Shown: positions 1-64,000 of the stretch, piece by piece
Position numbering within the stretch: the first letter of the stretch is position 1
Layout: every line of letters starts with the position of its first letter
NCBI GenBank assembly: GCA_009746045.1
Contig: RPFO01000034.1
Span: forward strand, 3,041,181 to 3,105,180
Length of the DNA stretch: 64,000 nucleotides
Direction: 5' to 3'
From: Mesostigma viride
Taxonomy: Eukaryota > Streptophyta > Mesostigmatophyceae > Mesostigmatales > Mesostigmataceae
The notes under the pieces: generated by a model
Seen by the model: only the letters and a program-made list of their open reading frames with translations
Database searches by the model: none
Told to the model about the DNA's origin: nothing
Program-made: the position numbers and the translations under genes

Positions 1-74
1 TCCTCTGAGACGACTACCCTAGTCCTTCCATGGCGCTGGATATCGCCATGCGTCCAGGCATACAGTTGTCTCAC

Positions 75-375
75 TTCATAGCCTTATTATAGCTTAGTCC
101 TTGTACAGCCATGCCACGTACGTCCTGGCTGTGCTCAGGTTACTTGCCCACACTCCTTGTTAGGATATGCTCACATGGGTCTTATTGCACCCGCGCAGAT
201 CTTGCCGGATCGTTTATCGACGGTGGCCGATTGCAGAGCTGTTGCATGCCTCTGGCATGAAGGAGAAAGGGGGTCTCTGCCCTTTAATTCTTCCTCAGTT
301 GTGCACACACAGGGATTTAAGGCTCTTCGGTGCTACGTGACTCCCCAACGGGAGCACGAGTTTAATTAACTATTT
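75..375 (+). repeat. Dispersed repeat F, copy 1
   Basis: About 300 bp whose reverse complement recurs at 58017-58295, diverged. A short piece of its end also lies at 50376-50420. The most conserved end carries gactcccc-aacgggagcacga followed by TTAATTAA. The encoded short ORF (157-369) is not conserved as protein between the copies, so it reads as a non-coding mobile repeat. Confidence 0.6.
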
Positions 376-1141
376 CATGAATTAATTGACATGGTCCGGA
401 TTCTCCCGATTTCTGGCCTGCGCTGGTTGTCTCCTTGATGTCAAGTGTATACTGGCATGACATTAAGTAATAAATTTGCACGTACACTTGCATGACACAA
501 ACGAGCTGTTTATTTGTCAGATTGTAAGACATGACTCAAATTTCTCTAGGCCATCAAGAATCTCAGTCTGAAACCTTGCATACAGAAAAAATTATGTATA
601 CTGCCTTTTGATCCATCATCCACTCAAAACCATCCAAGTATTTACAAAGTGCCTATTCAGACAACCATGTGGCACAGAACCCCTGCCACCTGATTCACAC
701 ATGGTTGCCTCACCACTAGAAAATCGGGGTTATTTTACGATTCTATACCGGGTCATTGCCAACAAAAACATGTTGAGAGGCCAGCAGGAAGTTTCAAAAG
801 CTACACTATAACCCACAACGCAAATATTCTCCTGACCGTTGCCAGTAATTGATAAGGTATTTTCACAGCGATGCTAGGACTAGGCTGTCAGATCGCGTGG
901 ATAGGATCTAATCCTTTTACAACTATGTATGTACAGCAGCAAACACTGACTTTTATTTTTGTCAGTAGTGCCTTCAAAAGAGCAGCTCCCTGTGGCTCCC
1001 TGCCATGGATGCCCCACGAGCAGACCGGCAGCCAGGGTCATCCCACCTGTTCATCCAGAAAACCAATGATCAGGTTGCTCGGCGTAAAAAATTAAAGTTT
1101 CCTGGCATGGCGCCTGCCAGGGCTTGCACTCCTGGGCATTT
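376..1141. other. No recognisable gene
   Basis: Moderately AT-rich sequence with only short, mutually overlapping ORFs. I see no domain, repeat or RNA structure. Confidence 0.5.
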
Positions 1142-1729
1142 TCACTCCAAGACCATCTGCTGCATCAGCCCCCACATCACCGAAACGTCAAGTTCAAAGT
1201 CCCCAAACGGTGCCCCTTTGGCCGGCTTGCTGGTTAGTACTGGGCTATCGCAGCTCAGGTCGCCGTCAAAGCAGAGGTCCGGCAGGCAGCAGTCATCAAA
1301 CCACGACGAATCCTCCAGGTGAGTCGACACCGGGCTGGGTGCCCCACTGGGTGCGTCCTCTTCGCTCAGCTCTGGCACCACGGGGGTTGAAATGGTCTCT
1401 GCTTGGCGTGCAAGCATGGCACTTGCTGGTATGGAATCGCGGCTGCTCTCTTCTGAATCCAAGTGCTCCGATGTAGCGAGCAGGGACTGCCAGTCGTCAC
1501 GCTTGGCACGCTTCAGGGGCATGTCACCCATGGCATCCCCATTACAGCCCGGCGCTCCGCCTCCGTTTGCCCACTTGCGTTTCTCTTCTGGATCGATCGA
1601 TTGCCCCTTGGCCAATAATTGGCGGGCACGTGACAGCTGGCCGGTAGCTGGCGTGGGTGCAATCGTCACGGCCCACACCCCGCTGGCTGCCACCATTCGC
1701 CACCGACCCGCGGGCAGCTGCTGAAGCAT
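1142..1729 (-). CDS. Hypothetical acidic Ser-rich protein (195 aa)
   Basis: I do not recognise this gene. The ORF starts at the first ATG (1727-1729) after an in-frame TAG and ends with TGA. The protein has a basic cluster near residue 74 (PLKRAKR) that could serve as a nuclear localisation signal. An acidic, Ser/Pro-rich stretch follows (HLDSEESSRDS, then ELSEEDAPSG), and then a Cys/Asp-rich tail (DDCCLPDLCFDGDLSCD). This composition is typical of intrinsically disordered nuclear or regulatory proteins, but no fold or family is visible. The ORF may be a last exon: a CAG just downstream of the ATG could be an intron acceptor, and a protein-like stretch lies upstream at 1990-2156. It is isolated from other genes and sits outside the retroelement nest. 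It could also be a chance ORF. Confidence 0.4.
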   Translation of the reverse strand: MLQQLPAGRWRMVAASGVWAVTIAPTPATGQLSRARQLLAKGQSIDPEEKRKWANGGGAPGCNGDAMGDMPLKRAKRDDWQSLLATSEHLDSEESSRDSIPASAMLARQAETISTPVVPELSEEDAPSGAPSPVSTHLEDSSWFDDCCLPDLCFDGDLSCDSPVLTSKPAKGAPFGDFELDVSVMWGLMQQMVLE

Positions 1730-1989
1730 GGTAATGGCTGCGCGATTCTAGTTCCTTTAAATGGGATGCCAAGTCTGCCACCACAGCAGCACAAGCAAGG
1801 GGAGGGGAGGACGCGCGTGTGTGGAGATGCAAGCAGCATTGAGTCAACAGGCGAGGAGGCCACGAAAAACCAAGGAAGGTCAGACCGGTACCCATAGAGC
1901 ATCCATCACCCAGGCACACCATCACAACAAGGAGCGCAGGGTTTTGTGGATGTGGCACCACGAGCGTGAACCAAGGCCATGTCATGGCA

Positions 1990-2156
1990 GTGCAACCCTC
2001 TACCAGGAAAGGAAGGGGGGGTGGGAGAGCGGAGGGATGATCCTGGACAGTAAAAAGTGCATCCTTATCCACCTTGTTGTTGCCAAAAACCCGGAGAGTT
2101 CGGTTGTATCGCGGATGGCCAGGGCATGATGGGTATTCACACATGAGTTGAGGCAT
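1990..2156 (-). CDS. Possible upstream exon of the 1142-1729 gene
   Basis: Reading from an ATG at 2156 the frame gives MPQLMCEYPSCPGH, then RYNRTLRVFGNNKVDKDALF and QDHPS. The C-x4-C...H composition looks protein-like. It lies just upstream of the 195-aa ORF on the same strand, in another frame. Splicing has not been shown, and the assignment rests on composition only. Confidence 0.2.
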
Positions 2157-2369
2157 TCCCATCCCGTATCCTGGCAAGCAGCCGCGCCTGCTCTTGAGAA
2201 AGGACACACACATCACTTTATAAGCTGGTAATGGTTAAGGACGAGTAAGAGCGCTTGCTATGGCCAAGAAAGATTGAAATTCAAGGCGACTTGTCTGGAG
2301 GTAGCAACTAAAGTAGATTTACCAGGGTCAACGTACCAAGAGCAACCTTACAGTAATCTGACAATGAAC

Positions 2370-3290
2370 AGGCTCATAGGCCAAGCCGATTTCTATGCAT
2401 AGGTGCGAGACAATTCTCACGTATCCGGGGAAACAAACTACGAGGCCCACCCTTAGCCAAGAAAGCTCTTGGCAAACGGTCACATATGAAGGTAATCATG
2501 ACGAGCACAGGGAACGCACGACTCTTGCGCACACGTGCTTCCACACCCACCCCCCTCAACGTTTCTTGGGCAGGTACCGCTGTAGTCCTGCAGAGCAAAA
2601 GGAAACAAATGTAAAAGACCTAGAAAACTTCATATGACCACACAAACGCACCCGCTTCTGCTCGGTGCTCGGTGCTCGTCGCTCGCTGTCACGTCCACAC
2701 AACTGACCTTCGCTACTCCAGCGATCTGCAAATGCAAAACAGAGGATGGGAACGTAGACGAGCTACGATGAGCCAATGGTAAAGAATGTGAGGAAAACAT
2801 CGCTGTAACGACGGCGGTAGTATGCGTTGATTAGTCGCCCTATATTTGGGCCGCCAGAGTGCATGGAAGCAAATCAAATTATTGGGCAAATTCCAGGCAA
2901 ACTTTCAAACAGATTCTTCTGTCCAAAAAGCGCGCGGTAGGGATTGCTATAGGCGTCTTTCGCAGCGGAGAGCCAACTAATACAGGCAAAGATGGAGGAA
3001 ACCAAGCATGCAAGCAAATGGGTGGTGCATGGCATAGACAACAAACTTACCCAATTCTTGAATCTTGCGTTCCCTGTGACAATGGCACCCGCGTTCATCA
3101 AGTTCGCGGTGCGATTTGCGATGGCGGCCCCGCTTTGCTAAAGAAAAGAGAAATGGCCCACCCAAAGCTTGAAGTAACTTCATCCGACGGTGTAAGATCG
3201 ATAAGAAATCGTTCCATCGATGGACATAAAGGTCTGCGGGTCCCGCGGCATTCTTAAAATCCTGAGATTTTCATTGCTTGATACACGTCT
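2370..3290 (-). repeat. Diverged repeat G, copy 1 (possible spliced pseudogene)
   Basis: This ~0.9-kb segment aligns by eye with 62810-63760 in the same orientation, with many substitutions and small indels. On the minus strand both copies keep candidate splice signals: a donor GTAAGT near 3050, and acceptors ttgcag near 2734 and ctctgcag near 2590. Both also end a frame at the same TGA (DYSG-CPRN... ending near 2497). Substitutions between copies fall on all three codon positions. That argues for neutral decay of a once-spliced gene or a non-coding repeat rather than two working genes. Confidence 0.5.
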
Positions 3291-3547
3291 GCTTGGTTCT
3301 GTCCGTGCAACAGGCTAGCTACGGCACTTTCATGAAATCTGCGTACTCCAAGGAGCTGCATAAAGTTGTAGTTAGTTAGTTAGTTGTAGCCCACGTTGTA
3401 GTACTACAACAACAACAACAGTTGTTGCCGAACCGGATGACGCGACGCCATTTTGACACGTCGATTGGTCTGAAAACGCTTGGGAAGCCCACTGCCCGGT
3501 GCCCACTGCCCACTGCCCAGGCCTGCGCGACAGCGTTTTGCTAACTG

Positions 3548-3888
3548 CTTTCAGACCAGTAATTAATGACGAACGTAAATGATGCGAACCTACGCGAACC
3601 ATGAACCGATCATGCAGAACAACCCTCATCAAACTCGCTATTACCAGCGTAGGCAGGGTGGTAGGCCAAATATTCCAACCTGTAGCTCCCTGAGTGTTGG
3701 TCAAGGTGAATTGGACTCGTTTTCAGACCAGTAATTACGAACGAATGTATGAAATGCGAACCATGAACCGATGATGCAGAACCGGCAACTCTCATCAAGC
3801 TCGCGGCATCATTAGTATGCGGCCAAATATTCCAAGCTACCTTAACCCTAAGAGTGTTGGTCAAGGTGAATTGGACCCCTAGTCCCTG
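3548..3888. repeat. Imperfect tandem duplication (~170 bp x 2)
   Basis: The segment gaccagtaatta...gttggtcaaggtgaattgg occurs twice (3553-3717 and 3726-3880) with indels. It is non-coding. It is preceded at 3367-3425 by short simple repeats (gtta)n and (aac)n. Confidence 0.7.
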
Positions 3889-5677
3889 CTGAATACTGGG
3901 AACTTTTGGCCTACGTCGATCCCTGGTTAATGAATGGTTCCTATTCTTCTGCCTCTAGCATTGGCGTACCCGCTACACCGCCAGCTTGAGGTAAAAAGGG
4001 GGTCCGACCGATCCAGGGCTGCGATCTTAAACCTGAAATCAAATCCAGGGCTGACAATCTTAAAAATCAGCTGTGCACACTTGGTGCACATACCCCCCCT
4101 CGCGTATGATGACCGCTACTTAGCAGCCTTGCCTACTAGTGGTGCCTCCTCTACAGTAAGATGCCTCCTCTACTGTAAGATCTTTTTTTATCCAAAACCA
4201 GCCCTGCGAACTTAAGCCAGAAATTCCAAAATCCAGGGTCTCAAGATCTAAAACCTGGGCTTCTTGAACCTCAAGCTGGCGGTGTAATAGCTATAGCATA
4301 CGGGTGGCGTTAGAGCCTGCGCCAGTATGTGCATGACGGAGCTTACTCTGCGCTCCAGCGCATTACTTTTTCAGATTTAGATATATCAAGGATCTATGTC
4401 AATTGTTGCTGAACCCTCAGTTCAATGGCTGCTACATCTGCGTATCCTGCATCACCTGACCTAATTGTAACTTGAGTTATGCTCCTTTTCCTGGCTTGGG
4501 AGGCGACAGACACATGTTACGTTGCCAATAGCTGGGTGCAATTATTTGGCTTCTCATTCATCCACCCCAACAGCACAGTTAGTTGGGATTATGAAGCAGA
4601 TATGATCATGACCCTCCTTCTTTTACATAAGGTCGCACCTAAAATATTCACAGTTTTGAAAAACGGCCATTTCGATTAATAGGGTCGCCTTCTTTTCTTC
4701 TTTCTCTAATGCATTCCCCTACTCCCGCCTCAAAATGTCCAACCTATTCCAGATCTCACTCGCCAAAATCACGTCCACCCTTGTCCTCATCATTCTCACT
4801 CTTTATCATTCCTACCAATTGCGGCTATTGATGCCACTACCACCGCCACCGCCGCCGCCGCCACCACCACCAACAGCACCACCACCACTACCTATAACCG
4901 CCACCGCCGCCACCGCCATCACCATCACCACCACTGCCACCTCCACCTGCTTGTCTGCCTGCCTGTCTGCCTGCTGAGTCCCCCACCTGCCGGGCTGCTT
5001 GGAAGGTTGCTTGCTTTGTTGCCTGCCTTTCTAATTCCTCACTTGGCTCGCCTCTCTCTTATCTTCGGCATCCTCCCAGGTTGATGGGAAGCGCTGCCAC
5101 ACATCAATTATTATCTGGACCATTTTTTACTATCAATCATTATCTTGAGCATTTGATGAGGCAGGTTCTTGTGTGTTCGTCCGCTCTTGCGCGTCTTTGT
5201 CCAGTTCTTGTGTGCTAGGCCTGCCAGTGATGTCTGGCTTTTTGTTCACAACCTCTTGTTCTTAAACAAAGCGTTGTGTGCGTGTGCCCACTCTCGTGTT
5301 CGCCCATGTCTTGGCTTAATTGGTATGCATGCAGGTCTTGGCTTGGCCGGTTATTGCACGATATTTGGCACCTAATCAAAGATCTTCGATTCTTCCATGT
5401 GCCGCAAGCCCAGCGGTGACAAAAAGGCGCTCGGGCATAAAGCGTGTTCAAGCTGTTCTAACATGGGGCACATTCTGGCTTCATTCTTCCGCCGGCCACA
5501 GCTGGGCTGAAGTTGAAGCGCAAGGCATTGAAGCTCTGAAACACGCGGATAAGGGAACATTATCGCAAAGGCAAAGACACAGTGCTCATGCGAGACATTT
5601 TGTCCCCCATGAGCAGCAAAGTAAAATTCCATTTGCTCTGCTGGCTTTAATGTGCATCCCTCTGTTGCTTTTTGGCT
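3889..5677. other. Non-coding stretch with a CCR microsatellite
   Basis: No supported gene. Around 4835-4945 there is a (CCACCG/CCACCA)n microsatellite that yields a spurious poly-Pro ORF. A pair of gcctgcctgtctgcctgc repeats follows. Confidence 0.6.
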
Positions 5678-6505
5678 TAATTAATTAATTAATTATCAAC
5701 ATCACTCCGTTGGGAGTAGATGTAGCACATAGCCCTGAGAAGGGGCATATGGCTTTTAATACATTCTAGGCTACTTCATGCAAGGGTGGGAATGTAAGCT
5801 ACCCCTGCTCTAGGTGCACCAGGGCACCCGCACCCTCATGGTCTATCACGCTATGCCCGGGTAAGGGGGGAGCATGCCTGTGAGGGGGAAGATCATCATG
5901 GCTATACAAAAACTAGAGCGTGGCATCTCAGCAGAGAGCAGCTCTCTGTATGGGCACAGCATTACTAAATAAAACTAGGCATCGTCTGGAGTGTGGCTCA
6001 TCATAGGCACACATGTACATGATTACATAAAGCGCGTGGCTTAGCTGGATTTTTGGCTTGCAAGGATTTAAAATTTAATTAATTAATTAATAACTCCGTT
6101 GGGAGTGTATGTAACACATAGCCCTGAGAGGGGGCATATATGGTTTGTAATACATTCTGAGCTACAACCTGCAGGTGGGGGGATGTAAACCGCCACCTAC
6201 TCTGAGTGCACAAGGTGCACCTGCACCGACCATGATGTATCAGAGCTCAAAGGCCTGGCATGGGGTGGAAGCACGTGACGCAGTGACGTGTCTATTAATT
6301 AATTAATTAATTAATGGTGTGGAAGATTAACATGGCTAGGCAATGGAGCCCTTGGGTGGATGGCATCTCAGCAGAGAGCTCTGCATGGGCAAAACATAAC
6401 TAAATAAAGCTAGGCATCATCTAGATCTGGTGTGGGGCACATCATAGGCACACTGTCATTAATTAATTGATTAATAGACACGTGACTGCGTCATGCACGT
6501 GAGCA
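5678..6505. repeat. Two tandem diverged copies of a ~390-bp repeat with TTAATTAA blocks
   Basis: Copy 1 (5678-6050) and copy 2 (6074-6480) share an ordered set of blocks: ccgttgggagt, acatagccctgag, ggcatctcagcagagag, ctaaataaa and ctaggcatc. Copy 2 is interrupted by sequence bounded by inverted ~45-bp ends (6268-6316 and 6455-6503; cacgtgacgcagt...gtgtctattaatta), which looks like a small MITE. No coding capacity. The ccgttgggag block resembles repeat F. Confidence 0.6.
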
Positions 6506-6512
6506 TAAGTCC

Positions 6513-6735
6513 TCAGTGGGAGGGGAACATGGGATGGAATGGATGGTATAAGCTATCTAGGTACGTCCTAGTTACAGGGGTGTGGGCGCCGCGGCCCGAA
6601 TCGCTATGAATGCCATACTTGGTCACACGCGGAGCCCCCACAGGCTTGGGGGTGGTCTCCTTCATCACTACTTGCCATCTATCCTTGCGCACCATCTGCC
6701 TCCATATTACAGACAAACCAGGAGGCTGCCCGGGG
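6513..6735 (-). pseudogene. Exon-like fragment shared with 43495-43680
   Basis: The minus-strand frame encodes SVIWRQMVRKDRW followed by VVMKETTPKPVGAPRV. Almost the same peptide is encoded on the plus strand at 43495-43680, inside element D. The DNA homology starts at tgtctgtaat and ends at ccatcccat in both places, and diverges with indels towards its 3' end. I do not recognise the protein. It is best read as a mobile or duplicated coding fragment, now broken. Confidence 0.45.
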
Positions 6736-6997
6736 GTGAGCCCGTCACGTCTAGTGTAGCACATGTCCATGCCGAGTCTATCACGAAAAGTCCACGGGTG
6801 GCGGCCCTGCCGCGCGCGGCCGGGGGCACGCCAGGTGAGGACATATGCACACTATCATGTACATGGCTAAATAATGCTAATTCCTCAGCTGGCCAGGGGG
6901 CCTGTAATAGGCCTGCGTACATGTACAAGGCCAGCACGGTGGAGCCCTACGCCTTACTATTCTACACTACTACTGCTGTATTCTCCTAAGCTGGGGT

Positions 6998-7907
6998 GGC
7001 TGAAGCATGCCGGGGCAGCGGGGGTCACTTGCCAGGGCTTGTGGCCGATATACTAGATGGCCGCCCCCTTCCAGTACACCGGCTTCCCCGCCGTGGTCTG
7101 CCGGAGCTGGAGGTAGGTCGGCCATCTAGCTCCCGTCGCCGTTGTTGCTGCGCCAGGGTCAAGTCGTCATCCAGGGTGTAGTGAGTCTTCTCGAGCCGCT
7201 TGCGGCGTCTGAGAAGCGAAATCTTGTCCGCCGGGTTCTCAAAGATGAGCAGAAGCGGAGGCGCCCCTGCCTTACCCCGCGAGCTTGCGGGGTCCAAGGC
7301 GGTGGGCGTCCAGCTTGATCTTACCAATGAGGCCCATGCAGCCAAGGATTTCTCTCTCAATCGCCTGTCCGTGCAAGCGTCACGGAATTCTCACCTTCCA
7401 CCAGGCCGAAGTTCTTGACGATGACGTTAAGGCTGCGCTTGTCAAGCTCGGCCTCCTCGCGGAGGTCGAGTGTCTGCTGCTTGAGCTGTGCTGCGACAGC
7501 GGAGGTGGTGGAGGTGGTGTGTTGCTTGAGCATGTCCGCCCAGGTCTGGGTGGGAGGAGCATCGCCTGCCGGCCAGCGGGGGCTGGCTTGGCGGCTATGT
7601 CCTCAGTCACCGCCTGGGCGGTGAGGCCTGCGGTGTTTTGCAGGCACTCGATGGCGATGGCGTTGTCAACCTTGAGGCGCTGGTCGATGTCGCGGAGCTG
7701 GGCGGTGATGGCGTCGGTGGTGGGGGTGGTGGCGGTGGAGGAGGCGAGGAGGGTGGATCGAGGTGGCGGTGGAGATGCATGGTGGAGAGGAGAGGGAGCT
7801 CGGCAGCCAGCGTGCTGCCCATGGCTGCCACATCTGCAGCAAGGGGGGCCCACGTGCTGCGCGAGGGCCTTTCTTAAGGAGTGAGCGGATGGAGGATTCG
7901 CGGTCAA
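6998..7907 (-). pseudogene. LINE (non-LTR retrotransposon) ORF1 remnant
   Basis: Minus-strand pieces in shifting frames resemble an L1-type ORF1 nucleic-acid-binding protein. They run in order: a Pro/Ser-rich N-terminus with a CCRCGSHGQHAGC cysteine cluster; a coiled-coil-like stretch (QLRDIDQRLKVDN, then QLKQQTLDLREEAELDKRSL); an RRM-like strand (NVIVKNFGLVEGEN); and the typical C-terminal block (RRRKRLEKTHYTLDDDLTLA, QQQRR, then GKPVYWKG). At least two frameshifts and several stops break it (TGA near 7355; later stops near 7280 and 7050). A second copy of the C-terminal block lies at 58440-58690. In a living LINE this protein coats the RNA; here it is dead. The family assignment rests on motif order. 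Confidence 0.6.
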
Positions 7908-8310
7908 GGTGGTGGTGAGGGGCTTGGGGGCCCAGACTGGCCAGAGCTCCTCGAGGGAGCGTCCAAGGACTGAGGGAGAAGAGGGCTGTCACGGACGCGA
8001 GCTATGTCATCCGGGCGCCCACTGGTTATGCACAAGACCGGTGACGTGTGCAAGGAATGTGTTTTCTGCGCATTTTCGACAAAGGCTAGTGACCGGGGGG
8101 GGGGGACACTAGCACTTGCAGCATAGGGGCAGGGGCAGGCGCGCCGGGCCAGGCACAGTCGGGCGCGCAGCATAAGAGCGGACAAAAGTGTACGTGCGCG
8201 CGCGCCGGGCCAGGCACAGCTGGGCGCCGGCGCAGCAAGTGACTTGAGCGGACGGCAGCATAAGTGCGCAGCGTCGAGATCATACGTCGAGGATCATACG
8301 TGAGTTAGTG

Positions 8311-8398
8311 GACAGCTGGAGCTGGAGCTGGAGCTGGAGCTGGAGCTGGAGCTGGAGCTGGAGCTGGAGCTGGAGCTGGAGCTGGAGCTGGAGCTGGC
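8311..8398. repeat. (TGGAGC)n microsatellite
   Basis: About 14 perfect copies of the hexamer ggagct. It creates an open Ser-Trp frame (8308-8685) that is an artefact of the repeat. Confidence 0.95.
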
Positions 8399-9585
8399 TC
8401 CCAGCTGGAGCTGCATGGAGCTCAGTGGACTGCTGGACTTCAACAGCGCCGAGGCTATTGATAGGCCAGGTGTCTTTGTGGTGTAGAATAGCGGGTCAAC
8501 GTTATGAGGACTGGACAGAAAATGGAAAAGGACAATTTGCGGTGCGGAGCTGGCCAGATCACTGGAATGAATGCGAAATCGCTGGCAGCCCTATGAAAGG
8601 GATTTCTTCTAGAAAGGAAAGATTAGAAGCAATGTTTGCTCAGTGGGCCACTCACACGCAAGGTGTGAGCGTGCAGATTGTTTGAAGGATATTATGCTTC
8701 GACCTTGGTGGTCGTGACTCAATGCCGGACATTCCCAGAGACAGAAATGCCGGAGCCTCTAGGAGATATGAGATCGGCAACAGGGTAGCAATTTAGATTT
8801 GTCGGGATGCCTTCCTGCTTTTGTTGGCATGTGTGGTAGAAAGCCAGGACGGCAACTGGAATGCGGTTTCTGTTTGCATGACCAGTTCAGGCAGCAAGAT
8901 AGTTTTGGCATTCCTGGCTGGACTGACAAGTGTGGCGTGTGTCATGCGTGTGGCATGACGAATGGTTTGGTTCATAGTCGAAGAGCACTCTCACGTAGCG
9001 TGTAGTCTCTTCGAGTTTCTCGTTAGTGGCCTTCGTGTTTCTCCCTTTCCTTGGGAGCAAGGCCGGTAGCATGTCATGGAGCGCTGCCTAAGTGCGGGCT
9101 CGTGAGCATGGAGTGCATCGATATTGAGACTATCAACGTGTTGTAATTGTATTAACTTTCTCAATAAATTCCGCATGTGCGGCTTCATCACGCATCAGAC
9201 TGTGCAAAGTGTGTGTTGTGAAAGCATTGTTCTATAGCAGGGGAGGCAAAAGCATCATCTTGCACCATCATCATTGTCGCAATTAGATTATAGTTGGAGC
9301 GTCTAGCTAACGCCCCAGCAAGGATAGTCAAACGCGGCAGGCGACGGTACACAAGGGGATCAATAAGGTGGTCATCAGGCACGAGGGACAGTTGAATCCT
9401 TGTCCTCGGCTGAGAACCCTCCTTTCGTTAATCATGGGACAGGTCCGCGCCCACCCCACAGGGCATGCAGTTAAGGCAGGCACGTCAGCTCAGCTCATTC
9501 GGGTTTTACCAAAGCTGTCAGAGTGGCCAGCCGCCATGGTGGCGCCGGAGATTGTGGAACGCAGACGCGACAGGGCGTATAGTAG
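8399..9585. other. No recognisable gene
   Basis: Only short ORFs. A minus-strand frame at 9188-9382 (LIDPLVYRRLPRLTILAGAL) looks protein-like but matches nothing I know and has no partner motifs. Element E begins at 9591. Confidence 0.4.
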
Positions 9586-9590
9586 CTGCA

Positions 9591-10287
9591 TGTTGCGTCC
9601 AAGCCTATTTAATTAGGTTTAGTAGTGGACAGTTCGGCGCAACAATGTGAAATAGGCGAAGTCTTAGTGTTCGACTATTTAGGACTATTTGTACAGCCGG
9701 TTCATACGGCGTTGTACTTGCTATTCAGTGGTTTTGTAGTACTTTCGGTACTTTGGTTTATCTGTAGGTGCGCAGCATGTCAATGTGCGTGGACCTAGTA
9801 TAAGTCGTTTTGGGTCGTACAGTCAATTCGTGTGAACCGTGAGCGCCCTAGAGATCTCGGTTGACCATGCGTCCAAGCAGTGCTGCTTGGCACTGCTTGG
9901 CAACGCCGTGAGCCGCCAAGGTTAATAGTGTGTGGGAACGTTCACCATTGTCACCCGCGGAATGAATGAAATGAATTGAGTTAATCTCTTTCTCTTTCCG
10001 GCTGGGTCACGCCCGCGGGTTTAGGAAATGCATGGTCCTGAATTCCTGTCGTAAATGCTACATGTACCTCGGGAGGCATTATAGCCACGCTTCCCTATAG
10101 AGGTTGTCTCACCGCAGGCTATAACCGGCCAGGGTCAACTGCGCCAGGTCAATTATGCCAGACTAGTTATCGTCCATACTAGTCATGGTGTGGATTGCGT
10201 AGATTAATATAGCGACCACTGTTCATAATGGTCTATTATGAATCAGGTGTAGATCTTTCGCAGCCGGCAGTCAGCCGGGATGTAAAA
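9591..10287 (+). repeat. E 5' LTR
   Basis: 697 bp, starting tgttgcgtcc. It matches 54587-55290, which has a 4-bp and a 3-bp insertion relative to it. It is followed by a perfect 7-bp stem hairpin (ctcaggt...acctgag, 10288-10314) where a primer-binding site would be expected; no tRNA-complementary TGG is seen there. Confidence 0.75.
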
Positions 10288-10960
10288 CTCAGGTATCGGA
10301 GGAATCCACCTGAGTCGCAGAGGTAAATAAGCGCTGTTTATAAGTTTCTAAAACAATCGTAATGTCACATCGCAGACTTGCCACCTTGCGATTGTGCGTG
10401 TGTCGTGACCTACACTCTAGAGGTCATGACCCAGGTTCCTGTCAGGAACGGCTTTTTTCACGAATTTAATTTTTTCTTTAGGCGGTAGGTCGATTTTCAA
10501 TTGCCCCTGCCGAAGAGGGGTTATGGGTTCGGTAGTTATTGAATAAGTCCGGCAATCGGCATCGAGAACCTATAGCGGGTCCATAATCCCTCATAGTCGA
10601 CTTTTTAGTGGGGCGGGGTGCTGGCGAGCGTCCGAGGGAATATCCTCATCATCGGCGACCTCTTTTACTTCGGCAGCGTCCATGGGCACGACACCCGGCA
10701 GTCAGCTGGGGGAGTCGAAGACACAGGTATGCCCGGAGTAGGATTGTTCATTATGATAGAACGCTCCTTCGGCCAATGCTGTTGAAATTTTAGTTTTTCC
10801 TAGACTTGAATTTCTATCAGTATATGCAGCCCTACCCAGTAGTGTTTCTTTTAGGGTTGCAGCCCTTCCAGGCTGTAGCCCCCTTTTCTTTTTGTCATGC
10901 TGCAGCCCTTCCAGGCTGTAGCCCATTTGTGTGCTGCAGCCCTTACAGGCTGTAGCCCGC

Positions 10961-11005
<45 letters not shown>

Positions 11006-11087
11006 AGGCTGTAGCCCATTTTCGCGTTGCAGCCCTTCCCGGCTGTAGCCCATTGTGGTGCTGCAGCCCTTACAGGCTGTAGCCCGC

Positions 11088-11138
<51 letters not shown>

Positions 11139-14100
11139 TGCAGCCCTTCCCGGCTGTAGCTCATTTTCGCGTTGCAGCCTCTCCCGGCTGTAGCCCATTT
11201 AGCGTTGCAGTCCTTCCAGGCTGTAGCCCAAGTGTTTCTTTTAGTGGCAGCCCTTATAGGCTATAGCCCCTAGCAGCAATAGTGTACACTGTGGCTGGCT
11301 CCGGAGCACGCTGAACAGGTCATTTGTGGGTACGGGTGGGGGAGGCAGGTCTTGCCACTCTTGTTCAGGCAGAAGAGTTAATTCTTATGCACACGGCACT
11401 CCTGGGTCACTAGGAGCCACTAATTGTACCACTCTATGACCTTCACCACCACCTTTGCCTTCTGCCCCAACCATCCTCTCACCAGGGTCATCAGTGTAGA
11501 GGGTACAGGGAGGGCAACAATTGTTGGATGCACTACGTAGCTGTGACAACAGGTAGTCATATCTGTTGCATGCGCGAGTGGTGACGCGCAGTAGTAGCTA
11601 CTTTGGTTGGCTGCTGCACTGTTACAGGTGGTCACACTTGTTCTTTTCCTTCATAGGGTTGTTTTATTTTCTTTCGGTGCTGGTAGTCATGCCAGTATCT
11701 TGGAGACAGGCAGGTAGTAGCCAGTCTGGCTATAGCTGCTGCGCTGTTACGGGTGATCACACCTGTCCCTCTTCTTTCTTTTGTTGTTTGGTTATTTCCA
11801 TGTGCTGCTAGTCACGCCAGTATGTTGACACTGTGTCCCTGTGGTTGTAGCCATTAGCTGCCTGTACCATGTACCTCCTTTGCAGGGGCCAGGATGGCTG
11901 CCTGTGCTCATCTTATAGGTGCTATAGTGACAATTGCTATCTTTAGTAGCATCGTCCCTTGTAGTCTTTAGTGACTGCAATATTCTAGCAATATTTGTAT
12001 CAGCTGTGACATGCAGCAGCTAGTAATAGCTGTGTTGTCTAGGTTGCTCTTATTTGCTACTAGACATCGCAATTAGGGATACCCTCATGGCGATTGTTGT
12101 CTCTTTGTTGGGATTAATTAGTTAGAGTGACAGTTGTTGCAACAGTTATAGTCATAGCTGGTGCCATCATGAGTATTTTGTCCCTTGTGCTTCTTTTGGT
12201 TCCTGTGTATATGGCCCTCACGGCCGTCCATGTGAAGTGTATCAACACTTTACCTCTTTTGTTTCCTTAGTGGTTGTCGCCGGCGTTCCACCGGCTTGTT
12301 CCTTTGTGCATCATGTCCATCTTCAAGCGTCGGCCTGTTTGGCAAGGGTAATTAATGTTTCTTACCTTTGACGTATCTATGCGACGTGGTTGTTTCAGGA
12401 TGATGCGCTTGGTTGTTGTAGCTCGGGTACCTTACTTTTCCTTCCAGTCAGGGAGGGTTCTATCAGCATATGCTTTGCAACCTTCCTAGTTGCAGATTTC
12501 ACTTTGCTGAAATGCATGCTGACGTTCATGGACATCAGTTCCCACGTGTGGATCCTACAGGGTTCTCAGTCCTCCTGTCATGCACACTTGTCTCCTCGTA
12601 CTTTTTCCTTCCAGTCAGGGAGGGTTACGTCGCCACAATGTGCAACCTTCTTAGTTGCAGGTTTTAGGCAATGGAGCACTTAAGCTGCATGACGGGCCTG
12701 GGATTGTTGTTGATTTTTGTTGCTTGACATAACAATCTTATGGATCCTATAGGGTTAGCAGTACTCCTTCAGTCTGAAGGCGCTATCAGCATTTTGTTCT
12801 CTTCCCTGTTCTATAAGGGGAGTTAGGACTCTTCACATGGGGTGCATTGGGTTTTACCACCACCCCCACATCATCTATCCTCAGTCGCATTCAGCCCGTT
12901 GCCATCCCCCCTTCCCTGCAAAGCCACCGTGCCAGGAGCCAGCAAGTAGTAATCCTTGTTGTTCGGGGTTGCTGTTGGTCATACATGCTGTTTGCTTGGA
13001 TTGATGTCAGGTGATAATGGGTGTTCATACCCATTTTTGTGGGTGTGTGGCACGTTTCTGTTGCAGGTAGTCATACCTATTTTTTTTGTACTCAATACTA
13101 GCGGTCATGCTGGTAACCGTGGCAATGGTTTATATCGGACATCGCCAGCTAGACACATCTACCATGATGACAGGGGCTCATGATAGCTCAGTACCGGGGA
13201 GTTCCTCGACGTGTTAATAGGGGCAGCCTTGCTTGTGGACCTGATCACTCCACTCTCAGTGCCATTCGGACACACTGATGTTTCGTAGACACTGCCTTGT
13301 CCTGAACTTCACACCCCTTTCTCCCCAGTCTGGGGGTACCCTTGTGGGTACAATGTCTTTGTACCTCAGTTATGGGACGTCTTTTTTGGCTTGATATTCT
13401 ATCTGTTTGGTTTGTTTGGAATTTTTTTTTTCCTTCCCCCCCCCCCCCCTCCGGGTGCTTTCCGTCGCGAGGGCGCTCCGATTCCCATAGAGGGGGGAGG
13501 AGAGAAGAAGAAAGAGGCTTCACAGCCCCTTAGGGGGGGCAGGAGTCACATGGATAATAGGCATCTGTGTGTTACCCAGTTAGTGGACTGAAGGGAGAGG
13601 CTCCCATCCCCCTTAGGGGGGGGAGGATTCAGTGTGCACTCAGGTTACTAGTGTTATTACTAGTGGCTCTAGTAGCAACTAGATATTGTGTCTGTACTAG
13701 TAGTCATACTAGTGGATGCACATGTTGGTCCGAGCATCTGTGTTTGTATTGGTAGTCATACTAGTGAGCTCTAGTGCATGTGTTGGTCCGGACATCGTGG
13801 ATGTACGGGGTTGGTTGTCCTTGGTTCGTCAGTGTCTGAGGTCAACTAGGTCATGTAGTACGTAGGTGTATGAGGGTGTACGTGGTGTGTGCATAAAGGA
13901 TTGGAAGATGCGTATGCGTGTCAGAGGAATCTTTCAATTTTTTTCTTTGAACTTGGTGTGGGTTCCTCCATGCCGAGGCACACGCTTGGCTCCCCCTTAG
14001 GGGGGGGAGGTATCTCATCTCTTTCGTGCGATGGATGTGCGCAGTCATGCACACTTGTCTCTTCCCCACCACACCAATACCAGCCGCATGTCCGCAAGGA

Positions 14101-14492
14101 GGAGCTATCTGCTCTTCAGGACCCCGCTCTTCAGGAGGGGTTGGACCTCGGCATTAGTTCATTCGGCGCGGAGTCCCCCTTGTAGTCATACGAGGTGGCG
14201 AGGGACACCGCTTTCATAAGGGTTACGGCGGCGACAAAGAGCGCGGGATACGGTGCGCGCAGTTCGAGCTATGATCACGCCTCAAGTTGCGACATCTGCG
14301 CGACGTCGGCGCAGTGGCGGCAGTCAGCGCTAGGGCGGCCGTCGGGCGAAGTATCACACGCGACTTCCGTCGCAAGCGTATATTTGTGCAACGGTGGTAA
14401 GCCACCGTACATGGAGCCCGCGCTATGCCCCTCAGGTATAGTGGCGACGGGCGACAAGGACAAGGAGACACAGTGGCCACTTCGGCGAGTCG
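10288..14492. other. E internal region, mostly non-coding
   Basis: There is no pol-like protein in any frame. It holds the hairpin/GT array (10855-11272) and a duplicated block around cttccagtcagggagggtt (12437-12460 and 12607-12630). Short hairpins of the form cccccttaggggggg occur near 13535, 13605 and 13997, with a C-run at 13437-13449. A decayed copy of the LTR-end motif ccggcagtcagc lies at 10694. Confidence 0.6.
10855..11272. repeat. Hairpin minisatellite with two (GT)n tracts
   Basis: About ten copies of a ~30-bp unit containing gcagccctt-ccaggctgtagccc. Its CAGCC/GGCTG arms can fold into a small hairpin. The array is interrupted by two long (GT)n runs (10963-11003 and 11091-11135). 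The Cys-Val ORFs here are artefacts. Confidence 0.85.
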
Positions 14493-15031
14493 ATGGACGC
14501 ATCGGCGAGTCATTTGTTGGACAACATGCCGGTTTCCGGCATTAACAAGGCGTCCGACCTCTCTTCGCAGTCCGCGGTGGAGGTCGAGCAGCGGGTTTTC
14601 TCCTAGCTGCAGGCGCTACGTTTAGGTTTGGAGAAACAGATGGTTGCATTGGCAGAGTTGTTTTTTTTTAGGCGCGGTTGTCCACCGCGATGGAAGCGGT
14701 ACTCCATGCAGAAGGTGATGGAGCGGATGTTGACTCCCCAAGCGGCGGCGGGACCTGGGGCTTCTGCACCTTCCAGTGCAGGACCCAATCAGGTCGCGCC
14801 TTAAGGGCCGGGCAGGGCAGTCACTAGCGCGACGTTACCGGTGGGTACTGTGACCGTTGCGGGTGGTAATTCCGGGGTTGTGGGGCCGTTAGGTCCCCCA
14901 ATGACGGGCCGGCTTTCCAGTGCCCGTCCAGGGGTCGCACCGGGGCCGTCAGGTCCCCTCGTGGCGGGGCTTTCCAGCCCCTCACACCGACCTTTGGCTC
15001 CTGTCCAGGTTCCCCCTCAGGGGTCTGGGTG
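14493..15031 (+). pseudogene. E gag-like ORF, 5' part (split by B+)
   Basis: From ATG 14493 a coherent frame runs into the B+ insertion point and resumes at 53889, ending at TGA 53980-53982. The TSD gggtg restores the frame exactly. Visible features: MDASASHLLDNMPVSGINKA, then an amphipathic stretch (SAVEVEQRVF...LQALRLGLEKQMVALAE) that could be coiled coil. A Gly/Pro/Ser-rich low-complexity region follows. Two in-frame stops (TAG 14604-14606, TAA 14802-14804) break it. There is no zinc knuckle. Position before any pol remnant and this composition suggest a Gag, but no motif proves it. Confidence 0.4.
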
Positions 15032-15161
15032 AGTTAACGTAAAGGATTTACGTTAGATGGATAGAGATTGTTACGCTCTTTCCAACGGCACCTTGAACGC
15101 CTCATTTGGTTAAGAAACGTAAAAGTTATGACGTTTCCTAGGCTGTGCCGACAGTACCCGG
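15032..15161 (+). repeat. B+ 5' LTR, first 130 bp
   Basis: Starts AGTTAACGTAAAGG. The remainder is at 21967-22457, after element A. It ends at cccgg, the target of A. Confidence 0.9.
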
Positions 15162-15744
15162 TGTTAAAATCGAGTTCGAATTTTATTAAATGATAATTTT
15201 ACGGTAATCAGGTTACAAACTCAGAGCCAAGCCCCCAGCTTAATTTACCAGCGCAACCATAGCCATTGCCAGCATAGCAGCAACAACCGTTGGACCGCCG
15301 CAACACAATGCTGGCTTTTGGATCATCATCGTCTGTCAGGCGGCTAGGCTAGCCTGCAGCGCTAGGCACCGACGCAAGCCTGGGAACGCATCTCCGTTAC
15401 ACATCTCCGTTACAACACACCAGCCGAGTACCGACCAATCGACACACACCAGTATCTCGCCACTTGTCACGCCAGCCGGCAGTACCCAGAATCCTAGTCC
15501 GCACCTCAGTACCGGACCAGTGCCGCACAGCCAAAGTCTAGGGCGTAACTCACGAGGCATAACGCACACAGCGTAACTTAAATCGTTGTGGATCACACAA
15601 GCCAAAATTCAGCCGAACCTCAAAACGGCTAAGTCCCAATGCGCCGAATTAACCCGAACGCCTCGAACCACAAAATGGCTAAGTACCGGCACACAATCAT
15701 TAATTATTTCCATGTGACTGCGAGCTGAAACCTATAATATAACA
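15162..15744 (-). repeat. A 3' LTR
   Basis: 583 bp direct repeat of 21379-21961. On the minus strand it begins TGTTATATTATAGG (TATA-like) and carries AATAAA close to its 3' end. The 89-aa ORF present in both LTRs is not supported as a gene. Confidence 0.95.
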
Positions 15745-16218
15745 CCAGCCGCTTTTTCCCGAGCAGTCACACATCCCACCAATCATTATCTCACTCAGCT
15801 CGAGAGTAACCGACAGACACCTCACCAGGAAGCACTAACACAGGACGCTATGTACTAGGGGAGTCCGCACCCCTCACTTGGCGCCCATTCACGCCCTGGT
15901 AGTACAACCAGCATCTGTCAGTAAGTCAAGTAAGCAAGCGAGAATACAAGACTGATCAAAAGACCACCCTCGGCTCCAACACCAACCACACCCTGAACCC
16001 ACGGACTTTCACACATCACCAACCACAGTCCCCGCCTCCGATCAGGTCCTCAACCCAGGACCATCCCATCAGGTACATCCCCACCAAGATAGAGTTATCC
16101 AACCGTACTGGGTCATCCTGAGATGGGCTCGATCCAGGGGTCATTCCCAGCCCACATGTAATGCGTCCCAACGCCTGCCAGCCTGAAATTCTCATGCCAC
16201 ATGGTCCATTGCCCAGAT
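15745..16218 (-). other. A 3' untranslated region
   Basis: About 470 nt between the pol stop and the 3' LTR. No ORF of note. On the minus strand it ends in a short purine tract next to the LTR, where plus-strand priming would be expected. Confidence 0.7.
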
Positions 16219-18096
16219 CTACATCAAACCCTCCAGCAGTCCTTGCAGATCCCCGAGAGAGCCCCCCATGACCATCCGCAGGAGGCGATACTGGTCGCGC
16301 GCCCCAGCGAACAGCTTGGTCAGCGCATCAGCCGGGTTGAGCTTCCCAGGTAGATGAAGCACGCTCACTGCGTATGACAGTTCCTTGAGTAGTAGGAAAT
16401 CCAGGTCGCGCGTCCTGGACAGGCTGTTGAGAATGAAACTCACAAGCGGCTGACTGTCGGTATGCACAGTCGTGGTCAGTACCAAACGAGCATCCAGCCA
16501 CTTGCCCATCCAGCGCAGAAATTGCTCTAGATACAGGGACGCCTTGATGCACTCACACACCCCGCGACACTCATTGGTATCCGATCCAACTGCCACCCTG
16601 CGGCACAACCTAGAGTACCACCCACAGAGCGAACCATTGCCCTTGGGGTTGGAGAGCACAAACAAGCCGCCCATGCGAGCTCTCGTCTTGGTGAGCTCCC
16701 TGCCCTCGCCAGACGTGTCAGCAAAGCAATGCAACACAATCGGCTGAGAAAGAGACAAACCAGAAAGTACTACACCCTGGCTCTCAGCAACATACTGCTT
16801 GATCACAGACGGAGAAACGAGAGCCAACACCTCATCCACAGTCCTACTTAACACCAGCAGGTCAGGCCCACACACCGCTGCCATCCAGCCGAGCTTGCCA
16901 CGCAATCTGCTCCACAAACCCTTGGCGCACAACTCCTCCACATCGCGCATGAGCTCCTCCCTGTACTTGTCAGGAATACCCAAGTGCATCCGGTGCTTAC
17001 CCGACACCACCCGCAGGGTTTGCACCACCCCGCAAAACACCCGTGGCGTCTGCGGCCCCAATTGCTGCAACTCACCCACTGGGAACCGCCGCCCAATGTC
17101 AGCATAGAATGCATGCAAGGCTGACCGCGAAGCAATGACACGCAAGTCATCCCCATGCAGTTGTACAAACATAGGACCAGACGGCATCCGCGCCACGAAC
17201 AACGATGGGTCGTAGGGAGATACCTCAAACTCTGCGATCTCACCCAACGCACGCATGAGGGTTATCCTCCAAACAATCGACGCGCTCTGCAGACCCTCTA
17301 TAGCCTTGCACAGACCCATGAACTCAGACGTGACCACCTCCTTCCAGAACGGCGGCGTCTGCACCACTAGAGGCGGAGTACCCTCCCACACCTCTTGCGC
17401 CACTTCCTCGCTAGAGTTAGGGAATGCGCGCTTGACATCAATGGACGCACACGCGTAGTCCTTGCCTTCGTCCAGAAAGCTAAGAAAAATCATGCTAACC
17501 ATCCTGAACGTGTCCCATGCCATCCCTGGGGTGTAGAGCTCCTCCTTGGCCAGCGGGCTAGTACCTGCAAACTCTTGTGATACCGGCCTCACGTAGCAGA
17601 TCTCCACACCTGCCTTCACCTTGTGGGACAGCACCATCTTCAGCGGAAGCACCCTAGCCCCCTTCGGCACCGTGTCAAGCGGTTCATACACCCCGTAGCC
17701 CTGCCACTCCTCAAGTGCCTTACGGAATGCACACCACCAGCTCGAGAACCCACTAGGCGTTGACATCTGCAGTACAAGCTCAGGGAATGTGATCGGGGAA
17801 TGTGCGGCTATGTCCCTCTCAGTGATTCCTAGGCTGTTGGGATGCAGTAATGCAGGCATAACCAGGTCAGCAGCTGGCGGGAGATCAGCGCCCCACGCTA
17901 CACCCTCCGTACCCGACAGTGCTGCTAGCCTAGCCACTGTGCTGCAAATGCGACTGAGAGGCTCGACTGACTTGTAAGACTGTAGCTCTATCGACCCGTG
18001 ACCTACTCGGGTTAGCAATGAGCTCTGAATCCGCACATCAGGATGGTCCAGGAAAGGAAGTCCCAAAATGGCGGGTCCATCATACCCCTCGAGCAC
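16219..18096 (-). CDS. A pol, 3' part: end of protease, reverse transcriptase, RNase H
   Basis: This part of the polyprotein copies element RNA into DNA. The frame opens inside the protease: its first residues LEGYDGPAILGLPFL are the final strand of a retropepsin, so the GTG at 18096 is not a true start. RT motif A is SIDVKRAF (~residue 215), motif B-like IEGLQSASIVW, and the active site LHGDD near residue 316 replaces Copia's usual YVDD. RNase H has its four acidic sites: FADTS, TNECRG, HTDSQ and NPADALTK (the last ~residue 590). The TAG stop is at 16219-16221. The frame joins the upstream ORF by a -1 shift at a run of four G near 18105. The run looks like a one-base loss, though -1 slippage cannot be excluded. 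Confidence 0.85.
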   Translation of the reverse strand: MLEGYDGPAILGLPFLDHPDVRIQSSLLTRVGHGSIELQSYKSVEPLSRICSTVARLAALSGTEGVAWGADLPPAADLVMPALLHPNSLGITERDIAAHSPITFPELVLQMSTPSGFSSWWCAFRKALEEWQGYGVYEPLDTVPKGARVLPLKMVLSHKVKAGVEICYVRPVSQEFAGTSPLAKEELYTPGMAWDTFRMVSMIFLSFLDEGKDYACASIDVKRAFPNSSEEVAQEVWEGTPPLVVQTPPFWKEVVTSEFMGLCKAIEGLQSASIVWRITLMRALGEIAEFEVSPYDPSLFVARMPSGPMFVQLHGDDLRVIASRSALHAFYADIGRRFPVGELQQLGPQTPRVFCGVVQTLRVVSGKHRMHLGIPDKYREELMRDVEELCAKGLWSRLRGKLGWMAAVCGPDLLVLSRTVDEVLALVSPSVIKQYVAESQGVVLSGLSLSQPIVLHCFADTSGEGRELTKTRARMGGLFVLSNPKGNGSLCGWYSRLCRRVAVGSDTNECRGVCECIKASLYLEQFLRWMGKWLDARLVLTTTVHTDSQPLVSFILNSLSRTRDLDFLLLKELSYAVSVLHLPGKLNPADALTKLFAGARDQYRLLRMVMGGSLGDLQGLLEGLM

Positions 18097-20096
18097 GCAA
18101 AACGGCGTCTCCTCCCCAAGATCGTCAGCATTACCTCACCCCGCACCGGCATCCTCACTAACCCGGAGAAGTCCTCCACATACCTCCACCTGGACGCAGT
18201 GCACGGCAGATGCCTGGCTACTCCCTCACCCAGCAAGCACACCACCGCGTCAGTGTCCACTTCCAATCGACAACTACCCAGCCCGTCCGAATACCAGTTG
18301 GCAAGCTTAGAGACCGCAGCCACCAGCTCACCTGGCTCACCTCTCTCCTCGACAGCCTCGCTGTCGTCCATGGGGCTATCGCCCTCACTCGGCAATATAG
18401 GCCCCGCGTCGGCCAACCCGCCAACGCCACCAGCCTGCTGCCCCGCACCTGCGGTCAATGCCCCAGCATCGCCGGCCCGTGCAACCCCACCTTCGGCTGG
18501 CTCACCCGCCTCACCGGACCGTGGTACCATCCCACCTTCGGCCACCCGCTCCTTGCCGGCCCGCGAGATGTTGCCCCCCAACTGCCGCTGCTCGCCCACC
18601 GTGGCAGCGCGTCGAGCTTCCTGCAGGCGCTCCACTAGGCGGGCTAGTACCGCGGCGCGCTGCTTCTCCTGGTCGTCAACGGCTGGGGCAACCCCCGAAC
18701 CGCCCGACCCCACGCTAGCGGGACCGCCCTTGGAAGGTGGCAACCCAGCTTCCGGCGAAAGGGAGCGAGTAGGTTGATCAGGCCCACCCCCCTCCCTCAC
18801 CCCCCCTGCAGCCCCGGGATCCCCCGCCTCACCCCCAGCCTGCACACTGGGGTCCCTAACACCTTCCTCAGCGGGTGGGTCTGGCGGCCCCAGCCCGTCA
18901 TAGTAGGGGCGCAGGTGTTTCCACGCTAGCAGCTTGTCGTAGCAACTGTCCTCTAGCGCTACCGAAGCAAGCATGTGATCAGGATCGATCTCCTTGACCA
19001 CACCGGGACCTCTCCATAGGCCCCGTTTTCCATGACTGCCCTCCGCGTAGGCCCAGACCCTGGCGTTCACGCACGGCACATAAACCTGTCCACGTCGCAG
19101 GTCCATCTTTACCATGCGCACGTAACGATCGCTCAAATAATCCCTGTACTCTTCCACAGCCTCAGGTGACAACAAGCCCATCTCCACTCCCTTAGGCGTG
19201 ACTGCCACCTGCCCACCCAACACCTTGACCATTACACGGTTGTTGAGACATTGCTCTATCTCATTGCAGATCACCAGCCTCTCACGATACGAGCCTGTTC
19301 TCATCTTCTCCATGCATGCCATCACCTGCTTCGATGTCTGTATGTGGCGCTCGACAAGACCCTGGTGCTCGTGGTCAGCTACCCCAGCAAGTTCTATCTT
19401 CCCCACACCCGGCTCACCCACACAGCACTCAAACTGCTGATCGCACTCCAACACAGATGCCACACCAAACTTGGACCTGAGGAGACGCAATGCATCACAC
19501 AAGTGCTCCTTCAGCTTGCGCTCAAGTGGCACCATGACCTTGTACCTGGAGAACCTGCCCACTGCAAGCACGTAGTCTCTGTCGTCATACATGAATACAT
19601 CACACTGCACCACACCTCGCTCAAACTCTGGCCTACGTGCATGGAACTTGTGCGGTTTAGGTGCCCGCTCCTGACATTTGCGACACCTTAACCACACCTG
19701 CTTGCACATATCCACTAAGTCTGTGAACCCTAGCATGGCTGCCCACTCCTCACCCGCATGCCCATGCCCTAGTGCTTTGTGTAACCGTGTGGCCATGTTA
19801 AGTACACTGAGCGACCCGGCTGCCTCACCGCACGCCGCACCATTCACATGTGCTGAACTAGGGTCTGGTGAGGTACCACCTACCGGCGGCCCGCCCGCTG
19901 CGGTGTGCCCCCCTGCAGCGCCTCCAACCCACTCATTCCCCATCCCCTGAGACACTGCCCTTCCCCCTTCTGCAGCTGTCCCATGCTCCAGGTGGCCCCC
20001 CTTCTCCCTAGTGCCTGCTAGCACCGCCACCTGAGCACCCAGGTAGGGTGAGTACACCTGGGGGGTCGAGCTGGCCTCCCCTGCACCAGCCCGCAT
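18012..20096 (-). CDS. A pol, 5' part: integrase and start of protease
   Basis: Integrase inserts the cDNA. Visible domains in order: a Gly/Ala/Pro-rich linker; the HHCC zinc site (LHKALGHGH ~residue 103, CRKC ~136); and the catalytic core with Asp in VQCDVF (~165), Asp in LECDQQF (~219) and Glu in GLVERHI (~250). The last two acidic residues are separated by 29 residues instead of Copia's 35, and the usual DNGGEF is replaced by DQQFE. After a long Pro/Gly-rich segment comes the retropepsin signature LEVDTDAV (~613), then RGEVMLTILG, where the frame is lost. The frame is the same as gag's, five codons after gag's TGA, so expression by stop-codon readthrough is likely; the ATG at 20096 is an alternative start. 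Confidence 0.85.
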   Translation of the reverse strand: MRAGAGEASSTPQVYSPYLGAQVAVLAGTREKGGHLEHGTAAEGGRAVSQGMGNEWVGGAAGGHTAAGGPPVGGTSPDPSSAHVNGAACGEAAGSLSVLNMATRLHKALGHGHAGEEWAAMLGFTDLVDMCKQVWLRCRKCQERAPKPHKFHARRPEFERGVVQCDVFMYDDRDYVLAVGRFSRYKVMVPLERKLKEHLCDALRLLRSKFGVASVLECDQQFECCVGEPGVGKIELAGVADHEHQGLVERHIQTSKQVMACMEKMRTGSYRERLVICNEIEQCLNNRVMVKVLGGQVAVTPKGVEMGLLSPEAVEEYRDYLSDRYVRMVKMDLRRGQVYVPCVNARVWAYAEGSHGKRGLWRGPGVVKEIDPDHMLASVALEDSCYDKLLAWKHLRPYYDGLGPPDPPAEEGVRDPSVQAGGEAGDPGAAGGVREGGGPDQPTRSLSPEAGLPPSKGGPASVGSGGSGVAPAVDDQEKQRAAVLARLVERLQEARRAATVGEQRQLGGNISRAGKERVAEGGMVPRSGEAGEPAEGGVARAGDAGALTAGAGQQAGGVGGLADAGPILPSEGDSPMDDSEAVEERGEPGELVAAVSKLANWYSDGLGSCRLEVDTDAVVCLLGEGVARHLPCTASRWRYVEDFSGLVRMPVRGEVMLTILGRRRRFACSRGMMDPPFWDFLSWTILMCGFRAHC

Positions 20097-20108
20097 GCCA
20101 ACCTCACC

Positions 20109-20114
20109 TAGTCA
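20109..20114 (-). promoter_or_regulatory. A gag-pol junction: UGA CUA(G) readthrough context
   Basis: Gag ends in TGA and is followed in frame by CTA GGT GAG GTT GGC ATG into the integrase ORF, with no other stop. UGA-CUA-G is the best-known leaky-stop context (alphaviruses and several animal genes). It would give a small fraction of Gag-Pol. Readthrough itself is inferred. Confidence 0.6.
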
Positions 20115-20323
20115 CCTACGGCCACCGCCCTGGGCCGCTGGGCACAGGTGAGTGTCCCTCGCAAAGTGCCCTGGCTGCCCACACCTGTGACACACCGCTG
20201 GTGCTTGCGAGTTGGCGTTGCTGCGTGCCTGGAGAGTGTCCTTGTGCCTGTGATAGCAATTGGCTGCCATGTGTCCCGACTTCCCACACACAAAGCATGC
20301 CCCATGCACCGCCGGCTGTGCAC

Positions 20324-20367
<44 letters not shown>

Positions 20368-21338
20368 GAGCGCTGTTGCTGCTGATACGGCGACGCAGCT
20401 GGCTGTTGTGCATGCTGCTGCTGCTGCGGGTATGGCTGCTGTCTACCTTGCTGCCATCGCTTCCCAGGCATGCGCTGCGCTCGGCTGAAGCTGCCCTTAT
20501 TGCCCCTACGCATCGGGCCCCCATTGCCCCGAGGCCCGCTGGGCCCCGCGCCGCTAGAGCCACCACCGCCCGCAATGGCGGCCACCTTGCCCCCATCCGG
20601 CGCTTTAGCAGCACCACCTTGGGCACCACCAGAAGAAGGAATGGAATTCACAGCGACAGGCGGTAATGCAGGGGAAATCAGACCCAGCTCATTGAGCTTA
20701 CCTTGGGCCCGCAGTTGGGCCACCATGTCCCTCTCCTCACCCTCGACAATGCCCGTGATAACCTCAATCGCCTTATTGAGATCATCCTCGGCTTTCTCAC
20801 GCTTGAGAGCTGCCATGGCATTCTGGAAATTAAGGTCCTTGGCATTGCGAACATAACGGTCCACCACCGCCAGTTCCACCACCGGAATGCCATCCTTTAC
20901 ACTCTCGTTTCTCGCATTTCTCAAAGCGAGAAGGTCGAGTGTGTAGGGACGCTTCGGCACCCAATTATAAATGCCAACATGACGAGACTTGGCAGATGCT
21001 TTCGATTCAAGAAGTGCTGCACGCAACCTACCTCCAATTGCAGCGCCCTCGATTTTCTCGTCACGGCAGGAGCGCAGGCAATTTACTAGAATGGCGTTGT
21101 CGGCTCTAAACATTCCGGCATCCCGGAATAGCCCATACAGATCCTCGGTTTTATCTGCATGATCCGCCACAAACGCCTCAAACCTGTCACAGAAATCCTC
21201 TACCAATGTCACTGCCGCATCAAGAGGAATTGTCCCGACTCGTGTTTTGCACAGCTCTATCAAATTCTTCTCATTTCTTAAATCCTTCCACCCAGTACGC
21301 TTTCTCGAATCCGTCTCTTCTTGTTCTTGATCCGACAT
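20112..21338 (-). CDS. A gag: capsid/nucleocapsid protein (408 aa)
   Basis: Structural protein that packages element RNA into particles. It starts at ATG 21338, 40 nt after the 5' LTR. The N-terminal ~230 residues are helix-rich and charged (DAAVTLVEDFCDRFEAF...). Next come a Gly/Ala-rich region and a Gln-rich stretch encoded by CAG repeats (~residues 300-340). Two CCHC zinc knuckles follow: CFVCGKSGHMAANC (~residue 345) and a variant CHRCGQPGHFARDTHLC (~380). It ends at TGA 20112-20114, in frame with pol. The arrangement is typical of Copia Gag, though a CAG-expanded segment before the knuckles is unusual. Confidence 0.85.
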
Positions 21339-21378
21339 TGCTACGTTTTTCCTTATTAATTAACCCCGTCCTAGTACA

Positions 21379-21961
21379 TGTTAAAATCGAGTTCGAATTT
21401 TATTAAATGATAATTTTACGGTAATCAGGTTACAAACTCAGAGCCAAGCCCCCAGCTTAATTTACCAGCGCAACCATAGCCATTGCCAGCATAGCAGCAA
21501 CAACCGTTGGACCGCCGCAACACAATGCTGGCTTTTGGATCATCATCGTCTGTCAGGCGGCTAGGCTAGCCTGCAGCGCTAGGCACCGACGCAAGCCTGG
21601 GAACGCATCTCCGTTACACATCTCCGTTACAACACACCAGCCGAGTACCGACCAATCGACACACACCAGTATCTCGCCACTTGTCACGCCAGCCGGCAGT
21701 ACCCAGAATCCTAGTCCGCACCTCAGTACCGGACCAGTGCCGCACAGCCAAAGTCTAGGGCGTAACTCACGAGGCATAACGCACACAGCGTAACTTAAAT
21801 CGTTGTGGATCACACAAGCCAAAATTCAGCCGAACCTCAAAACGGCTAAGTCCCAATGCGCTGAATTAACCCGAACGCCTCGAACCACAAAATGGCTAAG
21901 TACCGGCACACAATCATTAATTATTTCCATGTGACTGCGAGCTGAAACCTATAATATAACA
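21379..21961 (-). repeat. A 5' LTR
   Basis: 583 bp, TGTTA...TAACA. The sequence immediately after it on the minus strand (TGTACTAGGACGGGG) lacks the TGG expected of a primer-binding site matching a tRNA 3' end. AATAAA lies at 21398-21403 (minus strand). Confidence 0.95.
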
Positions 21962-22457
21962 CCCGGCGCGCCACTGTGGGCGCGTACGGACACAGGATGT
22001 ACAAGTGTCACTTTGATAGTCCGCAGGACGTTGACAGGACTTGTACAGGACTTGATGGTCAATTGATAGGTAGGCGTGCTGTAGCGCGCCAGGACCTATG
22101 AGACATGCAATTGATGCTGAGTAGTGTACGGATAGGTCCACAGGACTAGCCGTATGGACAATTGATAGATCTGCGCGCCAAAGGCGTGCCAGAGTCTGTG
22201 TAATCAATTGATTGACAGTTCAGCTGTGACAGTACAGCTGAATACTTGGACGCGTCCCTAACAACCTATACGTGTGACTTGGTCGCACCGGGACGCTAGT
22301 TCTTGCGTGCACGTTCTCTTGGCACTGCGACCCTGTCGCCTGTGCTGCGTGCAGTCTTGGAAGTGACGTGACTTACGTCTGTGTTTCCTTGTTATTAATA
22401 AAGGCAACTTCCTGCAAGAACCATGGCGGAATTCGTGGCATTCGCACTCATACAACT
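21962..22457 (+). repeat. B+ 5' LTR, remainder
   Basis: Continues from 15161; the first five bases are the TSD copy. Rich in short inverted motifs (tcaattgatag, cagctgtgacagtacagctg). It has AATAAA at 22397-22402 and ends ACAACT. The next bases, cgtattacacgcc, show no tRNA-like primer site. Confidence 0.9.
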
Positions 22458-22481
22458 CGTATTACACGCCTCGTTAAAAAG

Positions 22482-23198
22482 ATGCCAAATTCTGAAGAAT
22501 TCCGGATTCCCACCGATGAGGAAATAGCCGCTCCGCCGGCTGGTCCTCCATCAAGACCGACTGCGCCGTCGTGGCAGCAATTGCTCGACGAAGTCACGAT
22601 CTCGCTCGACGAACTTCATCGTCGGCAGCGCGCAGTTCTTCCATTGCTCGGGGATAACCCCGAGGACCCCGATTTGCCGCAGCTGGTGCCGGCTATCCGC
22701 ACGCCGTTGGACACCATTCGCAACATTTTGTCGCAATTTACGGTCCAGGTGCGGGGAGGTTTGCGGTCGGTGAACGAGGTCACCACCGCCATCGAGGAGC
22801 TGGACAACGCCATCTCTTCGCTCACCGGTTACCAGAGAAACTTACAAAACTGGGCATCGCTACGCACGGGGGGCGCGCCGGCGGTGTCGACAAATTTATT
22901 TCAAGATCTCGCGTTGCTGTCGCTGCTCACACGCGGCGTACGCAGTCGCGAACGCCAGGTTCTTATTAACCTGGTGGCTTTTCTCGCATCTCTGCGAGAG
23001 TGGATTCCCGCAGGGTGGGAATTGTTATCCATTTTTACTCATCCTCTGCGCCTCGTCGCGCGTCGGGCGCGCGCAACCTTCGCGACGGGAAGCACACCGG
23101 TTTTAATACATACCGGTGCAGGTCCGGCACACACGCCGGATATGGAGGATCCTGAGTATACCTACGAGTACTGTGATTTCCGGGGCCTTGACTACTAG
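22482..23198 (+). CDS. B+ ORF0: extra ORF between LTR and gag (238 aa)
   Basis: Families A and C have no ORF here: their gag starts 40-50 nt after the LTR. Start chosen at ATG 22482 (MPNSEEFRIP), because the longer open frame begins inside the LTR without an ATG. The protein has an acidic/Pro-rich N-terminus and helices that could form coiled coil (QQLLDEVTISLDELHRRQRA, then VNEVTTAIEELDNAISSLTG). A hydrophobic helical region (FQDLALLSLL, RQVLINLVAFLASLREWIP) and a Tyr/Asp-rich end (YTYEYCDFRGLDY) follow. The B- copy is ~85-90% identical by eye with the frame mostly kept, which suggests a real protein. I do not recognise a family. It ends in TAG, ~170 nt before gag. It could be a divergent capsid partner or an accessory factor. 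Confidence 0.65.
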   Translation: MPNSEEFRIPTDEEIAAPPAGPPSRPTAPSWQQLLDEVTISLDELHRRQRAVLPLLGDNPEDPDLPQLVPAIRTPLDTIRNILSQFTVQVRGGLRSVNEVTTAIEELDNAISSLTGYQRNLQNWASLRTGGAPAVSTNLFQDLALLSLLTRGVRSRERQVLINLVAFLASLREWIPAGWELLSIFTHPLRLVARRARATFATGSTPVLIHTGAGPAHTPDMEDPEYTYEYCDFRGLDY

Positions 23199-23368
23199 GT
23201 CGGCCAATTTTCTTTTCCAGTACTGTACTCGTCGACATTTTTGTCGATTTTTCAACGGCAATTCGCGGGGGCGGCGGCGACACCGGCGCAGGCGGCAGTT
23301 GCGACAATTTTGTACATACTTTGTTCTGCTGCTGTGCTGAGGTGTTTTTGAATAGCTTGTAGTGCAGA

Positions 23369-24486
23369 ATGGCAGACGGGCGCCGTAGCAAAGGTGCCCC
23401 AGCCAGTGGGAATAATGGTGGTGCTGGTAGTGGGACCGCTCACGTAGATGACGTGGGGGTTACCGGAGAGATTACCAACATTCATCACAATAATAATAAT
23501 GCACAGGTTGTTCATGGTTTTGACCTTACCACTCAGGGATTATTAATTGTAAATCAGCTGCAACCTGTGACATCTGACTCTAAGCCTAAGCAGGCTGAAG
23601 AGTTTGTAGAAGGGCTGGAAGGGTTTCCTAGTTTGTACGGGGGTACCAACTACTATCAGATCTGGATAGGCAGCAGCACGTTTGGCAAGTGCACTGATCA
23701 GATCAAGGACCTAACCAGGGAATGTAAGAAGGCCAACAAGGCCTGGGCAGTGTATGTAGCTGAGCTGAAGGAGTTGCTTGAAGACCAGCGAAAGAAGGTC
23801 GGCATCCATTGGCAAGACAAGTATCAAGGGTGGGAGGTCAAGGGGGATCTCATCCAGAATTTCCTTAGCTATTGCAAAATGGTTGAGGAAGGCAGGGCCC
23901 ACGGTTTCAACGTGGCAGATAACATAGCCCTGACCAACTGGTTGAAGGTCTCTGGGCTGGATAAGGCTACACGTGGCTCTTTAAAGGTCATGTGTGCCCC
24001 ACACTCAACCCTCAAGGCCTACAAGGTCATAATCAAACAAGCACTCGAGGCAGAGGAGCTGTTTGAGGGTGGAGTGCCAGCAGTGAAGGCTACCCAGGCA
24101 GGTGGGCGTACCCAGGGGGGCTCCAAACGTCTGAGGCTGACAGAAGCCAAGGAGGGCGTAGGGGCAACCACAACAAGCGCAAGGCCAATCATTCACCCGA
24201 CCCTGACAGGAGGTCACACTCCAAGTCGGTGTTCAGGCGGGTGGGTGGTCAGCCCAAGCAGGGCAACGCGTCTGACAACGGGGGCAGTGGCCAGGGCAAG
24301 TCAAAGATACAATGCTACCTGTGCAAGGGGTGGGGGCACATCAAGAAGGAGTGTCCCAGCTTCAAGAAGTCCCAGGGCCAGGGCAGCAACAAGAATAACA
24401 ACAACAACAAGAAGAAGAACAACAACAAGTCCCAGGCAGGCCAGCCTTCAAAGGGCAGTCAGCAAGAAGACAACAAGGAGCAGTGA
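23369..24486 (+). pseudogene. B+ gag (frameshifted)
   Basis: Starts at ATG 23369 and parallels the intact B- gag (371 aa). A 1-bp deletion near 24127 (ccaaacg versus ccaagacg in B-) throws the frame, which then stays open to 24577 as nonsense. The native tail is still readable in another frame at 24229-24486. It holds the zinc knuckle CYLCKGWGHIKKEC, an Asn/Lys-rich run and the terminal TGA. A further 1-bp loss near 24525 separates this tail from pol. Confidence 0.85.
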
Positions 24487-24626
24487 CTGTCTGAGGCAAC
24501 CCCTACACACCTTAATTCACCCAGGGGGAGGCCAGGTGCTCCAATGCAGATTTTATATCTGGGCAACAAGAGGGTGATCTCCAGGTTCAGGGTGGCCCCA
24601 GGTCACCTGGAGAGGTACAGGTTCCT

Positions 24627-27600
24627 ATGAAGACGTCCTTGACAGCTGGTGCAGCTGTAAGAATGTCTGACCCCATGCATCCTCGTGCTGGGCACGAGGG
24701 TGGACCTCTCATTTTGAGAGAAACCAATGTACAACCACAGAGGGGTGTGAAGGCCTCTGGTGGTATGCATGTGGTCCCTGCTGGCGGTCCAGGTGTTGGG
24801 CATGAGCAGGGTGACTCAGGCTCTGAGTCAGAACAGGATGGAAGTCAGCATGGTGATGCTGGACAACCTGACAGCACAGTCCTGACTGTGCCAGGGACTG
24901 CTTCCTCTGTGTACCAGGAGTTGGGTGCCCGAATCCACAACATGTTTGGGCATGCCACTTCTCTGTCAAACAACTTTGCCTTCCGTATGGGCAGGGCACC
25001 CCTTCTCAAGGCGTGTCAGCAAGCTGCCTCACGGTGTAAGTGCCAGTTGTCCTCCAACAAGCCCAGGAAATCACATGCCAAAGCTCTACCTCAGAGCATT
25101 GGTGATCTGCAGTGTGATATCCAACACATCAGGGGCATGCAACTGTTGGTGTGCGTGGACAGGTACACGAAATACAAGGTGCTAGAGCATTTACCTTCTA
25201 TGAAGAACAGGTACTTGCTGGCTGCCCTGCAGAATGTAAGAGCCAAGTTTCCTACCACAAGGATCCAGGTGGACATGCAGTTTCAGCATCTCAAGGGTGA
25301 TCCTACCCTTCCTGAGTTGCTGGTTACACCTAGGGAGGCTCATGGGCAGCAGGGTGCTATCGAGAGGGCAATCCAGGAGGTCAAGAAATTGATCATCTCT
25401 GAAGACTGGGTACCCTTGTCTGCACCTGCACTTGTCAGGAGTGCATGGCTGAGGAACGTGGAGCAGCAGCTGAACAGCAGGGTTAACTTCTACTATGATG
25501 GAGTTGCTGTCAGCCCAATGGGTCTATATCATGGCCTGTGCCCACCACATGTGCTGGAGGGCTGGAAACATGCTGCACATGTCACCTTTGCCAAGCTGAG
25601 GGAGAAGGACCGGGGTTGGAAGATGCTGGAGCCACAAGTGGGTCAGAAGGTCCTAGCTTGGAAGGAACCTAGCCTTTATGGCAAACGTGGTAGCTGGAGT
25701 CCTGGGGTGGTTACCCAGGTTGATGAAGCTAGCCACGCATGCTTGGTCAGCATGGAGGACGAACCAAAGCATGTGCACCGGCTGAGTTGGTCATATGTCA
25801 AGCCTAACCTGATGAATGAGGGCAGTCAGGCACAAGGCTCACAGGATCTGCAGGATTTTCAGGTCCCAGGTGACATCACTGACGCAACGACCACATCTGT
25901 TGCAGGGGAATCTGTCAGCCCTGGCCAGGTTGCAGAGGTACTTGTTGAACAGGCTGCAAGGTCAACAGCTGGGGAGTCAACTGTCAAGCCCAAGGCACTA
26001 ACCAAGCCCAGGGGGACAAGTTTGGCTGGATTGATTGGGGCTCTACAAAGAGCCAAGAAGCAGCCCAAGGTAGCCAAGCTCAGGTGGCATGGCAATCTGG
26101 GGCTGGACACTGCCTTAGAGGTAGACACTAATTCTCAGGTTTCCATCATTGGGACCAGGGCTGCAGCAGGGTACAGCATGTCTGAACCCAGCTATCAGTT
26201 TGTGTCTGACTTCAGTGGCGGGGTACACGTGAAGGTACTGGGTGAGGTATTCATTCCTATCCTTGGACAGGACACTGCTTTTTGTGTCTTGGAGGGCTAT
26301 CAAGGACCTGCTCTTCTGGGGCAGAATTTCCTATGCCAGGATGGGTAGTGATCACGTCCTCTCTCCTGACTAAGGAAGGGGCTGGTCAGGTCCCACTGAT
26401 TAATTTCAGGACCACTCACCTATCACGTGCAGTAACCAGGTCGGTTAAGCGTGTGCAAGTGTGCCAGGGGCAGGAGCCCTTGGTTGATGACCTCATACTG
26501 CCAGCTGCTAGTCATCCAAGCAGTTTGGGCATTGGTCCTCACTCACTTGCTGGACACAGCCCTATCAACTACCAAGGCCTGGTGAAGCTCATGTCCTCTC
26601 CCATTATGTGTCCCCAGGTCACACTGGGTCTGATTAAATCTGGGGAGGACTGGATCTCCAAGAAATGCGTGGAACCTGTCAATGACCTGCCTCCTGCACG
26701 ACGTCTACTCAAGCTCAAGTTTGTCATCAAGATGAAGGAGGTGGACGGGGTCAAGGTACCACATGTCAGGCCAGTGCTGAATGAGTTCAAGGGTACTGGT
26801 GAGTGCACTGCTGAGGAGTTGTATACCCCTGGCATGCTGCATGACACTTGGAGGCTGCTGCTGTGTGTATTTCTAGGCCTTCTCAACAAGGGCTTGGACT
26901 ATGGCTCAGTGGTGGTAGACTTCAAGAGGGCATTTCTGGAGGGGATGCAGATGTGGCACAGGAAAAGTGGGAGGGCAAGACGCCTTTCTATGTTAGGGTG
27001 CCTGCTGTATGGAAAAGGGACATCCACACGGAGTTCCTTAAAATCCTCAAGGGCCTGGAGGGCCTGAGGTCAAGTCCAATAATCTGGAGGGAGACTCTCA
27101 ACCGTTTCCTGAAGGAGCATTGCAACTTGAAGGTCTCTCCTGTAGACCCCTGTCTGTTTCTGGGGCAATGGGAAGGCCTGCCAGTGTATGCTTCGCTGCA
27201 CGGGGATGACCTACATCTGATAGCTCCCACGTCGTGGCTTAAGGAGCTGATCTCCATCATTAAGTCCAAGTTTCCTCTGGGTAGGGAGCAATGGCAGGTG
27301 GAGAATGAGCCTCTGCTGTTTGTGGGCATGGAGGCCACACTGGTGAAGAAGGGGGGAGTGGCGTATGCTGCTGGTGGGGGGCAATGATTATCAAGAGACC
27401 CTCATTAGCAAGCTTCCTCCAACCATCACACAGGCACTGTGTCCCATGGTGAGGGGCATGGTTGCTTGGGTGGCAGGCATTTCCAGGCCAGACCTTATGG
27501 TCATAGCCAGGTTGCCTGATGACATGCTGGTGGAGCTAGGGTCTGCCAAGGTGGCTGATCAGGTCAGGGCTTCATCTGGCATTCTGTTGTCTGCAGTGGA

Positions 27601-28108
27601 TTTATCACAACCCATTTGCATGGAGCTGTATGTGGATAGCTCAATGGACAGCAGGCAGGTCTCCAAGGTCAGGGGCAGGGCTGCAGGGCTCTTTGTGCTC
27701 AGACAGGAAGGCCTGGGGAGTTTGGTGAGCTGGTTTAGTCGCCTGCACAAACGGGTGGCTGTCAGCAGTGATGTGGCAGAATGCAGGGCTATTTGTGAAG
27801 GCATTCACACAAGCCTTTATCTGAAGGAGTTGCTTCATCAGATGACTTCTAACACTCCTTGGCCACTTCAGGTTACCACTCTTCTAAAAACAGACTCCAT
27901 GGGGATGGTGCAGTTTGTGCACAGGCAGATGGCCAGAAGTAGGGACTTGGATTATCTCCTTCTTAAGGAGTTGTCCTCCTTGGCCAATATTGAGCATATC
28001 CCTGGGGTTGACAATCCTGCTGATGCTTTGACCAAGCTAGTGCAGAAGGCAGCAGTGCAATACAAGGTTCTTCAGTCTCTGATGGACCCATCTCAGCAAG
28101 CTGTCTAA
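24627..28108 (+). pseudogene. B+ pol: integrase, protease, RT, RNase H (three frame breaks)
   Basis: Frame 1 (24627-26348) holds integrase: HHCC site HNMFGHATSLSNN...CKCQ (~residues 105-140), then Asp in LQCDIQ, Asp in QVDMQF and Glu in GAIERAI, 29 residues between the last two. The retropepsin follows (LEVDTNSQVSIIG ~500; ALLGQNFL). A 1-bp loss in a G run near 26342 creates a TAG that B- lacks. RT continues in 26282-27067 (VVVDFKRAF), is broken by another 1-bp loss near 26942, and resumes with LEGLRSSPIIW and LHGDD (27196-27210). A G-run shift near 27352 separates RNase H (27365-28108: YVDSS, VAECRA, KTDSM, NPADALTK), which ends in TAA. The product is dead as it stands. Confidence 0.9.
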
Positions 28109-28716
28109 GCTGGTGCATGGTTATAGGGCATTGGAGAGCAGATTGTGTGGTAGTGTCAGCATTGTGACTGGCATAATACCTGTATTTTAGTCTGTACTAA
28201 GGCTCATGGACCATGGTACACTCACTCTGATTTTAATCAGGATACAGCCAGGTTTTGGCTGGGGTTCATGCTGTTGACTACACAAGGTTGACAGGTCCAT
28301 TACAGACCATGTAGTCTATTTTAAAAAGAAATGTATATTTGTACATACTTCTCACAATGGTCTGGGAACCTTTATTCTGGGGTTTATAGGGCGGGGTTCG
28401 ATTCCCTGGTATTATGTTTCTACAAGCTGGCCTGTTCAGGTGTTTGCCTGTTCAGACTTCCCTAGTTCCCCAGGGCAGGATTTAATTGTTGCCTATGTGT
28501 TTCATTTTGTCATTTGTTTGCTGTGGCAGTTTACCATCTGGCAAGTAGACGGGCGCCGTAAGACGGGCGCCAATAGACCCCTGTTGAGAGAATGACAGGC
28601 AAACTATTGTAATACGCCTTACTTTGTCAAGTGGTATTTTAATTGTCATGGATTTATTGTACTTATATTGAATATGTACTGGGTTTTATGGGATTAGTAT
28701 CTGGGATTAATGTAAC
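28109..28716 (+). other. B+ 3' untranslated region, first part
   Basis: Nearly identical to the complement of 29675-30282 in B-. It contains a doubled gacgggcgcc motif (28550-28572) and no ORF of note. It ends at the B- insertion point (TSD gtaac, 28712-28716) and resumes at 36546. Confidence 0.8.
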
Positions 28717-29333
28717 AGTTGTGAGGGTACGAATGCCACGAATTCCGCCATGGTTCTTGCAGGAAGTTGCCTTTATTATTAACAAGGAAACACAGACGTA
28801 AGTCACGTCACTTCCAAGACTGCACGCAGCACAGGCGACAGGGTCGCAGTGCCAAGAGAACGTGCACGCAAGAACTAGCGTCCCGGTGTGACCAAGTCAC
28901 TCATATAGCTTGCTAGGGACGCGTCCAAGTATTCAGCTGCACTGTCACAGCTGAACTGTCAATCAATTGATTACACAGACTCTGGCACGCCTTTGGCGCG
29001 CAGATCTATCAATTGTCCATACGGCTAGTCCTGTGGACCTATCCGTACACTAGTCAGCATCAATTGTCTCATAGGTCCTGGCGCGCTACAGTGCGCCTAC
29101 CTATCAATTGACCATCAAGTCCTGTACAAGTCCTGTCAACGTCCTGCGGACTATCAAAGTGACACTTGTACATCCTGTGTCCGTACGCGCCCACAGTGGC
29201 GCGCCGGGTACTGTCGGCACAGCCTAGGAAACGTCATAACTTTTACGTTCCTTAACCAAATGAGGCGTTCAAGGTGCCGTTGGAAAGAGCGTAACAATCT
29301 CTATCCATCTAACGTAAATCCTTTACGTTAACT
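28717..29333 (-). repeat. B- 3' LTR
   Basis: 617 bp. In element orientation it begins AGTTAACG and ends ACAACT. A direct copy is at 35924-36540. Confidence 0.95.
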
Positions 29334-30282
29334 CCAATCCCTTCTTTTCTTTAGGGATCACATCCCCTGCCAGGGACCCTTGAAGTAGCTTGAAATGTCC
29401 TTCACTCCAGCTTGAAGCTTGAACAGATGTCTTTAATGGCCATTGCCATTCCCCCAGCCCTTTCTTTTAAGGAACTGGAAAAGAAACAGATCTGCCACAG
29501 GGAAAACCATTTCATGAGAAATGGAGAAAACCTATGGAAGTGGCATTACAGAGTACCACCAGATATTAGAAGCACACAAAATTAAATACATACAGGTTAA
29601 TTCTATGAGGTCTTCTCCAGGAATTAATCCCATCACCTCGGTAGAGCCTCCAGTACAATGACCTTCTGGCGGTGAGTTACATTAATCCCAGATACTAATC
29701 CCATAAAACCCAGTACATATTCAATATAAGTACAATAAATCCATGACAATTAAAATACCACTTGACAAAGTAAGGCGTATTACAATAGTTTGCCTGTCAT
29801 TCTCTCAACAGGGGTCTATTGGCGCCCGTCTTACGGCGCCCGTCTACTTGCCAGATGGTAAACTGCCACAGCAAACAAATGACAAAATGAAACACATAGG
29901 CAACAATTAAATCCTGCCCTGGGGAACTAGGGAAGTCTGAACAGGCAAACACCTGAACAGGCCAGCTTGTAGAAACATAATACCAGGGAATCGAACCCCG
30001 CCCTATAAACCCCAGAATAAAGGTTCCCAGACCATTGTGAGAAGTATGTACAAATATACATTTCTTTTAAAATAGAATACATGGTCTGTAATGGACCTGT
30101 CAACCTTGTGTAGTCAACAGCATGAACCCCAGCCAAAACCTGGCTGTATCCTGATTAAAATCAGAGTGAGTGTACCATGGTCCATGAGCCTTAGTACAGA
30201 CTAAAATACAGGTATTATGCCAGTCACAATGCTGACACTACCACACAATCTGCTCTCCAATGCCCTATAACCATGCACCAGC
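29334..30282 (-). other. B- 3' untranslated region
   Basis: About 950 nt between the pol stop and the 3' LTR, complementary to 28109-28716 and 36541-36892. A purine run (aaagaaaagaaggga) lies next to the LTR. No coding potential seen. Confidence 0.8.
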
Positions 30283-33200
30283 TTAGACAGCTTGCTGAGA
30301 TGGGTCCATCAGAGACTGAAGAACCTTGTATTGCACTGCTGCCTTCTGCACTAGCTTGGTCAAAGCATCAGCAGGATTGTCAACCCCAGGGATATGCTCA
30401 ATATTGGCCAAGGAGGACAACTCCTTAAGAAGGAGATAATCCAAGTCCCTACTTCTGGCCATCTGCCTGTGCACAAACTGCACCATCCCCATGGAGTCTG
30501 TTTTTAGAAGAGTGGTAACCTGAAGTGGCCAAGGAGTGTTAGAAGTCATCTGATGAAGCAACTCCTTCAGATAAAGGCTTGTGTGAATGCCTTCACAAAT
30601 AGCCCTGCATTCTGCCACATCACTGCTGACAGCCACCCGTTTGTGCAGGCGACTAAACCAGCTCACCAAACTCCCCAGGCCTTCCTGTCTGAGCACAAAG
30701 AGCCCTGCAGCCCTGCCCCTGACCTTGGAGACCTGCCTGCTGTCCATTGAGCTATCCACATACAGCTCCATGCAAATGGGTTGTGATAAATCCACTGCAG
30801 ACAACAGAATGCCAGATGAAGCCCTGACCTGATCAGCCACCTTGGCAGACCCTAGCTCCACCAGCATGTCATCAGGCAACCTGGCTATGACCATAAGGTC
30901 TGGCCTGGAAATGCCTGCCACCCAAGCAACCATGCCCCTCACCATGGGACACAGTGCCTGTGTGATGGTTGGAGGAAGCTTGCTAATGAGGGTCTCTTGA
31001 TAGTCATTGCCCCCCACCAGCAGCATACGCCACTCCCCCCCTTCTTCACCAGTGTGGCCTCCATGCCCACAAACAGCAGAGGCTCATTCTCCACCTGCCA
31101 TTGCTCCCTACCCAGAGGAAACTTGGACTTAATGATGGAGATCAGCTCCTTAAGCCACGACGTGGGAGCTATCAGATGTAGGTCATCCCCGTGCAGCGAA
31201 GCATACACTGGCAGGCCTTCCCATTGCCCCAGAAACAGACAGGGGTCTACAGGAGAGACCTTCAAGTTGCAATGCTCCTTCAGGAAACGGTTGAGAGTCT
31301 CCCTCCAGATTATTGGACTTGACCTCAGGCCCTCCAGGCCCTTGAGGATTTTAAGGAACTCCGTGTGGATGTCCCTTTTCCATACAGCAGGCACCCTAAC
31401 ATAGAAAGGCGTCTTGCCCTCCCACTTTTCCTGTGCCACATCTGCATCACCCTCCAGAAATGCCCTCTTGAAGTCTATCACCACTGAGCCATAGTCCAAG
31501 CCCTTGTTGAGAAGGCCTAGAAAGACACACAGCAGCAGCCTCCAAGTATCATGCAGCATGCCAGGGGTATACAACTCCTCAGCAGTGCACTCACCAGTAC
31601 CCTTGAACTCATTCAGCACTGGCCTGACATGTGGTACCTTGACCCCGTCCACCTCCTTCATCTTGATGACAAACTTGAGCTTGAGTAGACGTCGTGCAGG
31701 AGGCAGGTCATTGACAGGTTCCACGCATTTCTTGGAGATCCAGTCCTCCCCAGATTTAATCAGACCCAGTGTGACCTGGGGACACATAATGGGAGAGGAC
31801 ATGAGCTTCACCAGGCCTTGGTAGTTGATAGGGCTGTGTCCAGCAAGTGAGTGAGGACCAATGCCCAAACTGCTTGGATGACTAGCAGCTGGCAGTATGA
31901 GGTCATCAACCAAGGGCTCCTGCCCCTGGCACACTTGCACACGCTTAACCGTCCTGGTTACTGCACGTGATAGGTGAGTGGTCCTGAAATTAATCAGTGG
32001 GACCTGACCAGCCCCTTCCTTAGTCAGGAGAGAGGACGTGATCACTACCCCATCCTGGCATAGGAAATTCTGCCCCAGAAGAGCAGGTCCTTGATAGCCC
32101 TCCAAGACACAAAAAGCAGTGTCCTGTCCAAGGATAGGAATGAATACCTCACCCAGTACCTTCACGTGTACCCCGCCACTGAAGTCAGACACAAACTGAT
32201 AGCTGGGTTCAGACATGCTGTACCCTGCTGCAGCCCTGGTCCCAATAATGGAACCTGAGAATTAGTGTCTACCTCTAAGGCAGTGTCCAGCCCCAGATTG
32301 CCATGCCACCTGAGCTTGGCTACCTTGGGCTGCTTCTTGGCCCTTTGTAGAGCCCCAATCAATCCAGCCAAACTTGTCCCCCTGGGCTTGGTTAGTGCCT
32401 TGGGCTTGACAGTTGACTCCCCAGCTGTTGACCTTGCAGCCTGTTCAACAAGTACCTCTGCAACCTGGCCAGGGCTGACAGATTCCCCTGCAACAGATGT
32501 GGTCGTTGCGTCAGTGATGTCACCTGGGACCTGAAAATCCTGCAGATCCTGTGAGCCTTGTGCCTGACTGCCCTCATTCATCAGGTTAGGCTTGACATAT
32601 GACCAACTCAGCCGGTGTACATGCTTTGGTTCGTCCTCCATGCTGACCAAGCATGCGTGGCTAGCTTCATCAACCTGGGTAACCACCCCAGGACTCCAGC
32701 TACCACGTTTGCCATAAAGGCTAGGTTCCTTCCAAGCTAGGACCTTCTGACCCACTTGTGGCTCCAGCATCTTCCAACCCCGGTCCTTCTCCCTCAGCTT
32801 GGCAAAGGTGACATGTGCAGCATGTTTCCAGCCCTCCAGCACATGTGGTGGGCACAGGCCATGATATAGACCCATTGGGCTGACAGCAACTCCATCATAG
32901 TAGAAGTTAACCCTGCTGTTCAGCTGCTGCTCCACGTTCCTCAGCCATGCACTCCTGACAAGTGCAGGTGCAGACAAGGGTACCCAGTCTTCAGAGATGA
33001 TCAATTTCTTGACCTCCTGGATTGCCCTCTCGATAGCACCCTGCTGCCCATGAGCCTCCCTAGGTGTAACCAGCAACTCAGGAAGGGTAGGATCACCCTT
33101 GAGATGCTGAAACTGCATGTCCACCTGGATCCTTGTGGTAGGAAACTTGGCTCTTACATTCTGCAGGGCAGCCAGCAAGTACCTGTTCTTCATAGAAGGT

Positions 33201-33766
33201 AAATGCTCCAGCACCTTGTATTTCGTGTACCTGTCCACGCACACCAACAGTTGCATGCCCCTGATGTGTTGGATATCACACTGCAGATCACCAATGCTCT
33301 GAGGTAGAGCTTTGGCATGTGATTTCCTGGGCTTGTTGGAGGACAACTGGCACTTACACCGTGAGGCAGCTTGCTGACACGCCTTAAGAAGGGGTGCCCT
33401 GCCCATACGGAAGGCAAAGTTGTTTGACAGAGAAGTGGCATGCCCAAACATGTTGTGGATTCGGGCACCCAACTCCTGGTACACAGAGGAAGCAGTCCCT
33501 GGCACAGTCAGGACTGTGCTGTCAGGTTGTCCAGCATCACCATGCTGACTTCCATCCTGTTCTGACTCAGAGCCTGAGTCACCCTGCTCATGCCCAACAC
33601 CTGGACCGCCAGCAGGGACCACATGCATACCACCAGAGGCCTTCACACCCCTCTGTGGTTGTACATTGGTTTCTCTCAAAATGAGAGGTCCACCCTCGTG
33701 CCCAGCACGAGGATGCATAGGGTCAGACATACTTACAGCTGCATCAGCTGTCAAGGACGTCTTCAT
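30283..33766 (-). pseudogene. B- pol: integrase, protease, RT, RNase H (two frame breaks)
   Basis: The minus-strand frame 33766-32162 encodes integrase and the start of the retropepsin. It is thrown by a 1-bp loss near 32255 (ggttccat versus ggtttccat in B+). Frame 32216-30939 carries the rest of the protease and RT, with VVIDFKRAF, LEGLRSSPIIW and LHGDD (complement of 31187-31201). RNase H (31026-30283) follows after a G-run length change near 31040. The breaks at 26342 and 26942 in B+ are absent here, and the 32255 break is absent in B+. So the family's ancestral pol was one long frame. The upstream frame is continuous with gag through the TGA at 33908-33910. Confidence 0.9.
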
Positions 33767-33904
33767 AGGAACCTGTACCTCTCCAGGTGACCTGGGGCCA
33801 CACTGAACCTGGAGATCACCCTCTTGTTGCCCAGATATAAAATCTGCATTGGAGCACCTGGCCTCCCCCTTGGGTGAATTAAGGTGTGTAGGGGTTGCCT
33901 CAGA

Positions 33905-33910
33905 CAGTCA
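33905..33910 (-). promoter_or_regulatory. B- gag-pol junction: in-frame UGA CUG
   Basis: Gag's TGA is followed by CTG TCT GAG GCA and 47 open codons in the same frame up to the ATG of pol. No second stop intervenes, so readthrough would give Gag-Pol. The equivalent region in B+ has lost one base. Confidence 0.6.
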
Positions 33911-35023
33911 CTGCTCCTTGTTGTCTTCTTGCTGACTGCCCTTTGAAGGCTGGCCTGCCTGGGACTTGTTGTTGTTCTTCTTGTTGTTGTTGTTATTCTT
34001 GTTGCTGCCCTGGCCCTGGGACTTCTTGAAGCTGGGACACTCCTTCTTGATGTGCCCCCACCCCTTGCACAGGTAGCATTGTATCTTGGACTTGCCCTGG
34101 CCACTGCCCCCATTGTCAGACGCGTTGCCCTGCTTGGGCTGACCACCCACCCGCCTGAACACCGACTTGGAGTGTGACCTCCTGTCAGAATCAGGTGAAT
34201 GATCTCCCTTGCGCTTGTGATGGTTGCCCCTACGCCCTCCTTGGCTTCGGTCAGCCTCAGACGTCTTGGAGCCACCCTGGGTACGCCCGCCTGCCTGGGT
34301 AGCCTTCACTGCTGGCACTCCACCCTCAAACAGCTCCTCTGCCTCGAGAGCTTGTTTAATGATGACCTTGTAGGCCTTCAGGGTAGAGTGTGGGGCACAC
34401 ATGACTTTTAAGGAGCCACGTGTCGCCTTATCCAGCCCAGAAACCTTGAGCCAGTTGGTTAGGGCTATGTTATCAGCGACATTAAAGCCGTGAGCCCTGC
34501 CCTCCTCAACCATCTTACAATAGTTGAGAAAGTTCTGGATCAGGTCCCCCTTGACCTCCCACCCTTGGTACTTGTCCTGCCAATGGATGCCGACCTTCTT
34601 TCGTTGGTCCTCCAGCAGCTCCTTCAGCTCAGCCACGTACAGTGCCCAGGCCTTATTGGCCTTTTTGCACTCCCTGGTTAGGTCCTTAATCTGGTCAGTA
34701 CACTTGCCAAAAGTGCTACTGCCTATCCAGATTTGATAGTAATTTGTACCACCGTACAAGCTAGGGAACCCTTCCAATCCCTCCACAAACTCTTCAGCCT
34801 GCTTAGGCTTGGAGTCTGAGGTTACAGGCTGCAACTGATTGACAATTAAAAGACCCTGTGTGGTAAGATCAAAGCCATGAATAGCTTGTGCATTATTATT
34901 ATTGTGAGGAAGGTTGGTAATCTCTCCGGTAAGCCCCACGTCATCTACGTGAGCGGTTCCACTACCAGCACCCCCATTATTATTCCCACTGGCTGGACCC
35001 TTGCTACGGCGTCCCTCAGCCAT
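33908..35023 (-). CDS. B- gag: capsid/nucleocapsid protein (371 aa)
   Basis: Intact ORF from ATG 35023 to TGA. It has a Gly/Ser/Asn-rich N-terminus, then a helical capsid-like region of ~200 residues (FVEGLEGFPSLYGG..., ITREC-type charged helices). A basic Ser/Arg-rich linker follows, then one CCHC knuckle (CYLCKGWGHIKKEC, ~residue 322) and an Asn/Lys/Gln-rich end. It binds and packages element RNA. It is nearly identical to the B+ gag except in the first ~50 residues, where the two copies differ more. Confidence 0.9.
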   Translation of the reverse strand: MAEGRRSKGPASGNNNGGAGSGTAHVDDVGLTGEITNLPHNNNNAQAIHGFDLTTQGLLIVNQLQPVTSDSKPKQAEEFVEGLEGFPSLYGGTNYYQIWIGSSTFGKCTDQIKDLTRECKKANKAWALYVAELKELLEDQRKKVGIHWQDKYQGWEVKGDLIQNFLNYCKMVEEGRAHGFNVADNIALTNWLKVSGLDKATRGSLKVMCAPHSTLKAYKVIIKQALEAEELFEGGVPAVKATQAGGRTQGGSKTSEADRSQGGRRGNHHKRKGDHSPDSDRRSHSKSVFRRVGGQPKQGNASDNGGSGQGKSKIQCYLCKGWGHIKKECPSFKKSQGQGSNKNNNNNKKNNNKSQAGQPSKGSQQEDNKEQ

Positions 35024-35192
35024 CCTGCACTACCAGCTATTCAAAGAACACCTTAACAAAGCAGCAGAAAATATGTACAAAATTTTTGTGTCGCCACTGC
35101 CGCCTGCGCCGGTGTCGCTGCCGCCCCCGCGAATTGCCGCCGAAATTCGACAAAAAAATGTCGACAAGTACTGCAGAAGAAAATTAGGCCGA

Positions 35193-35899
35193 CTAGTAGT
35201 CAAGGCCCCTGAAGTCGCAGTACGTGTATACGAACTCACGATCCTCCATATCCAGCTCCGGACCTGCACCGGTATGAATTAAAACCGGCGTGCTCCCCGC
35301 CGCGTAAGTTGCGACGCGCCGACGCGCGACGAGGCGCAGAGGATGTGTAAAGATCGTCAATAATTCCCACCCCGCGGGAATCCACTCTCGCACAGAGGCG
35401 AGAAATGCCACCAGGTTAATTAAAACCTGGCGCTCACGACTGCGTACGCCGCGAGTGAGCAGCGATAGCAGCGCGAGATCCTGAAACAAATTTGTTGACA
35501 CCGCCGGCGCGCCCCCCGTGCGAAGCGATGCCCAGTTTTGCAGGTTTCTCTGGTAACCGGTGAGTGAAGAGAGGACGTTGTCCAACTCCTCAATGGCAGT
35601 CGTGACTTCGGTCACCGACCGCAAACCTCCCCGCACCTGGACCGTAAATGTCGATAAAATGTTTCGAATCTGGTCCAACAGGTGCGGAGCCGGCACCAGT
35701 GCTGGCAAATCGGGGTCCTCGGGGTTATCCCCGAGCAATGCGTGAGCTGCACGCTGCTGACGATGAAGCTCGTCGAGCGAAACTGTAACTTCGTCGAGCA
35801 ATTGTTGCCACGACGGCACAGTGGTCTTGACGAAGAACCAGCCGGCGGAGCGGCTATTTCCTCATCGTCCGGAATCCGAAATTCTTCCGAATTTGGCAT
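35193..35899 (-). pseudogene. B- ORF0 (frameshifted)
   Basis: Homologue of 22482-23198. ATG at 35899 (MPNSEEFRIPDDEE). A small indel near 35820 shifts the frame, after which the protein is open and aligned with B+ ORF0 to the same terminal FRGLDY and TAG. Conserved blocks include RNLQNWASLRTGGAPAVST and the LINLVAFLAS helix. Confidence 0.75.
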
Positions 35900-35923
35900 C
35901 TTTTTGACAGAGCGTGTAATACG

Positions 35924-36540
35924 AGTTGTGAGGGTAAGAATGCCACGAATTCCGCCATGGTTCTTGCAGGAAGTTGCCTTTATTATTAACAAGGAAACAC
36001 AGACGTAAGTCACGTCACTTCCAAGACTGCACGCAGCACAGACGACAGGGTCGCAGTGCCAAGAGAACGTGCACGCAAGAACTAGCGTCCCGGTGTGACC
36101 AAGTCACTCATATAGCTTACTAGGGACGCGTCCAAGTATTCAGCTGCACTGTCACAGCTGAACTGTCAATCAATTGATTACACAGACTCTGGCACGCCTT
36201 TGGCGCGCAGATCTATCAATTGTCCATACGGCTAGTCCTGTGGACCTATCCGTACACTAGTCAGCATCAATTGTCTCATAGGTCCTGGCGCGCTACAGTG
36301 CGCCTACCTATCAATTGACCATCAAGTCCTGTACAAGTCCTGTCAACGTCCTGCGGACTATCAAAGTGACACTTGTACATCCTGTGTCCGTACGCGCCCA
36401 CAGTGGCGCGCCGGGTACTGTCGGCACAGCCTAGGAAACGTCATAACTTTTACGTTCCTTAACCAAATGAGGCGTTCAAGGTGCCGTTGGAAAGAGCGTA
36501 ACAATCTCTATCCATCTAACGTAAATCCTTTACGTTAACT
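35924..36540 (-). repeat. B- 5' LTR
   Basis: 617 bp direct copy of 28717-29333. It carries TATA-like (ctcatatag complement) and AATAAA motifs. Confidence 0.95.
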
Positions 36541-36892
36541 GTAACTCACCGCCAGAAGGTCATTGTACTGGAGGCTCTACCGAGGTGATGGGATTAATTC
36601 CTGGAGAAGACCTCATAGAATTAACCTGTATGTATTTAATTTTGTGTGCTTCTAATATCTGGTGGTACTCTGTAATGCCACTTCCATAGGTTTTTATCCA
36701 TTTCTCATGGAATGGTTTTCCCTGTGGCAGATCTGTTTCTTTTCCAGTTCCTTAAAAGAAAAGGCTGGGGGAATGGCAATGGCCATTAAAGACATCTGTT
36801 CAAGCTTCAATTAAGCTGGAGTGAAGGACATTTCAAGCTACTTCAAGGGTCCCTGGCAGGGGATGTGATCCCTAAAGAAAAGAAGGGATTGC
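36541..36892 (+). other. B+ 3' untranslated region, remainder
   Basis: The first five bases are the TSD of B-. The rest aligns with the complement of 29334-29680. A polypurine tract (aaagaaaagaaggga, 36874-36888) precedes the 3' LTR and confirms the + orientation of B+. Confidence 0.85.
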
Positions 36893-37136
36893 AGTTAACG
36901 TAAAGGACTTACGTTAGATGGATAGAGATTGTTACGCTCTTTCCAACGGCACCTTGAACGCCTCATTTGGTTAAGGAACGTAAAAGTTATGACGTTTCCT
37001 AGGCTGTGCCGACAGTACCCGGCGCGCCACTGTGGGCGCGTACGGACACAGGATGTACAAGTGTCACTTTGATAGTCCGCAGGACGTTGACAGGACTTGT
37101 ACAGGACTTGATGGTCAATTGATAGGTAGGCGTGCT
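36893..37136 (+). repeat. B+ 3' LTR, first part
   Basis: AGTTAACG to gtgct; interrupted by element C. It differs from the 5' LTR at a few bases. Confidence 0.9.
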
Positions 37137-37564
37137 AGTTGTGCTCCCGAGTGGCATCTATCCGCTGGCCGGTAGTCGCCGGCCTGGGCGCCTAGTCAGG
37201 TGGGCATCAAAGATTGGTGTCTAGATGCTAGTCGGTGCCTAAGCAAGGTACGGAAGCCAGTGCGCGCCGGGACGGTCAGAGAACCGTCGCCCTCGGTAGC
37301 ACAGATCCGCTGAGTGCCGGTAGTCTCGGGTTAGAGGCTCGAGCATGCACTATCGGGTAGCCTACCGGTAGTCTCGGGTTAGAGGCTCGAGCATGCCTTA
37401 TCGGTTAGCGCCGCGCCGCTGAGCTCCTTGTGGCCTGGCCAGCTGCAAGGGTTCAATAGCAATCAGTGGCGGCTGCGGGCTCAGCCTCCCACAATCGGTT
37501 CCCCAAACAACAAAATCCCGTCTCCATCGCCGGCGTGCTAGTCAGCGGTGAAGGGCGTTCAACT
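37137..37564 (+). repeat. C 5' LTR
   Basis: 428 bp. Contains an internal direct repeat of ~55 bp around ccggtagtctcgggttagag (37317-37405). Followed by tgtattcacaac, with no TGG primer site. Confidence 0.95.
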
Positions 37565-37610
37565 TGTATTCACAACAGTCAACATTGCCGTTGACCATTT
37601 TTCTGGGCTC

Positions 37611-38816
37611 ATGGCGCGTGGCGCGGAGCGAACGCCAGCTGCAACCCAGGACCAGGGAACGCAAGCATCAACTCCGGCGGATGGGAGTGGCGCAGCCACC
37701 GTGGCGACTGAGCCAGCTGGTGGCTCGGTCAGCACAGCTCCGGGGCAGCAGTCAGCACCAACTGCCCGGAAAGTTTTCAAGAAAGAAGAGCTGCCAAGTA
37801 AGCTGCCAGAAATTCTGACGCCGTCCGCCGTGGAGGAGTTTATTAACAGCCTGGGCGAGCTCCGGCAGGACTACAACGAATTGTCCGACGCAGTTTTCCT
37901 CACCAAGCTGCGCCGGTCAGAGGTATGCAACGAGGCTACGGGTAATGCGGACGTGCGAGGGGTCATTATCAACGCCAGCAAAGAGGCGTGGACCTGGCCC
38001 GACACAGTGAAGGCCCTGCAAGAGGTGCTCGACACCTCAAGCTTTCCTGACGAGGAAAAGGAGGGGCAGGCGCTGGTGCGCAACCTGTCGCTTGACCCCA
38101 ATTACCTCAGCTCGGACATGGCCAGATTCGCGGCCCAGGTCCGGAGCAAGGGTGTCTTGAAGCACATGAGTAGCGAATATTTACTCAGCGCAGTTCTGGA
38201 TGCGCTGGGGCTGACGCCAGAGAGCCGTGCCAATGTCAAGGCCGGTCTCGGCATGAAAATTGCGCTAGCCTCTTCCGTGGTAGTGGGCACCCCGGACGAC
38301 CAGAAACGGTTCAACGCAGCCATGGCGCACCTCCGAGAGATGTTCAAGGACCGGGGCGGCCCCAGGCGTAACAACAAGCTGCCGACAGTTGCTCAGGTAA
38401 ACCCTGTGCCTGCCTCGACCCCGCCAGCAGCTTCTCTGTCGGACTTGACCACTCTTGTTACCCAGCTGTCCACGACGGTGGCCGACAACGTGGTGCGAAT
38501 GTTGGGTGGCAAACGCCGAGCTCGCGGTGGTCGGCACAACCAGAACGCGTCCAGCAAACGCGGGCCGGGAGGCGGTCAGGGCAAGCAGCCTCGCCAGGAG
38601 GGCGGCACTGGCAGGCAGCAACAGCAGCAGGGTGGTGTCCCCAAGGAGAAGGTCGTCTGCGAGCGGTGCACCGGCGTGGGGCACACCGAGGACAACTGCA
38701 CGCTGCGGCTGGACCTCGGCAAGGCGACTCGAGTGTGCCGGCGCTGCTGGGCGGTTCGGCTTCCTGGACACGACCCCAACACATGCCGCGCCCCACGGCC
38801 AGCCATGCCCAAGTGA
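37611..38816 (+). CDS. C gag: capsid/nucleocapsid protein (401 aa)
   Basis: Start chosen at ATG 37611 (MARGAERT), because the longer frame begins within the LTR. The N-terminus is Thr/Ala/Gly-rich, followed by a helical capsid-like region (LPEILTPSAVEEFINSLGEL...). A basic Gly/Arg/Gln linker comes next, then two zinc-knuckle-like motifs: CERCTGVGHTEDNC (~residue 350) and a variant CRRCWAVRLPGHDPNTC with longer spacing. It ends at TGA 38814-38816, in the same frame as pol. The A family also has a second, irregular knuckle. Confidence 0.88.
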   Translation: MARGAERTPAATQDQGTQASTPADGSGAATVATEPAGGSVSTAPGQQSAPTARKVFKKEELPSKLPEILTPSAVEEFINSLGELRQDYNELSDAVFLTKLRRSEVCNEATGNADVRGVIINASKEAWTWPDTVKALQEVLDTSSFPDEEKEGQALVRNLSLDPNYLSSDMARFAAQVRSKGVLKHMSSEYLLSAVLDALGLTPESRANVKAGLGMKIALASSVVVGTPDDQKRFNAAMAHLREMFKDRGGPRRNNKLPTVAQVNPVPASTPPAASLSDLTTLVTQLSTTVADNVVRMLGGKRRARGGRHNQNASSKRGPGGGQGKQPRQEGGTGRQQQQQGGVPKEKVVCERCTGVGHTEDNCTLRLDLGKATRVCRRCWAVRLPGHDPNTCRAPRPAMPK

Positions 38817-38819
38817 CGT
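38814..38819 (+). promoter_or_regulatory. C gag-pol junction: in-frame UGA CGU
   Basis: AAG TGA CGT CAT AGA GGT GAT GTG TGT CGC: one stop, then an open frame of more than 1,170 codons. There is no ATG near the pol start in this frame, so readthrough (UGA followed by C) is the simplest way to make Pol. Confidence 0.6.
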
Positions 38820-41800
38820 CATAGAGGTGATGTGTGTCGCGGTGAGTCGGCTAGGCGTGAGGATGCTGTGCCTTGTAGTCCTAATGTTCCCACGTCAGTG
38901 GTTCAGAATGGAAGTGCAAGTGCTGCAGCTGATCAGGAGTGCGTGCCCAGCGTGGTCGCAATAGAGCCTGAACACGCCCTTCCGGAGCTCACCCCTTCAG
39001 GTGAGATAGTGCCGGCAGATGCCGAGGTAGCCCCTCACGTAGACGTGGAGTTGGGTCGCCGCCTCAGTAAGGCCTCACTAGAGCACATTGCCGACAGGAA
39101 TGCACATGCAGAGAGCTTGGCGGGGCAGGTGCCTAGCATAGAAGGGGATGGCACCACCCCCACGGCCATAGGATTGCGGATGCTTGCTCACCAGATTCAC
39201 CTTGCGGTGGGTCATGTGGCGGGGCAAACGCTAGACTGGGCGACTCGGCTTATGGGGGCGCCGGGGTTGAAGGTCGCTCAGGCGGAGTTAGAGGAGTGCC
39301 ACGCATGCGCAAGTGTCAGGAAGAAGCGTAGGCGCTGGCATGCTAAGACTCCTTCCCCGTACCGGGGGAGGTTAGTGGGGGATGTCATGCATTTGGAGGA
39401 GGGGGACTATTATTTGGTCTTGATGGATCGCTATACCAAGTTCCTAGCCATCGAGCCCCTGCCAAGCATGGTAGAGGAGTCCTTGTGGCGGGGGCTGCGC
39501 ATTGCCATGTCTCACTTCTTTCCCATTTCTGAGGTCATGTTGGACCAACAATTTGATTGCATTGTGGGGCGGGAGGGCTGTGAGATGGTGGTTATTGCTG
39601 GGCGGCAGGACCATGGCAACTTGGGGCTGATTGATAGGCACATCAGCAGCGTAAAGGGCATGGCAGCCAAGCAGCAGGCCAGCGGGTTAGGATTCAAGCC
39701 CGCGGGGCAGCCTTATGCACAACGCGCGCTGTGGTGCCGCTTGCTCATGGACAAGTACAACAGCCAGGTGCTTTTCAAGCTGCCCCAGGGACTAGGTCTT
39801 ATTACCGCGCGGGGGCTGCAGTCGGGCATTTACCCTCCGGACGTGGCAGACCATTGGGAGGCCCACCTCGCTACCACCGCTGAGGTTAGGCGGCAGTTAG
39901 ACCGCACCCAGCCTGACTTGTCGCAGGAGTGGGAGCTGGGGGAGTTGGTCTTGTTTCACAAGGAGAATTCCTTTGGCAAGCGGGGGCAGATGCAAGGGCC
40001 AGGCATGGTGGTGGATTTGGACTGGGTGCATAGGCGGGTGAAGGTGCACTGGGAGCATAGGGACTATCTCATCCCGTGGGATAAGGTGTATCGGTACAAG
40101 GCGTCCGATGCCCAGGTCCAGGCGGCCAAGGAGCACAGCCGCCAGCTCGGTTGGGATGTGGATAGCCGGCCGGCCAAGCGGGCCCGGCTGGAACCTGTCC
40201 TACCCACCCCACTTGGGGTGGCTGTGCATGATGCGCTTGTTGCCCACCCCCCTGCAGGCGCCGCGCCGGAGCAAGTCCCCGGGGTCGACGCGGGGGCGAT
40301 ACCTCAGCCCCTCCCCGCGACCCCAGCAGCGCCCACCGTGGCGGCGCCGGACACATCGTCAGGCGCGGGCGTGGGCTCCCAGCTGGCCCACGTCCTCCGA
40401 CAGCTGCTCAAGGCGGACAAGCTCAAGGCGGCGGCAGCGGGGGGTGCGGCACAAGTCAGCCGCGTCATGCCAGATAAGTGCCCCACCGTTGTGGCTGAAG
40501 CTCATGATGTTCCCTCTAGGCATATTGCGGCCATAGATACCATGGCAGGGGTGTCTATCACGAGCCCGGCGGCGGCCGAGGCCTATTACCCTTTGCTGCC
40601 CAGTAGTTGGAAGGAGGTTGCGGGGTTTGACGGGCAGCGGGCCTATAAGGTGGCTGGGCAGGTGCTCATGCCCATCCTAGGGGTAGATGTCCCTGTGCAA
40701 GTGCTAGAGGGTTACAAGGGGATCACCCTCATAGGTAACCCTTTTGTTTCCCTCCCCGGGTTTTCTGTGTCAGCCGGCTTGGTGACCCTCGAGGGGGTGG
40801 GGAGCATAGGATTATACCAATATCACGTAGCGCTTGCAGCCCTCACGGGCCGGGGTCCCCCCGAGGCTATTAATCACCCTGAGGATTATGCCACTGCAGT
40901 AGGGGCCATTCGCGGGGCGGAATATACGGCAGAGCCGCTGGTAGCCGATGTCACGCAGCCGCAGAAGTGTCACCCCAGCAGTCTTGGCATTTTTCCCTGG
41001 AGCATCGCCACTAAATCTCCTATTAGTTATCCGCAGTTTAAGGAGGACTGCCGTGACCCTGTCAAGTTCCATAAGTGGCGCGCGGCTTTCTTGCGCGCGC
41101 AGCTGGAGTGGGCGATGTATGGGGTGTATGGGGAGTTGATGGAGGTGCCGCAAGGGGCGGTAAAGCTGAACTTGAAGTTTGTGCTCAAGTATAAGCAGGT
41201 CCTCCCCACTGACCCTGTCACATTTCATGTACGGCCCTGTGTCACGGAGTTTAGGGGCTCGTCTGAGTTGTCGGAGGAGGAATTGTTTACGCCCGGGCTG
41301 TCGCAGACCACTAGCCGGGTGTTAACATCGGTGTTCTTGGGGCTGTTGGATCGGGGGTTGGACTATGCCATGGCCTGCTCAGATTTTCAGCGGGCCTTTC
41401 TCCATAGCGACCCGGCAGTGGCCGAGGAAGTGTGGCGTGGCACGGTGTATGTGGTCAAGGTCCCTTTGGTGTGGCAGGGGGAGCTGCGGTGTGTGTACTT
41501 GCGGCTTCTCCTTGGTGTGGAGGGCCTGCAGTCTAGCCCCATCATCTTTCGCAAGACGGCTGAACGCATCTTTGCTAGCATGGGGGCGGTGTTTTCCCGC
41601 ATCGATAGCAACCTCTTTCACATCCACACACCCAACCCACACGAGCCCGCGTTCATGCAATGGCATGGGGATGACTGGCGGCTTATTGGACCCCGGGCGT
41701 GGGTCCGGCAGTTCATAACCGCTGTGGCCAAGCTTTTGCCCACTAGCCGCACGTTGTGGCTGGACCCCGACACCCCCGTCCCTTTCTGTGGCCTAACCTA

Positions 41801-42348
41801 CACTTTGCACCGCACACCGGTTGGCTGGTGCATTGACATGGCGGCCAAGCAGGAATACGCCGACAAGCTCGCGCAATCGCTGCCTGAGCGGCTGGATGCG
41901 TCCGCGGGACCGCACTTGCGCGGCCAGCTGGGGTGGCTCGCGGGCACGGTGCGACCCGACCTGTCCATCTACGCGCGTGCGCCCGACGCCGTGCTTGCGG
42001 GCATGGGAGCGCAGCATCTTCGGACGCAAGTCTTGGCGTCACCGGGCCTGCGCGTGTGGGGGGTTGATATCACCCGCCCGGTGGCAATGACCATTTATTC
42101 TGACGCGAACCTGGAGTCGCGTACCCTCACGCAGCTGCGCGCGCGGGAGGCGGCCATCTATTTTCTTGATAGCCCCACTGGGCAGCCCACTATTGTCGAC
42201 TGGTATAGCCGCATCCATCAGCGGGTAGTGGTAGACAGCAATCGCGCGGAGTGTCGCGCGTTCATTTCCGCTGTCGACCATGCGTGTTATGTGCAGCATC
42301 TTTTGCAATGGATTGCGGATAAGGCCCGCGTGGCGCTGTCGCTCCGCA
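38817..42348 (+). CDS. C pol: integrase, protease, RT and most of RNase H (cut by D)
   Basis: Residues are counted from codon 38832. HHCC zinc site: HQIHLAVGH (~120) and CHAC (~157). Integrase core: Asp in VGDVMH (~183), Asp in MLDQQF (~237), and a third acidic residue that is Asp, not Glu, in GLIDRHI (~266), 29 residues after the second. Retropepsin: AAIDTMAGVSI (~567) and TLIGNPFV. RT: CSDFQRAF (motif A), VEGLQSSPIIF and WHGDD (~944). RNase H: YSDAN (~1090) and RAECRA. Element D interrupts after LSLR; the last 74 codons are at 52513-52734, and the TSD cgca restores the frame. Codons 42349-42374 belong to D. Apart from D, no frameshift or stop is seen in more than 1,240 codons. Confidence 0.88.
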
Positions 42349-42411
42349 GGGTGGTCCCACGCGGAATGGGGTAGATTTTTGCAAGAAAAAAACGCTAGTT
42401 TCAATCGTCCG
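42349..42411 (+). repeat. D left terminal inverted repeat
   Basis: 63 bp, inverted with 52440-52512. The right copy has ~10 extra bases (cattttttgcgc region). Both continue to caatcgtccga. Confidence 0.92.
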
Positions 42412-43494
42412 AAAACCGGACATTGCGCCGAAATTCTTGCCGAATTTTTTGCAGCCGAGCGAATTTTCCGCCGGCCGGACTTTGCGCCAGTTTTATTTAA
42501 CTTGACCTTTTCCTGCTGTCGCGTGCACTTTGTCCCATGCCTCAGGGACTGAAATTTTTGTAGCGGAAACGTTTTGGCCGTCACTTCCTTTTGCGCCAAG
42601 TGTTGGACTAGAAAATTCGTAACAGAAACTTTTTGGCAGTTGGCGTCACTTCCTTTCGTTCGACTGAAAATTCTCTGAAATTCGCTGAATTCGTACCGTA
42701 GCCTAATTTTTAATACCTCGAAGTGACGGGGCACTTAAAAATTTGCCCACAAGTACACTTGGCAGCGCGCTCACTGGGAAAAATTGTACAGCCGCTCGGC
42801 GGGCCACTTCAAAATTCGTGCGTGGCCTGCACTAATACAATTCGTCTCCATGGCCTGCTAGCAGCTTTTTACTATCAATTCAGGGAATCAACAAACTCTA
42901 AAGAAAGTTTGATGGAATCGTATATATATTTGCATGTACTAATTGACAAGGCAATGTGCCTACAAAAAGGTGCGGGGACAACCTGATGACGGAAATTGTC
43001 GAAGTCTTTCAGACTACTACCGTTCCTGCTATCGCGTGCACTTCAGTTCGTCCGTTGCCTATATCATTTACATAACTTAAATAATAAAATCAAGGTCGCG
43101 CTGCAAAAAGAGGCTTCACAACAACCATCACCAACAATACTAGGATCAGAATACTAGGAAGAAACCTGATGGCTCTATCTTGACCGCATAGAATAGTAAT
43201 TCCCTCAATTCAACAAAAAACGACTCACCTTCACTCACCCTCGTTCCGGGCCACCTCTTGCTCCTTCATCTCGTGCGTGAACCATGCACCGCAAACATTG
43301 ACTAGGTGTGCTTTGAAAGAAACCGAGCATACATGTCAAAGTGTAGAAAATACATGTCAAAGTGCGCCCCTTCGAACAACAGCAGCAAAATTATAACCCC
43401 TGTTGCCGCGGCCCATCCCGTCACATGTGACTTCAAGACGTCCCTCATTTGCGACGAGTATTGCAAAGTAGTGTCGTAATCCATCGATGTGTCT
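42412..43494. other. D left outer zone
   Basis: No supported gene. Subterminal motifs recur: a cctgct-tcgcgtgcactt block at 42508 and 43028, and a ttttggc-gtcacttcctt block near 42572 and 42632. They could be transposase-binding repeats. Confidence 0.4.
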
Positions 43495-43680
43495 GTAATC
43501 TGGGGGCCAATTGTTCGCAAGGATAGGTGGCAATTAGTAATGAAGGAGACCACCCCCAAGTCTGTGGGGGCTCCGCGTGTGACACCCCCAAGCCGGTGGG
43601 AGGCATTCACAGTACCCCAGATTCGGGCCGTGGTGCCCACATACCCCTGTAACTAGGACTTCGATAATAAGCGCCATCCA
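43495..43680 (+). pseudogene. Exon-like fragment shared with 6513-6735
   Basis: Encodes SVIWGPIVRKDRW followed by LVMKETTPKSVGAPRV, then diverges and ends at TAG. Same peptide as the minus strand at 6513-6735. Unknown protein. Its presence in D suggests either capture by D or that both are pieces of one mobile family. Confidence 0.45.
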
Positions 43681-43685
43681 TCCCA

Positions 43686-43985
43686 TCACACTCGACTGTA
43701 CTGAGTCGGCTTATCAAGGAGACAACAAGCGCAGGTATATATTTCCGAATTCAACTCCAATTGGAATACTTGCACAAAGCGAAACGAAAATAATTGCAAT
43801 TGAGGACTCTCTGCAGCTAGACCCTCGCCCACTTGCTCAACATCGATTCTACCATATGGTGTGTGCAACTTCACACTTAACCTCCCCGTTCTCAACATGC
43901 GTGCCTCAACTCCCCCTTCCGTTGGGTTATACCAAACAAACAAAGAATTATTAAGTTGCGCAGCAAGTTCAAGAGTTGTTCGTAT
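43686..43985 (-). pseudogene. Unidentified exon-like ORF in D
   Basis: The minus-strand frame gives LELAAQLNNSLFVWYNPTEG, then RTGRLSVKLHTPYGRIDVEQ and LQLFSFRFVQVFQLELNSE, a natural-looking protein segment of ~85 residues. Within it the DNA gagggtctagctgcagagag (residues GEGLAAES) resembles half of the 22-bp palindrome amplified next door (44395-44900, frame KGLAAARP). No family recognised. Confidence 0.3.
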
Positions 43986-44394
43986 ACAAAAAAAACAAGC
44001 TACTAATTATTTATTTGCACGGGCACAGTAGCACTTGCAGCTAATAAAACGCTATCGTCTAATTCCGAAGGGCCTTTCGGCTAAATCAAAATTAACGATG
44101 CGGGCAGTGTGGCCGGAGCTGGAGACCTAACGGACATGACAGACCCCTAATGCGTCTGAGGGGACGCACGAGGAGGCAAGGCTGGAACGTCCTCTGGAAC
44201 CTTCCCCACCTAATCCGGAGATCCCGGGGGGCTCACTGTTTGCGGTGAAACATTGGTGGCCTTGGCCTTTGAATAATAGGACGCATCGTTCCCAGACATC
44301 TGCAGCAAATGATACAAAGCCATGGAGCAATTTCGAAAGTATCCGTAAGAATCATGTAGACCTGAGAAACAATTTTTTCGCAACCTCCAAGTTG

Positions 44395-44900
44395 GGAGGG
44401 GTCTCGCTGCAGCTAGACCCTTCCGTGAACGCAAAAAATAAACATCGAATAACTGGGAGGTCTTCCTGCAGCTAGACCCCTCAAATCATACAAAGATGAA
44501 ACATTGAAGTTGGGAGGGGTCTAGCTGCAGCTAGACCCTTACAGGAATGCGAAAAAACAACCAATAATTGGGAGGGTCTACCTGCAGCTATACCCTTACA
44601 TGCAATCAAAAAGGATGAAACCTTGGAAGTTGGGAGGGGTCTAGCTGCAGCTAGACCCTTACAGGAATGCGAAAAAACAACCAATAATTGGGAGGGTCTA
44701 CCTGCAGCTAGACCCTTACATGCAATCAAAAAGGATGAAACCTTGGAAGTTGGGTGGGGTCTAGCTGCAGCTAGACCCTTACAGGAATGCGAAAAAACAA
44801 CCAATAATTGGGAGGGTCTACCTGCAGCTAGACCCTTACATGCAATCAAAAAGGATGAAACCTTGGAAGTTGGGAGGGGTCTCTCTGCAGGTAGACCCTT
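44395..44900 (+). repeat. D left array of 22-bp perfect palindromes
   Basis: Nine units of gggtctagctgcagctagaccc or close variants (some with ctacctgcag). The best units are perfect dyads. They are spaced ~58-62 bp, with two alternating spacers: one containing aatgcgaaaaaacaacc, the other caatcaaaaaggatgaaacc. The mirror array is at 49222-49782. Confidence 0.9.
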
Positions 44901-44975
44901 CAACGAAGGCAAGAATTCTATCACAAATTCATGGGAGCAGATCTGAAGAGAGACCTAATCCAATCATGTGAGGAC

Positions 44976-46062
44976 TGGCATGGGTGTGTCGCATGCGTGC
45001 GTGGGTGTGGTGGATGCGTGCGTGTGGTGGGTGGCTGCCATGGCGTGCGTGGGTGTGGTGGATGCGTGGCATGCGTGCGTGGGTGCGGTGGAAGGCTGGC
45101 ATGCGTGCGCGGGTGGGCTAGCATGCGTGCGTGAGTGTGGTGGTGGGCTGGCATGCGTGCGTGGATGTGGTGGGTGCCTGGCATGTGTGCGTGGGTGTGG
45201 TGGGTGCCTGGCATGCGTGCCTGGTTGTGGTGGGTGGCTGGCATGCGTGCGTGAATGTGGTGGTGGGCTAGCATGCGTGCGTGGGTGTGGTGGTGGGCTG
45301 GCATGCGTGCGTGGGTGTGGTGGATGGCTGGCATGCGTGCGTGGGTGTGGTGGATGCGTGGCATGCGTGCATGGGTGCGGTGGATGGCTGGCATGCGTGC
45401 GCGGGTGGGCTAGCATGCGTGCGTGAGTGTGGTGGTGGGCTGGCATGCGTGAGTGGATGTGTTGGGTGCCTGGCATGTGTGCGTGGGTGTGTTGGGTGCC
45501 TGGCATGCGTGCCTGGTTGTGGTGGGTGGCTGGGATGCGTGCGTGAATGTGGTGGTGGGCTAGCATGCGTGCGTGGGTGTGGTGGTGGGCTGGCATGCGT
45601 GCGTGGGTGTGGTGGATGGCTGGCATGCGTGCGTGGGTGTGGTGGATGGGTGGCATGCGTGCATGGGTGTGGTGGGTGGCTGGCATGCGTGCGTGGGTGG
45701 CTGGCATGCATGCGTGGATGTGGTGTTGGGCTGGCATGCGTGCGTGGGTGTGGTGGTGGGCTGGCATGCGCGCGTGGGTGTGTTGGATGGCTGGCATGCG
45801 TGCATGGGTGTGGTGGTGGGCTGGCATGCGTGCGTGGGTGTGGTGGGTGGCTGGCATGCGTGCGTGGGTGTGGTGGGTGGCTGGCATGCGTGCGTGGGTG
45901 TGGTGGGTGGCTGGCATGCGTGCGTGGGTGTGGTGGGTGGCTGGCATGCGTGCGTGGGTGTGGTGGGTGGCTGGCATGCGTGTGTGGGTGTGGTGGGTGG
46001 CTGGCATGCGTGCGTGGGTGTGTTGGATGGGTGGCATGCGTGCCTGGGTGTGTTGGGGGGGC
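44976..46062 (+). repeat. D left 30-bp G-rich minisatellite
   Basis: About 36 tandem copies of a 30-bp unit (ggcatgcgtgcgtgggtgtg plus gtgggtggct), with a higher-order duplication of ~292 bp (the gcgcgggtgggcta variant at ~45107 and ~45399). The plus strand is G-rich. The unit length is a multiple of three and stop-free, giving spurious ORFs of up to 357 aa. Confidence 0.95.
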
Positions 46063-46423
46063 TGGCGTTTATATACTGAGAATAATATAGTTTTAAAAAG
46101 GACATATAGTTACCAAACATAATATATAATAGCTATTAATCGTTGCCTATCCAAAGTTGCATGCAGTAAGTGCAACAGCCAAAATATGCCAACAAATCAG
46201 TTGATGGGAATTTCATAAAACTTACAATCGAAATACAACAGACCCCAGTTAGAAGAACGAAGGAATATCTGCGTGACAGGGAATAACGCACCAGAGATGC
46301 TCGGTAAGCGTTGCTGACCGAAACACAACGGAAAAACACTGCCCGGTTGCTGGTAAGAGAATAAAAAGGCGTTGTCCATAATCGAAATACATAAACAAAG
46401 AGCGGGAGTCATACCTGCCTTGC
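46063..46423. other. D spacer present only on the left arm
   Basis: ~360 bp of AT-rich sequence between minisatellite and inner arm with no mirror partner; the right arm joins directly at 48028. No gene seen. Confidence 0.6.
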
Positions 46424-47166
46424 GGGAAGTGACGCAACGAATGTTATGGCCGAGCAAACTGGGCCTCCTTTCCCGTTGCTGACGGAAACACACCTCAAAC
46501 AGACGGCCTCGAAGCATGGTAATGCATGCAACGACGTTCAAAAGCGTCCCAAATCGAAATAAAACGAAACCGAGCGCAAAATACAGTGGAATATATGCAT
46601 ATCGGAATATATGCATGGCGGGGCATGATGTATTGGAAAAGCCTGGTTGCCTTCGTATCCGCTCCTGACGTGAACAAATGGAAAGAGACCGCCTGGAAGC
46701 CAACATATGCAGGCGACACCGTTCCAAAGCCCAGAAAACAAAAATGCAGCTTACCCAGGCGTCATTCCGGGTGCCACCGTCTTACCCTGACAGTCGTCAT
46801 CCCAGCAACCTCTCCAAGAGCTTACGGCCCCCACAGTCCAGGAGCTTGCATGACCCATCATTACGTACCTAAGCATCGGTGATTTTAAAACCGCGCTCCT
46901 AAGCGCACAAAAAGAGAGCTAGCTTTCCCAACGGCATGACGAACTGAACACTTTCCTATCGACAGCCATACCGTAATCCCGTGGCCATTTGCAGCGTGAT
47001 GCAATTAGGGTTGGGTAGGTAATAGGTAGGCTGCTGGTTTTTGTTAGAATTGTGATGTGCATCATTTTGTTGGGCCCGTGGGCCACAATCATCGCCGTCA
47101 ACGGCTCAACGCTGCGCTTTGAGTTTTTACGTGTGAACCGTCAGCCCTCGAGTGTCGTCCAATCTT
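46424..47166 (+). repeat. D inner inverted arm, left
   Basis: Complementary, with many mismatches and indels, to 47325-48028 (for example ggcccgtgggccacaatc, 47082-47099, against the complement at 47421-47438). Confidence 0.8.
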
Positions 47167-47324
47167 CTTGCTCGGTTACTAATAATGTCGTATTCCAAAG
47201 GAACACTAGTAATGAAAACGGTCGCAAAGCGTACGGCTGTAAAAGGGTAGAAAACGGTAACGTGGCATCCTCGCAGTCGCCGGAAAGTGGAAGCGCGGCG
47301 CCGATGGCAATCGTCTCGACCAAA
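47167..47324. other. D palindrome centre (unpaired ~158 bp)
   Basis: Sequence between the inner arms without a partner. It would form the loop of the foldback. Confidence 0.7.
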
Positions 47325-48028
47325 TTTTTCGAAACCGAGAAAGCAGATTGGACGACACTTGAAGGCTGACGTCCACACGTGAAGACCCACCAGAGCGCAG
47401 CGTTGAGCCGTTGACGGCGATGTGGCCCACGGGCCCAGCAAAATAATGCACATCAATTGCATCGCGTCGCAAATGGCCGCTGGACAAATGGTATGGCTGT
47501 CGACAGCGACGTGCTCAGTTGGTCATGTTTGTTACAGGAAAGCTAGTGGTATTCTTGTACGCTTAGAAGCGTGGTTTTAAAGTCACCGATGCTGAGGTAC
47601 GTTATGATGGGTCATGGAAACTCCTGGACTGTGGGGGCCGTAAGCTCTGCTAGAGGTTGCTAGGATGACGACTGTCAGGGTAAGATGGTGGCACCCGGAA
47701 TGACGCCTGGGTAAGCTCTGTTCGTGTTTGCTGGGCTTCGGAACAGTGGCGCATGCATATGTTGGCTTCCAGGCGGTCTCTTTCCATTTGTTCACGTCAG
47801 GAGCGGATACGGAGGCAACCAGGCTTTTCCAATACATCATGTCCCGCCATGCATGTATTCTACCGGCTTTAGCGCTCGGTTTCTTTTCATGTCGATCTGG
47901 GACGCTTTTGAACGTCGTTGCATTCATTACTATGCTTTGAGGCCGTCTGTTTGAATTGTATTTCCGTCAGCCACGGGCAAGGAGGCCCAGTTTGCTCGGC
48001 CATAACATTCGTTGCGTCACTTCCCGCA
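47325..48028 (-). repeat. D inner inverted arm, right
   Basis: Mirror of 46424-47166. Shared landmarks include the complement of cgtcgtccaatct (~47340), the gatgggtcatg block (~47608) and gtgacgcaac (~48015). Confidence 0.8.
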
Positions 48029-49200
48029 TGCCACGCATCCACCACCACACCCACGCACACATGCCACCCATCCGACACACCCACGCACGCATGCCACCCA
48101 TCCAACACACCCACGCACGCATGCCACCCATCCAACACACCCACGCACGCATGCCAGCCACCCACCACACCCACGCACGCATGCCAGCCACCCACCACAC
48201 CCATGCACGCATGCCAGCCACCCACCACACCCACGCACGTATGCCAGCCACCCACCACACCCACGCACACATCCACCACACCCACGCACGCAAGCCAGCC
48301 ATCCACCACACCCACGCACGCAGGCCAGCCACCCACCACACCCACGCACGCATGCTACCCATCCAACACACCCACGCACGCATGCCAGCCCACCACCACA
48401 CCCACGCACGCATGCCAGCCATCCACCACACCCACGCACGCATGCCATGCATCCACCACCACACCCACGCACACAGGCCTGCCAGCCACCACACACACCC
48501 CACGCATGCATGCCAGCCCACCACCACACGCACGCATGCCAGCCCACCACCACACCCACACAGGCATGCCACGCATCCACCACACCCACGCACGCATGCC
48601 AGCCACCCACCACACCCATGCACGCATCCACCACACCCACGCACGCATGGCAGCCATCCACCACACCCACGCACGCAAGCATGCCACCCACCACACCCAT
48701 GCACGCATGCCAGCCACCCGCGACACCCACGCACGTATGCTAGCCCACCACCACACCCACACATGCATGCCAGCCATTCACCACACCCACGCACGCATGC
48801 CAGCCATCCACCACACCCACGCACGCATGCTAGCCCACCACCACATTCACGCACGCATGCCAGCCACCCACCACACCCACGCACGCATGCCAGCCACCCC
48901 AGACACCCACGCACGCAGGCCAGCCCACCACCACATCCACGCGCGCATGCTAGCCCACCACCACATTCACGCACGCATGCCAGCCACCCACCACACCCAC
49001 GCACGCAGGCCAGCCACCCATCACACCCATGCACGCATGCCAGGCACCCACCACACCCACGCACGCATGCCACCCACCCACCACACCCACGCACGCATGC
49101 CAGCCACCCACCACACCCACGCACACATGCTAGCCCACCACCACACCCACGCACACATGCCCACCACACCCACGCATCCCACCCAGCACACCCACGCCAG
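48028..49200 (-). repeat. D right 30-bp minisatellite (inverted)
   Basis: About 39 copies of the complement of the left-array unit (cacccacgcacgcatgccag...). The minus strand is G-rich here. It produces spurious His/Pro/Thr ORFs of up to 592 aa on the plus strand. Confidence 0.95.
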
Positions 49201-49221
49201 TCCTTGCATGTTTGGCAAGGG

Positions 49222-49782
49222 TCTCTTTGCAGAGAGACGATGTTACTCATTTGTGATAAAGTTCTCGAATTCCTGTAAGGGTCTAGCTGCAGCTAGACCC
49301 CTCCCAACTTCCCAGGTTTCATCCTTTTTGATTGCATGTAAGGGTCTAGCTGCAGGTAGACCCTCCCAATTATTGGTTGTTTTTTCGCATTCTTGTAAGG
49401 GTCTAGCTGCAGCTAGACCCCTCCCAACTTCCCTGGTTTCATCCTTTTTGATTGCATGTAAGGGTCTAGCTGCAGGTAGACCCTCCCAATTATTGGTTGT
49501 TTTTTCGCATTCCTGTAAGGGTCTAGCTGCAGCTAGACCCCACCCAACTTCCAAGGTTTCATCCTTTTTGATTGCATGTAAGGGTCTAGCTGCAGGTAGA
49601 CCCTCCCAATTATTGGTTGTTTTTTCGCATTCCTGTAAGGGTCTAGCTGCAGCTAGACCCCTCCCAACTTCAATGTTTCATCTTTGTATGATTTGAGGGG
49701 TCTAGTTGCAGGAAGACCTCCCACTTATTCGATGTTTATTTTTTGCGTTCACGGAAGGGTCTAGCTGCAGCGAGACCCCTCC
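49222..49782 (-). repeat. D right array of 22-bp palindromes (inverted)
   Basis: Ten units of the same gggtctagctgcagctagaccc dyad, with the same two spacers in complement. Confidence 0.9.
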
Positions 49783-49789
49783 CCAATTC

Positions 49790-50008
49790 GAGGTTGTGAA
49801 ACATGCTTTTGTGCGGGGGTACTTGATTCGTCGAATACTTTCGAAATGCCTCCGTTGCTTTGCATCATTTTTTGTAAATGTTTTCGAGCGACGCGTCGTA
49901 GACTACAGGTGCTTGACGACGGTATGCGTGACTGTGTTTTTGTTGTGTTATGTGCAGCCCGAGACATTGACGGTAATGAAACTTTTGAAGGGTGAGGCGG
50001 GCTATTAA
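49790..50008 (+). pseudogene. Exon-like ORF with a possible short intron in D
   Basis: The frame encodes VVKHAFVRGYLIRRILSKCL and continues to KLLKGEAGY, then TAA. An AG|GTGCTTGACG...TTATGTGCAG|CCCG segment (49909-49963) could be a ~55-nt intron. No family recognised. Confidence 0.25.
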
Positions 50009-50060
50009 GTGGATAAGGCCATAATCCGCTTGCCATACTAAGTGCTTGCTATGTGTTGAG

Positions 50061-50306
50061 ATGGCGGGTGCGGGTGCCGTCGGCGCGCAAATTAAGTTGT
50101 GCGAGAGTGTAGCTTACACAGATAACTGGCTGGACCACATTGCGATGTTGGAAGCCATAGCGTGATCCCTAATCGGGAACAGTGTCAAGGAGGACTACAT
50201 TTTTCATGTTTTGAAGATTGCCGAATCGTGCATTTTACAGTTGAAGTCGGATGTTGGGAGTGTCATACCTTGTCGTGCTTTTTTATGGGCGACGCTCGTT
50301 GATTGA
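50061..50306 (+). pseudogene. Unidentified ORF with a premature stop in D
   Basis: From ATG 50061 the frame runs MAGAGAVGAQIKLCESVAY, DNWLDHIAMLEAIA, then TGA at 50163-50165, and continues coherently as SLIGNSVKEDYIFHVLKIAE...CRAFLWATLVD before another stop. Helical, mixed-charge sequence. It looks like a broken protein gene of unknown function. Confidence 0.35.
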
Positions 50307-50554
50307 TTTGGCGAGTCCAGAAGTACAAGTTTGAGGGTTGTGATGAACGGGAAAGGATGTATACTAATTAATTAATTAGACTTGTGCTCCCGTTGGGGAG
50401 TCACGGAGCATTAACCCCGATGGATCGATGGATGGATGGAAACGGTGTATATGGAAAACCGTGATACTTGCTGCCATGTGGTTGTCTCCTTAATGTTTCA
50501 AATATATAAGACAGCCGGCACTTGCTCATTGACGTTTCTGTGGCTCGCCCCTTG

Positions 50555-50762
50555 GCTCTTAGCCATGTGCGCATGGTTCAGTTGGTGCATCCCAGGCGGC
50601 GGCCGGGCTACCCGGCGGATCGGGTTGAGCGGGCCAAGCCCACGGCCTAAGGCGATGTCGGGCACCACCGTGTGGTGCCCTTCGTCTTGGAGTTCGGGGC
50701 CTTGGGGACCCTTACCGCCGGCTTCTTTAAGGAGTAAGTAAGTACCTGCGGAAGTTCTTTTA
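50555..50762 (+). pseudogene. LINE ORF2 C-terminal fragment in D
   Basis: The frame carries MVQLVHPRRRPGYPADRVER, a stop, then HRVVPFVLEFGALGTLTAGF-FKE, with YLRKFF after a small shift. The block resembles the distal end of some non-LTR retrotransposon ORF2 proteins (VVPFV-x-LGAL). It is preceded at 50376-50420 by a piece of repeat F. Confidence 0.35.
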
Positions 50763-51190
50763 AGGAGTGTTGCCCGCGGCTCCGGGAGGACTGCGTGGAC
50801 CTGGAGGGCTAGCGGGCCCCTGGGTCGGCGCGGACCTGGACGCCGTACTGTTTAGGCTTGTTGTTGTTGTTGTTGTGTCTCACGCCGCACATGGGCAGCA
50901 GAGAATCTGTAGTGGCCGAGGGCCGGATATATTTAGTATCGGTGGTACTATCAAGGAGACAACCAGCAGTACTATGTTTAGGCTTAGGCCCAGTCTAGTA
51001 CACGGAAAGTTGGGAAGCCGATAACCCAAAGAATAAAGCTTGGTCAACGCGAGTCAGCGCATGGAATCCAGTAGAATCTGGCAGCGAGGAACGGATAACG
51101 CTCGGATTGTCTTTTTCATTTGTCTCGATAAAACTCTCAAAAAAAAAAAATGCCTGATCAAGCAGTAATTCTGGGTTGCTGCCCAGGCAT
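50763..51190. other. No recognisable gene
   Basis: GC-rich then AT-rich sequence with a (GTT)n run near 50862 and an A-run at 51139. No supported feature. Confidence 0.4.
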
Positions 51191-51840
51191 TTGACACCGA
51201 TTTTCGTGAGTTTTCGTGTAGTTGGCTAGTTGCCCCCGTGTCCAGGATTTCAGAAATCGGACGTATCCAACGCAGGTCAACCTTCCTTTACGGGTTTGGT
51301 GTGCGTCGAAAAGACGATTCCAGGTATTAAGAATCTCTGCTTACCGTATTTGACGGACGACTTCCCGATTCCTCCGCCGACCCTTGAATCTTCATGTCGG
51401 CTCTCAGGAACTTTCACTTTTGCCCCCCCCAACTTTCCGTGCCTTGAGTACGTAGTAAGATTATGCCAGCCCGGGTCTATCTGCGAGGAGAGGTTGAAGG
51501 ACGAACCGCACCATGTGCAAAGACAACAAGGGTAAATTATAAGAAGGGTAATCTAAAATTTCTGCGAGTGGATTGTGTCCTCACTTGATATCCAAACTTT
51601 GGCAATCCCTCTTCTTCTAATAACTCGATTTTAGTCACTCGTTGATGGGTTGATCGGTATGCGCGCAGGTAAGGAGGATGTGGAGCGGATCCTACACTTG
51701 GCAAATGTGGCGGTGGACTTCGGACCAGCGGCTCAACATGCTGACACTTCCGGAGGGAAGGCTAAGGGGGCGGAAGAGAGGCTAAGGGGGCGGGCAATGA
51801 GGGTGATGAGAAGCCCACGTTGGAAATGAGACTTATTAAG
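51191..51840 (+). CDS. Possible spliced gene fragment in D
   Basis: Exon-like frame 1 (to ~51533) encodes CPGFQKSDVSNAGQPSFTGL and VEKTIPGIKNLCLPYLTDDF, ending ...HHVQRQQ before GGTAAATT, a donor-like site. A pyrimidine-rich segment ends in cgattttag (51636). The next frame reads SLVDGLIGMRAGKEDVERIL and LANVAVDFGPAAQHADTSGG. The exon-intron-exon reading is coherent but unproven. The product is unknown. It may be a gene fragment captured by D. Confidence 0.3.
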
Positions 51841-51850
51841 TGAGACAACT

Positions 51851-52033
51851 ATGGACGGGGAAAAAGACTTTGGAGCACGAGAGGCCTTTTGGTCTGATGG
51901 GTGGACTTCTGCCGTTATGAAGGCAGGGAACAAGGATCCGGAGAATCCAATGTATGCAAAGTTAGAAGACGTGATGCTTTATGGGCAGATGTCTGGATAC
52001 GACACCAATAGGAGGGTCGTCAGTCGCACTTAA
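51851..52033 (+). CDS. Small unidentified ORF in D (60 aa)
   Basis: MDGEKDFGAREAFWSDGWTS, then VMKAGNKDPENPMYAKLEDV and a TAA. Natural amino-acid composition, but short. It could be a further exon of the 51191-51840 fragment. A minus-strand frame at 52030-52224 (LYWMPLDYVIKVAELTD...) is an equally plausible exon of something else. Confidence 0.25.
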   Translation: MDGEKDFGAREAFWSDGWTSAVMKAGNKDPENPMYAKLEDVMLYGQMSGYDTNRRVVSRT

Positions 52034-52439
52034 TTTTTTGAGGGCCTTATCCGTAATTTCGCTTCCGCAATCTGCTCTTGCGTTTTCGACTTCCTCCTCT
52101 TGCTGTCCGTCAGCTCTGCCACCTTTATCACGTAGTCTAGCGGCATCCAGTACAACTGCCTCTTCAACTTCCCTCCGTCCTCCCCCACAGGAAAAAAGTT
52201 GAGGGGAAATGATGAGCGCTCCATGTGGTTGGCAATGCTCGTCCTATTGTTTTAGATTCGAAGTTTAGGTTGTTGTCGAGTCTCTCCATGTGAAATATAC
52301 CCTTAGATTGACATGTTTTACTAAATTTCAAGCCTCTCGATGTGGAATGTACGCTCAAATTGACATGAATTAAGCATTATGACACCAAATTAGCTCGAAA
52401 ATACGCGATCGGACGCCAAATTCGCGCGAAAAAACGCGA

Positions 52440-52512
52440 TCGGACGATTGAAACTAGCGTTTTTTTCTTGCAAAATGCGCAAAAAATGACCCCATTCCGC
52501 GTGGGACCACCC
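52440..52512 (-). repeat. D right terminal inverted repeat
   Basis: Inverted partner of 42349-42411, ending ...CCGCGTGGGACCACCC. The adjoining subterminal cgcgatcggacg motif is present twice (52406 and 52434). Confidence 0.92.
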
Positions 52513-52734
52513 CGCATGCGGCTGTGCACAGATAGCAAGTCAATAATTGAGTTTCTGAATAACCCGCTCGCCTCCACCACCAAACTCGATTACCTTGTGT
52601 TGGCCGAGTCCGCCACGGTGTTGGATGAGCGGCGGTGGATCCCCGAGAGCGAGAATATTGCCGATGCCTTGACCAAGCCAGCGATGCTGTCGGGGCCTCA
52701 GTACAAGCTGCTGCGGCAGCTCATGATGACATGA
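52513..52734 (+). CDS. C pol, end of RNase H (after D)
   Basis: Starts with the TSD cgca and continues the C pol frame: RLCTDSKSIIEFLN carries the third RNase H acidic residue and NIADALTKPA the fourth. The stop is TGA 52732-52734. This shows that C had a complete RNase H before D arrived. Confidence 0.9.
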   Translation, partial: RMRLCTDSKSIIEFLNNPLASTTKLDYLVLAESATVLDERRWIPESENIADALTKPAMLSGPQYKLLRQLMMT

Positions 52735-53073
52735 GTTTTTTTTTTACCGTGTGACCTGTCGTCTTTTTGCATGGGAATGGGCGCTTCTTTCATCTGTGAA
52801 TACATTTCCCTAGACCTGACAGGCGGCCAGTGTGCCTAATAATGATGCATGTGGTGCAGTTGCACCCAAGTAGAAAAGGAGGCCGGGAGCAAAGCCCGGG
52901 TGTTTTTGGCGTGCTCAGATCCCAGCGTAGGGCACCCTCCTTGGGGTTTAGGATTTGGGGACGGTCAGTGTGCCGTTACGTGTTTCTCTACTTGAACGTA
53001 CGTAGGGTCAGTGCTACCCTAATGCCCCTCGCTTTAAATAATTTATGATAATTATTTAAAAAGAAGGTATGGG
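52735..53073 (+). other. C 3' untranslated region
   Basis: 339 nt without coding signal. It ends in aaaaagaaggtatggg, a purine-rich tract next to the 3' LTR. Confidence 0.75.
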
Positions 53074-53501
53074 AGTTGTGCTCCCGAGTGGCATCTATCC
53101 GCTGGCCGGTAGTCGCCGGCCTGGGCGCCTAGTCAGGTGGGCATCAAAGATTGGTGTCTAGATGCTAGTCGGTGCCTAAGCAAGGTACGGAAGCCAGTGC
53201 GCGCCGGGACGGTCAGAGAACCGTCGCCCTCGGTAGCACAGATCCGCTGAGTGCCGGTAGTCTCGGGTTAGAGGCTCGAGCATGCACTATCGGGTAGCCT
53301 ACCGGTAGTCTCGGGTTAGAGGCTCGAGCATGCCTTATCGGTTAGCGCCGCGCCGCTGAGCTCCTTGTGGCCTGGCCAGCTGCAAGGGTTCAATAGCAAT
53401 CAGTGGCGGCTGCGGGCTCAGCCTCCCACAATCGGTTCCCCAAACAACAAAATCCCGTCTCCATCGCCGGCGTGCTAGTCAGCGGTGAAGGGCGTTCAAC
53501 T
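53074..53501 (+). repeat. C 3' LTR
   Basis: 428 bp; no difference from 37137-37564 was seen. Confidence 0.95.
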
Positions 53502-53883
53502 GTGCTGTAGCGCGCCAGGACCTATGAGACATGCAATTGATGCTGAGTAGTGTACGGATAGGTCCACAGGACTAGCCGTATGGACAATTGATAGATCTGC
53601 GCGCCAAAGGCGTGCCAGAGTCTGTGTAATCAATTGATTGACAGTTCAGCTGTGACAGTACAGCTGAATACTTGGACGCGTCCCTAACAACCTATATGTG
53701 TGACTTGGTCGCACCGGGACGCTAGTTCTTGCGTGCACGTTCTCTTGGCACTGCGACCCTGTCGCCTGTGCTGCGTGCAGTCTTGGAAGTGACGTGACTT
53801 ACGTCTGTGTTTCCTTGTTATTAATAAAGGCAACTTCCTGCAAGAACCATGGCGGAATTCGTGGCATTCGCACTCATACAACT
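53502..53883 (+). repeat. B+ 3' LTR, remainder
   Basis: The first five bases are the TSD of C (gtgct). It continues gtagcgcgcc to ACAACT, with AATAAA at 53823-53828. The TSD of B+ (gggtg) follows. Confidence 0.92.
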
Positions 53884-53888
53884 GGGTG

Positions 53889-53982
53889 GACCTCCCTATT
53901 GCCGCGTGTGGCGATAGTACGGGCGTGTGATTGGTCATGGTCACATGACAGTTTATATTGTGTTCTTCACCACATTGTCTGA
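53889..53982 (+). pseudogene. E gag-like ORF, 3' part
   Basis: Resumes the frame of 14493-15031 after the B+ TSD: WTSLLPRVAIVRACDWSWSH and on to TGA at 53980-53982. Confidence 0.4.
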
Positions 53983-54586
53983 TCGGGTTGGAGCTTTTGG
54001 CACCTTGCTTGCCATTGGTAGACTGTTCTATTTGGGACGTCGTTGAGTTGGTGACATTTGGTGACATTTGGCGACATTCGGTGACATTTGGCGACACTCG
54101 GTGTTCTTTGGGGACTTTTGGCTACTTCATTGTAGCATGGCCTTTATTGGCTCTTGTGATGAGAATTTGGAGGTTGAGCCACCTGCGTGTGATGTATCAC
54201 CTCGTGCAGTTACAGTGGTGCATGGTCGTGTCGATGCCTGTATTGACTATCCTCACTTTGGATGTGTTACGATTCACGTATGTCCGTGGCTAAACTTGTG
54301 GTGATCGTGGAGACCTTGGCTCACTGCCCTGTGTCTTGGCCCCTCGCTTCTGTCCTTTGGGCATGCATCCTTCTTCTGCGTGCCGCGCGGCCAATGGACG
54401 GGATCTGAGTTGGGCTTGCCCGATGGACCAGCTTAGTCGTGCAAGCTGCATGGTCCCTGCCCCATCGGGACCATAGGTCACTCGATCATGGGTTGCACCA
54501 TGCGTATACGGAGTCTAGCATGTTCTGGGCGTGGTTGTCGTTGGGCTAGCGGGGTAGCCGACCTCTCCCCAGAGAGGGGGGAGGAG
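53983..54586 (+). other. E 3' internal region with polypurine tract
   Basis: Contains a short array of gtgacatttggcgaca-like repeats (54050-54110) and no pol. It ends with agagaggggggaggag (54571-54586), the likely plus-strand primer of E. Confidence 0.65.
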
Positions 54587-55290
54587 TGTTGCGTCCAAGC
54601 CTATTTAATTAGGTTCCTTTAGTAGTGGACAGTTCGGCGCAACAATGTGAAATAGGCGAAGTCTTAGTGTTCGACTATTTAGGACTATTTGTACAGCCGG
54701 TTCATACGGCGTTGTACTTGCTATTCAGTGGTTTTGTAGTACTTTCGGTACTTTGGTTTATCTGTAGGTGCGCAGCATGTCAATGTGCGTGGACCTAGTA
54801 TAAGTCGTTTTGGGTCGTACAGTCAATTCGTGTGAACCGTGAGCGCCCTAGAGATCTCGGTTGACCATGCGTCCAAGCAGTGCTGCTTGGCACTGCTTGG
54901 CAACGCCGTGAGCCGCCAAGGTTAATAGTGTGTGGGAACGTTCACCATTGTCACCCCCGGAATGAATGAAATGAATTGAGTTAATCTCTTTCTCTTTCCG
55001 GCTGGGTCACGCCCGCGGGTTTAGGAAATGCATGGTCCTGAATTCCTGTCGTAAATGCTACATGTACCTCGGGAGGCATTATAGCCACGCTTCCCTATAG
55101 AGGTTGTCTCACCGCAGGCTATGACCGGCCAGAGTCAACTGCGCCAGGTCAATTATGTTAGACTAGTTATCGTCCATACTAGTCATGGTGTGGATTGCGT
55201 AGATTAATATAGCGACCACTGTTCATAATGGTCTATTATGAATCAGGTGTAGATCTTTCGCAGCCGGCAGTCAGCCGGGATCGATGTAAA
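54587..55290 (+). repeat. E 3' LTR
   Basis: 704 bp direct copy of 9591-10287, followed by ctgca. Confidence 0.75.
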
Positions 55291-55295
55291 ACTGC

Positions 55296-55553
55296 AGTCT
55301 TGGGCAAGGGGCGGTGAGGATGTATTTGTATGGGCGCTTCCTGGAAAAGGCATCGCCGAGGCGACCCTGGTGGAAGAGCTGCTTGCACAGTTCCGTAAGC
55401 GAGGCGTGCGCGATCCCCAGAATTAACACTTAGCTCAGGAGGCTGTCGTGGTTGAGCTTGTCAAAAAAGTCGGGCTGGCTGGCGTCAAAGTCGAACTCGT
55501 CCCAGTTCGTTTCGATCGGCAGGGCGACTGCGCTTGGGCTCAGGCGCGATGCT
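55296..55553 (-). pseudogene. LINE reverse transcriptase fragment (motif A region)
   Basis: The minus-strand frame reads WDEFDFDASQPDFFDKLNHD-SLLS, a stop, then LGIAHASLTELCKQLFHQGR. This resembles the catalytic motif A (FDKLNHDSLL) and following helix of non-LTR RTs. It ends at the E insertion point. A clear continuation on the far side of E (below 9586) was not found. Confidence 0.4.
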
Positions 55554-56039
55554 GCGGGCGAGGCCAGCCCGGGGGGCTCAGGACGACAACTACATAGGGC
55601 TTGGCCTAGTGGTGCCGCTGCCTTCTGGACCGGAGGGCGAAGCTGCAGCCCGGGAGCTAAGTGCTGACGGCGTATTTTCAGGGCTGAGCGCAGCCGCGCC
55701 AGGCTGCGTTGCGCGGAGCGGAGCGTTTGCTCGCCATATATTACGTGATAGCTTCGGGAAAATATATCATCAGCATGTGTGTCTTAGTTAGAAAGACGAA
55801 GGGATTGTTACATTGAATCACGGCCGAAGTTGGTGCCCGTGAAAGTTATGAGCTCCGCGCCGTCAGCCATGGCTACCTCGTGGCTCGTGGCTTGTTGCGT
55901 ACCATCTGCAAGGATTTATATGAGATGAGAAATAATGTATATCAAAATATGTTACGTCTGCACATCAGTCAGTATGGTACAAAGTATATACATTCTCAGG
56001 ATCTAGAAATTGTGTAATTTAAGAGTTCATCTATTCATA

Positions 56040-56945
56040 TCGCCTTGCCGACCTGATTTATTATGCGGAAGACACCACCCTCATCGAGAGCCCCGAGCAC
56101 ATTCAGACCTGGCTGGACTGTCTGGGCCTGGAGGCGCGGGCGGTGGGGTTGGAGATTAGTGTCAAAACTGAGGCGATGGTGATTGGGGCCTCCAGTACAC
56201 CACCGCTGCCGCGCCTGCTCGACGGGACGGAGGTCCCGTTCCGCGACCGCTTCAAGCTGTTGGGGAGCTGGCTCCCTGACACTGCCGACCGTCGATGTGG
56301 ACACCCGCATCGGCCTTGCCTGGGCCAAGCTCCGTTCGCTCAAACCCTACTGGCGCTCGAAGGGCCTGGGCGAGCACCGCAAGCGCATGCTCTTCAAGGT
56401 CCTCGTCCTCACGGTGCTCACGTATGGCGCCGAGGCGTGGACAATCCCACCCAAACTGGCAGCTAGGCTAGACGGCACGGTTTACAGCTGTGATGCTCCG
56501 ACAGGTCCTTAACGTAGGGTTTTCCGAGCGTCCGTCATCAGAGTCTTTGTATCATGGCATGCCTCGTATTTCGGACGAGATTAGGCAGCGTAGGATAGCT
56601 GCCATTTGTAGGACACCTTGCTCGCACCATGCAGCCAGGTCGACACCGCTCTTGGTCTGGCCGGCCCCCAGCGGCTTGGCCAGCCAGGGCGGCACATTCT
56701 GACCTGGCCTGGCCTCGAGGGCATTCCCAAAAGGGTAGGGAAACCTGTCACGAACTACATCCAGATGTTGCTGGACGACCTAGTGGTCCCAGGCAAGTTT
56801 GAGTACCGTGCATCCACTCTCTCTCCCGTCTTTGGACTGCCATGCAGGACAAGACGCGATGGAAGAAGATTGTCAAGGCTCACACGCCGGCCCGCCCCCT
56901 GTGGGCAAGCCCCTTCCCCCCAAGCGGAGGAGGCGTTTTGATGAG
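56040..56945 (+). pseudogene. LINE ORF2 fragment: RT catalytic region to C-terminus
   Basis: Several frames together give a non-LTR RT: LIYYAEDTTLIESPEH (the FADD box, with the second Asp changed to Glu), LGLEISVKTEAMVIG, and FKLLGSWLPD. After a frameshift come IGLAWAKLRSLKPYWRSKGL and LTVLTYGAEAWTIPPKLA. The tail (HGMPRISDEIRQRRIAAI, then DKTRWKKIVKAHTPARPLW, KRRRRFDE) is followed by a stop. At least three frameshifts. The enzyme is dead: the active-site Asp is lost as well as the frame. Confidence 0.65.
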
Positions 56946-57155
56946 TAGTGTAGTTAGGATTTTCTAGACTATAGATAGCTTAGAGTTAGGATAGTTCGAT
57001 CACGTCGCTTCCTCCACCCCATCCATCATGGAATATGTGCTATACATGATCTCCCCACGGAGGCATGTGTTATAATTTAATTTTTTAATTTAATTTAATC
57101 TATTCATAAAGAGCAACATGCAGCGAGTAACTTTCTGATTTGAGGACACAATCTA

Positions 57156-57923
57156 ATGCAATCTACATGTTTGCGTGACTGTCAATTAAGTCAATGCATA
57201 ATAAGTGGCGTCAGCTGTATACCAACTTGGCTTGGAACCGGATGGTCGGGATCCATCCGGCAGATAGCAGCATCAGCCCTGCATGTTCGTGGAGAGTTCA
57301 TTTTTTCCTCCTGTTGGCCTGTTTTTGGACTGACAGACTTATTATTTACAAACTTACCTATACTACCTCATGCAAAAGTCCCAAGCGTACGCCCTTACAA
57401 GGCAAAAAGCCCCACTGATCCCGGAATTAATCCCGGTACGTACAGTGCAAGTGCCTCAAATGGGACTAAGGACCCGCTAGCTGGCACTGCGCCACTTCTT
57501 TCGTGCATGAGATCGGAAAACTCAACTTGTCCGCGCGAGGGCGCACTTCCAATTTCAACTCCTACATGCCTTCCATCTTTTACTGGGGTTTTGATCGCGC
57601 TGATCCGACGGCTGAGATTCGAGGAATGGGCGCGGCGTGACCAAATTATTCCAGTCATGACGGCTAACAGCTTGGTGTCAGTCATGTCTAACGGTTATGC
57701 ATGCTACCCCGTCACCGGACGGTACGTTTTACGTGTACACAGTCTATTCGAGTTCTCCACTTGTCTTCTCCGTCGATCCCGCAACACATGGTTTTCGGTG
57801 TCGTACACTTGTATTCTCCCGGTTAGGGCTCAGTATTGCAAAAAACGTAAGTCCAAAGTACATTTTCCTATAGCAACAGTACTGTTCGTGGAGGTGGTAC
57901 CATGCCTACTAGCAAGTTACTAG
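57156..57923 (+). CDS. Unidentified 255-aa ORF
   Basis: Open from ATG 57156 to TAG. Cys- and Ser-rich, with a hydrophobic C-terminal stretch (FPIATVLFVEVVPCLLAS). No motif recognised. Its length is unusual for chance at this base composition, but the opposite strand also has an open 96-aa frame and there is no other support. Confidence 0.2.
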   Translation: MQSTCLRDCQLSQCIISGVSCIPTWLGTGWSGSIRQIAASALHVRGEFIFSSCWPVFGLTDLLFTNLPILPHAKVPSVRPYKAKSPTDPGINPGTYSASASNGTKDPLAGTAPLLSCMRSENSTCPREGALPISTPTCLPSFTGVLIALIRRLRFEEWARRDQIIPVMTANSLVSVMSNGYACYPVTGRYVLRVHSLFEFSTCLLRRSRNTWFSVSYTCILPVRAQYCKKRKSKVHFPIATVLFVEVVPCLLASY

Positions 57924-58016
57924 GTGAGAAATTATGCACGGCATGCACTCTGCCTCGTCTCTGTACAAATTGCGGTTGCATGAGAAAGCGCGAAGTTTTA
58001 TAAGCACTGCATGTAA

Positions 58017-58295
58017 TTAATTAAACTCGTGTTCCCGTTCGGGAGTCACGGAGCACCGAAGTGCTTTTAATCCCTGTGTGTGCACAACAGGAGAAAGGGC
58101 AGAGACCCCCATTCTCCTTCATGCCAAAGGCATGCATGCCACAGCTGCAATCGGACACGCTAAACCGGGTCCGGCCATCTGTGGGTGCAATAAGACCCAT
58201 GTGAGCATGGCATAACAAGGAGCGTGGGCAAGTGATCTGAGCATACCCAGGACGTAGCATGGCTGTACAAGGACTAAGCTAAGGCTATATGGCTG
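58017..58295 (-). repeat. Dispersed repeat F, copy 2
   Basis: Inverted, diverged copy of 75-375, starting ttaattaaactcgtg. It stands next to a LINE ORF1 fragment, much as the related ccgttgggag blocks stand next to the ORF1 remnant at 7 kb. Confidence 0.6.
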
Positions 58296-58439
58296 GTTGT
58301 GTACCGTGTGTTAGCGGTGCACGTGACTAGGTATGTTGGCATGTGCAGCTAGGCAAACATTCTAAGCGTGGCTGCCATAGCGGCAGTGACTACCAATGGA
58401 TACAAGCTACTGCTATCATGCAAGCTATTATAGCCCGCA

Positions 58440-58690
58440 GGGGGCGTCCACATCTTGTGGTTGATCATCAGGTTGTCCCCGCCCCTCCAGTACACCTTGG
58501 GCTTCTGGGGGTCCTGCTTGTGGCGGAGGTATTCCGGCCACAGGTCGCGTCGCTGCTGCTGCTGAGCGGGGGTCAGGTCGTCGTCCAGCGTCCAGGTGAG
58601 CCTCGTGCAACCGCGTGCGACGAGAGAGGAACCGCTGCTTGTCCTCGATCACGGGAGGGGAAGGTGAGCACAGGCGCCTAGTGTTTGCCA
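58440..58690 (-). pseudogene. LINE ORF1 C-terminal fragment
   Basis: Minus strand: LSRRTRLHEAH, a one-base shift, then TLDDDLTPAQQQQRRDLWPE and YLRHKQDPQKPKVYWRGGDN. Same block as at 6998-7360. Only the C-terminal domain is present. Confidence 0.6.
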
Positions 58691-58745
58691 AGTGGATGCT
58701 GGCTGATTGATGTGACAGCGATCCGTGGCTCCGCCCCGGCCACAT

Positions 58746-59816
58746 TGCAAAGCCCTAGCTAGCTTCCATGCATGTTCGCGAGCATCAACTGGAATGCCTA
58801 CAGCCGGTGTTCCATGCAGTGACCGGCGCGTACAGCTAGGTCAAGCGCTTGCTAGCTTATAGATCTCTATAGTTGTCTCAATTAACAAATAAATTACATA
58901 CACACACACAGCCCGCAATTTAATTAACAACACCAACAAGTCGTTGTCCAGTTGCCGAGCACACAAAAAAATCCAGCCCGTGATCCACACGCGCCCGGCC
59001 TTCCGCCTTCGATCCGCGAGGACAGCCAGGCCGGGGCTGCATGGCATGCAGAACGCAATCCTAATGAACAGACTTAGTAGTACAAACATCTGCTTGTGGT
59101 GCGCAATTTTAACAAAAGAGATTTTCACATACCTCATAAATATTTTACATGCCCATGCATAAAAAAAGGGAGCAAGAAACTTCCTCATTGATGTATGTCG
59201 ACAAACTGGCTGCACAAGTCCTTGACAAAGTGCATCCATCACACAAGGCCATACTCCCTACTGAAGTGTCAATAAAAGGCCATCCCCTCCTGAAATGGAG
59301 GGCCGACAATCATTTTTGCCAGTATCCTGGCCTTTAATGTGACTACGCTATTGCAGTCGAAACAAAAAGCAGGCACAAACTGCAGCCTTAAAAAAGGCTG
59401 CCTGCAGAGCAACTTGGCCAATAAAGAACTGATACAGGCAACTTGCAGGGTGCCTCATCAGGATCCGGCAGAAAGCAGCATGATCACATTATAGCTTGAC
59501 TTACATACTGGTTGGCTGCAGCAGGTCGTCTCAACACCTGCTTTCTATGGCTGCCCCCCCAAAGCTATCATCTTATTACAAAATCGCGTATCTCTGCAGC
59601 GTGCATGGGAGTTATAACAGGCAAGCTACTAAGCCCTAGTTTGCAGGTCACCTTGGCCCCCTCAATCCAGGGCCATGCCTGTCCAGAAGGCCCTGCCCCC
59701 TCTGTCCTCGGCAGCTGGACCCCTGCAACTCCATCCCCGCAACCTGGAGGGTGTCCAATTCAGCATCATCCAGTCTCTGTGTCTCCCTGGCCAGGCCTGA
59801 CAAGGACATGTCAGAG
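58746..59816. other. No recognisable gene
   Basis: Only short overlapping ORFs. Contains a (CA)n tract at 58902 and several short hairpins. The minus-strand 133-aa ORF at 58841-59242 has a hydrophobic stretch but no supporting motif. Confidence 0.4.
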
Positions 59817-60680
59817 CTAGACGCATGATGGCGTCGATGTGGCCGCCTCCTCTGGCACGACCGGGGGTGGCATGCACGCAGCGACGTCACCCAGCAACTC
59901 CAGACCACCGTAGGCTGCGGCACCAGAGGTTCCTGCGCCGGATGCCTCCCCGTCCTCTTCTTCATCCTCCTCTTCCCCTTCCTCTTAATCATCGTCCATG
60001 CGTGGGTTGGTGAAGGGCGGCCACGGGTAGCGCTCCTCCATGCTCGTCTCGCTTGGTGGGGGCGCATCCAACCCATCATCCAAGATGTCCTGGTCAAACC
60101 GCTGGTAATTGCCCCAGCGCACGTGATGGCAGAAAACGGGAAGCTCGTGTGAGGAAGTGGCCGCCGCCCCCCAAAATACGGAGGGCAGTGAGCTCTTGAG
60201 GCAGCCTGCGTGACCACAGCCCACTCGCACACGAGGGAGGCCCAGGGATGCCGCCACCTGTTCCTTCCTGATCAAACCCTGATCATCTCCTTCTCCATCC
60301 CCATGTGATTCTCCGGCCTCCAATCCTTCCACTAGTAGCGCCTTCCCCCGCGCGCAGCGCTTCACCTCGGTCAGGATGCCACCCATGTCGAACGAGGCAC
60401 CCGTGTTGTTGCCCCGACCACGCTTGTTTCTTGCTGTGGACATGAGGACGGTGATGGTGGCAGTGGCCGATGCTGCCGCGGGAGCAGCATCGCCCATGCA
60501 GGCGGCATCATAGCCGTTGGATGCGGCGTTGTTGACGTGAGGAAGGTGTTCCGTGGCACTTGGCTCGTTGCCGCTGCCACGTGGGGCTTCCACGCGCCGG
60601 GGGAACTGCCACTGTGCAGTGGCACCACCGTGGGCGTGGGCAGCGGGTCTCTGGGCCATACAGCCTGGTGGAGATGCCAT
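59817..60680 (-). pseudogene. Unidentified gene with one in-frame stop (231 + 55 codons)
   Basis: ATG 60680 (MASPPGCMAQ). An Ala/Gly-rich N-terminus is followed by a basic patch (STARNKRGRGNN), ILTEVKRCARGKALLVEGLE, a Cys/His segment (RVGCGHAGCLKSS, then ELPVFCHHVRWGNY) and an acidic Pro-rich end (DILDDGLDAPPPSETSMEE). A TAA at 59985-59987 interrupts, but the same frame continues with a strongly acidic run (EEGEEEDEEEDGE) and ELLGDVAACMPPPVVPEEA to TAG. This suggests a recent nonsense mutation or a very short undetected intron. The Cys/His segment could bind metal. Family unknown. Confidence 0.45.
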
Positions 60681-60699
60681 GATGACAGGGACTTATGGA

Positions 60700-61882
60700 A
60701 TGGTCGGACTACCGTGACCCGGGGGGGAGGATATGAAGCTCCCAGCTACTGGGATGATTCGTGACCAGCTCAGGCTCTACGCGACGACTTGTCTCCGAGA
60801 ATAGGCTGGGCTGGGCTGGGCTTTCCGAAAACGCGCTGGGTACCTGTTGACGTTGACAAGGGAGGGAGTGCGGAAAGGACAGGGCCGGGGCAGGCAAAGC
60901 AAGGGAGTAAGTGAGGGACATGTGCTGGTGCTGGTGATACGGGAGAAAGGGAGGGTTGTTCCGGGCAGGCAAAGGATCACAAGAAGAGGGTGAGGCAGAC
61001 CATAACTAACAAATGGGAACCCCAGCACGTTCAAGGGGCGGCCTTGCAAAGCAAGGGGTAGTGCTAACATGGTACGGCTATCAAGGGGACAGGGTTGATC
61101 AAGTTACCCCGTAACTTATATTATCAGTTAGTGCTAAGCATGTCTTGAATGTTGAATCAGACACGCTGCGTTGCTTGCAGCAATGCCCCCGGAACTGCAA
61201 GCAGGCATCATGCCAGAAAATGTGTCTTGCCGTGTATGAGCACAACCGGAGGCATCATCAAGCACATGCCAGTATACACACAGCAGATCAGATAGCGGCG
61301 CATGCGTGGCTGGATTGCAGCAAACCAAAGTCACACATGCAACTAGCAGCCCTGCTTGAGATTGGCGAACCAGTTGCTCTTGGAGGGACTTAAATGAACA
61401 AAACCCAATATGCTTGAGCTTTTCAAGTACTGGCAGGAAAGCAGGCAGGCACCTATCCAAGGAGCATCACGGTTAGCAATAAAACCTTGCAAGCTGATGA
61501 AACTTGTGAAACCATGAGGTGCGGTGAGCCACGTTGACAGCAATATTGTCTACCAAACTATAGGAGATCAGCATAGAACTCGTGGCATGCCTCTGCGCAT
61601 GACACGCATGACACGCATGACACGCAAGTACTTCACCACAATGACAATGTAGGGCACTTCACTAGATGAACTGCTGGGCGCTGGAGGAGAGAGCTGGTAA
61701 CCACAACAAAGTTTATGCCACAAGCAACTGTCCTTTGACTCGTATCAATCTTTCGCTAGCCCCCCCCCCCCCCCTGGCCCCTTTATTCCAGGGTGTGGAT
61801 GCGTTCGCGGTCAGAAAAGAAATTTCCGGGCATTGACAAAATGAAGAGCAACGGATAAGCCACTTGAAGCAAGAAGAACGAC
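60700..61882. other. No recognisable gene
   Basis: Contains a gggctgggctgg repeat (60806-60822), cacgcatgacacgcatgaca tandem units (61602-61630) and a 15-C run (61760-61774). ORFs are short and overlap on both strands. Confidence 0.4.
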
Positions 61883-62650
61883 TTGTCTGTAAACGGAATC
61901 GAGATCAAAGAAACAGTCTTGTTGTTTATACCACAGCCGGACTACGGCAGCGAGGGAACACTAACGCTGGGGTCCTGGGGAAGAGCATCTGAGTTGCCAA
62001 CGAGGCCTGCGAGAAGAGAAGACCAGGCAGAATCGGATTATGATCTGCCCCTCACCACTGGTTGCCCGCAGGAAGTTCGAGTCTGCCGTCGTTGCAAGCT
62101 TCCAGCAGTAAATGCTATGGCGTTGATGCTTGTTCCTGCAGACAGAATATCAAGTAGTTCAACACAGCCAAAAAGAATATCAGCTTGGTAGACTGCGGGA
62201 TGACATCCATTCGAGGAAGAAAGAGGTAAGACAGCCCCTCATCAAGGCTAGGCACCAGAAGGGGAAACTTTTCATGTCTTTCTCAGCTGGCGGCATGCCG
62301 AACGACGTCAGTGCATGGAGGTGGAAAGTGCAGGAGATGATTCGCAACTCGCAAGGAAAACGTCACCGATGCGGGGCAGGGAGGTGCCCATCCACTACCC
62401 AGGAGCGCTCCACACGATCACAAAAGGGCATGTGGTTGAAACGTGTAACAACGCGGGGCAAACCAGGTCACGCTGTGGCAGTATAACCTTTGCTGCTGTG
62501 AAAACGAGTGGGGAGTGGGATAGAGGAGGGCGATCCTTGGGCAAACCAAGCGCAAGCTCTTCCACCCTACGTGCTGCAAGCAACCGGGTTGACAGGCGTA
62601 TTGCAGATGGGCAAGGCGTCACAGGTGTATCAGACCGGTTGAGTCACTAA
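61883..62650 (+). CDS. Overlapping unidentified ORFs
   Basis: Three plus-strand frames in succession (61883-62191, 62130-62486, 62315-62650) overlap in a way that could reflect a frameshifted or spliced gene. Charged segments such as LGRLRDDIHSRKKEVRQPLI and a CRRCKLPAVNA segment look protein-like. No family recognised. Confidence 0.2.
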
Positions 62651-62809
62651 CTACCTATACCTGGGTAAGCAACGGTGCTAGATCATGAACGAGAAAGTGC
62701 TCATCCACTTTAAAGGCTGATATCCAGAAAAATTAGGGTGATAGGCAATCTTTTCATCGATCCAGGACGCCAGGTAGGCAAGTTAGGGTCCATCTACCAA
62801 CCTAACAGA

Positions 62810-63760
62810 AATATGATGACGAGAAGGCTCCCCCATGATACGTCAGGCCAACTTCTTTGTTTAGGGGCCAGGAAGTTCTCACGTATTCGGCAAAAAAAGC
62901 TACGAGGCCCACCCTCGGCAAAGAAAGCTCTCGGCGAACGGTCAAAGACGGAGGTTATCACGACGAACAAAGGAAACGGACAACCCTTGCGGACACGTGC
63001 TTCCAGACCCATAGCCCTCGACGTTTCTTGGGCAACTACCGCTGTAATCCTGAAGAGCAAAAGGCAAGAAACATAAAGGACCTAGAAAACGTCTTATGAC
63101 CATAAACGCACCCGCTTCTGCTCGCTGCTCGTCGCTAGCTGTGACGTACACACCAGACTTTGGCTACTCCAGCAATCTGCAAATACGAACAAGAGAGTAA
63201 GAACGCAGACGGGATAGGATGAATGAGCGGAAACGAACGTGACGAAAACATTTCTGCAATGGCGGCGCTGCCAATATTTGCGAAATAGTCGCCCTATACT
63301 GCATACTCCAGAGGCAAGGTAGCAAAAAAAGAGCAAAGCTACTACTGGGCAAATCCTAGGCAAATCTTCAAACCGATTCCACTGTCCAAAGAGCGCGCGA
63401 CAGGGATTGCTATCATGCTTGTTTGTAACGTAGAGCAAACTTATAGAATCGTCGAAGATGGAGGAAATCATGCATGCAAACAGGATGAAAAGCAATTTGG
63501 TGTTGTAACTTACCCAGGCACTTGAATCTTGCGTTTCCCTGCGATGATGGCGCTTGCCTGCCTTCATCAAGTTCGCGGTGCGCATATTTGCAATGGCGGA
63601 ACCCGGACAACGCGAACCGGCATGAGCCAACCCAAAAATCAACTGCATCCACCGTCGGATCGTCAAGAAGAACCAATGAATCAAAGGACACAAACGTCCG
63701 CGGATCACGGAAGTCCTCGGCCTACTTATAAATTATGAGTTTGTGATTGCTTGATACCAA
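62810..63760 (-). repeat. Diverged repeat G, copy 2 (possible spliced pseudogene)
   Basis: Partner of 2370-3290. On the minus strand: donor ctgGTAAGT near 63515, acceptor atttgcag near 63178, acceptor gctcttcag near 63049, then DYSGSCPRNVEGYGSGST...RDNLRL and TGA at 62942. A 204-aa open frame (63708-63094) spans both putative exons and introns and is probably fortuitous. Confidence 0.5.
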
Positions 63761-64000
63761 GATAAAGTTTTAACCAGGGTAGCTACGGAAACTTTTTCCG
63801 ATCTTTTTACTTGGAGAAATTGTACCACATGTGCTGCACACATCTTTCCCTCGGCCGTTTTATAAATCTCTACTTGACATGTCCGGCGTGGGAACTAACA
63901 ACAACAACAACCAGGTCCAGTGACTCCTGTTAGTATCAAGTAACGTGCGTTTTAGCTTTCACGTGAAAACTTTCGTCGGCGGAGCCCATTTTCGGAAAAA
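63761..64000. other. No recognisable gene
   Basis: AT-rich end of the window with an (aac)n tract at 63896-63911. Nothing supported. Confidence 0.5.

Follow-up and report, generated by a model that had tools for sequence, protein, structure and literature searches.

The window analyzed here is a stretch of 64,000 nucleotides from Mesostigma viride, an early-branching streptophyte alga (assembly GCA_009746045.1, contig RPFO01000034.1, positions 3,041,181 to 3,105,180, forward strand). It contains three LTR insertions, A, B (copy B2) and C, each flanked by a 5-bp target duplication, together with B1, a further copy of B (Table 1). The 5' LTR of B1 is split by element A, and no 3' LTR of its own was seen. 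The LTRs of B and C begin with AGTT and end with AACT instead of TG...CA. Upstream of gag, and downstream of the 5' LTR, each B copy has an additional ORF (22278-23198 on the plus strand and 35193-35861 on the minus strand, about 88% alike at the DNA level), for which a Pfam match is absent at E 0.01. The A and B frames in the window are broken inside or near the protease (PR), and copies with an open Pol occur elsewhere in the genome. Element C is interrupted by an insert at 42349-52511, so the coordinates of the sequence-only reading discussed below end at 42348. The ends of this insert of about 10.2 kb match each other in inverted orientation (GGTGGTCCCACGCGGAATGGGGT), and it contains large arrays, likewise inverted, with repeat units of 120 bp and 30 bp (44389-44900 and 45015-46066; 48042-49161 and 49265-49783); it looks like a large nonautonomous TIR transposon, and two of its ORFs, compared to Pfam, gave zero matches. 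A search of the window with Rfam returned nothing at gathering cut-offs.

Table 1. Retrotransposon features in the window
Feature	Positions	Strand	Remarks
Element A, LTR retrotransposon	15162..21963	-	LTRs and target duplication CCGGG
A LTRs	15162-15746 and 21379-21963	-	about 585 bp, 1 difference; ends TGTT...AACA
A gag	20112..21359	-	two CCHC zinc knuckles; stop UGA then CUAG; Pol in frame directly behind
A integrase-like region	18900..19808	-	HHCC, D, D-x29-E, GPG-containing C-terminal tail; coordinates transferred from open copy L052
A retropepsin-like domain	17974..18272	-	LEVDTD...AILGLPFL; frame broken within domain in window copy
A Copia-type RT	about 16729-17799	-	LHGDDL
A RNase H	about 16222-16728	-	
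Element B2, LTR retrotransposon	28717..36540	-	LTRs and target duplication GTTAC
B2 LTRs	28717-29333 and 35924-36540	-	617 bp, 3 differences
B2 gag	33908..35029	-	one zinc knuckle (17.3 bits; Pfam cut-off 20.8); stop UGA-CUG; Pol in frame behind
B2 integrase-like region	32582..33484	-	coordinates transferred from L055; rve E 0.017 in B1 copy
B2 retropepsin-like domain	31986..32282	-	LEVDTN...ALLGQNFL; frame broken near N-terminal half
B2 RT	about 31047-31835	-	
B2 RNase H	30283-31083	-	other frame than RT
B1, second copy of the internal part of B, inverted	22458..28716	+	96% identical to B2
B1 retropepsin-like domain	26112..26345	+	LEVDTNSQV...ALLGQNFL
Element C, LTR retrotransposon	37137..53501	+	LTRs and target duplication GTGCT
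C LTRs	37137-37564 and 53074-53501	+	428 bp, identical
C gag	37542..38816	+	zinc-knuckle-like by eye, Pfam zinc match absent; stop UGA-CGU; Pol in frame behind
C integrase-like region	39168..40097	+	HHCC, D, D-x29-D; coordinates transferred from L047
C retropepsin-like domain	40521..40823	+	AAIDTMAGV...TLIGNPFV
C Copia-type RT and RNase H	41016..42348	+	WHGDDW; RNase H end cut off by insert

An earlier, sequence-only reading of the window had placed a protease between integrase and RT in A, B and C. PR segments were located there in all three families, ahead of a Copia-type RT, and the same order was found in a fourth family, D, and in two A subfamilies, A1 and A2. Copies were retrieved from the 440-Mb M. 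viride assembly that holds the window, and representatives of the four families were read on different contigs. In each of the six types (A, A1, A2, B, C and D), Pol comprises an integrase-like region (IN), a variable linker, PR, RT with an L/WHGDD motif and RNase H (RH), i.e., IN-PR-RT-RH. The order of Ty1/Copia Pol, given as PR-IN-RT-RH in the accessible text of PMC6317226, is found in none of the six, and a PR profile match upstream of IN is absent. The Ty3/Gypsy order, PR-RT-RH-IN, does not apply either, as the integrase-like region precedes RT and RT is of the RVT_2 type. Among 30 fetched C loci, 18 carry the IN, PR and RT motifs in the stated order (14 of these in a single frame), and in the remaining 12 one or more exact motifs are absent. 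Over 55% of the query, C Pol shares 99% identity with the M. viride gene model P0001; this model and P0002 both contain PR followed by RT, with only the second half of PR in P0002. Because copies in the window are nested or inverted and frames are broken, a local rearrangement or an assembly artifact might be suspected as the source of the order. With four families alike on different contigs, 18 of 30 C copies agreeing by motif and two gene models carrying PR and then RT, we regard this explanation as practically discounted. The sequence-only reading had argued for a lineage trait from three families; four divergent families, a single order in six representatives and a 100/100-supported RT branch bear this out. 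The displaced-PR order is a genome-wide lineage trait in Mesostigma, and IN-PR-RT-RH is, with next to no doubt, the architecture of a deep Copia-RT lineage in this alga.

The designation Copia-like, also from that reading, holds for RT and RNase H but not for PR, which is not of the Copia type, and the integrase is weakly Copia-like. RVT_2 (Pfam cut-off, 31.6) scored 34.7 bits in A, 47.1 in A1 and 29.2, below the cut-off, in B, and a Pfam RVT_2 match was absent in C and D on their own. A profile of the six unusual RTs matched five canonical Copia RTs at E 3.7e-16; the elements have the RVT_2-type RT of the Ty1/Copia superfamily, and their RNase H is colinear with that of Copia. In an RT tree of the six unusual and five canonical rows (four from Mesostigma and an incomplete, long one from chicory), midpoint-rooted without a Gypsy outgroup and with four of eight inner branches open, a 100/100-supported branch splits the two groups, which are about 3.2 changes per column apart. 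Within the unusual group, A, B and C/D are deeply separated. The integrase-like region has invariant HHCC, D and D-x29-E motifs, with D instead of E as the last residue in C and D. It is colinear with canonical integrases in HHCC and D,D,E/D, but the score is weak (25.9, equaled by 1 of 100 column shuffles), and the spacing is D-x29-E/D in 6/6 unusual versus D-x35-E in 4/4 canonical elements. When compared to the PDB, the canonical integrase profile retrieved an entry named Integrase (7z0h) at E 3.3e-21, while the best integrase match of the unusual profile had E 1.4, with none below E 1. Pfam rve is likewise weak, in B1 (Table 1). The integrase tail, KRGxWxGPGVV, has what we take to be a resemblance to GPY/F.

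The six PR segments are homologous: leave-one-family-out profiles gave E values of 5e-29 to 8e-37, with matches always between IN and RT. Their motifs succeed one another as DT, a flap FSG and ILG. Asp-Thr is invariant, though the rows differ at most positions, and the second-half motif is of the ILG type in 6/6 (ILG in A, A1 and A2; LLG in B and D; LIG in C). As the sequence-only reading had stated, the glycine of the DTG/DSG triad is replaced by D in A, N in B and M in C; at this position A2 also has D, A1 has N and family D has Q, and Gly occurs in 0/6 rows. To our knowledge, this glycine is near-universal in the DT/SG motif. That motif is described as the retropepsin active site in the accessible text of PMC2642776. 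The same reading had held that no DTG or DSG precedes IN or lies in gag. As to strings this was not quite so, since a lone LDTGAV stands at residue 17 in the Pol of D and two DTG strings occur in the Gag of A2; as to domains it stood, neither PR profile exceeding 0.4 bits in these frames once the displaced PR itself is set aside. A genuine protease in gag, the finding that was to count against the reading, was sought by profile search of Gag and the pre-IN region, and none matched; with PR profiles, no second protease was found in the Gag or Pol of the unusual elements.

Pfam, the check proposed with that reading, recognized RVT_2 in A, but C Pol was without any match, and no Pfam protease model matched PR, alone or in alignment. 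Sequence matches of PR to single-domain PDB entries were weak (best E 0.09, 0.46 and 0.23), while tethered-dimer entries, in which two copies add up, reached E 3e-5 (1e-3 with fuller alignments). In HMMER, the half of PR from the flap to ILG aligns with HIV protease residues 41-97. Structure prediction, which had also been proposed, gave AlphaFold models of the A and C segments that match retropepsins: the best 50 rows listed by VIA-align are retropepsins for both models. For the A model, 49 of the best 50 Foldseek rows from the PDB are retropepsin-like, a DUF785 protein standing at rank 11. Foldseek against viral models gave a best E of 1.2e-3, with named rows including aspartyl proteases and caulimovirus and retrovirus Pol; E values of <0.001 were reached in neither the PDB nor the viral library. 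The pLDDT of the whole models is about 60, and that of the core blocks is 68-89 (C) and 57-84 (A). From these models, the displaced PR is predicted to have a retropepsin fold. The silence of Pfam and the weak single-domain scores would also suit a C-terminal integrase extension or an RT accessory domain that is no protease, but the VIA-align rows, the succession of DT, flap and ILG, and the alignment to HIV protease make such an identity very improbable.

Seven Mesostigma loci that match RVT_2 strongly served as a canonical control. In 7/7, the integrase motifs are preceded by a PR motif (LDSA or VDTG, with LLSxxQL) and followed by RT; Gag is in the same frame in some only. Four of them (L009-L012) formed the canonical set, and three of these four (L009, L010 and L012) have Ala for Gly in the protease triad (LDSA). 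A canonical PR profile built from three elements recovers the left-out fourth at E 7.5e-29. In the unusual elements (6 Pol and 7 Gag frames), this profile scores 0.4 bits at best (E 0.59), and the four-element profile -0.6 bits (E 1.2). Judged by these profiles, the ancestral Copia protease before IN is gone from the unusual elements. Similarity between the canonical and displaced PR profiles is not above that of shuffles, whereas the RTs of the same elements are strongly similar. The second PR motif is LLS in the canonical and L-G or I-G in the displaced PRs. According to the accessible text of PMC2642776, Ty1/Copia (A11) proteases usually carry ILS in place of ILG; the displaced PR does not have this Copia form. 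Because its motif is of the retroviral/Gypsy ILG type and not the Copia ILS, replacement fits better than a move. Going beyond the sequence-only reading, the displaced protease is thus, by motif and profile, of another type than that of Copia.

The explanation that we favor, with a probability of about 0.75, is that a Copia-RT lineage lost its Copia PR and has a single ILG-type retropepsin between IN and RT, which would be produced by Gag-Pol read-through and would carry out cleavage. The PR would have been captured from a non-Copia source. Alternatively, the old Copia PR may have been relocated behind IN and then have diverged until its ILS had become ILG, with no capture. One move is a simpler history than a loss followed by a gain, and at the distance between the RT groups a shared ancestry could have been erased; however, RT similarity has stayed strong where PR similarity has not, and LLS is set against L-G or I-G. 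We consider relocation conceivable but rather doubtful.

Since synonymous sites are near saturation, selection is reported as pN/pS. Among A, A1 and A2, the values are 0.170, 0.173 and 0.173 for PR, 0.172-0.243 for RT, 0.104-0.193 for RNase H, 0.093-0.197 for the PR-RT linker, 0.300-0.349 for IN and 0.554-0.795 for the IN-PR linker. PR values are comparable to those of RT and RNase H, and PR is therefore constrained like the catalytic domains, with the caveat that the short PR-RT linker is conserved as strongly (0.09-0.20). The displaced PR is probably proteolytically active. The fuller proposal, that a retroviral-type PR was captured after loss of the Copia PR and is active as a DT[D/N/M/Q] aspartic protease without the glycine, is put forward tentatively, at somewhat less than even odds.

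Near-identical copies with an open frame are numerous. Copy counts were made by hand on the best-scoring candidates only and are lower bounds. Among the matches listed, a 1297-aa frame was present in at least 6 of 69 and a 1320-aa frame (subfamily A1) in at least 15 of 69 for A, a 989-aa frame in at least 54 of 96 for B, a 1249-aa frame in at least 13 of 71 for C, and a 1224-aa frame in at least 1 of 70 and a 797-aa frame in at least 65 of 70 for D. At least 11 of the 69 A matches listed carry a 638-aa frame that begins inside PR, the window copy being the one read. Among the 71 C matches listed, at least 6 begin at residue 28, and at least 7, with a TAG, begin at residue 34 and reach the end; in the fetched C loci of this kind, the start of PR is out of frame or unreadable. 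Broken-PR sublineages of A and C have multiplied as many near-identical copies, so PR in cis is not required for every copy, and open-frame copies could mobilize the broken ones in trans. In a D copy with the 797-aa frame (L051), a frame break interrupts the integrase region; as this frame is common, D copies without an intact integrase are suggested to spread in trans.

The C copies broken inside PR weaken the favored explanation and strengthen a rival, namely, that PR is a pseudoprotease whose retropepsin fold no longer cuts and is kept for dimerization or peptide binding, with processing left to a host protease or that of another element. The replaced glycine in all six rows agrees with this, as do the repeated broken-PR sublineages, which trans mobilization would also explain. 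In contrast, Asp and Thr are invariant among otherwise divergent rows, selection on PR equals that on RT, and a second protease was not found in Gag or Pol. Taken together, these points make a pseudoprotease unlikely.

The favored explanation involves the junction of Gag and Pol. In A, A1, A2, B and C, Gag stops at an in-frame UGA and Pol continues in the same frame; in D, the two are joined through overlapping frames. The codon following UGA is CUA in A, A1 and A2, CUG in B and CGU in C, and UGA-CUA is a known read-through context. An in-frame UGA between Gag and Pol is shared with Tca2 of Candida albicans, which is presumably a Copia-type element. The accessible text of PMC2194720 describes a potential pseudoknot behind the UGA of Tca2 and reports that in yeast the flanks by themselves were not enough to direct read-through, whereas RNA structure 3' of the UGA is not supported in the Mesostigma elements (z-scores of +0.46 to +1.80 in A, A1, A2 and B and -1.30 in C). 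As the flanks of Tca2 are insufficient, read-through in A, B and C is something that we infer. A minority of ribosomes would pass the UGA in these families and yield Gag-IN-PR-RT-RH. As in retroviruses, PR would dimerize when Gag-Pol is packed into particles; the active site of the dimer would be built from the two conserved Asp residues, and the dimer would then cut Gag and Pol apart.

LTR superfamilies are defined by Pol domain order, and the Mesostigma elements depart from it. They share with Ty1/Copia an RVT_2-type RT, a colinear RNase H, LTRs, 5-bp target duplications and IN before RT, but differ in having PR after IN, an ILG-type PR dissimilar to the canonical one, a D-x29-E/D integrase (canonical, D-x35-E) and an HGDD RT (canonical, HVDD). 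Gmr1-type elements, described in the accessible text of PMC2774666 as a Gypsy RT lineage with integrase in a Copia-like place, are a precedent for an altered Pol order as a lineage trait; there, it is the integrase that takes the Copia-like place within a Gypsy lineage, while in Mesostigma a lineage with a Copia RT has PR between IN and RT. Troyka has the ordinary Gypsy order (accessible text of PMC12440569). With retroviral and DDI1-type retropepsins, the Mesostigma PR shares the predicted fold and the D-T and ILG-type motifs, but in six rows it is without Gly as the third residue, and its position in Pol is another. The Mesostigma elements suggest modular protease exchange inside a Copia lineage. 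With their PR, a conserved aspartic protease domain that lacks the active-site glycine becomes open to testing, as does, if the proposal is true, an active-site class without a glycine thought indispensable.

A limited literature search (titles and abstract starts) did not retrieve a Copia element with the order IN-PR-RT-RH. In protein searches requiring shared 5-residue words, C gave one relative, P0001, among 7999 scored candidates, and the A/B/C alignment gave P0001, P0002 and a chicory Copia protein (E 0.44) among 7996. A tblastn search of plasmids with C Pol found nothing, and zero relatives came from IMG/VR when it was scanned with A, C and the chicory protein. A survey of plant elements discarded polyproteins of unexpected order as likely mispredictions, according to the accessible text of PMC6317226; lineages of the IN-PR-RT-RH kind could be filtered out in this way.

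Three further observations concern family B and the rest of the window. In the B copies read, RNase H and RT stand in different frames (RNase H at L055:4036-4833, L056:3606-4400 and window 30283-31083), and the 989-aa frame stops before RNase H in the copy read; either the frame change is fixed or programmed, or a sequence error has recurred. At 9591-10281 and 54587-55281, about 45 kb apart, lie direct repeats of 695 bp (98.7%). A second pair, of about 600 bp (77%), is found at 2414-3013 and 62876-63479, about 60 kb apart.
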